From Sandarakinorhabdus cyanobacteriorum (GTDB lineage Bacteria > Pseudomonadota > Alphaproteobacteria > Sphingomonadales > Sphingomonadaceae): a DNA stretch of 34,310 nucleotides. The notes beneath the pieces are model-generated. The model saw only the letters and a program-made list of their open reading frames with translations. It was not told the origin of the DNA and made no database searches. The position numbers and the translations under genes are program-made. Shown in pieces: positions 1 to 34,310 of this stretch (positions are counted from its first letter, which is position 1; the number at the start of each line of letters is the position of its first letter). The stretch covers positions 1 to 34,310 of the forward strand of contig NZ_NOXT01000104.1 of the NCBI RefSeq assembly GCF_002251755.1, written 5' to 3'.

Positions 1-336
1 CACCCAAAGCCCTGCCGATCGAGCCGGTCAGGGCAGCGGCTCAGACGCAGCCGCATTCACCGGAACAGCAATGCTCAGGTTTGGTTGGAAGTCCAATGGA
101 TGTCAGGTTCGCGCTCCCATGCTGGCCGTTCGCGTCAGCTTTCAGCTCGGCCGAAAGCCGACGTTCCTGCTGCCGCGAGATTTGTCGATAATGCGCCCAT
201 AGTCGCCGGCAGTTGGATAGCCGCTGAATGTCCGGACATGGTGGATTCCGGCCCTGCTGCTTCCGGGCAGGAGGTTACCTTCAGGGCCGCTGGCCAAATC
301 AATTTTGGAGGCGAACCTTCAGGTCGGCAGTAGACG
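1..336. other. Non-coding left edge, no gene recognised
   Basis: This stretch lies downstream of the last gene of the long minus-strand operon. Short open frames exist on both strands, but none has a recognisable protein family, a good ribosome binding site or coupling to a neighbour. No clear hairpin followed by a T-tract was found, so the operon's terminator was not identified. The only small palindrome noted is TTGGAAGTCCAA around position 94. Confidence 0.5.
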
Positions 337-531
337 CTAGCGGCCTTGGCGAAGGGCAAGCGCAATCGCTTGCCGGAGCACCTCGGCATCTCCGATGTGG
401 TTGGCGAGGATGAGCAGCAGGCGGGCGTTGAGCGCGGCGCTGGCCTCGCCATCGAGGCCATCATGCATCGCGGTCAGCATGGTGAAGACCGCGTCCGGGT
501 CGGGCAGGTTGGGTTCGGTGACAAGCGGCAT
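337..531 (-). CDS. DUF2783 family small protein
   Basis: A 64-residue protein with no assigned function. Its central segment (about residues 22-50, containing GLDGEASAALNAR and ILANHIGD) matches what I recall of the DUF2783 family, whose members are often encoded directly after class A FAD monooxygenases. The start is the ATG at 531, which shares one base with the stop of the monooxygenase gene (TGATG), so translation is probably coupled. It may be a helper or stability partner of the monooxygenase, but that is inferred only from position. A longer in-frame start at 606 would overlap the upstream gene by 75 bases and adds an unconserved-looking arginine-rich leader, so it was rejected. This is the last gene of the operon. 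Confidence 0.75.
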   Translation of the reverse strand: MPLVTEPNLPDPDAVFTMLTAMHDGLDGEASAALNARLLLILANHIGDAEVLRQAIALALRQGR

Positions 532-2102
532 CAGGGCCCCCGGTTCATCGCTGTGGCCACCGCCCGGTGCACATCTGCCGCAGTGGCGGCGTGCCAACGC
601 GCGCACACGAGGCGATCGGGCCGTACCAGCACCGCACCGCCCACCGGCAAAGCATAGCGCTCAACGGCAATCGTGGCATGCTGAATATCAAGGCATCGCA
701 GATCGGGCAGGCCGGGATCGAACGGACCGTTGGACAGCAACGTGAACCCCTGACCGCAGTGCGCGAGAAGCCAGCCCGAACCCAAGGGCGCATCGATGGC
801 CGCGCAGCCGGGCGGCACGCCCTTGCTGCCCCAATCGTCCCGGTCGGGCGTGTTCAGGGCGCTGCCAACCAGCCGGGCGGGCGCGAACAGGCGGCCGCTG
901 TTGACCATGGCCCGGGCAAAGGCGGTGTCGTCCGCAAGGGCGAGCACGGCGTCGCGCAGACCGGTCGCGCCCGGGCTCCCGGGGCTGATGAAGTCGGTGG
1001 CGCGCGTCGAATGCCGGATATTCTCGTCCGCCGCGGCCACGGCCTCGTCGTTGTAGGTTTCGAGCAAGGCGCCGCCTGCCGTGCCACCGACCACGCGGTC
1101 GAGCTTCCAGGCCAGGTTGGCCACGTCGGCAAAGCCGCCGTTGCAGCCGCGCGCCCCAAAGGGCGAGACCAGGTGCGCGGCATCGCCAGCAAAGAGCACC
1201 CGGTCATGGACGAAACGGGCCATGCGCCGGCACTGGAACGCGTAGACCGAATACCAGACCCGGTCGTACGCGACGTGGGCGCCAAGCAGTCCACAAACCA
1301 GCGGATCGACGGCCTCGGGCCTGATGGCCGCCGCCCGATCGATGCCGGGACCAAGCTGGAAATCAAGACGCCAGACATCATCGGGCTGGCGGTGGAGCAA
1401 CGCAGTGCGCCCGGGATTGAAGGGCGGATCGAACCAGAACCAGCGTTCGCTTGGGAGGTCGGCCTTCAGCCGGATATCGGCAATCAGGAAATTGTCCTCG
1501 AACCCCCGGCCCTCGAAATCCAGCCCCATGCGCTGGCGGATCGTTGAGCGGCTGCCATCGCAGGCCACGACCCACGCCGCCCGCTGCGTATACGCCTGGC
1601 TGCCAACGTTGACCGTCAGCGTGACACCGTCCCCGCCCGGGGCAATGCCGGTGACCTCATGTCCCCAACGCAGCGCGACGTTGGGCAGCGCGTGCAGGCG
1701 CTCGACCAGCATCTCCTCGAGGAGATACTGCTGGAGATTGATGAAGGCCGGCATCTTCTGCTGCCGGACGGGCAAGAGGTCGAAGCTGTAGATGGGCGAT
1801 GCCTTGTCCTTCCAGAAGACCTTGCCGGTGTTCCAGGTCACGCCCCGGGCGACGGCCGCATCCCCAACGCCCAGCCGGTCCAGATACTCGAGCGAATGCT
1901 TGGCGTAGCAGATCGCCTTCGACCCGGCCGCAATAACGTCCAGCCGGTTGAGCACGACCACCCTGTGCCCCCGCTGGCCAAGGTCGATGGCCAGGGCGAG
2001 CCCCACCGGACCGCCGCCAACGATCACGATGGGGACGTCGCGGTCCTCCCGGCCTGGCAAGGGGGTCTGCCCGATCCCGCGCCACACCGGAATGCTGGTC
2101 AT
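531..2102 (-). CDS. Class A FAD-dependent aromatic monooxygenase
   Basis: About 523 residues, the usual size for the PheA/TfdB/MhpA group of single-component flavoprotein hydroxylases, which use FAD and NAD(P)H to hydroxylate phenolic rings. Visible motifs are the N-terminal dinucleotide-binding GGGPVG (about residue 30) with a beta-alpha-beta fold around it, the ACDGSRS motif (about 181-187) that contacts both FAD and NAD(P)H, and the LFAGDAAH motif (about 304-311) binding the FAD ribityl chain. The ATG at 2102 was preferred to the GTG one codon upstream, and AGGA precedes it. It lies 5 bases after the upstream metallo-hydrolase stop and overlaps the DUF2783 gene. The substrate cannot be read from sequence. 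A hydroxylated arylacetate or related phenol would fit the operon, for example a product of tyramine-type amines. Confidence 0.85.
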   Translation of the reverse strand: MTSIPVWRGIGQTPLPGREDRDVPIVIVGGGPVGLALAIDLGQRGHRVVVLNRLDVIAAGSKAICYAKHSLEYLDRLGVGDAAVARGVTWNTGKVFWKDKASPIYSFDLLPVRQQKMPAFINLQQYLLEEMLVERLHALPNVALRWGHEVTGIAPGGDGVTLTVNVGSQAYTQRAAWVVACDGSRSTIRQRMGLDFEGRGFEDNFLIADIRLKADLPSERWFWFDPPFNPGRTALLHRQPDDVWRLDFQLGPGIDRAAAIRPEAVDPLVCGLLGAHVAYDRVWYSVYAFQCRRMARFVHDRVLFAGDAAHLVSPFGARGCNGGFADVANLAWKLDRVVGGTAGGALLETYNDEAVAAADENIRHSTRATDFISPGSPGATGLRDAVLALADDTAFARAMVNSGRLFAPARLVGSALNTPDRDDWGSKGVPPGCAAIDAPLGSGWLLAHCGQGFTLLSNGPFDPGLPDLRCLDIQHATIAVERYALPVGGAVLVRPDRLVCARWHAATAADVHRAVATAMNRGP

Positions 2103-2107
2103 CACGC

Positions 2108-3067
2108 TCAGTCCTGCAGCTGCGCCCAGACGGCTCGGTCGAGCTCCATGGTCCAGATTTCGGGCCAGTCCTTGCCATCGAGCTCATCCCAGAGCCGCTT
2201 CACGTCAAAGGGCAGGCAATGCTCGAAGATGGGCCAGTGGCCGAACTTGGGCGCCAGCGCCGCGTGACAGGCGAGGAAGGCGTCCTTGAGGCTGCCGTTG
2301 CGGTCGCGCACCGCCTGGGTCTGATCGATCATGACCCGCAGGAACTCACGGGTCTGCGCAATCGCCTGGTCGCAGGCCTCCAGGCCCCTCGCCACCGCCC
2401 CGCGCCCGCCAATCAGCTGCGTCGCCCGGAAGGCCTGGACGCGATCGAGGGTGGCGCCGCTCCATTCACGGTGGAAGGCATCGCCCGTGTAGAGGGCAGC
2501 CTGCGCCTCGACGAGATCGCCGGCAAACAGCGTCTTGCTCCGCTCGTGCCACACCACGATGTCGCCGGCGGTGTGGCCACGACCACAGAAGACAAGGTCC
2601 AGGTGACCGCGGCGACCGCCCAGCTCGATCCGCATCGCCTGCTCGAAGGTCAGCGTCGGCCAGGTCAGCCCCGGGATCTCGTCGGGCTCCTTGAACAGGC
2701 GCGGCATGCGGCCAAACTCGCTGGCCCAGTCCTGCTGGCCGCGCTCGGCGATAAGTTGGCGTGTTGCCTCGCTGCTGACGATCACGTCGGCATCAAACGC
2801 GCTTGCGCCCAGCACGCGCACGGCGTGATAATGAGTGAGCACGAGGTAGCGCACGGGCTTGTCCGTGTGTTGCCGCAGCACGGCCAGCCAGTCCCGCGCC
2901 GCCGCCGGCGTGGCCCGCGCCTCGATGCACACCAGGAAGTCCTCGCCCTCGATGGCGCCGACATTGGGGTCGCCCTCGGCCGTGAAGGCGTAAATCCCGT
3001 CACCGAGGATTTCGAGGGTTTCCTTGCGGGGCGCAAGATCGGCAGATGAGGCAAAGGGCTTGGTCAC
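2108..3067 (-). CDS. MBL-fold hydrolase with altered metal motif
   Basis: A 319-residue cytoplasmic metallo-beta-lactamase-fold protein (no signal peptide). The strand that normally carries HxHxDH reads THYHAVRV (H79, H81, then V83 and R84), so the Asp and second His that bind the second metal are absent. The later ligands appear kept: H165 in GRGHTAGD and D184 in LFAGDL. I recall similar HYHAVRVLG proteins beside FAD monooxygenases and DUF2783 genes, so the change looks like a family trait and not damage. The start is a GTG at 3067 that overlaps the preceding stop (GTGA), with AGGA seven bases upstream. The reaction is unknown. A mononuclear metal hydrolase acting on a ring-oxidation product or thioester is possible. 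Confidence 0.75.
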   Translation of the reverse strand: MTKPFASSADLAPRKETLEILGDGIYAFTAEGDPNVGAIEGEDFLVCIEARATPAAARDWLAVLRQHTDKPVRYLVLTHYHAVRVLGASAFDADVIVSSEATRQLIAERGQQDWASEFGRMPRLFKEPDEIPGLTWPTLTFEQAMRIELGGRRGHLDLVFCGRGHTAGDIVVWHERSKTLFAGDLVEAQAALYTGDAFHREWSGATLDRVQAFRATQLIGGRGAVARGLEACDQAIAQTREFLRVMIDQTQAVRDRNGSLKDAFLACHAALAPKFGHWPIFEHCLPFDVKRLWDELDGKDWPEIWTMELDRAVWAQLQD

Positions 3068-3990
3068 GGCCGGTCCTGCGGGAGGTGGTTGATGAGGCTG
3101 TACTTCAGGAAGAAGTCGGCTTCCGCGTAGTCCGGGTAGAGGGCGGTTATGCGACGGGCCGCCTCCTCCCGGCTGCGCGCGCTGCGCACGATGACGAGAT
3201 AGTCATCGAAATAGCGGATCTGCGCATCCAGCATCTCGATGCCACCCGGATCGCCGTGCCCCGGATAGACGATGGGCTTGCGGGCCCCATAGGTTTGCCG
3301 GATCTTGACCAGTGCGGCCCGCCACGCCGTGACCCGGTCCAGCGTGATGTCATCGCCCATCCAGGGATGAACCTTGTTGTAGGCAAGGTCGGCCAGGAAC
3401 AGCGCGTTGATCGACGGGCAGTAGAGCGTGGCCATGTGCGGCGCTTCGGTGGCCTGATAATCCGTGGTCACCTGGCACTGGCCACCGCCATCAAAGCGCA
3501 GGGTTGATCCCTTCAGGAGGCCGATGGTCCGCTCGTAATCGAAACCACCGGGATTGCTGGGCGACTTGGGCCGCAAGGGCCGCTCCAGGGGCGTTTCCGC
3601 CTCGGTTGCGCCGCCCTGGTCCATGTAGACCGCATAGGCCTTCACGTCGCGGCGGATGGCCTCGTTCGCGACCCGGATGCGCGCGGCGGGATACTGGTCC
3701 CGGAACACGTGCATGCCCGTGAAATGATCGGTATGCCCGTGCGTGACGAACACCTGGGTCAGTGGCAACTTGAGCGCGCGGACGAGGTCGGCCAGCTTCT
3801 GGGCCTCGTAGCCCTTGCGCTGGACGTCGATGACCGTGAGCGTCTTGCCGTTCGAGATGATGAACGAGTTGACGGTGGCAAAGCCGCCTTTGTGGACGGT
3901 CACTTCGAGGTCTGCCGCCGCTGCCGGCGCACCAAGACCGGCCAGCGCAAACGCGGCGAGGAGGATCGGCCTACAGCGTCTTGAAATCAT
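3064..3990 (-). CDS. Exported MBL-fold metallo-hydrolase
   Basis: A 308-residue metallo-beta-lactamase-fold hydrolase with an N-terminal signal peptide (arginine-rich start, hydrophobic core, AAA cleavage region near residues 24-26), so it probably acts in the periplasm. The canonical HGHTDH motif is intact (about residues 84-89), unlike the next gene downstream. A further conserved segment near the C-terminus reads YPGHGDPGG. The ATG at 3990 was chosen over an upstream TTG at 4005. The ATG gives a normal signal peptide and overlaps the HD-domain gene's end by 20 bases. Its 3' end overlaps the next gene by four bases. The substrate is unknown; periplasmic relatives include hydrolases with very diverse substrates. 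Confidence 0.78.
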   Translation of the reverse strand: MISRRCRPILLAAFALAGLGAPAAAADLEVTVHKGGFATVNSFIISNGKTLTVIDVQRKGYEAQKLADLVRALKLPLTQVFVTHGHTDHFTGMHVFRDQYPAARIRVANEAIRRDVKAYAVYMDQGGATEAETPLERPLRPKSPSNPGGFDYERTIGLLKGSTLRFDGGGQCQVTTDYQATEAPHMATLYCPSINALFLADLAYNKVHPWMGDDITLDRVTAWRAALVKIRQTYGARKPIVYPGHGDPGGIEMLDAQIRYFDDYLVIVRSARSREEAARRITALYPDYAEADFFLKYSLINHLPQDRP

Positions 3991-4693
3991 CGGTTTGCGC
4001 CGCAAGGGTGCTCAGGTAGCGTTCAAGAAAGACGCGCCGTTCCGGCAGCATGGCCTTGCCTGCCGGCGACAGGATACGCGGCGGCACGGCCTGGAGAAAG
4101 GCCTGCAGTTGCCGAACCACGGCCGGTCCATCGGGGACCCCGCCGATGATCGTGCCGGTCAGGTCAACCGTGGCCGTGACCCGGGCAATCCCGATGGCCC
4201 CCAGCCAATCAAGGGAGTCGGCGTCATGGAAATAGAGGGCTTCGGGCCCGGCCGGCTCCCGGAAGAACATGTGGGTGCGCATCACGGCCTGGACCTTGGG
4301 GAGCTTTGCCATCGGAAAGCCGGTGTCGCGCAGCAGCCCTTCGGCCAACTCGACGGCCCGATCGGCGTGATCCACGTCCTTTTTCGCGTAGGCCGGGAAA
4401 GCGGCCGCATCATGCAAAAGCGCGGCCGCGAACAGGACGTCGTCGTCCACAACCGCCTTGTCCGCGGCCGCCAGCTGCAGGGAGAGGTTGTAGATCCGCA
4501 GGCTGTGGCTGTAGCCCCACGCCGGGTGCTTGAAGCTTGCCTGCGCGAACAGCTTCAGTTTCTCGCGCCAGGGCGCCGGCTGGGCGGCTGTCGCGGCCGC
4601 CGCGCCGGCAGTCTGGGCCAAGACGGGCGCGTGGCCGAGCGCGAGGTCGCCGGCCAAGAGCGTGGCGGTCAGCAACAGCACCTTGATCGTCAT
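3971..4693 (-). CDS. Exported HD-domain protein
   Basis: A 240-residue protein starting at the ATG at 4693, which overlaps the upstream stop as ATGA. Residues 1-27 look like a signal peptide (hydrophobic core ending near VLAQ). The rest carries HD-superfamily metal ligands: H63 in YSHSLRIYN, H94-D95 in ALLHDAAAF, H109, H141 and D159. HD proteins are usually cytoplasmic phosphohydrolases or hydratases (the cyanamide hydratase type has a similar HSLR...LLHD layout), so export is unusual. No nucleotide substrate is suggested by the surroundings; a hydrolytic or hydratase role on a catabolic intermediate is possible. An upstream extension to 4903 would lie inside the previous gene and was rejected. 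Confidence 0.72.
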   Translation of the reverse strand: MTIKVLLLTATLLAGDLALGHAPVLAQTAGAAAATAAQPAPWREKLKLFAQASFKHPAWGYSHSLRIYNLSLQLAAADKAVVDDDVLFAAALLHDAAAFPAYAKKDVDHADRAVELAEGLLRDTGFPMAKLPKVQAVMRTHMFFREPAGPEALYFHDADSLDWLGAIGIARVTATVDLTGTIIGGVPDGPAVVRQLQAFLQAVPPRILSPAGKAMLPERRVFLERYLSTLAAQTDDFKTL

Positions 4694-5799
4694 GCCAGCA
4701 GCTCCCGGGCAAGATCGTCCACCCATTGGTCCTGGAAGGCTTGCGCCCTGGGGCCGGGCTGCCAGAGGGAGAACATCTCCAGCTCCGGGTCTTCGACGCC
4801 CATGGTGGTACCGGCCAGCGCTTCGATCACGGCATGACCGCAGAACGGCACATAGGCCTCGGCATAACCCCCTTCGTGGATGACCGCCAAACGGCCCTGG
4901 CACAGCCGGTCCGCCGCACCCATCACCATCTGGGTCATCGCCCGATAGGTCTCGCTGTGCAGCATCATGCGCGCCAGCGGATCGACGGCGTTGGCATCAA
5001 GGCCGCTGGCCACCACGATCAGCTCCGGCTGGAACGCGTCGAGAGCGGGCAACACGATCCTTTCCATCGCGCGGATGTAGGTGGCATGGCCGGAGCCGGC
5101 CGGCAGCGGGATGTTGATGTTGGCGCCCAGCCCGTCACCGGCGCCGCGGTCGTCCGCACCACTGTACCCCGGCGGGAAGCAGCGATCCTGGTGGATCGAG
5201 ATGGTCAGCGTGTCGCCCCGCTCGTAATAGACGTGCTGCGTGCCATTGCCGTGATGCACGTCCCAATCGAGGATCGCCACCTTGCCCAGCCCATGCCGCG
5301 CGCGGGCCGCCTCGATCGCGATCGGGATGTTGCACAAGAGGCAGAAGCCCATCGGCATGTCGGGAAGGCAGTGGTGCCCGGCAGGACGGCAAAGGGCGTA
5401 GGCGTTGCGATACTGGCCGCTGATCACCCCATCAACGGCCGCGATGGCAAGGCCAGCCGAGATGCAGGCGATCTCAAAGCCACCCTTGCTGAACGGTGCC
5501 AACTGCCCGAGATCACCGCCGCCGGCGTCGCTGGTCGCCTTGAAGCGGTCGATGTATTCGGCCGGATGGATGCGCAGCAGGTCGTCCCGGGTGGCCGGGT
5601 CGGCCTTGGGCTGGACCAGGGCGTCGACCAGGCCGGACGCCTGCACGAGGTTGAGCACCCGGCGCTTGGAGTCCGGCGTGTCCGCGCCATAGGAACCGGT
5701 GGGTGGCTGCACCCACCGGTCCAGGGGAAAGTAGAGCGCCTGGACGCCCGTCGAGTGCCAGAAGCAGCGCTCGTTCTGAAAAAGAGCCGTTTGCGTCAT
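4690..5799 (-). CDS. Histone deacetylase-like amidohydrolase
   Basis: A 369-residue zinc-dependent deacetylase of the arginase/deacetylase fold, resembling bacterial class II histone-deacetylase-like and acetylpolyamine amidohydrolases. Visible active-site elements are the paired histidines in AGHHCLPD (H142, H143), the zinc ligands D180 and H182 in DWDVHHGNGT, the third ligand D268 in SGLDANAVDP, and the glycine-rich HEGGY loop near residue 317. Start choice: the ATG at 5799 has AAGGAG about ten bases upstream; a start at 5832 would overlap the upstream gene. The family removes acetyl or longer acyl groups from amines. Inside an amine-degrading operon, deacylation of an N-acylated arylethylamine or polyamine-like substrate is a reasonable inference. 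There is no signal peptide, so it acts in the cytoplasm. Confidence 0.87.
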   Translation of the reverse strand: MTQTALFQNERCFWHSTGVQALYFPLDRWVQPPTGSYGADTPDSKRRVLNLVQASGLVDALVQPKADPATRDDLLRIHPAEYIDRFKATSDAGGGDLGQLAPFSKGGFEIACISAGLAIAAVDGVISGQYRNAYALCRPAGHHCLPDMPMGFCLLCNIPIAIEAARARHGLGKVAILDWDVHHGNGTQHVYYERGDTLTISIHQDRCFPPGYSGADDRGAGDGLGANINIPLPAGSGHATYIRAMERIVLPALDAFQPELIVVASGLDANAVDPLARMMLHSETYRAMTQMVMGAADRLCQGRLAVIHEGGYAEAYVPFCGHAVIEALAGTTMGVEDPELEMFSLWQPGPRAQAFQDQWVDDLARELLA

Positions 5800-5806
5800 C
5801 GGGCGA

Positions 5807-7549
5807 TCACTCCTTGGAGCCTTGGGGCGCACGGCGCGCGAACACCCGCTCGCCCCGGATCCAGGTCTCGCGGGGCCGGATCAGGTGAAGGCTCGTGACC
5901 GCCACATCGAAGGGGTTGTCATCGAGGATGAGGAAATCGGCGGACTTGCCGGTCTCGATGGACCCGGCCTGCTTGACGATGCCGAGGTGCTTGGCGGCAT
6001 TGATTGTGAACATATCGATCGCCTGCGAGAGCGTTATGGCCTCGCCCAGCCCAAAGCTGCGTTCACTGCCGCCCGGATTGCGACGGGTGATGGCGGTCTC
6101 GATCCCGATCCAGGGGTCGGGCGTCGGCACCACGGCCCAGTCAGACCCGGCGATGACCAGCGCGTCATTGGCGAAGACGTCCTTGATCGGCCAGACCCGG
6201 TCGATGCGGGGTGGGCCGACAGCCGAGGTGATGTCGTCGTTGATCGGCTGGGGATCCCACAGGTAGGGCGACATCTCCACCGCGGCGTTGAGCGCCTTGA
6301 AGCGCGGCAGGTCCGCTTCGTCGACGAACGTCGAATGGCCGACATGATGGATGGGGCCGTTGGGGCCGTTGGCCTTGCGCGCGGCCTCGATGGCGTTGAG
6401 CGCCTCGCGCACCGACCGGTCGCCCGCCGCATGGAACATCACGACAATGCCCTGCTTGTCCCACTCAGTGACCAGCTTGCCCATCTGCGCCGGATCAAAC
6501 AGCAGCAGCCCGGTGGGCGGCGCGTTGGGCTGGCCGGCCTGGTACGGGGCGAGCATTGCGGCCGTGTGGCTCTCGGTCGGCACGCCGTCGGCGAACACCT
6601 TGATGCAATTGGGATCAAGGTTTCGGCGTGCGTAGCGGCCCCGTGCTGCCAACGTCTGCTCAAACGCCGGGTTGGGTCGGCCCGCTTCCGAGAACGCGAT
6701 GCAGCCACGCACGCGCTGCTTCAGCAATGCCTTGTCGGCCAGCGAGGCATAGACCTCGAGGTCGTCCCGGTAGACCATGGCGTCGACATGCCCGACCACG
6801 CCGTAGCCCGCGAGCATGGCGAGGTTCTGCTGCAATCGGCGGGCGGTCTCCGCCTGGGGTTGGGGCGGCAGCTTGCTCGTCACCAGCCGGCCCGCGGTCT
6901 CGCGCAGAATCCCGGTCGGTTTGCCGGCCGCGTCCCGCTCGATGATGCCACCTTCTGGGTTGGGCGTGTCCGCCGTGATTCCCGCCAGTTCCAGCGCCTT
7001 CGAATTGGCCCAGATGCTGTGGCCGCTGACGTCAAACAGCATCAGCGGATTGTTCGGCGACACCGCGTCCAACGTGGCAGCCGTTATGGGGGTGCCTTCC
7101 AGGAGCGAGGCCTGCCATTGCGCGCCCGTCACCCATTCCCCCGGCTTGGCCGCCTTCACGCAATCGGCGACAAGCGCGAGCAGGCGCTTGGCGTCTGCAT
7201 CCTGCGGAATCCGGCAGCGCCCCTCTCCGCCCTTGGCCTGCAGCACCGGATGGACATGCATGTCGTACAGGCCGGGAAGAACGGTCGCGCCTTTCAGGTC
7301 GATGACCCGGCTCGCCGTGCGCCGCCAGGCCGACGCCTGGGCGGGACCGCCAAGGCCCGCGATGCGCTCGCCCTCCACCCGCATCGCGCTGCGCCAACCG
7401 GTCGGGGTGTAGATCCGGCCGTTGACGAAGAGAACGCTGGCCTCGCGGCTGGTGCCGCCCTGCCCCGCCGCCCCGGCCGGCGAAGCGGCCAGGATGGCAA
7501 GGGCCGCCGCAGCGGCGGCCATCGTGCTGGTCAGGAAAGCGGATGTCAT
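5807..7549 (-). CDS. Exported amidohydrolase (YtcJ/amidohydrolase-3 type)
   Basis: A 580-residue metal-dependent hydrolase of the amidohydrolase superfamily with an alanine-rich signal peptide (residues 1-28), implying a periplasmic location. Motifs include HVH (H98, H100) in LYDMHVHP, the PTESHTAAML segment, FHAAGD, HHVGHSTF and the late AGSDW aspartate motif, followed by a family-typical C-terminal strand domain. The start at 7549 has AAAGGAG seven bases before it; the open frame to 7699 runs into the neighbouring receptor gene. This subfamily includes N-substituted formamide deformylase (NfdA), which releases arylalkylamines from their formamides. Release of a free amine for the TTQ dehydrogenase is therefore an attractive inference. 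A close paralogue lies at 9989-11740. Confidence 0.86.
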   Translation of the reverse strand: MTSAFLTSTMAAAAAALAILAASPAGAAGQGGTSREASVLFVNGRIYTPTGWRSAMRVEGERIAGLGGPAQASAWRRTASRVIDLKGATVLPGLYDMHVHPVLQAKGGEGRCRIPQDADAKRLLALVADCVKAAKPGEWVTGAQWQASLLEGTPITAATLDAVSPNNPLMLFDVSGHSIWANSKALELAGITADTPNPEGGIIERDAAGKPTGILRETAGRLVTSKLPPQPQAETARRLQQNLAMLAGYGVVGHVDAMVYRDDLEVYASLADKALLKQRVRGCIAFSEAGRPNPAFEQTLAARGRYARRNLDPNCIKVFADGVPTESHTAAMLAPYQAGQPNAPPTGLLLFDPAQMGKLVTEWDKQGIVVMFHAAGDRSVREALNAIEAARKANGPNGPIHHVGHSTFVDEADLPRFKALNAAVEMSPYLWDPQPINDDITSAVGPPRIDRVWPIKDVFANDALVIAGSDWAVVPTPDPWIGIETAITRRNPGGSERSFGLGEAITLSQAIDMFTINAAKHLGIVKQAGSIETGKSADFLILDDNPFDVAVTSLHLIRPRETWIRGERVFARRAPQGSKE

Positions 7550-7599
7550 GTGCAGCTCCTTTCCACCGATGGACCGCTCGGCGACCCAGCGACGACCGT

Positions 7600-9915
7600 T
7601 CAGTACCGGTAGGCGACAGTGACGCCGAAGGTTCTCGGCCGGATGATGTCGCGGCGGAAGAATTCGAACGGGTTTCCGGCGCGCTCTCGGCGGGTCCATG
7701 TCGACTTGTTGAGAATGTTGTTGACGAACACCGACACGTCAAAGTCACCCGGCCGCACCCCGAGACGGGCGGACCAGAACGCAAGCGCGGGCGGCACCTC
7801 CAGCTGGGGATCAATGGCGCCGTTGGCCGGGTTCAGGAACGCGGGAAGCTTTGTCTGCCGGGCCCGGTAGTCGAAGTCCGTGCGAACATAGCCCCCACGT
7901 TCCTTGAAGGCGTCAAAGTCATACTGGGCATGGAGCGACAGGGTCCATGGCGCACCCAGAACGCGGTCACCCCGGCTGACCAGCGGATCTTGCGCGGTCG
8001 GCCCGCCAAGGACGGTTTCGAGGAACTGTGCGTCCGTGTAACCGAACTCGGCCTGCAGCGTCAGGCGGTTGACCGGCTTGATTTCGAACTGGACGTCAAA
8101 GCCGCGGCTGCGCGCCTTGCCAAGGTTGGACGTGAACTGGAAGCCGCAGGAGTTGAGGCCAACCGCCTGCTGGATATTCGACCAGTCGACCTGGAACACG
8201 CTGGCCTGGATATTGCCCAGGCCGTTGCCAAAGCGGCTCTTCACGCCGAGTTCATAGCTCCAGACCGAGTCCGAGTTGAACAACGCCGGCCGGCCGTTGG
8301 GATAGCCGATCGCGTTGAGCTGTGGCCCGCAGAACGTCCCCACCTGCGGGTTGTAGCCGCCGACGCGGAAGCCCCGCGAGGCCGACGCGTAGATCAGGGT
8401 GTCCGGCGTGGCCTGGAAGTTGACGCCGAAGCGCGGATTGAACGGACGCTCCTGCTGGCGACCGGTGTCGACCACGGTTGGGCCGACGACGAAGCCGCTG
8501 GCCACATTGTCGATCCGGAAATCGGTGTCGCTATAGCGAAGGCCGGCGGTCAACGAGAGCGTGTCGGTCACGTTGTAGGTCGCTTCGCCGAACAGCGCGA
8601 ACTGCTTGTCGACCGTCACCGCGTTCTGGTCGTAAACGACAAAACCGGGAACCGGGTTCGATGCACCGAACAGGTAGACCGGCAGATACTGGTCCGTCAC
8701 CAACTGCAGCGAAGTCTGCCGGGCGTGGGAGTAGAAGGCGCCAACCACCCACTTGAGCGGGCTGTCGGGGGTCGTCGACTGGAGCCGCACTTCCCCGGTC
8801 CAGTTCTTCTGGGCGACCAGGAAGTCCGACGGCGCCTGCTGGTCCGGGAACTGCGGGAGGCGGTTCTGGCCGGTAAACAGGTTCTGGTCGAAGGTCGTGT
8901 AATCCTGCACGAAACTCTGGCGACGATTGAAATAGGCCCCGACCGCGATCAGGTCGACGCCACCCAGGTCAACCGTGGTGTTGATTGACGCGAGGTAAAA
9001 CCGGTCACGGCTTTGCTCGCGCACCTGGTTGGCGCTCTGGAACACGCCATCATCATAATCCGAAAAGCGTTCCCAGGTTTCGGCGCTGTCGTTGGCGCGG
9101 ATGTTCTGGAAGAAGATCGACGGCGTGATCTTCACGCTCTCCACCGGTTGCCACGTCACGGCCAGTCGACCGACGTAGGTGTCGGTGCGGTTGGCGTTCT
9201 TGTCGACCACGTTGCCGGTGAAGCTGCTGATCCGGTCCACGAAACCGCCATCCCGGCGATAATAGCCGCTGGCGGCGAAGCCCAGCTTGTCGGCAACCAA
9301 GGGACCGCTGACCGAAAGCCCGGCTTCGCCGCTGGGGCCACCATACTGGGTGGTGGCAAGCTCGGAGCGGCCATAGACCTGCAGCTTGTCCATCGACGGA
9401 GCCCCCGTGATGAACCGGATGGTGCCGCCCATGGAGCCGGCACCAAACAGCGTGCCCTGCGGTCCGCGCAGGACCTCGATGCGCTCCAGGTTGAAGACAA
9501 TCGGGTAGACGTTGCCACCGCCATAGCCCAACTGGCGGATCTGGATCGGCACGTCGTCGATGTAGATACCGGTCGTCGCCGCACCCACGTCGGAGTTGAT
9601 CCCGCGGATCGAGATATTGGTCGTCGTGTTCGACCGCTCGAAGGTGATGCCCGGGGTCTGCCGAATGACGTCGGTGAAGTCGCGGATACCGCGGGAGTCC
9701 AGCTTTTCCTGCGAGAAGGCGCTGATGCTGACCGGAACCTTGTTGATGCTCTGGCTCTGGCGGGTCGCGGTGACGATGATTTCGCCGGCTTCCGCTTCGT
9801 CCTGGGCGACATCCGTCGCCGGTTGGGTGGCGGCCTGCGCAAACGCGGGCTGTGCAGCGATCAGCAGCGCAAGCGCACTGACCGACACGGTGGCGAGCAA
9901 ATTCTTGTGGCGCAT
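7600..9915 (-). CDS. TonB-dependent outer-membrane receptor
   Basis: A 771-residue receptor. It has a signal peptide (residues 1-26, ending AFA), a TonB-box-like segment EIIVTATR (about 49-56), a plug domain with the conserved RGI and VLRGPQGTLFG motifs (the latter near 150), and a 22-strand-type barrel ending in aromatic residues (VAYRY). A GGAGAGG ribosome binding site precedes the ATG at 9915. The architecture is that of the large sphingomonad-type catabolic receptors, not a confirmed siderophore receptor. It lies between the two paralogous secreted amidohydrolases, which suggests that it imports their substrate (inference). The 73-base gap before it is the largest within the operon and may hold an internal promoter. 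Confidence 0.93.
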   Translation of the reverse strand: MRHKNLLATVSVSALALLIAAQPAFAQAATQPATDVAQDEAEAGEIIVTATRQSQSINKVPVSISAFSQEKLDSRGIRDFTDVIRQTPGITFERSNTTTNISIRGINSDVGAATTGIYIDDVPIQIRQLGYGGGNVYPIVFNLERIEVLRGPQGTLFGAGSMGGTIRFITGAPSMDKLQVYGRSELATTQYGGPSGEAGLSVSGPLVADKLGFAASGYYRRDGGFVDRISSFTGNVVDKNANRTDTYVGRLAVTWQPVESVKITPSIFFQNIRANDSAETWERFSDYDDGVFQSANQVREQSRDRFYLASINTTVDLGGVDLIAVGAYFNRRQSFVQDYTTFDQNLFTGQNRLPQFPDQQAPSDFLVAQKNWTGEVRLQSTTPDSPLKWVVGAFYSHARQTSLQLVTDQYLPVYLFGASNPVPGFVVYDQNAVTVDKQFALFGEATYNVTDTLSLTAGLRYSDTDFRIDNVASGFVVGPTVVDTGRQQERPFNPRFGVNFQATPDTLIYASASRGFRVGGYNPQVGTFCGPQLNAIGYPNGRPALFNSDSVWSYELGVKSRFGNGLGNIQASVFQVDWSNIQQAVGLNSCGFQFTSNLGKARSRGFDVQFEIKPVNRLTLQAEFGYTDAQFLETVLGGPTAQDPLVSRGDRVLGAPWTLSLHAQYDFDAFKERGGYVRTDFDYRARQTKLPAFLNPANGAIDPQLEVPPALAFWSARLGVRPGDFDVSVFVNNILNKSTWTRRERAGNPFEFFRRDIIRPRTFGVTVAYRY

Positions 9916-9941
9916 GGTAGCCCCTCTCCTCCCAGAGATCC

Positions 9942-9961
9942 CGAACCGGACAGCTGGTTCG
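9942..9961. promoter_or_regulatory. Inverted repeat before TonB receptor gene
   Basis: Perfect 6-bp arms CGAACC and GGTTCG separated by eight bases, located 27 to 46 bases upstream of the receptor start in the largest intergenic gap of the operon. It could be an operator, an mRNA hairpin or a processing site. No convincing promoter was assigned with it. Confidence 0.35.
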
Positions 9962-9988
9962 AGTTGACAATTTTGCTATCAGGCTTGG

Positions 9989-11740
9989 CTATCGGGCTCT
10001 GTCCCCTGAACTGATGACAGCCGCGCTTTCCGGGTGGCGGAAGACATTCTCGCCATTGATGAATGTCAGCCAAACCCGGGTCTTGTGGACGTCGTGAACA
10101 GGCGATGAGAGCGGGTTCTCGCGCGTCACGATGAAGTCGGCCTTGCGGCCAACCGACAGCGTGCCGACCGCACGGTCGAGGCGCATGGCGCGCGCGCCGT
10201 TGATGGTGAGCAGTCGAAGCGCGTTCTCGCGGTCGATGGCTTGTCCAGCCCCGAGCGCCTCAGGGCTGCCACCCGGCCGCTGGCGGGTCACCAGGGTCTC
10301 GAGCGCCAGCCACGGATCCACGGACGGCACAACCGGCCAGTCGGATCCGGCAACCGCCAATGCGCCGGTACGCAGGATGTCGGCAATCGGGATCCAGCGA
10401 TGCATGCGCTCGGGCCCAACCGCCTTCAGGATGTCGACCGACGCAATTGGCGTTGGGTACCAGATGTAGGGCGAGAACTCCCAGACCCCGTTCAGGGGGC
10501 CGAGACGGTCGGTGTCCGCCGGATCGACGAAGGTGCTGTGGGCAACCACGTGCATGGGCCCCGTCTGACCGTTGGCGTTCCGGGCAAAGGCAATGGCATC
10601 GATGGCCGCGCGGACCGCCGCATCGCCGGCCGCGTGGAACTTGACCGACAGGCCCATGCGATCGAAGCGGGCCACCGCCGGGTTCAACTCCGCCAGGTTG
10701 GGCAACAGCAGTCCCTTGGGCGGACGCCGATCATCATCGGTGTGATCCGCGTAGGGCGCCAGCATCGCCCCGGTGTGGCTCTCGGTCGGCACACCGTCCA
10801 TGAAGATCTTCACGCAGTCGGGCTTGAAGCGATCCGTCTCGTATTGGGCACGGGCCGCGATCAGGCGCTCACCCGTTGCCTTCTGGTCACCGTCCTGGGT
10901 TTCCCAGACGATGCAGCCCCGAATGCGCTGCTTGACCAGTCCTTCACGAGTGAGCTGTGCAAAGGGCTCAATGTCGGGATCCCGGATGGATGCCACCGTA
11001 AAGGCGGTGATGCCTTGCGACAGCATGTGGTCGGCGGCCCATTTGATGGCGGCTTTCCGTCTTTCCAGGCTGTCAGGCGGCACGACCTTGGTGATCAGGC
11101 GCGTGGCGCTTTCCCGGAGCAGCCCGGTGGGCTCACCGGCCGCGTCGCGCTCGATAATGCCACCAGGCGGATTGGGCGTGTTGCGATCAATACCGGCAAG
11201 CTGCAGCGCCCGGCTGTTCACCCACAGGCTGTGCAGGGCCTCGTCATCAAGGGCAACGGGATTGTCCGGCACAATCGCGTCCAGAAACGCCCGCCCCTGT
11301 TCACCGGCTGCGAAGCTCGCCGCGACCCAGTTGCCGCCCCGGATCCACTCGCCCTTCGGCGCCTTGGCGACACATTGGCGAATCGCCTCGCGGATCTGCG
11401 GGCTGGTCCCGTTCACGGGCAGGCGGCAGTTCATTTCGGTGAGGCCGGCAAACAGCGGGTGGACATGGGAATCCACCAGGCCCGGCAGGACCGTGGCGCC
11501 TTTCAGATCGAGCACGGCTGCACGCGGGCCGGCCCGGCGGCGCGCGGTCCGTTCGTCGCCCAGGTACCCAATCACGCCACCATCCACCACCATGGCGCGC
11601 GACCAACCCGTTTCCGTCCGGATCAAACCGCCGACGACGAGCAGGCGTTGCGGTGCAGGTCGCTCGGCGGCGGCGGCCCCGCCCGCAATCGTCATCGCCA
11701 ACAGGCTCGCACGCACGGCACAGGACAGGCGCGTTCGCAT
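9989..11740 (-). CDS. Exported amidohydrolase, paralogue of 5807-7549
   Basis: A 583-residue YtcJ/amidohydrolase-3 type hydrolase with a signal peptide (residues 1-25, AGGAAAA cleavage region). It has the same motif series as the protein at 5807-7549: SHVHP (H92, H94), MDGVPTESHTGAML, KFHAAGD, VVAHSTF and AGSDWPVVPSVDPW. The two proteins align along their whole length by eye and are clearly paralogues. The start ATG shares a base with the stop of the small LuxR-type gene (TGATG), and GGAG sits nine bases upstream. A role in periplasmic hydrolysis of an amide or formamide of an aromatic amine is inferred from family and context. Having two copies suggests different acyl groups or amines. Confidence 0.86.
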   Translation of the reverse strand: MRTRLSCAVRASLLAMTIAGGAAAAERPAPQRLLVVGGLIRTETGWSRAMVVDGGVIGYLGDERTARRRAGPRAAVLDLKGATVLPGLVDSHVHPLFAGLTEMNCRLPVNGTSPQIREAIRQCVAKAPKGEWIRGGNWVAASFAAGEQGRAFLDAIVPDNPVALDDEALHSLWVNSRALQLAGIDRNTPNPPGGIIERDAAGEPTGLLRESATRLITKVVPPDSLERRKAAIKWAADHMLSQGITAFTVASIRDPDIEPFAQLTREGLVKQRIRGCIVWETQDGDQKATGERLIAARAQYETDRFKPDCVKIFMDGVPTESHTGAMLAPYADHTDDDRRPPKGLLLPNLAELNPAVARFDRMGLSVKFHAAGDAAVRAAIDAIAFARNANGQTGPMHVVAHSTFVDPADTDRLGPLNGVWEFSPYIWYPTPIASVDILKAVGPERMHRWIPIADILRTGALAVAGSDWPVVPSVDPWLALETLVTRQRPGGSPEALGAGQAIDRENALRLLTINGARAMRLDRAVGTLSVGRKADFIVTRENPLSSPVHDVHKTRVWLTFINGENVFRHPESAAVISSGDRAR

Positions 11741-11994
11741 CAGATCATCTCCAGGAAAAACTGGTTGCTGTGGGTGACGCGATAGCGCTCATAGGCGCGA
11801 CGCCGATACGTCAGCACGGATGCCATCGAGATGCCGAGGTCGAGCGCAATGGCTTCCGCCGTCATGCCCACCATGGTGCGCGCGCACACGGCCCGCTCCC
11901 GGTCGGTCAGGCAGACGTAGATCGCGCCCAGTCGCCGTTCGATCTTCTCGATCGCGCGGCGAGCATCAAAGGCGGGGGCAGCGACCGAGGCCAT
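11740..11994 (-). CDS. Solo LuxR-type HTH protein
   Basis: An 84-residue protein consisting almost only of a LuxR/GerE-type helix-turn-helix: LTDRERAVCAR begins the domain (about residue 29) and the recognition part runs through AIALDLGISMASVLTYRRRAYER (split here as AIALDLGISMAS, about 48-59, and VLTYRRRAYER). No sensor or receiver domain is present, whereas typical relatives are 200-370 residues long. It starts 4 bases after the EthD-like gene's stop and overlaps the amidohydrolase start by one base, so it is embedded in the operon. There is no good ribosome binding site, which suggests translational coupling. It may be a genuine small DNA-binding regulator or the surviving C-terminal piece of a larger regulator. 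Confidence 0.65.
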   Translation of the reverse strand: MASVAAPAFDARRAIEKIERRLGAIYVCLTDRERAVCARTMVGMTAEAIALDLGISMASVLTYRRRAYERYRVTHSNQFFLEMI

Positions 11995-11998
11995 CGCT

Positions 11999-12298
11999 TC
12001 AACCGATGGTCTCGCCGATCATGACCGTCGCCAGCCCCTCGGCAAAATTGGCGAGGTCAGCGCCGGTGGCGGCGTTCTCGGGGCTCTTCATCGCGGCCTT
12101 GAAGCTGTCCGCATCGGCGAAATAGAGCTCCGCCATCAGGAAGAACTTTTCCCCCATGAGCGTGCGATTGAGGCGTGTCACCTCGGATCGCACCAGGCCC
12201 GGGATCTTGGCCACCAGCGGCAAGTGAACGTCATGGTAGTGACGCAGGAACTGTTCCGGATCGGCTGGTTCCCGGTAGAGAACGATCATCTTGTGCAT
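11999..12298 (-). CDS. EthD-family small protein
   Basis: A 99-residue dimeric alpha-beta-barrel type protein. The N-terminal MHKMIVLYREPADPEQF followed by HYHDVHLPL (about residues 20-28) and PGLVRSEV is the typical EthD layout. Proteins of this family are small companions of oxidative degradation enzymes; EthD itself is needed for ethyl tert-butyl ether oxidation, and other members act as decarboxylases or cyclases. GGGGAG precedes the ATG at 12298. It lies 22 bases after paaK and just ahead of the solo LuxR gene. Its exact role here is unknown; handling of an unstable aldehyde or phenolic intermediate is a guess. Confidence 0.78.
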   Translation of the reverse strand: MHKMIVLYREPADPEQFLRHYHDVHLPLVAKIPGLVRSEVTRLNRTLMGEKFFLMAELYFADADSFKAAMKSPENAATGADLANFAEGLATVMIGETIG

Positions 12299-12320
12299 GC
12301 CTGTCTCCCCATCACGTTGT

Positions 12321-13607
12321 TCACAGGTGACGTTTGTCGATCACCCTCTTGGCCTTGCCTTCCGACCGCGGAATGGATCCGGGCGGCCGCGCGTCGATGC
12401 TCACGCTGATCCCGATCAGCGACTTGATCCGGTGCTGGAGGTCAGCGAGGTCGCGCTTCACCTCGTCATCGCCCGCACCGACGCGCCGCTCGACGGCCAG
12501 CGCCACGACATCCATCCGTCCCGGCCGGCTGAGCTCGATCAGGTAGTGCGGTGCCAGGGCCGGGCAGCTCAGCAGGATCTCCTCGATCTGGCTCGGGAAC
12601 ACGTTGACGCCGCGGACGATCAGCATGTCGTCGCTGCGCCCGGTGATCTTGGCCATCCGCCGCATCGGCCGGGCGCTGCCGGGCAAGAGGCGGGTCAGGT
12701 CGCGCGTGCGATAGCGGATGACGGGCATCGCCTGCTTGGTCAGCGAGGTGAAGACGAGCTCGCCTTCGGCGCCATCAGGCAGGACCGCCCCCGTCTCGGG
12801 ATCGATGATTTCCGGGTAGAAATGGTCTTCCCAGATCGTCGGCCCGTCCTTGGCAACGCCGCATTCCTGGGCAACACCCGGTCCCATCACCTCGGACAGG
12901 CCATAGATATCGGTCGCGCTGATGCCGAACGCGGTTTCGATCTCGCGGCGCATCGCCTCGGTCCAGGGCTCGGCCCCGAAGATGCCGATGCGCAGCGACG
13001 TGGCCGCCGGATCGAGACCCTGCTTGGTGTAAGCGTCCAGCATGGCCAGGAGATAGCTCGGCGTGACCATGATGATGTCGGGCCGGAAGTCGGCGATGAT
13101 CTGCATCTGCTTCTCGGTCTGCCCGCCACCCATGGGAATGACGGCGCAGCCAAGCGCTTCGGCCCCGTAATGGGCACCCAGGCCGCCGGTGAAGAGGCCG
13201 TAGCCATAGGCCACGTGCACCTTCATGCCGGGACGACCACCCGCGGCATGGATGGACCTCGCCACCACTTCGCTCCACGTCTGGATATCAGCCCTGGTGT
13301 AGCCGACCACCACCGGCTTGCCGGTTGTGCCCGAGGAGGCGTGGATACGGGCCAGCTGCTGCTGGGGCACCGCGAAGAAGTCAAACGGGTAGGCGTCCCT
13401 GAGGTCGGCCTTGGTGGTGAACGGGAAGCGCGTCAGGTCGTCGAGGGACCGCAGGTCATCGGGATGGACACCGGCGGCATCGAACTTGGCCCGGTAGCGC
13501 GGGTTGCCTTCATAGGCGTGCCGAACCGACCACTTGAGCCGTTCGAGCTGCAGCGACCGCAACTCGTCAAGCGATGCCCGCTCGATCGCGTGCAGCGTCT
13601 CGATCAT
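12321..13607 (-). CDS. paaK: Phenylacetate-CoA ligase
   Basis: A 428-residue AMP-forming ligase, the normal PaaK length, that converts phenylacetate, ATP and CoA to phenylacetyl-CoA, the first step of the aerobic paa pathway. Visible are the phosphate-binding SSGTTGKP (residues 91-98), YGLSEVMGPGV (adenylate-binding region, near 230), the YRTRDLTR hinge region, and the C-terminal SEGKAKRV with the catalytic-type lysine (about 418-420). The start at 13607 overlaps the aldehyde dehydrogenase stop by four bases (ATGA) and has AGGTGA upstream. The gene sits in the amine operon, next to the aldehyde dehydrogenase that would make its substrate, instead of with paaABCDE. Confidence 0.92.
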   Translation of the reverse strand: MIETLHAIERASLDELRSLQLERLKWSVRHAYEGNPRYRAKFDAAGVHPDDLRSLDDLTRFPFTTKADLRDAYPFDFFAVPQQQLARIHASSGTTGKPVVVGYTRADIQTWSEVVARSIHAAGGRPGMKVHVAYGYGLFTGGLGAHYGAEALGCAVIPMGGGQTEKQMQIIADFRPDIIMVTPSYLLAMLDAYTKQGLDPAATSLRIGIFGAEPWTEAMRREIETAFGISATDIYGLSEVMGPGVAQECGVAKDGPTIWEDHFYPEIIDPETGAVLPDGAEGELVFTSLTKQAMPVIRYRTRDLTRLLPGSARPMRRMAKITGRSDDMLIVRGVNVFPSQIEEILLSCPALAPHYLIELSRPGRMDVVALAVERRVGAGDDEVKRDLADLQHRIKSLIGISVSIDARPPGSIPRSEGKAKRVIDKRHL

Positions 13608-15013
13608 GCGTGGATCACCTGCACCGTGGTGCATTCCGCAAGACCGAGCGCCGCGAACTCAACCCCGATGCCCGACTGCTTTACCCCGCCGAACGGCGCA
13701 TCGGGCCTGATCGCACCATGGTTGTTGACCCAGACGCTGCCGCATTCAAGCCTGGCGGCAAGACGGCGGGCAGCATCCACGTCGCGTGACCAGATGGATC
13801 CGCCCAGACCGTTCTCGCTGGCGTTGGCGCGGGTGATCACGTCCTCGACATCGTGGTAGCGGATGACGGGGATGGCCGGGCCGAACTGCTCCTCGTCGAC
13901 AAGAGCCATGCCCTCCGTCGCGTCCGCCACGATGGTCACCGGGTAGAACAGGCCCGGCCCGGCCATCGGCTCGCCACCGCACAGAACGCGGGCCCCTTCC
14001 TGGCGTGCGCGGTCCACCAGCCCCTTCACGCGCTCGAACTGCATGGGGTTCTGGATCGGACCAAGGTGGCTGGTCGCCTCCAGCCCGTTTCCGGTCACGA
14101 TGTTGGCGGCATAGCGGACCAGCTTCTGGCAGACGTCCTCGTAGATGGAGTCATGCACATACAATCGCTTGAGGGCCGCGCAGGTCTGGCCGTTGTTGAT
14201 GAAGATGCCCCAGAACAGCTTGTCGATGTTGGCGTCGACGTCGGCATCGGGAAGCACGATCCCCGCGTCATTGCCGCCCAGTTCCAGGGTCAGGCGCTTC
14301 AGGTTGCGCGCGCCGCTGGCCATGACCTTGCGACCGGTCGCGGTCGATCCGGTGAAGATGATCTTGTCGATGCCCTCGTGCTCGGCCATCGCCTGCCCGA
14401 TCTCGTCGCGGGCCGACAGCACGTTGAGCACACCGGGCGGCAGCGCCTTTTGCAGCAGTTCGCCCAGCCAGAGCGTGGCCAGCGGTGTCTTGGGCGACGG
14501 CTTGAGCACCACGGTGTTGCCGGCGAGGATCGCGGGCATCATGTGCCAGATCGCGATCATGATCGGGAAGTTCCATGGCGTGATCGACCCCACCACGCCG
14601 ATGGGACGATGGTGCAAGGTGACGTTGGCGGTCTCATCGGCCTGGATCACCTCCACCGGAAGCGCGAGGGTGGCCGTGTGACGGGCCCAGGCGATGGCGG
14701 CGCCAATCTCCCAGTTCGACCCGAGACCGCCGAGCGGCTTGCCCTGCTCGCGGGTGACGAGGGCCGCCAGGTCCCCGGCATGGGCCTCGATGATGTCGGC
14801 CATGGCGTTCACGGCCGCCTGGCGCTCCTGTTGGGTGCGGGCGGCCCAGCCGGGAAAGGCGCGGCGTGCCGCTGCCACGGCATCGTCCAGCTGCTGGCGG
14901 CTCGCGGCCGGGGCCGCGGCAAAGGCCGTGCCCAGGGCCGGGTCAAGAACATCGAAACTGTCGGCGGCGGAGACCTGCTGGCCATCGATGGTGAGAGCAA
15001 AGCTGCGTTCCAT
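13604..15013 (-). CDS. Aldehyde dehydrogenase (phenylacetaldehyde type inferred)
   Basis: A 469-residue NAD(P)-dependent aldehyde dehydrogenase without signal peptide. The catalytic set is complete: N148 in TPWNFP, K171 in VLKPSPKTP, E244 in LELGGND and the nucleophile C278 in NNGQTCAAL. It would oxidise an aldehyde to the carboxylic acid in the cytoplasm. Substrate choice is inferred from position: it lies between the TTQ amine dehydrogenase genes and paaK, so phenylacetaldehyde (or 4-hydroxyphenylacetaldehyde) to the arylacetate is the simplest reading. AAGGAG lies ten bases before the ATG at 15013. Its 3' end overlaps paaK by four bases. Confidence 0.9.
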   Translation of the reverse strand: MERSFALTIDGQQVSAADSFDVLDPALGTAFAAAPAASRQQLDDAVAAARRAFPGWAARTQQERQAAVNAMADIIEAHAGDLAALVTREQGKPLGGLGSNWEIGAAIAWARHTATLALPVEVIQADETANVTLHHRPIGVVGSITPWNFPIMIAIWHMMPAILAGNTVVLKPSPKTPLATLWLGELLQKALPPGVLNVLSARDEIGQAMAEHEGIDKIIFTGSTATGRKVMASGARNLKRLTLELGGNDAGIVLPDADVDANIDKLFWGIFINNGQTCAALKRLYVHDSIYEDVCQKLVRYAANIVTGNGLEATSHLGPIQNPMQFERVKGLVDRARQEGARVLCGGEPMAGPGLFYPVTIVADATEGMALVDEEQFGPAIPVIRYHDVEDVITRANASENGLGGSIWSRDVDAARRLAARLECGSVWVNNHGAIRPDAPFGGVKQSGIGVEFAALGLAECTTVQVIHA

Positions 15014-15044
15014 GAGCGATCATCTCCTTGGCAAATCGCCGGTT

Positions 15045-15500
15045 CTACGGTGTCGGTGGCTCCGCCATCGCCATGCGCGTCGGTGCGGGCATCTTCTGGA
15101 TCAGCGCGTTGCGAGCCGCGCGCACGTCCTGGAGGCGCATGCGGCGCAGCGCGCCCACTTCCTGGGCCGTGTAGGGCTTGAAGGGCTGCGGGAGGGCCGG
15201 GCCCATGGCCGGCACCAGCCAGTTCATCAATGCAGCGAGATCCGCGTCATTGAGCGTCGAGTTGGCCACCCCGGGCACGCGCACCAGGAATTCCCGGCCG
15301 CCTGGGACCAGCAGGAAGTTGGCCAATTGGCCCCGCATGGGAGGGACCTTGCCGGCCATGCCCTCGCCCGAGGGCAAGTGGCAGCCCTGGCAATTGGTCA
15401 TGTAGTTGATGCGCGGTGCGCGCTGCAGCGATTGCGCGGCCACGGGAGCCACAAAGGCCACAAGGCCAACAAGCGCTGCAAGGAGCACCGGCGCGCGCAT
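15045..15500 (-). CDS. Periplasmic monohaem cytochrome c
   Basis: A 151-residue c-type cytochrome with a signal peptide (residues 1-22, VAPVAAQ) and a single haem-binding motif CQGCH (C37, C40, H41). Several methionines could be the sixth ligand (for example PPMRG or AMGP). It starts two bases after the stop of the small TTQ dehydrogenase subunit, so it is probably co-translated with it. As TTQ dehydrogenases pass electrons to periplasmic copper proteins or cytochromes c, it is a likely acceptor or relay (inference from location). It has only one haem and is far too small to be the dihaem TTQ-forming enzyme MauG. The start at 15500 was chosen to begin at the signal peptide. Confidence 0.85.
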   Translation of the reverse strand: MRAPVLLAALVGLVAFVAPVAAQSLQRAPRINYMTNCQGCHLPSGEGMAGKVPPMRGQLANFLLVPGGREFLVRVPGVANSTLNDADLAALMNWLVPAMGPALPQPFKPYTAQEVGALRRMRLQDVRAARNALIQKMPAPTRMAMAEPPTP

Positions 15501-15502
15501 GG

Positions 15503-16015
15503 TCAGGACGCGGCCCCCAGCACCACCGCCGTCGAGCAATTGTAGACAACCCCGGACTGCGTGCCGAGGCACCAGTTAAGATCGTTGGCGCCCTGCGGCT
15601 GGTAAATGGGGGTATCGCCCTCGTTGCGGTTGCAGATGCACCGGCCGCAGGCAGCCTTGCCGCAGCAGTCATTGTAGGAAATCACGTAGTCCTTGCCATC
15701 GACCGGGTTGCGACATGTGCCCACCCAGGTGATCGGCGAAGGCTCGGTGCCGGGCGGGCAGGTCGAAACCGACCCGCCACAGCAGGAGCACAGGAACCCG
15801 TCGATGGCGCAGTACCGCCAGTAGTCGCAGGACGACGGGTCACCCTTTTCCCCGGGCTGCTGTTTCGGGGTCTGGGCCTGGGCCCGGGCAACGGGAAGCG
15901 CCGGAACGCTGGCGGCGGCCGCGAGACCTCCAAGACGGGCCAGCAACCCGCGCCGGGATATCCCCCGGGCGGCCTGGCGGGCCAGTCGTTCAGCGATGCG
16001 ATCCAATCGGTTCAT
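15503..16015 (-). CDS. aauA: Aromatic amine dehydrogenase small subunit (TTQ-bearing)
   Basis: A 170-residue precursor of the light subunit that carries the tryptophan tryptophylquinone cofactor made from two of its own tryptophans. With an offset of 40 it lines up without gaps with the remembered Paracoccus MauA sequence: W97 and W148 match the TTQ pair W57/W108, and D116 in YNDCCG and D72 in AIDG match D76 and D32. The leader is long and has SRRGLLARLGG, a twin-arginine-like signal, as expected for this subunit. There are 14 cysteines after the leader, two more (C79, C123) than I recall for MauA. The strings DGFLCSCCGG and ACGRC match my memory of the Alcaligenes faecalis aromatic amine dehydrogenase, so an arylethylamine substrate is favoured over methylamine. 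Confidence 0.9.
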   Translation of the reverse strand: MNRLDRIAERLARQAARGISRRGLLARLGGLAAAASVPALPVARAQAQTPKQQPGEKGDPSSCDYWRYCAIDGFLCSCCGGSVSTCPPGTEPSPITWVGTCRNPVDGKDYVISYNDCCGKAACGRCICNRNEGDTPIYQPQGANDLNWCLGTQSGVVYNCSTAVVLGAAS

Positions 16016-16035
16016 GGTGAGAACTCCGGCACTCG

Positions 16036-16647
16036 TCAGGCGTCGACACTGATGGGCTGCGGGCGGGCAAGGAACTCCTGCAGGGAGGCAACGCCCAGGT
16101 CCTGGGCGGTCAGGAGGCTTTCGAGGTGCTCGCGGTTGTTGATGAGGCCCGAGGCGGCCAACCGGCCGTCCGCGTCGATGAGAGCGGCATGCGGCAGCTT
16201 TGAGACCCCGTAGGCCATGCCAAGTTCGCTCGACAGCACCAGCGGAAACTCGAACAGCTTCTGCTCCTCGATCATGCGCCGCTGGGCGGGCTCGTCGCCG
16301 TCGCTGGCCAGGACGACGGTCAACCTGTCCGCCTCGTCGTTGGCCACGCGCTTGATGACCGGGATCAGCGTCTTGCAGACGGGACACGTCGGCGAGAGGA
16401 AGAACAGCAGGGTCGAGCGGCGCCCACCCGGCATACCGATGCTGACGCTTTGCCCATCGAGCGCGGGCAGCGTGAAGCGGGGCGCGCTCTGACCGACCTT
16501 GGGCCCGCCCGGCAAGACCAGCGCACCGACTGGTCCGAGCCGTTCGTGCAGCATGCCAACCTGGCGGAAGAGGGCCACGATGGCCAGGGACAGGGCCACG
16601 ATAATGACCCATTGCAGGACAACGGCAATCAGCAAGGCATCGATCAT
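16036..16647 (-). CDS. aauD: Amine dehydrogenase accessory protein, thioredoxin-like
   Basis: A 203-residue MauD-type protein needed for maturation of the multi-disulfide small subunit. It has an N-terminal membrane anchor (residues 5-28) followed by a periplasmic thioredoxin-like domain with the redox motif CPVC (C88, C91) in FLSPTCPVC, and a cis-proline region SKLPHAAL. The small subunit next door carries 14 cysteines, matching a disulfide-forming or isomerising role. It overlaps aauE by four bases (ATGA at 16647) and lies 20 bases before aauA. An upstream in-frame extension to 16722 lies wholly inside aauE and was rejected. Known from mau systems: loss of MauD leaves no stable small subunit. 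Confidence 0.9.
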   Translation of the reverse strand: MIDALLIAVVLQWVIIVALSLAIVALFRQVGMLHERLGPVGALVLPGGPKVGQSAPRFTLPALDGQSVSIGMPGGRRSTLLFFLSPTCPVCKTLIPVIKRVANDEADRLTVVLASDGDEPAQRRMIEEQKLFEFPLVLSSELGMAYGVSKLPHAALIDADGRLAASGLINNREHLESLLTAQDLGVASLQEFLARPQPISVDA

Positions 16648-17171
16648 GAGCGCGCGTCCTTTGCGGGCAAGGCCATGGCGACCTCGAGGGCTGCGTAGAT
16701 GAGCGCGCCGCACAAAAGGCATCCGGCAACGCTGAGATAGTCAATCCAGACCAGGGGTCGAGCCTGCGCCGACTGGGTCGCAGCCACGAGGGCAACACCG
16801 GCCAGCGCCATGTTGCGCACGACCATGGCCGGCTTCAGTTGCGGGCGCCCCCGGGCAAATCCCAGGCAACCGCAGTCGATGAAGCGGTTGCCTCGCCACA
16901 TGTTGAGGCCAATCGCGCCGGCGTAGAGCAGCAACAGGGCAGCAGCGCCATAAAGACCGACGGGCGACAACGCTGCCGCCAGCGCCGCGCCGATCTCGAG
17001 GCCGACAAGGAGGGCGGCAATGACTGTGCTGGCGCGTTCGGGCGCGAGCCGATAGGCGGCGATCACGCCGGTGATCCGCGGCCAACCGACCACCTTGTGC
17101 CAGGCTGCCGTTGCGAACAGCAGCGCGGCGCCGAACCGGACGGACAGTAGCAGGGTGGGGTCGAGCGCCAT
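16644..17171 (-). CDS. aauE: Amine dehydrogenase accessory membrane protein
   Basis: A 175-residue integral membrane protein of the MauE/DoxX-like family with about four to five hydrophobic segments (roughly residues 8-28, 46-66, 70-90, 115-130, 143-165). A CGC pair (C100, C102) in RFIDCGCLGF faces a loop and could exchange electrons with the CxxC of the neighbouring aauD product. In mau and aau systems this protein is required with MauD for disulfide formation in, and export of, the small subunit. It begins three bases after the aauB stop and overlaps aauD by four bases, giving the B-E-D-A order of the described aromatic amine dehydrogenase operon. Confidence 0.88.
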   Translation of the reverse strand: MALDPTLLLSVRFGAALLFATAAWHKVVGWPRITGVIAAYRLAPERASTVIAALLVGLEIGAALAAALSPVGLYGAAALLLLYAGAIGLNMWRGNRFIDCGCLGFARGRPQLKPAMVVRNMALAGVALVAATQSAQARPLVWIDYLSVAGCLLCGALIYAALEVAMALPAKDARS

Positions 17172-17174
17172 GGC

Positions 17175-18320
17175 CTATTGCCCAACCGGTGCCGGCTGGA
17201 TGTACGTCAGCGTTTGACCCAGCTGGTCAATGGACCGGAGCTTTTGGCCGTTCAACGCGTCGTACACGTGCAGGGACGGGACGCCGAACTGGGCGGCGTA
17301 GAGCAGCGGCTTGGCGTCTTCACTCACAGCGATGGAGGTAGCCGGACTGGCAAGGTCGATCTGCCGGATCTTCTTGCGCGTGCGGACATCAAACACCCAC
17401 ACCTGTTGACCCGGGTCCTTGCGGGTCTCCCGACCACCCTGGTGCATGACCGCGTACAAGGTGCCAGTCGCGGCGTGATAGGCACTGGGCTGCAGACCTC
17501 CGAGGCGCCAGCCATCGGGCTTGGGGCCAACGAGCGACCATTTTTCCACTACCTTGGGCTGGTCGCCCGAGCCGTCCACGACGATGACATCGCTGTCGAA
17601 CGTGAAGAACATCCAGCGGCTTTCGCTGATGCGCACGGCGCGTTCCGTCGCCGGATTGTCCAGGTCCCACAGGGGCTTCGACACGCCGCCAAGGGTCACG
17701 CGGCCATCCGCGGTCAGATTGGCCAACTGCATGGACCCGTCGCCACACTGCATCATGAACCGGCGCGGTCCGACCGGGTAGATGAGCGCACAGCCCGGGG
17801 TCTCGAACTCGCCGACCAGGGCCTTGCGTTCGAGGTCTGCGACCGTGACCGACTGTTCGGGCGTGAAATTGTAGATGATCATGAACCGACCATCATCGGT
17901 CAGGTTCGATGTGCCCACGAAGGGCAACCCGCTGTACTTCTTAGGCGGCAGGATGATCTCGGAGCCGGGCTCGAGGTTCTTGGTCGCGTAGAAGGTGAGC
18001 ACGTCGGTGCGCTCGCCGCGCGTGCCGCGCGAATAGTAGGTGCCCGGCACCACGAACCGGTCACCGCGGCGATCGATGCCAAGTTTGAGGTGACTGTAGC
18101 CACCGCTGACCATGCCCATGAAGCGCCCGGTATCGGCATCGATAAGGTAGGCGCGGCCATCGGACATGTTGAAGAACGCAACGTCGTTGACCCACACCCA
18201 ATGGGGCGGAAGCTTCTCCGGCAGGCTTTCCACGACCAACTCTTCGGGCACGAGTTGCGCCGTTGCAGACCCCGCCAGGAGCAAGGCGGCAACCAGGGTG
18301 AGCGGGCGAAGGCCAGGCAT
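17175..18320 (-). CDS. aauB: Aromatic amine dehydrogenase large subunit
   Basis: A 381-residue precursor with signal peptide (residues 1-22, cleavage after ATAQ). The mature part has the repeated short beta-strand pattern of the seven-bladed propeller heavy chain of TTQ amine dehydrogenases, for example RAYLIDADTGRFMGMVSGGY early on, GLQPSAYHA, TLYAVMHQGG and QQVWVFDVRTRKKI. The heavy chain holds the light subunit and shapes the active-site channel. It lacks the cofactor. It is somewhat shorter than the Paracoccus and Alcaligenes heavy chains I know of. AAAGGT lies nine bases before the ATG at 18320. The upstream cytochrome gene ends six bases before. Confidence 0.9.
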   Translation of the reverse strand: MPGLRPLTLVAALLLAGSATAQLVPEELVVESLPEKLPPHWVWVNDVAFFNMSDGRAYLIDADTGRFMGMVSGGYSHLKLGIDRRGDRFVVPGTYYSRGTRGERTDVLTFYATKNLEPGSEIILPPKKYSGLPFVGTSNLTDDGRFMIIYNFTPEQSVTVADLERKALVGEFETPGCALIYPVGPRRFMMQCGDGSMQLANLTADGRVTLGGVSKPLWDLDNPATERAVRISESRWMFFTFDSDVIVVDGSGDQPKVVEKWSLVGPKPDGWRLGGLQPSAYHAATGTLYAVMHQGGRETRKDPGQQVWVFDVRTRKKIRQIDLASPATSIAVSEDAKPLLYAAQFGVPSLHVYDALNGQKLRSIDQLGQTLTYIQPAPVGQ

Positions 18321-18326
18321 GATTGG

Positions 18327-18782
18327 CTACCTTTGGTCGGTTGAGTGTGTCTTGGACGCGAGAAAGGCGATGACCTGGGCCCGGTCGGCCGCCGCGGTCA
18401 GACCCGGAAAGGCCATGCGATTACCGGGCACCACGCGTTGCGGTGCCGCCAGGAACGCGTCGAGCTTGGCGGCATCCCACCGGATCTGGGACTTGGCCAT
18501 TGCCGGGGAATAGGGGAAGCCCGCAAGGCTGGCGGCGTCGCGGCCCACCACTCCCGCGAGGTTTGGCCCCAGACCTGCCCGCTTGGCAAGGTCGACGGAA
18601 TGACAGATCTGGCACTTGCCAGCGAACAACCGCGCGCCAGCTTCTATGTCCTGAGCGTTGGCCCCACTGGCGTTTAATGCAAGGAAGACGATCGACAACA
18701 TGCCGGACCATGGCCTTGCCAGATGCAGGGGCCGGAACGAGGTCCGCGGCCCTCCCCCTCGGTGCGAGGCCGACCGGCTCAT
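18327..18782 (-). CDS. Periplasmic class I cytochrome c
   Basis: A 151-residue cytochrome c with one haem site CQICH (C57, C60, H61), the class I fold markers GPNLAGVVGR and a likely sixth-ligand methionine M123 in GNRMAFPG, close to cytochrome c550/c2. The export signal core is LSIVFLALNASGANA (about 29-43). Start choice is uncertain: the ATG at 18782 overlaps the receptor stop as TGATG and gives an arginine-rich leader, while an internal ATG at 18701 would begin right at the hydrophobic core. It precedes the large dehydrogenase subunit by six bases, so it is the most likely electron acceptor of the TTQ enzyme (inference). No amicyanin or azurin gene is present in the window. Confidence 0.88.
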   Translation of the reverse strand: MSRSASHRGGGPRTSFRPLHLARPWSGMLSIVFLALNASGANAQDIEAGARLFAGKCQICHSVDLAKRAGLGPNLAGVVGRDAASLAGFPYSPAMAKSQIRWDAAKLDAFLAAPQRVVPGNRMAFPGLTAAADRAQVIAFLASKTHSTDQR

Positions 18783-20971
18783 CACTGGAACCTGTAGGAG
18801 ACGCTGGCGCCCAGCCAACGCGGCCGCGCGAACGCTTGGTTGGATAGGCCAAGCGGCCCTGACAGGTCGAGATTGTAGATGCGATAGCGGCGATCAAGGA
18901 TGTTGTTGGCGAAGACGGCCAACTCGATGCCGCTGGTCAGTCGATACTCAATCCGGGCATTGCCGACGACCCGGGCCCGCTCCCGGTCAATTGGCGCGTT
19001 GAAGGTCGAGAAGAACTGGGCGCTGTCGTACTTCCAGTCGGTTTGCAGCGCGAGGCGGCCGGGGCCGGCGTCGAACTCATAGCGGCCCATCCAGCCAATG
19101 CTGACATCAGGCGCCTGCGGCAACACGCGGTCCGCGACACGTCCGCCAGGCAGCACGATGCCCCTCACCTTGGTGTCGAGGACGGTCCCGAAGACCTGCA
19201 GGGTCAGGCCACGCAGGGGACGCGTGACCAGTTCAAACTCGGCACCGGTGACCTCGGCCGGGTTGTTCGTGATGAACTGGGACAGCGCGATGATCGAGAA
19301 GGCCTGGTAGCTGTCGTAATCATAATGGAAGACGGACGCGTTGAGGTTCGTCGTGCGATCGAACAGGGTCAGCTTCGCGCCCATCTCGTAGCTGGTAAGG
19401 ACCTCGCTGCGGAACGGCAAGGTCGCCGGGTTGATCGGCGTGAAGGCCTGGGTCCCAAAGCCACCGCTCTTGGTGCCCCGGTTGACGCCGCCGTAGATCA
19501 ACACGTCGCGATTGGGCTTGTAGTGCAGCTCAAGCCGCCCGGACCAATCACGGAACGTCTGCCGCGCAAGGTCAGGGTTCGTGCCCTTGTTGAACGCAAA
19601 ATCCGGCACGAGGTCTGTCTGGTGGAAGAAGTCGTAGGTCTTGACGTCGTTCGAGTAGCGCCCGCCAATCACCCCGGACAGCGTGTCCGTCAACTTGTAT
19701 TCAAACTGGCCGAAGATCGACCAGTTGTCCGTGCTGAGCCGGCCGCCGTAGTCTTGCCGTGGAAGGATCTGTAACGGCGAGGTGATCAGGTAGGCGTTGT
19801 CGCTCCGGATGGAGAGATAATAGGCGCCGGCCAGCCAGTTGAAGCGATCAGCCTGCTGGGCAAGTCGGAGCTCCTGGGAAAACTGGTTCAGGTTCTGGCT
19901 GGTGTCGAAATTGAAGATGCCGTTGGGGGACATGTCGGTATCTTCGCCATAGCGCTTGTCGAGGCTCTGGTAGTCGGTGATCGAGGTCAGCTCGATGTCA
20001 CCGAAACGATGGACATAGCGCGCGGACACACTGGCCACGGTGCGGTCAAAGCTGCCGATCCGGTCGTAGGAGCCCGTGAAGGGATCATCGTCCGGCTCGA
20101 CAAAACCAAACGGGTCGGCGCCCGGCCCCGTGCCATAGAAATCCTCGGTCCGCCCGAGCGCCACGCCCAGCCCATCCGCGTTGGGGCGTGCGGCGACATG
20201 CGAATAGAGGCCGCCGCTGCGCTCCTGGTCATTGCGCAAATACTGGGCCTTGAGTGTCAGCTCGCCGTCGTCGCCGACGTCAAAGGCCAATTGCCCCCTA
20301 AACCCGTAGAATTTCGAATTCCCGAGGTCGGCGCCGATACGGTTGTCGATGTAGCCGCCATGGTGATTGGTGGTGAAGGACAGGCGCCCCCGCACCCGCT
20401 CGCCCAGCGGCCCGCTGATGGCCCCCTCGGTGGCGACCTGGCCATAGCTGCCAACGGTCACGGTCATGAAACCCTCAAGCTCGCGAGTCGGCTTCGCCGA
20501 GACGATCTGGATCAGGCCGCCCGTGGCGTTACGGCCAAACAGCGTGCCCTGCGGGCCGCGCAGGACCTCGACCCGCTGCAGGTCAAAGGTCTGGCCACTG
20601 ATCGCGCCCAACGCCGAGACATAGACTTCGTCGGCATAGAAGGCGATCGGGGCCTCCTGGCTGTCCGCGAAGTCGTTCTGGCTGACGCCGCGCAGGTTGA
20701 AGATCGTGATCGTGGGACTGTACTGGTTGACCTGGAGCGAGGGCACCTGGCCCGCCAGCGCCGTCACGTCCTGGCGACCGATCGAGGCCAGCGCGTTTGC
20801 GCCCAGCGCCGTCACCGAAGCCGCGACGTCCTGCAGGCCCTGCGCCCGCTTTTGCGCGGTGACAACGATTTCCGCCGCATCCTCGTCCGCGCCCTGCGCT
20901 GGCGGCGAAGCCTGGGCAAATGCGGGAACGGAGACCGTCGACAAAGCCAGCGCGGCAAGACCCAGTCGCAT
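18782..20971 (-). CDS. TonB-dependent outer-membrane receptor, first operon gene
   Basis: A 729-residue receptor with signal peptide (residues 1-19, PAFAQ), TonB-box-like EIVVTAQKR (about 34-42), plug motifs including LRGVSQNDF and VLRGPQGTLFGRNATGG (about 137-153), and a barrel ending in the aromatic YRFQ. It resembles the FecA/CirA-like receptors that sphingomonads place in aromatic-compound operons. GGGGAGGGG precedes the ATG at 20971. It is the promoter-proximal gene of the long operon and is divergent to a TetR gene. Uptake of the operon's substrate is inferred from context, and the ligand itself is not known. Confidence 0.93.
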   Translation of the reverse strand: MRLGLAALALSTVSVPAFAQASPPAQGADEDAAEIVVTAQKRAQGLQDVAASVTALGANALASIGRQDVTALAGQVPSLQVNQYSPTITIFNLRGVSQNDFADSQEAPIAFYADEVYVSALGAISGQTFDLQRVEVLRGPQGTLFGRNATGGLIQIVSAKPTRELEGFMTVTVGSYGQVATEGAISGPLGERVRGRLSFTTNHHGGYIDNRIGADLGNSKFYGFRGQLAFDVGDDGELTLKAQYLRNDQERSGGLYSHVAARPNADGLGVALGRTEDFYGTGPGADPFGFVEPDDDPFTGSYDRIGSFDRTVASVSARYVHRFGDIELTSITDYQSLDKRYGEDTDMSPNGIFNFDTSQNLNQFSQELRLAQQADRFNWLAGAYYLSIRSDNAYLITSPLQILPRQDYGGRLSTDNWSIFGQFEYKLTDTLSGVIGGRYSNDVKTYDFFHQTDLVPDFAFNKGTNPDLARQTFRDWSGRLELHYKPNRDVLIYGGVNRGTKSGGFGTQAFTPINPATLPFRSEVLTSYEMGAKLTLFDRTTNLNASVFHYDYDSYQAFSIIALSQFITNNPAEVTGAEFELVTRPLRGLTLQVFGTVLDTKVRGIVLPGGRVADRVLPQAPDVSIGWMGRYEFDAGPGRLALQTDWKYDSAQFFSTFNAPIDRERARVVGNARIEYRLTSGIELAVFANNILDRRYRIYNLDLSGPLGLSNQAFARPRWLGASVSYRFQ

Positions 20972-20990
20972 TCGATCCCCTCCCCATAAG

Positions 20991-21004
20991 TCGAATTTTT
21001 TCGA
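20991..21004. promoter_or_regulatory. Palindrome TCGAATTTTTTCGA, operator candidate
   Basis: Perfect 5-bp arms TCGAA/TTCGA around TTTT, in the AT-rich gap between the divergent receptor operon and the TetR gene. It lies just downstream of the proposed -10 box of the leftward promoter, a position where a bound repressor would block initiation. Assignment to the adjacent TetR is inference. Confidence 0.45.
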
Positions 21005-21008
21005 GTTT

Positions 21009-21038
21009 AGTTTAGGTGGAGAATTTTTGAGTTGTCAA
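21009..21038 (-). promoter_or_regulatory. Promoter candidate for the amine operon
   Basis: On the minus strand a perfect -35 box TTGACA (21038-21033) is followed after 18 bases by TAAACT (21014-21009), four of six matches to the sigma70 -10 box. The predicted transcript starts near 21002 and has a short leader before the receptor gene. The local AT-rich composition contrasts with the surrounding high GC. Confidence 0.5.
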
Positions 21039-21098
21039 GCGCGAATGAAGTGGCGAAAGAGCAAGGACAGACAGGGCAGCTGGATTGTGAACCGGCGG

Positions 21099-21770
21099 AT
21101 GAAGACAGAGCTTGCCACCGCAGTGTCGCTCGAACCGACAGACAAGCCGTCGGGGCGATCCATGCAGGCACGGGGACGTGCCCGTCGGGCGGAACTCCTG
21201 TCGGCCGCGCGCCGCATGCTGGATCACGGCAGCCTCGACAAGATCAGCATGTCGGCCGTCGCTGAAGCGGCCGGCATTCCGCTGTCATCGGCCTACCATT
21301 TCTTTGGCGACATCTCCGACTTGTGGAAGGAACTGGCCCGCACGATCGCCAGCCAGCAGGCCTCCGAGGACCTTGACCTGCCGCGCGTGTCGAGCTGGCA
21401 GGAGCTGATCAAGGCGTCCCTTGTTCACCACCAGACCGCCTTCAACAGCGACCCCGCAGCCCGCAAGCTCATGCTCGGGCCGCACACCCCAGCCGATATC
21501 AAGAACGCCGCCTGCAAGGAGGACTATCGGTTCGGGACGGCGCTCTGGATCGCGGTCCGCTCGCAATTCAACCTGCCGGAACTGGCGGACTCGCGGGTAC
21601 TGTTCTTCAAGGCGCTGCTGATCGCGGACGTCTTTTTCTCGCTGTCGGTCTCGGAGCATGATCGCGTGACCGACGAGGCGCTGAGCGAGGCTGTCCTCGC
21701 GGTCACGTCCTACTTGAGCGTCTATCTCCCCAACCAGTTGGCCCAGATCAGTCGCGACAGCGACGGCTGA
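21099..21770 (+). CDS. TetR-family regulator, divergent to amine operon
   Basis: About 223 residues. The N-terminal TetR-type DNA-binding domain is clear (about residues 27-75: RRAELLSAARRMLDHG, then ISMSAVAEAAGIPLSSAYHFF). The C-terminal ligand domain has no recognisable specificity. The gene is divergent to the twenty-gene amine operon across about 127 bases that hold a promoter and a palindrome, so it is the natural candidate for its local repressor; the effector may be an amine or its N-acyl form (inference). Start choice is weak: ATG at 21099 was taken, but 21045 and 21162 are also in frame, and none has a strong ribosome binding site. Confidence 0.85.
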   Translation: MKTELATAVSLEPTDKPSGRSMQARGRARRAELLSAARRMLDHGSLDKISMSAVAEAAGIPLSSAYHFFGDISDLWKELARTIASQQASEDLDLPRVSSWQELIKASLVHHQTAFNSDPAARKLMLGPHTPADIKNAACKEDYRFGTALWIAVRSQFNLPELADSRVLFFKALLIADVFFSLSVSEHDRVTDEALSEAVLAVTSYLSVYLPNQLAQISRDSDG

Positions 21771-21902
21771 GCTCTTCAACGGCACAGGCCGGACGCGCAA
21801 AGATGGTGCAGGCGTGTACCGGACGGACGCTGACCCTTGACGCACGTCGGCAAGGCCCTAGTCGGGAATGGCAATCCAGCGAATTTCCGGGAATGCCGAT
21901 CG

Positions 21903-22511
21903 ATGGCACGAACGCAAGCGGCCGATTACGAAGAGCGCAAGGAGGCGATCCTCGACCACGCAGCCCGGCTGTTCGCCACGCAGGGCTTTCTCGGCACCTC
22001 GATCATGGACATCGCGCGCGCGTGCGGCGCCTCGAAGTCGCTGCTGTATCATTACTTCCCGTCGAAGGAAGACGTGCTGTACGGCGTGATGAACTCGCAC
22101 ATCGACGTGCTGTTGCACGATATCGAGCAGGTCGCCCAAAGCCGCCAGGAACCGGCTGACGCGCTGCACAGCCTCCTGGAGTTGTTCATGCGGGATTACG
22201 CGGGAGCTGCGTCCCGCCAGAAGGTCCTGCTCAACGAGATGCGCAACCTGCCGGAGGACAAGCGCACCGAAATCGTGGGCAAGCAGCGCCAGATCGTGGC
22301 GGCCGTCCAGGCCCTCCTGGCCGCGGCCATGCCGGCCACGACCGACGACCCGGTGCGCATGCGCGCGCGCACCATGCTGCTCTTTGGCATGATCAACTGG
22401 ACCAGCAACTGGTTCAGGCCGGGCGGGCCGCTGTCCTCGTCCGATATTGCGGACATGGCCTTTGAACTGGCCCTCGGCGGCCAGGGCACCCGCCCGCCCC
22501 GCGGGGCCTGA
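21903..22511 (+). CDS. paaR: TetR-family regulator, PaaR candidate
   Basis: A 202-residue TetR/AcrR protein. The helix-turn-helix lies at about residues 14-60 (AILDHAARLFATQGF, then IMDIARACGASKSLLYHYF), followed by a C-terminal domain typical of the PaaR-like group (NEMRNLPEDKR and the TMLLFGMINWTSNWF segment). It is convergent with paaE, 17 bases away. Known from other bacteria: TetR-type PaaR represses paa genes and is released by phenylacetyl-CoA. Two matching palindromes before paaA and between paaI and paaG (see 26180 and 27940) are the likely targets. The start at 21903 was chosen so that the protein begins just before the HTH; an in-frame start at 21837 would add 22 residues. Confidence 0.82.
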   Translation: MARTQAADYEERKEAILDHAARLFATQGFLGTSIMDIARACGASKSLLYHYFPSKEDVLYGVMNSHIDVLLHDIEQVAQSRQEPADALHSLLELFMRDYAGAASRQKVLLNEMRNLPEDKRTEIVGKQRQIVAAVQALLAAAMPATTDDPVRMRARTMLLFGMINWTSNWFRPGGPLSSSDIADMAFELALGGQGTRPPRGA

Positions 22512-22528
22512 GCGACAGGGCGCCGGTT

Positions 22529-23605
22529 TCAACCGTCGAAGTCGATCTCGACGTCGTCGGTCACCGGGATGGCCTGGCAGGTCAGCACGTAGCCGTCGGC
22601 AATGTCGGCATCGCTGAGGCCGAAGCGGCGAACCATCTCCACCTTGCCGCTGACCACGCGTCCCCGGCAGGTGGCGCACACACCGGCCTTGCACGAGAAC
22701 GGGGCCGGCAAGCCGGCGGCACGGGCGTTGTCGAGAATGGAGCCCAGCGCCGGGTCAAAGGTGAGCGTGCGCCGACGGCCATCAATGCGCACGCGGATCG
22801 GCTTGCCGGCGGCCTGCCGCTCGAGGCGGGAAACCGCCTCCTTCTGCTCGGAGCTCAATTCGCTGGCGGTGAAGCGCTCGGTGAGGATGCGATCCGGCCC
22901 CATCCCGGCCTTCACCAGGCCGGTTTCGACCGCCGCCATCATGTCCTCGGGACCACAGATGAACGCCCGGTCGATTGCCTCGGCCGGCAGCAGACGGTCA
23001 AGGATCTGCTCGACCTTGGCCGCATCAATGCGGCCATTCAGGATTTCGAGGTCGTCCTCTTCCCGCGACAGGAAATGATGCACCTGGAGCCGGTCGAGAT
23101 ACAGGTTCTTGAGCTGGGCGATCTCCTCGCGGAAGATGATGTTGTTGGTGTCGCGGTTGCCATAGAACAGCGCAAAATGGCTGCCCGGTTCCGTTGCTAG
23201 CCCCGTCTTGAGCAGCGACAGGATCGGCGTGATCCCCGAACCACTGGCAAACATCGCGTACTGGGCCTGGCGCGCCGGATCGAACGACCAGGTAAACGCG
23301 CCGGTTGGCGGCATCACGTCCAGCGTGGCGCCCGAGACCAGGTTGTCGTTGGCCCAGTTCGAGAAGCGCCCGCCAGGCACACGCTTGATGGCGATGCACA
23401 GGCCTTCATCGGACGGCACCGAGCAGATCGAGTAGCTGCGGCGAACATCCTCTCCAGCGATTTGCGCGCGGACAGTCACATGCTGGCCGGGGTGGAACCG
23501 GTAGGCGTCGGCCAGGGGGGCCGGCACCGCCAGGCGCACCGCGATCGCCTCGGGGGTCTCGTGCCAGACGCTGGCGATGGCAAGCCGATGAAATCCGGTC
23601 GACAT
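22529..23605 (-). CDS. paaE: Phenylacetyl-CoA epoxidase reductase subunit PaaE
   Basis: A 358-residue reductase that passes electrons from NAD(P)H through FAD and a 2Fe-2S cluster to the PaaA diiron site. Domains in order: FAD-binding barrel (RRSYSICSVP near residue 55), NAD-binding domain (FASGSGITPILSLLKT and YGNRDTNNIIF), and a C-terminal plant-type ferredoxin domain with cluster ligands C305, C310, C313 and C343. The start at 23605 has AGGAG six bases upstream and lies just after the paaD stop. An earlier in-frame start at 23725 would lie inside paaD and was rejected. This is the last gene of paaABCDE. Confidence 0.95.
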   Translation of the reverse strand: MSTGFHRLAIASVWHETPEAIAVRLAVPAPLADAYRFHPGQHVTVRAQIAGEDVRRSYSICSVPSDEGLCIAIKRVPGGRFSNWANDNLVSGATLDVMPPTGAFTWSFDPARQAQYAMFASGSGITPILSLLKTGLATEPGSHFALFYGNRDTNNIIFREEIAQLKNLYLDRLQVHHFLSREEDDLEILNGRIDAAKVEQILDRLLPAEAIDRAFICGPEDMMAAVETGLVKAGMGPDRILTERFTASELSSEQKEAVSRLERQAAGKPIRVRIDGRRRTLTFDPALGSILDNARAAGLPAPFSCKAGVCATCRGRVVSGKVEMVRRFGLSDADIADGYVLTCQAIPVTDDVEIDFDG

Positions 23606-23613
23606 GAGGGCTC

Positions 23614-24087
23614 CTAATGGCATTTGAACCGATCGAACGGTTCGTGACAGGCAAGGCAGCGCCACAACGCCTTGCAGGGCGTCGATCCAAAGCGGGACAC
23701 CTCGGCCGTCTGTCGCGAGCCGCACCGCGGGCAGGCGACCTCAGGACTGGCCGGCTCGGGCGGCGCAATCCCGTACCGCCGGAGCTTTTCCCGGCCGTCC
23801 TCGGTAATCATGTCGGTCGACCAGGCGGGTGACAACACGATGCGCAGATCCACGTGACCAAGCCCGCCCTGGTCGAGCGCGTCCCGCGTGGCTTGCTTGA
23901 TGACCGCCGTGGCCGGGCACCCGGTGTAGGTGGGCGTCAGGGAAACCCAGCTGCCGTTCGCATCGTGCCCGATGTCACGGACGATCCCCAGGTCCACGAT
24001 CGAGACGACCGGGATCTCGGGGTCGGGCACCCGCGCGAGGACCTCGGCAATCTGCTGGCTGAGGTCCCGCGGCGCCATGTCTGCCAT
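23614..24087 (-). CDS. paaD: Phenylacetyl-CoA epoxidase assembly protein PaaD
   Basis: A 157-residue protein with an N-terminal MIP18/DUF59 domain (VPDPEIPVVSIVDLGIVRDI, about residues 19-38, and PTYTGCPAT near 52-60) and a C-terminal zinc-ribbon-like segment with CPRCGS, then CxxC in WRCLACHEPF and a final C. Members are thought to help assemble or repair metal sites of the epoxidase. Start choice: ATG at 24087 was taken; a GTG at 24096 and an ATG at 24078 are alternatives. It follows paaC closely and its stop is eight bases before paaE. Confidence 0.93.
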   Translation of the reverse strand: MADMAPRDLSQQIAEVLARVPDPEIPVVSIVDLGIVRDIGHDANGSWVSLTPTYTGCPATAVIKQATRDALDQGGLGHVDLRIVLSPAWSTDMITEDGREKLRRYGIAPPEPASPEVACPRCGSRQTAEVSRFGSTPCKALWRCLACHEPFDRFKCH

Positions 24088-24099
24088 GCCCGCCACCGG

Positions 24100-24852
24100 C
24101 TACCACGTTGCTTCAGGGTGCGCGCGGGGCAGCACCTGCATGGTTGCCAGCAAGGACGACAGATGCTCGCTGTGCTTGCCAAGACGTCCACCCACGATGG
24201 GCCAAACCGGCTTGGGCTCGGCCAGACCGGCCCGGGCCAGTCCGGCATTCAGGGTCTCGTCAAAGGCAGGGCGCAGCTGTGCACGCAATGGCCACAGTCC
24301 GCTCTCAGCGCCGCTCTTCCAGGCCTCGCTGTCAAAAAACAGGTCGTCGACGAAGCGCCAATGCCAATCGTAGGCCTCTGCGACCCGGCGGTGGCTTTCC
24401 TCGGTCCCCTGGCCCAGCCGCTCAAGCCAGTCGGTGGCGTACTCCAAGTGGTAGCGCAGTTCCTTAATGGACTTGGCCGCAATCTCGGCCAAGCGGGCGT
24501 CGGGCGACGAGGTCAGGGCCTCGAAGAGCGGATTGGCGTAGGCGGCAAACAGGAAATGCCGCATGACCGTGCGCGCGAAATCCCCGTTGGGTTGCTCGAC
24601 GAGCATGCTGTTGCGAAAGGCTTCCGCATCGCGGTGAAAGGCGAGTCGGTCGGCATCACGGCCTTGCCCCTCGCGTTCGCCCGCATAATCCAAGAGCAAG
24701 GTCGCCTGGCCGATCAGGTCGAGTGCGAGATTGGAGAGGCTGAGGTCGACCTCGATGGTCGGCGCGTGGCCGCACCATTCGCACAGGCGCTGCCCCAGGA
24801 CGAGGCTGTCGTCGGCAACTTCCAGCAGGGCCTCGATGTGGTTGGGCTGCAT
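24100..24852 (-). CDS. paaC: Phenylacetyl-CoA epoxidase structural subunit PaaC
   Basis: A 250-residue ferritin-like helical subunit that pairs with PaaA but lacks catalytic function of its own. Characteristic strings are DDSLVLGQRLCEWCGHAP near the start, LALDLIGQA, KELRYHLEYATDWLERLG and GKHSEHLSSLLATMQ near the end. The ATG at 24852 has TGAGG six bases upstream; a GTG at 24864 overlapping the paaB stop (GTGA) is possible. It lies between paaB and paaD as in most paaABCDE operons. Confidence 0.94.
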   Translation of the reverse strand: MQPNHIEALLEVADDSLVLGQRLCEWCGHAPTIEVDLSLSNLALDLIGQATLLLDYAGEREGQGRDADRLAFHRDAEAFRNSMLVEQPNGDFARTVMRHFLFAAYANPLFEALTSSPDARLAEIAAKSIKELRYHLEYATDWLERLGQGTEESHRRVAEAYDWHWRFVDDLFFDSEAWKSGAESGLWPLRAQLRPAFDETLNAGLARAGLAEPKPVWPIVGGRLGKHSEHLSSLLATMQVLPRAHPEATW

Positions 24853-24860
24853 GGCCGACC

Positions 24861-25142
24861 TCACATGTGGTTCACGGCTTCGGGAAGCTCGTAAAAGGTG
24901 GGATGGCGGTAGATCTTGCTGGCCGCCGGTTCGAAGAGCGCTTCACCCTTGGCCGGATCGGAGGCCACGATGTCGGCTGATCGCACCACCCAGATGCTGA
25001 CGCCTTCCATGCGCCGTGTGTAGGTGTCGCGCGCGTGGCGCAACGCCATGTCCGCGTCCGGCGCGTGGACCGACCCGGCATGCCGGTGATCCAGCCCACC
25101 CCGTGCGCGCACGAAGACTTCCCAAAGCGGCCAGTCCTTCAT
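24861..25142 (-). CDS. paaB: Phenylacetyl-CoA epoxidase subunit PaaB
   Basis: A 93-residue small subunit that bridges PaaAC heterodimers in the epoxidase. The family signature is clear: WPLWEVFVRARGGLDHRHAGSVHA (here split as WPLWEVFVRARGG and LDHRHAGSVHA, residues 4-27), ARDTYTRR and SIWVVRS. GGGGAGGG precedes the ATG at 25142. It is 15 bases downstream of paaA and its stop lies just ahead of the paaC start. Confidence 0.96.
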   Translation of the reverse strand: MKDWPLWEVFVRARGGLDHRHAGSVHAPDADMALRHARDTYTRRMEGVSIWVVRSADIVASDPAKGEALFEPAASKIYRHPTFYELPEAVNHM

Positions 25143-25157
25143 GTGCCTGCCCTCCCC

Positions 25158-26144
25158 TCAAGCGGCCTTGCGGGACGCGCGCTTGGCCTCAAACGCCGCG
25201 GCGGCATCGCGAACCCACGCTCCGTTGTCCCAAGCCGCCCGCCGCGCGTCCATCCGTTCGCGCGCCACCGGGCCTTCGCCACGAACCACGGCGTAGAATT
25301 CGTCCCAGTTGATGGAACCAAAGTCGTAGTGACCGCGCTCCTCGTTCCAGCGCAGGTCCGGGTCCGGCACCGTCAGGCCCAGCAGTTCTGCCTGGGGCAC
25401 GGTCGCATCAACGAACTTCTGGCGGAGTTCATCGTTGGTCTCGCGCTTGATCCGCCAGCGCATGGACTGCGCGCTGTTGGGCGAATTGTCATCGGGCGGA
25501 CCGAACATCATCAGGGCCGGCCACCACCAGCGGTTGAGCGCGTCCTGCGCCATCGCGCGCTGCGCGGGCGTGCCGTTCACCATCGTGAGCAGCAGGTCGT
25601 AGCCCTGGCGCTGGTGGAAGCTCTCTTCCTTGCAGATCCGCACCATGGCCCGCGCATAGGGGCCATAGGACGTGCGCTGGAGCGGCACCTGGTTCATGAT
25701 CGCCGCGCCATCCACCAGCCAGCCGATGGCACCGATATCCGCCCAGTTCAGCGTCGGATAGTTGAAGATCGTGGAGTATTTCGCGCGGCCGGCATGGAGC
25801 GCTTCGATCATCTCCTCGCGGCTCGTCCCCAGCGTCTCGGCCGCACAATAGAGATAGAGCCCATGACCGCCCTCGTCCTGGATCTTGGCCAGGAGGATGG
25901 CCTTCCGCTTCAGGCTCGGGGCCCGCGTCAACCAGTTGGCCTCGGGGAGCATGCCCACGATCTCGCTGTGCGCATGCTGGGAAATCTGCCGCACAAGCGT
26001 GCGCCGGTACGCCTCCGGCATCCAGTCGTTCGGCTCGATATACTCGTCCGCCGCCACGCGCGCCTCGAAGGCCGCGAGGCGCTCGGGATCCTCGATCGTC
26101 ACCAGCGCCGGTGCCGGCTGCTTCTCAAGCTCGGTCGTATACAT
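25158..26144 (-). CDS. paaA: Phenylacetyl-CoA epoxidase catalytic subunit PaaA
   Basis: A 328-residue diiron oxygenase subunit that converts phenylacetyl-CoA to the 1,2-epoxide. The two iron-binding ExxH motifs are visible: E91-H94 in QDEGGH and E174-H177 in CKEESFH, with further acidic ligands in the helices around E61 and D146. The strings [22 protein letters not shown] and [13 protein letters not shown] are typical of PaaA. It is the first gene of paaABCDE. A 24-base palindrome and a promoter candidate lie 36-59 bases upstream, so repression by the nearby TetR (PaaR) is likely. Confidence 0.97.
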
Positions 26145-26170
26145 GGTCTGAGTCTCTCCCCGATGATCCC

Positions 26171-26199
26171 GAAATAGTTTTAATCGACCGGTCGGTCAA
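26171..26199 (-). promoter_or_regulatory. paaA promoter candidate
   Basis: On the minus strand TTGACC (26199-26194) is followed after 17 bases by TATTTC (26176-26171), a weak -10 match. The -35 box lies inside the palindrome at 26180-26203, so a bound repressor would exclude RNA polymerase. Confidence 0.45.
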
Positions 26200-26203
26200 T
26201 TAA
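26180..26203. promoter_or_regulatory. PaaR-type operator before paaA
   Basis: A 24-base near-palindrome. The half-sites read TTAATCGACCGG on the plus strand and TTAATTGACCGA on the minus strand, matching at 10 of 12 positions. It shares 19 of 24 positions with the site at 27940-27963 when both are read toward their downstream genes paaA and paaG. Length and symmetry fit a TetR dimer or dimer pair, and the candidate regulator gene is at 21903-22511. Confidence 0.72.
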
Positions 26204-26216
26204 TTTTCCGGCGCGC

Positions 26217-27416
26217 TCAAACGCGCTCGATCGCCACGGCTATCCCCTGCCCGACGCCAATGCACATCGTGCACAGGGCACGGCGACCACCGCTGTTCAG
26301 AAGCTCCTGCGCCGCGGCCATGACCAGGCGCGCGCCTGACATGCCGAGCGGGTGACCGAGGGCGATGGCGCCACCGTTCGGGTTCACGTGCGCACTGTTG
26401 TCCGCGAGCCCGAGTTGCCGCAGCACCGCAAGACCCTGAGCCGCGAAGGCCTCGTTGAGTTCAACGACGTCCATGTAGCCAATGCCAAGGCCAAGTCGTT
26501 CCAGCAGCTTCAGGCTGGCTGGCGCCGGGCCGATTCCCATGATGCGCGGCGCCACGCCGGCGACCGCGCAGCCCAGGACTCGGGCACGGGGCACCAGGCC
26601 ATGGCGCTCGACGGCCCGCTTGCTGGCCACGATGATGGCGGCTGCGCCATCGTTGACACCGCTGGCGTTGCCGGCGGTGACCGTGCCCTGGGGCTTCACG
26701 ATCGGCCGCAGTCGCGCCAGTGCATCCAGCGAGGTCTCGCGCGGGTGCTCGTCCTGGTCCACCGTCACGGTCTCGCCCTTGCGGCCCGGGATGGAGACCG
26801 GAACAATCTCCTGGGCAAAGCGGCCCTTCGCCTGGGCGGCCGCGGCCCGACGCTGGCTTTCCATCGCAAAGGCGTCCTGGTCGGCGCGGCTGACACCGAA
26901 CTCCTCGGCCACGTTCTCGGCCGTCTCCGGCATGGAATCGATACCGTAGCTTGCCTTGAGGCGGTCATTGACGAAGCGCCAGCCGATCGTCGTGTCATAG
27001 ACCGCCGTTGTCCGCGAAAAAGCCGCATCGGCCTTTGGCATGACGAACGGCGCCCGGGTCATCGACTCGACACCCCCCGCGATAATCAGGTCCGCCTCCC
27101 CGGCCTTGATGGCCCGGGCTGCCATGGCCACGGCGTCCATGCCCGACCCGCACAGGCGGTTGATCGTGGTGCCCGGGGCCGACTCGCCAAACCCGGACAG
27201 CAGAGCCGCCATGCGGGCAACGTTCCGGTTGTCCTCACCCGCCTGGTTCGCACAGCCAAGGAGGACATCGTCGACAGCGCTGACGAGGCCGGGATTGCGT
27301 GCCACAAGCGCCGCGAGCGGGACAGCCGCCAATTCGTCGGCACGAACGCTGGCCAGGGCACCGCCATACCGACCGATCGGCGTGCGGGCAGCGTCACAGA
27401 GAAAGGCATCAAGCAT
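26217..27416 (-). CDS. paaJ: Beta-ketoadipyl-CoA-type thiolase
   Basis: A 399-residue thiolase with all catalytic elements: the nucleophile C89 in INRLCGSGMDA, NEAFAAQ, H355 in GHPLGMSGAR and C385 in CTMCIGVGQG. In the paa pathway the thiolase cleaves 3-oxo-5,6-dehydrosuberyl-CoA and 3-oxoadipyl-CoA to yield acetyl-CoA and finally succinyl-CoA. Sequence alone cannot separate PaaJ from PcaF, but the position between paaI and paaA supports PaaJ. The ATG at 27416 is three bases after the paaI stop, with GGAG nine bases upstream. Confidence 0.9.
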   Translation of the reverse strand: MLDAFLCDAARTPIGRYGGALASVRADELAAVPLAALVARNPGLVSAVDDVLLGCANQAGEDNRNVARMAALLSGFGESAPGTTINRLCGSGMDAVAMAARAIKAGEADLIIAGGVESMTRAPFVMPKADAAFSRTTAVYDTTIGWRFVNDRLKASYGIDSMPETAENVAEEFGVSRADQDAFAMESQRRAAAAQAKGRFAQEIVPVSIPGRKGETVTVDQDEHPRETSLDALARLRPIVKPQGTVTAGNASGVNDGAAAIIVASKRAVERHGLVPRARVLGCAVAGVAPRIMGIGPAPASLKLLERLGLGIGYMDVVELNEAFAAQGLAVLRQLGLADNSAHVNPNGGAIALGHPLGMSGARLVMAAAQELLNSGGRRALCTMCIGVGQGIAVAIERV

Positions 27417-27419
27417 CGG

Positions 27420-27872
27420 TTACGGCTCCGGTTGCGATGGTTGCGACAGATCGATGATGGCGCCGCCAATGGTCCGGGATTGCCCCTGGAGCTGGGCGAT
27501 GACACGGCCATCCCCCTCGACGGTGACCTGGACGGTGTAGACGCCGGTGCGGCCACTCACGGCCTCCTCGCGGGCCTCGGCCACCAGCGTTTCGCCAACG
27601 CCGGCCGGGGCGAGGTAGACGACAGACGCGGCCTGGGCGACGCTGACGGTGTTGCGACTGTTGCAGGCATAGGCGAACGCCGTGTCGGCGAGCGAAAAGA
27701 GCATGCCGCCGTGCACGCTGCCGTGCCCGTTGGCCATGTCGGGCCGCACCATCATGGCGAGCCGCGCATAGCCTTCCCGCACCTCGCGGATCTGCAAGTC
27801 CCACGCCGGGCCCGTGCCCTCGCGCGCGAACATCGCATGGGCAACGCGCCTGGCGATCTCGTCCTTGTCCAT
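27420..27872 (-). CDS. paaI: Hydroxyphenylacetyl-CoA thioesterase PaaI
   Basis: A 150-residue hotdog-fold thioesterase. The active-site helix HGGMLFSLADTAFAYACNSR (residues 54-73) is the PaaI signature, with D63 as the likely catalytic acid and GG backbone for the thioester. It hydrolyses dead-end phenylacetyl-CoA derivatives to free CoA. The ATG at 27872 was preferred over a GTG at 27899 because the protein then begins like family members and has GGGACAGGG upstream. It is the first gene of the leftward paaI-paaJ pair, divergent from paaG across a promoter region with a PaaR-type palindrome. Confidence 0.92.
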   Translation of the reverse strand: MDKDEIARRVAHAMFAREGTGPAWDLQIREVREGYARLAMMVRPDMANGHGSVHGGMLFSLADTAFAYACNSRNTVSVAQAASVVYLAPAGVGETLVAEAREEAVSGRTGVYTVQVTVEGDGRVIAQLQGQSRTIGGAIIDLSQPSQPEP

Positions 27873-27939
27873 GGCGGCCCTGTCCCTTGCCGGCACCACT
27901 GCCTCGCCTCCCGTCTACCGCGACTTTTCCCTCTTGCCA

Positions 27940-27963
27940 ATATTTGACCGACCGGGCAGTTAA
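27940..27963. promoter_or_regulatory. PaaR-type operator between paaI and paaG
   Basis: A 24-base site with core TTGACCGACCGG on the plus strand, a second copy of the paaA operator in the same orientation relative to paaG. It lies in the divergent paaI/paaG region, so it may control both directions. Its right half is less symmetrical than in the paaA copy. Confidence 0.68.
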
Positions 27964-27971
27964 TTTATAAG
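27944..27971 (+). promoter_or_regulatory. paaG-paaZ promoter candidate
   Basis: TTGACC (27944-27949), 16 bases, then TATAAG (27966-27971; five of six matches to the -10 consensus). The -35 box overlaps the PaaR-type operator exactly as at paaA. The paaG start follows 24 bases after the -10 box. Confidence 0.58.
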
Positions 27972-27995
27972 CACGACAAAAGTGGGGAGGTCACG

Positions 27996-28787
27996 ATGGG
28001 CTATGAGACCATCATTCTGAACATCGAGCATGGCGTCGGGAGCGTCACGCTCAATCGTCCCGACCGGCTGAACAGTTTCACCGTGCAGATGCACAAGGAG
28101 CTTGCCGACGCCCTCGACCGCATTGAGGCCGATTCGGCGGTGCGTTCGGTATTGCTGACTGGCGCTGGCCGTGGCTTCTGCGCCGGGCAGGACCTTGCCG
28201 ACCGCGCCGTGGCGCCGGGACAGGAGGCCGTCGACCTCGGCCATTCGGTAGAGACCTATTATTCGCCCCTGATCCGCCGGCTGGCGACCATGGATCGCCC
28301 GGTGGTGTGCGCCGTCAATGGCGTTGCCGCCGGCGCCGGGGCGAACATCGCGTTCGCCTGCGACGTGGTGATCGCCGCCCGCAGCGCCAAGTTCATCCAG
28401 TCCTTCGCCAACATCGGTCTCATCCCAGACTCGGGCGGCACCTGGGTGTTGCCACGGCTGGCCGGGCAGGCACGCGCGCTTGGGCTCGCGCTCACCGGCG
28501 AACCCTTGCCAGCCGAACGCGCCGAACAGTGGGGCATGATCTGGAAATGCGTCGACGATGCCGAACTGATCGGCGAAGTGCAGGCCCTCGCCCGGCGTTT
28601 TGCCGAAGGCCCGACCCGCGGCCTGGTGGCGACCAAGCAGTCCCTGCGCACGTCGTTTGGCCGGACCCTCGACGAGTCACTCGCGCTCGAACGCGACCTG
28701 ATGCGCGAACTGGGCCGGAGCGATGATTATCGCGAAGGCGTGGCGGCCTTCACCGAGAAGCGCCGTCCCAATTTCACCGGCAAGTGA
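27996..28787 (+). CDS. paaG: 1,2-epoxyphenylacetyl-CoA isomerase PaaG
   Basis: A 263-residue crotonase-fold enzyme that isomerises the epoxide of phenylacetyl-CoA to oxepin-CoA and also shifts a double bond later in the pathway. Signature strings: GRGFCAGQDLADR (oxyanion-hole region, about residues 58-70), NGVAAGAGANIAFACD (108-123) and FANIGLIPDSGGTW (137-150) with the catalytic-type D145. GGGGAGG precedes the ATG. It is followed after 31 bases by paaZ and is expressed from the divergent promoter that carries a PaaR-type site. Confidence 0.95.
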   Translation: MGYETIILNIEHGVGSVTLNRPDRLNSFTVQMHKELADALDRIEADSAVRSVLLTGAGRGFCAGQDLADRAVAPGQEAVDLGHSVETYYSPLIRRLATMDRPVVCAVNGVAAGAGANIAFACDVVIAARSAKFIQSFANIGLIPDSGGTWVLPRLAGQARALGLALTGEPLPAERAEQWGMIWKCVDDAELIGEVQALARRFAEGPTRGLVATKQSLRTSFGRTLDESLALERDLMRELGRSDDYREGVAAFTEKRRPNFTGK

Positions 28788-28818
28788 CCCAAAACCCCAA
28801 GGCTCGATGGAGGCCGCG

Positions 28819-30843
28819 ATGACCAAGAGATTGCTCAACTACGCGAAGGACGCATGGGTGGCGGGGGCTGGCGCCGCCGTTCCCGTGGTCTCGGCGATCA
28901 GCGGCGAAACCGTCGCTGTTGTGGGCAGTGACGGCCTCGATTTTGCGGGCATGCTCGAACACGCCCGGACGGTGGGTGGACCGGCCCTGCGCGCCATGAA
29001 CTTCCACGAGCGCGGCGGGATGCTGAAGGCCCTCGCCCAGGCCATCATGAACCGCAAGGAGGAGCTGTACGAACTGTCGGCCCAGACGGGCGCGACCCGC
29101 AATGACGGCTGGATCGACATCGAAGGCGGTGCCGGCACCTTCTTCACCATGGCCTCCAAGGCCCGCCGGGAACTTCCGGCCGACGTGGTCATTGTCGATG
29201 GCGAACACGAGGTGCTCGGCAAGACGGGCAGTTTCATCGGCCAGCACGTCTACACGTCGCTTCAGGGCTGCGCAGTCCAGATCAACGCCTTCAATTTCCC
29301 GGTCTGGGGCATGCTCGAGAAGCTCGGGCCTGCCCTGCTGGCGGGCATGCCAGCCATCGTGAAGCCGGCTACAGCCACAGCCCAGGTCGCCGAGCAGGCC
29401 GTTCGCATCATGATCGAGGCCGGCGTGCTGCCCAAGGGCGCCTTGCAGCTGGTTGTGGGTTCGCTAGGCGACACCCTCGATCATCTGACCTGCCAGGACG
29501 TGGTGTCTTTCACCGGCTCGGCGGCAACGGCCATCAAGCTGCAATCCCATCCCGTCATGGCACGGGAGTCCGTCCGCTTCGTGGCCGAACGGGACTCGAT
29601 CAACGCCTGCGTCCTTGGGCCCGACGCGACACCGGACGCCCCGGAATTCGACCTCTTCGTGAAGGAGGTCGTGCGGGAAATGACCGTCAAGGCGGGCCAG
29701 AAATGCACCGCCATCCGGCGCGCGTTCGTCCCAAGGGCGCTGATGGACGCCGCCCAGCAGGCACTGGCGGCCCGCCTGTCGAAGGTCGTCGTGGGTGACC
29801 CCGCGCAGGACGGCGTGACGATGGGCGCCCTCGTCAGCCTATCGCAGCGCGCCGATGTGCGCGACGCGGCGCGCGCCCTGGCCGGCGAATGCACGCTTGC
29901 CTGGGGCAGCATCGACACGGTGGAGGCCAAGGGCGACGCAGACCGCGGCGCCTTCCAGTCCCCGCTCCTGTTCCGCAATGACCAGCCGTGGCAGGCGCAG
30001 CATGTGCATGACGTGGAGGCCTTTGGCCCCGTCTGCACGCTGATGCCCTATGCCGATGTCGAGGACGCCATTGCGCTGTGCAATCGCGGCAAGGGTTCGC
30101 TGGCCCTGTCCGTGTTCACCTACCAGCCGGAAACGGTGCGCGCGTTCGTGTTGGGCAGTGGCGCCTTGCACGGGCGCATGGTGTTCGTTGATCGGGACAG
30201 CGCCAAGGAGTCGACCGGTCATGGGTCCCCCTTGCCGATGCTTATCCACGGCGGTCCCGGCCGTGCCGGTGGCGGCGAGGAAATGGGCGGCGTGCGGGGA
30301 GTGAAGCATTACATGCAACGCTCGGCCCTGCAGGCCCATCCGCGGATGATTGGCCACGTCATTGGCCAGTGGCTGCCGGGCGTTCCCCAGCCCTCGGGCG
30401 AGGCCCATCCGTTCCGCAAGCGGTTCGGTGAACTGGACTTGGGGTACACGCTCCACACTGCCGCGCGCACCATCACGCTCGCCGATGTTGAGCACTTCGC
30501 CGAGTTCACCGGTGACAATTTCTACGCGCACATGGACGAAGTGGCCGCGGCGGCAAGCCCGATCTTTGGAGGCCGGGTGGCGCACGGCTATCTCATCCTG
30601 TCCTTTGCGGCCGGCCTGTTCGTTGACCCGGCGCCGGGCCCGGTGCTGGCCAACTTCGGCCTCGAGCACCTGCGCTTCATCAAGCCGGTCAAGCCCGGCG
30701 ACAGCATCAAGGTTGCGCTCACGGCCAAAGCGAAATCGCTCCGGACTGCCGACATGGGCGAAGTCCGCTGGGCCGTGGCCGTGACCAACCAGGACGATGA
30801 ACTGGTCGCCGCCTACGACCTGCTCACGATGAACGCGGTGTAG
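28819..30843 (+). CDS. paaZ: Bifunctional oxepin-CoA hydrolase/aldehyde dehydrogenase PaaZ
   Basis: A 674-residue fusion close to the 681 residues of the E. coli enzyme. The N-terminal aldehyde dehydrogenase domain has E257 in VAERDSIN and the nucleophile C296 in GQKCTAIRR. The C-terminal MaoC-type hotdog domain has D566 and H571 in TGDNFYAHMDE, which open the oxepin ring. The two domains together produce 3-oxo-5,6-dehydrosuberyl-CoA. The start at 28819 has GGAGG six bases upstream; an earlier in-frame start at 28723 would overlap paaG by 65 bases. All four catalytic residues appear intact, so no truncation is indicated. Confidence 0.96.
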   Translation: MTKRLLNYAKDAWVAGAGAAVPVVSAISGETVAVVGSDGLDFAGMLEHARTVGGPALRAMNFHERGGMLKALAQAIMNRKEELYELSAQTGATRNDGWIDIEGGAGTFFTMASKARRELPADVVIVDGEHEVLGKTGSFIGQHVYTSLQGCAVQINAFNFPVWGMLEKLGPALLAGMPAIVKPATATAQVAEQAVRIMIEAGVLPKGALQLVVGSLGDTLDHLTCQDVVSFTGSAATAIKLQSHPVMARESVRFVAERDSINACVLGPDATPDAPEFDLFVKEVVREMTVKAGQKCTAIRRAFVPRALMDAAQQALAARLSKVVVGDPAQDGVTMGALVSLSQRADVRDAARALAGECTLAWGSIDTVEAKGDADRGAFQSPLLFRNDQPWQAQHVHDVEAFGPVCTLMPYADVEDAIALCNRGKGSLALSVFTYQPETVRAFVLGSGALHGRMVFVDRDSAKESTGHGSPLPMLIHGGPGRAGGGEEMGGVRGVKHYMQRSALQAHPRMIGHVIGQWLPGVPQPSGEAHPFRKRFGELDLGYTLHTAARTITLADVEHFAEFTGDNFYAHMDEVAAAASPIFGGRVAHGYLILSFAAGLFVDPAPGPVLANFGLEHLRFIKPVKPGDSIKVALTAKAKSLRTADMGEVRWAVAVTNQDDELVAAYDLLTMNAV

Positions 30844-30911
30844 GCGGGGCCCAAGACGCCGGGAACCGCCGGCAGCTTGCAGGATAGCGGGACATTACTC
30901 GTAGGGCGTGC

Positions 30912-32870
30912 ATGGCTCGGACACTGTTCAAGATGGCGATCATAGGCACGCTGGTGTCCACGACGGTGCTGGCGCACCCGAACCACGAGTTGAGCCATGT
31001 GCGCCTGACCACGGCCCAGTGGGCGGCCGCGATCCAGAGCGAGAACGAGGACTCGATGAACGAGCTCCTCGCGCCCGATTTCATGGGCATGGGCGATGAC
31101 CGCCAAAACTACATTGCCACCATGGGGAAGTTTCCCATCACCAAGGTGGTCTGGCGCTACTCGGAGTACAAGATCAAGGATGGGATGGCCGAGGTTGGGC
31201 CAATTGTCATCTACCCGACACGCCAGATCAAGAATCCCGTCGCCGTGAAACTGAAGATGCGGCTGATCGGCGAAGACTGGAAGATCTTCGCGATTGAACC
31301 CGGCGGCGAGGTCCCGGCAGAGCTGCTGCCAAAAAACCACCCGCTGCAGAGCGTGTTGAAGGAGACGTCCTTCTCCCTGCGGGACAAGGACACGGGCGAA
31401 GCCGTTGCGGCCCGGGTGCACATCGAGGATGCCAATGGCGTCTACTGGCCCCCACAGTTTCACATGAACGTGATCCCGCGCGGGTGGCGGGAAGACATCG
31501 GCGGCGACGTGATCATTGGCGGCAAGACCTTCGCCTATGTGCAGTCGGACTTCGTCGCCGGGCTCCCCGCCGGCCGCTACACGATGGAGGTGGCCCGGGG
31601 GCTGGAGTACAACCCCATGAAGCTCAGTTTCGAGGTTGGCGAGAGTGGACCCGCAAAGTTGGCCGTTGATCTCTCGCGCTGGACGGACATGAAGAAGCAA
31701 GGCTGGTACTCGGGCGACAGCCATGTCCACTTCCTTGATCCGCAGACAGCCCTGCTCGAAGCCCAGGGCGAGGATCTCAATGTCATCAACGTGCTCGCCT
31801 CGTCCGGTGGCGACCTCATCACCAGCGTGAACCACTTCACGGGCGCCCCGAGCGTGCATTCCACCGGCCAAAACATCGTCTACATCGCGGAAGAGACCCG
31901 GCACGACTATCTCGGGCACACGACCCTGCTCGACATCAAGAAACTGATTTACCCGATGGGCTGGGGTGAGCCGACCACGGGGGTGCCCGGCGGCTATGAC
32001 AGCCCGGCCATGGCTGACCAGGCGGACAAGGCGCACGCCAACGGCGCCCTAGTCGTCTGGGCGCACTTTCCGGATCCCGGCGGCGAGATCCCGATCGATT
32101 TCACGCTGGGCAAGATCGATGGCGCGGAGGTGGCCGTCTTTGGAAACCCGTTCGTCACAACCCGCGCCACGGGCCCAGGCCCCATGGTGACATGGTACCG
32201 GCTGCTGAACACCGGCTCCAAGGTTCCCGGCCTCGGCGCCACCGACAAGATGTGGAACACCCAGAAGGTCGGCGGCGTGCGCACCTATGCAAAGGTGGAC
32301 GGCCCCTTCAGTTACGCGTCATGGATCAAGGCTGTGCGCGACGGCCGGACATTTGTGACGTCAGGCCCCATGATCAGTCTTGACGTGGATGGCCATGCGA
32401 TCGGCGACACGGTTGCGCTGGCCAAGCGCGGGCAATTGCCGTTCACCGCCAAGGTGCACTTCAACCAGCCCGTCGAACGGCTCGAAATCATCGTGAACGG
32501 CAAGGTCGTCGCGTCCAGGCTCAACAGCGAGGGCAAGACCGCGATGGAGATCACCGGCAAGGCCGACTTCCAGGCAAGCTCCTGGATTGCGGCCCGGGCG
32601 ATTTCGGACACGCGTCTCCCAATACAGGGCGAATACAACGGGCCTGACGGTGTGCCTGTGTTTGCCCACACCAGTCCGATCTATGTGGACATTGCGGGCA
32701 AGCCGCGCACCTCTCGGGAAGACGCGGCCCATCTGCGCGATTGGTGTGGACGCACCGTGGAATGGGCCAGGACCAAGGCCAAGTACCCGAGCGCCGCCGA
32801 GCGGGAACGGATCGTGGGGCTCTATGCACAGGCCTGCGCGAACTACGCCGCACAGGCCGAGGGCAAGTAA
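30912..32870 (+). CDS. Exported CehA/McbA-type metallohydrolase
   Basis: A 652-residue protein with a signal peptide (residues 1-21, cleavage near VLAHP). Parts seen: an N-terminal region (about 35-130) that resembles a SnoaL/NTF2-like domain, a beta-sandwich region (about 150-250), and a PHP-like metal-dependent domain starting at YSGDSHVHF with H271 and H273, then ASSGGD, NHFTG, HDYLGH and WAHFPDPGG. The layout fits the CehA/McbA group, named after carbaryl (carbamate) hydrolases. It lies 68 bases after paaZ with an AGGG site before the ATG, so it could be transcribed with paaG-paaZ. Cleavage of a carbamate, ester or amide of an aromatic compound outside the cytoplasm is possible, and the true substrate is unknown. 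Confidence 0.78.
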   Translation: MARTLFKMAIIGTLVSTTVLAHPNHELSHVRLTTAQWAAAIQSENEDSMNELLAPDFMGMGDDRQNYIATMGKFPITKVVWRYSEYKIKDGMAEVGPIVIYPTRQIKNPVAVKLKMRLIGEDWKIFAIEPGGEVPAELLPKNHPLQSVLKETSFSLRDKDTGEAVAARVHIEDANGVYWPPQFHMNVIPRGWREDIGGDVIIGGKTFAYVQSDFVAGLPAGRYTMEVARGLEYNPMKLSFEVGESGPAKLAVDLSRWTDMKKQGWYSGDSHVHFLDPQTALLEAQGEDLNVINVLASSGGDLITSVNHFTGAPSVHSTGQNIVYIAEETRHDYLGHTTLLDIKKLIYPMGWGEPTTGVPGGYDSPAMADQADKAHANGALVVWAHFPDPGGEIPIDFTLGKIDGAEVAVFGNPFVTTRATGPGPMVTWYRLLNTGSKVPGLGATDKMWNTQKVGGVRTYAKVDGPFSYASWIKAVRDGRTFVTSGPMISLDVDGHAIGDTVALAKRGQLPFTAKVHFNQPVERLEIIVNGKVVASRLNSEGKTAMEITGKADFQASSWIAARAISDTRLPIQGEYNGPDGVPVFAHTSPIYVDIAGKPRTSREDAAHLRDWCGRTVEWARTKAKYPSAAERERIVGLYAQACANYAAQAEGK

Positions 32871-32998
32871 ACCGCTTTCGCGGGGAGCCAAACGCCAGGA
32901 GGTGTTCGACCGCCATGCGTGGGATGTGCATTGGGAGGAGTTCGCGCTGAAAAGGGACGGCACGCGCCCGAGGACGCCGAGGGTCTGGGCTGCTTTTT

Positions 32999-33187
32999 TC
33001 TCGATATGAAGATATCGGGTCCCGCAAACTGCGAAGCCAGTCCCGAAATCGATCGACACGATCCCGCAATCGGCATGTGCCGTCGCGATCTACGGTCCTG
33101 ACGTCTCGAAATACCGATGTTTCGTTCCGCTTTGCGGGTTTTGCATCCCGCTATCGGCGGATTCCGTCCCACAAAGAGCGGGATCAA
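32999..33187. repeat. Nine imperfect 21-base phased units
   Basis: Units start at 32999, 33020, 33041, 33062, 33083, 33104, 33125, 33146 and 33167, exactly 21 bases apart. The best-kept part is the beginning, TCCCG followed by an A/T-rich NAAT-like stretch (TCTCGATAT, TCCCGCAAA, TCCCGAAAT, TCCCGCAAT, TCGCGATCT, TCTCGAAAT, TTCCGCTTT, TCCCGCTAT, TCCCACAAA). The remainder of each unit varies. The spacing equals two helical turns, so the conserved parts face the same side of the DNA. Within it, perfect inverted arms TTCCGCTTTG (33125) and CAAAGCGGAA (33185), and ATCCCGCT (33145) and AGCGGGAT (33177), could form a cruciform. Confidence 0.8.
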
Positions 33188-33224
33188 AGCGGAATCGGGG
33201 GTTGGGCGAGGTGGAAACGGGGCA

Positions 33225-33303
33225 AAACAGGGGGAAATTGCCTGTTTGAGGCAGGGGAGTTCCCTGTTCTGCGTGCGGGAATTCCCTGTTTTTACAGCAG
33301 GGT
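33225..33303. repeat. Three 22-base-spaced CCTGTTT palindromic units
   Basis: CCTGTTT, CCTGTTC and CCTGTTT start at 33241, 33263 and 33285, each preceded by an ATT- or GTT-containing tract and facing a CAGG-type partner. Examples are AAACAGG (33225-33231) with CCTGTTT (33241-33247), and the perfect palindrome GGGAATTCCC (33277-33286). CAGGGAATT/CCCTGTTT modules of this kind are familiar to me from alphaproteobacterial intergenic DNA, but no database check was possible. Confidence 0.65.
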
Positions 33304-33447
33304 ATTGGTGCCCTCCGACGTTTCCATGGAGCACTAATCGACAGAAAACATTGCGTTTCTCGACGCGGAACGACTGCGCCAGAGACGATGAAGCGCCCGG
33401 GAAAATCATCAATTACAGGGAATATCAGGGAGAGAGCTCTGTGGTTC

Positions 33448-33473
33448 GGACTGCGTCGCGCACCACGCAGTCC
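33448..33473. repeat. Perfect 9-bp inverted repeat
   Basis: Arms GGACTGCGT and ACGCAGTCC are separated by eight bases (CGCGCACC). A strong stem-loop would form, but no T-tract follows, so it is not a typical terminator. It lies between the repeat arrays and the recombinase-like gene and may be a recombination or protein-binding site. Confidence 0.6.
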
Positions 33474-33667
33474 ATGGGTGAACCCGAGAGTGGGGCCCCG
33501 ACTGCGCCCGCTCCAGAATTACCCGGGATTACCGTGGCTTTGCGGCGTCGCGCCGCTTGGCTTGTAGTCAGAGACCGCTCTCTCGGCCCGTAATTTCGGT
33601 CAAGAATGAGCCGGAATCTCTCCTTGAAGGTTCCCGGCTTCACCTCAGTTCGGCGGGTTCGCGGCGG

Positions 33668-34310
33668 CTAGACCGCGAGACCAAATTCCCGCTCTTGTTC
33701 GTCCCAAGCAAGGGGAATCGGCGCCGACAACAACACTCGGCGAGTCAGCGTCTTGGGCTGAGTGCCTGATGCAATCGCCTCGACGATCTTGGGGCTGATC
33801 CACGAGAGGCGGAGCAGCCTGGTCAAGTGGGTTCGGCACCGGCCTTCTCGCTTGCCCAGTTGGTTGAGGCTGAGTTCGGGCGATTGCAGCACCAGGCGCT
33901 GCACCTGCATCGCTTCGGCCATCAGTGCGACAAGGTCGGCATCATATCGGTCGTCATTGCGCTTGGCTTCGATTCTGAGTTTCGCCTCGCAGTGGGGCCT
34001 ACAAGCAGTGGGATGCGGGATGGCGTGAGACCAACTTGCCTGCGCATCGTTCCCCAGTGCCGCTGGCTGAAGCTCCACTTGCATGTCCTGTTTACCCACG
34101 TGGATGGCCATGACGAAGCTTCGCAAAGCATCTTGTAGGCGCTCCGGCCGCGAAAGATCTTGCGCCAGCCACCGTCCCCGCTCGAACAGGCTATGCAGGG
34201 TCTCCCCTTCGGTGGCGCCCGACATTCGACGCAGCAGATGCTCGTCGTTGAGAAGGGCGACAAGCTCGTTTGTGAGTGCTGGACGTAATCTCCCCATAAG
34301 CGCTGGATGA
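33668..34310 (-). CDS. Recombinase C-terminal part, 5' end outside window
   Basis: The frame is open through the right end of the window, so this is the 3' part (about 213 residues) of a longer gene. The C-terminal stretch SPELSLNQLGKREGRCR, then LTRLLRLSWISPKIVEAI, TQPKTLTRRVLL and PLAWDEQEREFG resembles the end of large serine recombinases of alphaproteobacteria, where a short helix-turn-helix-like end follows the coiled region. The catalytic serine domain would lie beyond the window. It may be intact or a remnant. Its presence next to repeat arrays suggests that a mobile or formerly mobile element borders the paa region. Confidence 0.68.
   Translation of the reverse strand, partial: HPALMGRLRPALTNELVALLNDEHLLRRMSGATEGETLHSLFERGRWLAQDLSRPERLQDALRSFVMAIHVGKQDMQVELQPAALGNDAQASWSHAIPHPTACRPHCEAKLRIEAKRNDDRYDADLVALMAEAMQVQRLVLQSPELSLNQLGKREGRCRTHLTRLLRLSWISPKIVEAIASGTQPKTLTRRVLLSAPIPLAWDEQEREFGLAV

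What the first reader, a model, noticed from the sequence alone, without database searches (positions are those of the whole stretch)
337..30843. Apparent complete route from conjugated arylethylamine to ring cleavage in adjacent gene blocks
One operon joins two TonB receptors, two exported amidohydrolases, an HDAC-like amidohydrolase, a TTQ amine dehydrogenase with two cytochromes c, an aldehyde dehydrogenase and PaaK; directly beside it lies the paaABCDE/I/J/G/Z regulon. The enzyme families are established; the linked route (uptake, deacylation, periplasmic oxidation, CoA ligation, epoxidation) is inference. I know of the aau enzymes and the paa pathway separately, but not of this receptor-amidohydrolase-TTQ-paa package.
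Basis: partly seen in the sequence, partly recalled or inferred. Interest (0 to 1): 0.78.

Follow-up and report, generated by a model that had tools for sequence, protein, structure and literature searches.

The report
Regulated cluster degrading acylated phenylethylamine-type compounds
This stretch of a bacterial genome carries what looks like a complete, co-regulated set of genes for taking up amide-bound phenylethylamine-like molecules, freeing the amine and burning it through phenylacetate, and it suggests a natural job for two enzymes so far known mainly for breaking down pesticides.

Summary
The package is real biology: 25 of 30 window genes recur as adjacent blocks in Niveispirillum lacus (another order), and aau recurs beside the hydrolases in five sphingomonad-type genomes, where MBL and HD share one reading frame. 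A palindrome, TCGAA-N4-TTCGA, lies between TetR1 and its divergent neighbour in 11 of 11 such gaps held, once in the window's 3.5-Mb genome, and beside prpH of strain Y57. The HDAC-like gene belongs to the PrpH/DmhA (propanil/dimethoate hydrolase) family; the Y57 aau-cluster copy is ~96% DmhA. The genome's only PaaK over cut-off is in this operon. Best reading: uptake, deacylation, TTQ oxidation to arylacetaldehyde, then arylacetyl-CoA and epoxidation. Substrate inferred, not shown. Against a strict linear route: HDAC lacks a signal peptide; two aau-HDAC genomes lack paa; only 1 of 31 TTQ loci read in the order sample has HDAC adjacent. Parts known; assembly apparently undescribed.

The parts
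337..531 (-). DUF2783 small protein (64 aa), candidate MhaB-like coupling protein
   Evidence: PF10932, 84.3 bits vs cut-off 25
531..2105 (-). FAD monooxygenase, PRK08132 subfamily, MhaA-like
   Evidence: NF006002 653 bits; FAD_binding_3; beside MBL and a DUF2783-like gene in other loci
2108..3067 (-). MBL-fold hydrolase without signal peptide (MBLa), partner of the monooxygenase
   Evidence: Lactamase_B; PDB 8d2z 294 bits; paired with FMO in G006, G036, L110, L113, L119
3064..4005 (-). exported MBL-fold hydrolase (MBLb); probable start near 3990
   Evidence: Lactamase_B; signal-like N-terminus; in one reading frame with HD in five genomes (three aligned)
3971..4693 (-). exported HD-domain protein
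   Evidence: PF01966; signal-like N-terminus; His-Asp residues invariant in 7 sequences
4690..5832 (-). HDAC-like amidohydrolase of the PrpH/DmhA family, RPAGHH motif; probable start near 5799, no signal peptide
   Evidence: PDB 9gku propanil hydrolase 623 bits, 9gkw dimethoate hydrolase 610; motif
5807..7549 (-). exported Amidohydro_3 amidohydrolase (AmhA)
   Evidence: PF07969; N-terminus
7600..9915 (-). TonB-dependent receptor 2
   Evidence: Plug and barrel
9989..11740 (-). exported Amidohydro_3 amidohydrolase (AmhB)
   Evidence: PF07969; N-terminus
11740..11991 (-). LuxR-type HTH mini-ORF (83 aa)
   Evidence: GerE 34.3 bits
11999..12298 (-). EthD-family protein
   Evidence: TIGR02118 103 bits
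12321..13634 (-). phenylacetate-CoA ligase PaaK, the only one over cut-off in the genome
   Evidence: TIGR02155 697 bits vs 646
13604..15013 (-). aldehyde dehydrogenase; best NCBIfam models aminobutyraldehyde DH and StyD, both below cut-off
15045..15500 (-). cytochrome c 2 (follows light chain)
   Evidence: Cytochrom_C 24 bits; found after AauA in most loci compared
15503..16015 (-). TTQ amine dehydrogenase light chain (AauA), twin-arginine-like leader
   Evidence: PF02975; PDB AADH 163 bits, MADH 154 or less; both TTQ Trp aligned
16036..16722 (-). MauD-like thioredoxin
   Evidence: TIGR02661 183.4 vs cut-off 188.6
16644..17171 (-). MauE-like membrane protein
   Evidence: PF07291
17175..18320 (-). 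TTQ amine dehydrogenase heavy chain (AauB)
   Evidence: PF06433; PDB AADH 168 bits, MADH 160
18327..18782 (-). cytochrome c 1
   Evidence: Cytochrom_C 41 bits
18782..20971 (-). TonB-dependent receptor 1, first gene of the run
   Evidence: Plug and barrel
20991..21004 (.). predicted TetR1 operator TCGAATTTTTTCGA
21099..21770 (+). TetR1 regulator, divergent from TBDR1; probable start
   Evidence: TetR_N; homologues in the same place
21837..22511 (+). TetR2, candidate PaaR
   Evidence: TetR_N, TetR_C_24; position
22529..23725 (-). PaaE
   Evidence: TIGR02160 409.8 vs 420.8
23614..24096 (-). PaaD
   Evidence: TIGR02159
24100..24864 (-). PaaC
   Evidence: TIGR02158
24861..25142 (-). PaaB
   Evidence: TIGR02157
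25158..26144 (-). PaaA, single copy in the genome
   Evidence: TIGR02156
26180..26203 (.). palindrome TTAATCGACCGGTCGGTCAATTAA, candidate PaaR site
26217..27416 (-). PaaJ/PcaF thiolase
   Evidence: TIGR02430
27420..27899 (-). PaaI thioesterase
   Evidence: TIGR02286
27944..27955 (.). second site, TTGACCGACCGG, shared with 26188-26199
27996..28787 (+). PaaG
   Evidence: TIGR02280
28723..30843 (+). PaaZ
   Evidence: TIGR02278
30912..32870 (+). exported CehA/McbA-like metallohydrolase
   Evidence: NF038032 162 bits, no Pfam match; 52% homologue beside hydrolases and paa in G416

Best explanation
A dedicated catabolic system for N-acylated (amide-bound) arylethylamines. Two TonB receptors bring the amide across the outer membrane; exported metallohydrolases (two Amidohydro_3 proteins, and the MBL and HD proteins that form one reading frame in relatives) release the amine in the periplasm; a second, cytosolic HDAC-like amidase of the PrpH/DmhA family deals with amides or acylated products that enter the cell. 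The TTQ amine dehydrogenase oxidises the free arylethylamine in the periplasm to the arylacetaldehyde, handing electrons to the operon's cytochromes c. The aldehyde enters the cell, aldehyde dehydrogenase and PaaK give phenylacetyl-CoA, and PaaABCDE/G/Z/J open the ring. TetR1 represses the run through TCGAA-N4-TTCGA; TetR2 (PaaR-like) controls paa through another palindrome. Shown by sequence: gene content, conserved synteny, a shared palindrome, a single PaaK over cut-off. Inferred: the substrate class, repression, all reaction steps and the order uptake-deacylation-oxidation.
For: Gene families. N. lacus carries 25 of the 30 query genes as the same adjacent blocks, 53-84% identical. Y57, R. 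histidinilytica, S. microcystinivorans, a Sphingosinicella MAG and Root720 pair aau with HDAC, AmhB, MBL-HD and AmhA; TBDR2 follows in four and ALDH with a second TetR1 in three of the five (contigs end first in the others); S. microcystinivorans also has PaaK there. The palindrome lies in 11 of 11 TetR1-TBDR1 or TetR1-ALDH gaps held; 18 distinct places (13 in those gaps, 5 elsewhere) against mean 1.5, maximum 7 for 59 permuted palindromes; one place in the window genome. Sole PaaK over cut-off and sole PaaA of the genome lie here. HDAC is PrpH/DmhA family: Y57 has PrpH itself (identical to 9gku over 369 residues) beside a related ALDH, TetR1 and palindrome, and a DmhA-like protein inside aau. 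DmhA is reported active on acetaminophen, an N-acetyl arylamide (PMC11887370 passages), and held octanoate in its tunnel (PMC11532494 passages). Arylacetate context recurs: an Agrobacterium HDAC/ALDH pair lies among hpa genes; MBL-FMO-DUF2783 lies within about 6 kb of hmgA-fahA-maiA in 3 of 3 loci inspected.
Against: No signal peptide on HDAC. No inner-membrane carrier for the aldehyde or acid recognised in the run. S. flavalba and S. formosensis have aau+HDAC without a PaaA match or a PaaK over cut-off. Three Novosphingobium genomes with this aau clade have no HDAC match. Novosphingobium genomes carry the hydrolase set beside a PQQ dehydrogenase instead of aau. In the order sample 1 of 31 TTQ loci read (of 53) has HDAC adjacent, so linkage is confined to one TTQ clade. 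TTQ heavy chain scores AADH and MADH almost alike. Window and N. lacus are sisters in both trees, so their shared paa adjacency counts once. Whole-genome counts of the palindrome are near the reversed-pattern control in several genomes.
Confidence: 0.6

Rival explanations
1. Two or three neighbouring systems: aau+ALDH+PaaK+paa burns free arylethylamines, while the receptor-hydrolase cassette handles unrelated amides, esters or xenobiotics and only happens to travel with it.
For: The hydrolase cassette occurs apart from aau, with a PQQ dehydrogenase, in Novosphingobium; the aau clade occurs without HDAC in other Novosphingobium genomes, and on pNL2 with catechol genes.
Against: Same palindrome and TetR1 family in front of both operons in Y57, S. 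microcystinivorans and Root720; one single-strand run in the window; N. lacus keeps the same order.
Confidence: 0.18
2. The true substrate is a larger natural product (plant hydroxycinnamoyl amide, peptide or alkaloid) with several hydrolysable bonds; each of the five or six hydrolases cuts a different bond and the arylethylamine is one fragment.
For: Two TonB receptors and several different metallohydrolases, five of them with export-like N-termini (AmhA, AmhB, HD, MBLb, CehA); EthD as an extra; MBL-HD in one frame.
Against: No glycoside- or peptide-specific enzyme recognised among the genes called; the cassette composition varies between genomes. It is a variant of the best reading rather than its opposite.
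Confidence: 0.14
3. Hydroxylated arylethylamines (tyramine, 3-hydroxy- or dihydroxyphenylethylamine) are the main substrates, with the MBL-FMO-DUF2783 trio making homogentisate or a related diphenol.
For: Trio within about 6 kb of hmgA-fahA-maiA in 3 of 3 loci inspected of 52 matching plasmid records, and FMO with MBLa beside aau and PaaK in Gammaproteobacteria MAGs; MhaAB is a flavoprotein plus a 60-aa partner (PMC3053370 passages).
Against: No hmgA match at E<=0.001 in the 99.95%-complete window genome; an intact paaABCDE set and a PaaK are present.
Confidence: 0.1

Closest known systems
aau cluster of Alcaligenes faecalis (aromatic amine dehydrogenase; gene order recalled, no call)
   Same: aauB-E-D-A order followed by a small cytochrome c gene; both TTQ tryptophans aligned with the solved AADH light chain
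   Different: TonB receptors, hydrolases, ALDH, PaaK and paa are joined to it here; heavy chain only marginally closer to AADH than to MADH
paa phenylacetate pathway
   Same: paaABCDE, G, Z, J, I present, all but PaaE over curated cut-offs
   Different: PaaK sits in the amine operon; no PaaH equivalog over cut-off in the genome
PrpH propanil hydrolase and DmhA dimethoate hydrolase (HDAC-like, cluster 1b)
   Same: 71% identical to Y57 PrpH, 68% to the DmhA-like protein of Y57, and the RPAGHH variant
   Different: Reported activities are on pesticides and acetaminophen; here the gene is in an arylalkylamine cluster
N-substituted formamide deformylase (NfdA) type amidohydrolases
   Same: AmhA 47% to plasmid proteins annotated nfdA (one record) or amidohydrolase; annotation only
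   Different: Export-like N-terminus here and linked to TonB receptors; activity untested
MhaAB 3-hydroxyphenylacetate 6-hydroxylase
   Same: Large FAD protein plus a ~60-aa partner; relatives near hmgA
   Different: No hmgA match in this genome; direct sequence comparison with P. putida U MhaA not made

Membership tests
TTQ aromatic amine dehydrogenase (AADH) | Light chain with both TTQ tryptophans and the cysteine pattern | tested here: met
   Aligned with 2agl_D without loss of the two Trp (residue roles recalled)
TTQ aromatic amine dehydrogenase (AADH) | Closer to AADH than to methylamine dehydrogenase | tested here: inconclusive
   Light chain 163 vs 154 bits, heavy chain 168 vs 160
TTQ aromatic amine dehydrogenase (AADH) | Oxidises arylethylamines | not testable with these tools
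   needs enzyme assay
Methylamine dehydrogenase (mau) system | NCBIfam MADH light and heavy chain equivalogs | tested here: not met
   153 vs cut-off 197 and 172 vs cut-off 454
Methylamine dehydrogenase (mau) system | MauG maturation enzyme | tested here: not met
   No TIGR03791 match over cut-off in 6 of 6 genomes; none at E<=0.001 in 3 of 6, N. lacus included; the window genome has a 119-bit match, cut-off 444
paa phenylacetyl-CoA epoxidase pathway | paaABCDE, paaG, paaZ, paaK | tested here: met
   PaaE slightly under cut-off
paa phenylacetyl-CoA epoxidase pathway | paaF and paaH beta-oxidation genes | tested here: not met
   PaaH equivalog not over cut-off in the genome; paaF not searched
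PrpH/DmhA small-molecule HDAC-like amidases | Catalytic motifs and RPAGHH in place of RPPGHH | tested here: met
   window plus 16 homologues at 62-81% all have RPA, 11 of 11 at 46-53% have RPP; but a Rhizobium homologue at 64% has RPP
PrpH/DmhA small-molecule HDAC-like amidases | Hydrolysis of propanil, dimethoate or other small amides | not testable with these tools
   needs assay
MhaAB hydroxylase | FAD protein plus small coupling protein, adjacent hmgABC | tested here: inconclusive
   FAD protein and a small DUF2783 partner present; no hmgA match in the genome

The most novel reading that the evidence does not exclude
A previously undescribed, TetR1-controlled regulon (operator TCGAA-N4-TTCGA) in alphaproteobacteria scavenges N-acyl arylethylamines through TonB receptors, a suite of exported hydrolases that includes a new MBL-HD composite amidase, and a MauG-independent TTQ dehydrogenase; DmhA and PrpH are its native deacylases, later selected on pesticides, and the whole package has moved between orders.
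Probability: 0.38. Interest if true: 0.76.

Novelty: new variant of a known kind. Interest (0 to 1): 0.6.

Why it matters
It turns a list of neighbours into a testable regulon: a conserved palindrome, a conserved regulator and a recurring gene set. It proposes a natural role for the pesticide hydrolases PrpH and DmhA; the authors of PMC11532494 propose that DmhA has additional, yet undefined substrates (passages). It shows an export-type HD protein in one reading frame with an MBL hydrolase, a combination whose reaction is unknown to me. It also points to genomes in which a TTQ enzyme seems to be matured without MauG.

Tried and rejected
FMO trio as a homogentisate route for tyramine in this host: weakened because hmgA gave no match in the genome, though relatives of the trio do sit near hmgA. 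One regulon for aau and paa: not supported; the palindromes differ. 'RPA motif marks every homologue above 62% identity': rejected as a general rule by the Rhizobium protein at 64% with RPP. The palindrome alone as a genome-wide regulon finder: weak; in five of six genomes whole-genome counts are 1.2 to 4 times the reversed-pattern control and in the window genome 1 against 2, so only its position is telling. Nine paper searches listed no paper whose title or opening abstract describes this package; most was noise from the prefixes 'aaua' and 'aaub', and the library lacks most subscription papers. Synteny in the order sample was read at 31 of 53 non-window TTQ places; the other 22 were not fetched. 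In N. lacus 40-80 kb of a 90-kb contig was read.

Full report
What is there. The window is a whole contig of a 3.53-Mb genome of the sphingomonad family (its family f1 includes Novosphingobium and S. flavalba genomes). On the minus strand runs TBDR1 - cytochrome c1 - AauB - MauE - MauD - AauA - cytochrome c2 - aldehyde dehydrogenase - PaaK - EthD - LuxR-HTH mini-ORF - AmhB - TBDR2 - AmhA - HDAC-like - HD - MBLb - MBLa - FAD monooxygenase - DUF2783 (20971 down to 337). On the other side lie TetR1 and TetR2, then paaE-D-C-B-A, paaJ, paaI, and divergently paaG, paaZ and a CehA-like metallohydrolase. N-termini of AmhA, AmhB, HD, MBLb, CehA, the cytochromes and both dehydrogenase subunits read like export signals; HDAC, MBLa, ALDH and PaaK do not (by eye; no predictor was run).

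Conservation. A scan of named genomes with the AauB clade gave 38 loci. The 30 window proteins of my first gene list (which lacked DUF2783 and the mini-ORF) were compared with their flanks. Niveispirillum lacus (Rhodospirillales) has 25 of 30 in the same adjacent blocks (paaE-A, J, I / G, Z / TetR1 / TBDR1 to PaaK / AmhB-TBDR2-AmhA-HDAC-HD-MBLb), 53-84% identical, with the paa block turned round; TetR2 and EthD have a homologue a few kb away; MBLa, FMO and CehA were not found in the 40 kb read. Five further genomes (Y57, R. histidinilytica, S. microcystinivorans, a Sphingosinicella MAG, Root720) have the aau block head-on to HDAC-AmhB-(HD/MBLb)-AmhA; TBDR2 follows in four of them and ALDH with a second TetR1 in three (Y57, S. 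microcystinivorans, Root720); PaaK is in the S. microcystinivorans cluster. In these five MBLb and HD match one open reading frame (three aligned). S. flavalba and S. formosensis have HDAC with aau but not the rest. So HDAC lies by aau in 8 of the 38 loci (several of the 38 are short or cut). AauB and HDAC trees both put window and N. lacus together with full support; as they belong to different orders, transfer of the package is likely, and their shared paa adjacency is one event.

Unbiased sample. In 396 genomes of the order, the TTQ light chain occurs in 43, an HDAC homologue at E<=1e-60 in 21, 12 of them with TTQ (31 of the other 375; Fisher 8.5e-8), and an AmhA homologue at E<=1e-100 in 15, 9 with TTQ (34 of 381; 2.9e-6). 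Relatedness is not controlled. Four non-window genomes have an HDAC at >=62% and four have AmhA at >=59%; all carry TTQ (1.1e-4 each; three genomes are common to both sets, so these are not independent). Against this, of 31 TTQ loci read (of 53), one has HDAC adjacent (G285, the same genome as S. flavalba) and two have MBLa-FMO (G006, G036). Among 21 genomes of named loci, 11 hold an HDAC at 62% or more and four, three Novosphingobium among them, hold no match. The package belongs to one TTQ clade, not to TTQ enzymes at large.

Regulation. The TBDR1-TetR1 gap holds TCGAATTTTTTCGA (20991-21004). The pattern TCGAA-N4-TTCGA lies in the TetR1 gap of all seven aau clusters with TetR1 beside TBDR1 (window, N. 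lacus, Y57, R. histidinilytica, S. microcystinivorans, Sphingosinicella MAG, Root720) and of all four ALDH-TetR1 gaps held (Y57, S. microcystinivorans, Root720, and beside prpH in Y57). Eighteen distinct places were found in 2.68 Mb of loci, 13 of them in these gaps and 5 elsewhere, against mean 1.5 and maximum 7 for 59 permuted palindromes; the loci were chosen for these clusters, and near-relatives count apart. It was not found beside the more distant TetR1 homologues of S. formosensis (39%) or of the second HDAC loci of R. histidinilytica and Root720 (33-34%); in S. flavalba it lies between a dehydrogenase and a transporter gene near aau. Whole genomes hold 1 place in the window genome (reversed-pattern control 2) and 6, 12, 10, 16 and 16 in N. 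lacus, Y57, S. microcystinivorans, Root720 and R. histidinilytica (controls 5, 10, 6, 4, 8), so the site is telling by position, not by number. The paa gaps carry a different palindrome around GACCGGTC (26180-26203, 27944), and N. lacus has TTGACCGGTCA before paaG (sequence read).

The HDAC-like enzyme. Its nearest solved relatives are propanil hydrolase 9gku (623 bits) and dimethoate hydrolase 9gkw (610 bits). Strain Y57, from which prpH was cloned (reference list of PMC11532494, seen), holds a protein identical to 9gku over 369 residues, on a 6-kb contig between a TonB receptor and ALDH-TetR1. The HDAC inside Y57's aau cluster matches 9gkw at 828 bits; I count 15 differences in 369 in the printed alignment, about 96% identity. 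PMC11532494 (passages) reports that DmhA and PrpH replace the second proline of RPPGHH by alanine, have weak or almost no lysine deacylase activity, and that DmhA crystals held octanoic acid, so further substrates are proposed. The window enzyme and 16 homologues at 62-81% have RPAGHH; 11 at 46-53% have RPPGHH; outside this group the EMRT-2 plasmid protein (66-67%) has RPA, but Rhizobium (64%), Agrobacterium (58%) and Leisingera (54%) have RPP and Martelella (54%) RPS. In Agrobacterium CFBP7129 the HDAC with an ALDH 59% like the window's lies among hpa genes, a separate arylacetate context; the Rhizobium, Leisingera and Martelella loci show no such context that I could recognise.

Why an arylethylamine. 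PaaK here is the only one over cut-off in the genome and PaaA is single, so the pathway's entry ligase is built into the amine operon. N. lacus likewise has one PaaK over cut-off, in the cluster; S. microcystinivorans has two, one in the cluster; Y57, R. histidinilytica and Root720 have PaaK and PaaA elsewhere; S. flavalba and S. formosensis have no PaaA match and no PaaK over cut-off. MBL-FMO-DUF2783 is a second C6-C2 marker: it lies within about 6 kb of hmgA-fahA-maiA in 3 of 3 plasmid loci inspected (of 52 records), and FMO with MBLa lies beside aau and PaaK in Gammaproteobacteria MAGs. MhaAB, 3-hydroxyphenylacetate 6-hydroxylase, has a flavoprotein and a 60-aa partner (PMC3053370 passages). 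Yet hmgA gave no match in the window genome, so this branch is unexplained.

Mechanism and limits. The best reading is in the section Best explanation; shown are content, order, palindrome and copy number, all else is inference from families. The weak joints are the cytosolic place of HDAC, the unknown reactions of HD and MBLb, the missing carrier for the aldehyde or acid, and the AADH/MADH ambiguity of the heavy chain. Related clusters pair the same hydrolases with a PQQ dehydrogenase in Novosphingobium, and pNL2 pairs TonB-aau with amidase, Rieske dioxygenase and catechol genes: the modules are exchanged, which fits a family of routes for different amides.

Verdict. I class it as a new variant of a known kind. 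Nine paper searches listed no description of it in the held open-access library; I saw listings, and passages of three papers (PMC11532494, PMC11887370, PMC3053370).

Noticed in passing
window genome and N. lacus, S. microcystinivorans, S. flavalba: No MauG over cut-off in any of six genomes with a TTQ light chain, and no match at E<=0.001 in three, so the cofactor seems to be matured by another route.
   Followed up: partly
L099:16773-18299, L140:1768-3294, L141:18496-19992: The exported MBL and HD proteins of the window lie in one reading frame in relatives; the reaction is unknown.
   Followed up: partly
L148 (G416, Gammaproteobacteria MAG): CehA-like - TBDR2 - MBLb - two AmhB-like - HDAC (RPP) - HD directly beside paaABCDE, I and J, with aau, PaaK, ALDH, MBLa and FMO on another contig.
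   Followed up: partly
L168, L143, L145: Novosphingobium carries TBDR2-AmhA-PQQ dehydrogenase-(HD)-AmhB-HDAC: the same hydrolases with another periplasmic quinoprotein; L152 looks alike by position only.
   Followed up: partly
L174: Agrobacterium plasmid with HDAC-like amidase and ALDH inside a hydroxyphenylacetate (hpa) gene cluster.
   Followed up: partly
L135 (Y57, 6-kb contig): prpH lies between a TonB receptor and an ALDH-TetR1 pair with the same palindrome pattern as the aau operon.
   Followed up: yes
window 33668-34297, minus strand: ORF that reads to me like the C-terminal part of a serine recombinase (no Pfam match), suggesting a mobile-element border at the contig end.
   Followed up: no
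L172: NfdA-like amidohydrolase, 47% to AmhA, between two IS1071 transposase genes on a plasmid of linuron-soil Variovorax WDL1.
   Followed up: no
L132 about 10450-12000: Between paaI and paaG N. lacus holds an extra stretch that may encode a 3-hydroxyacyl-CoA dehydrogenase (paaH); not searched.
   Followed up: no
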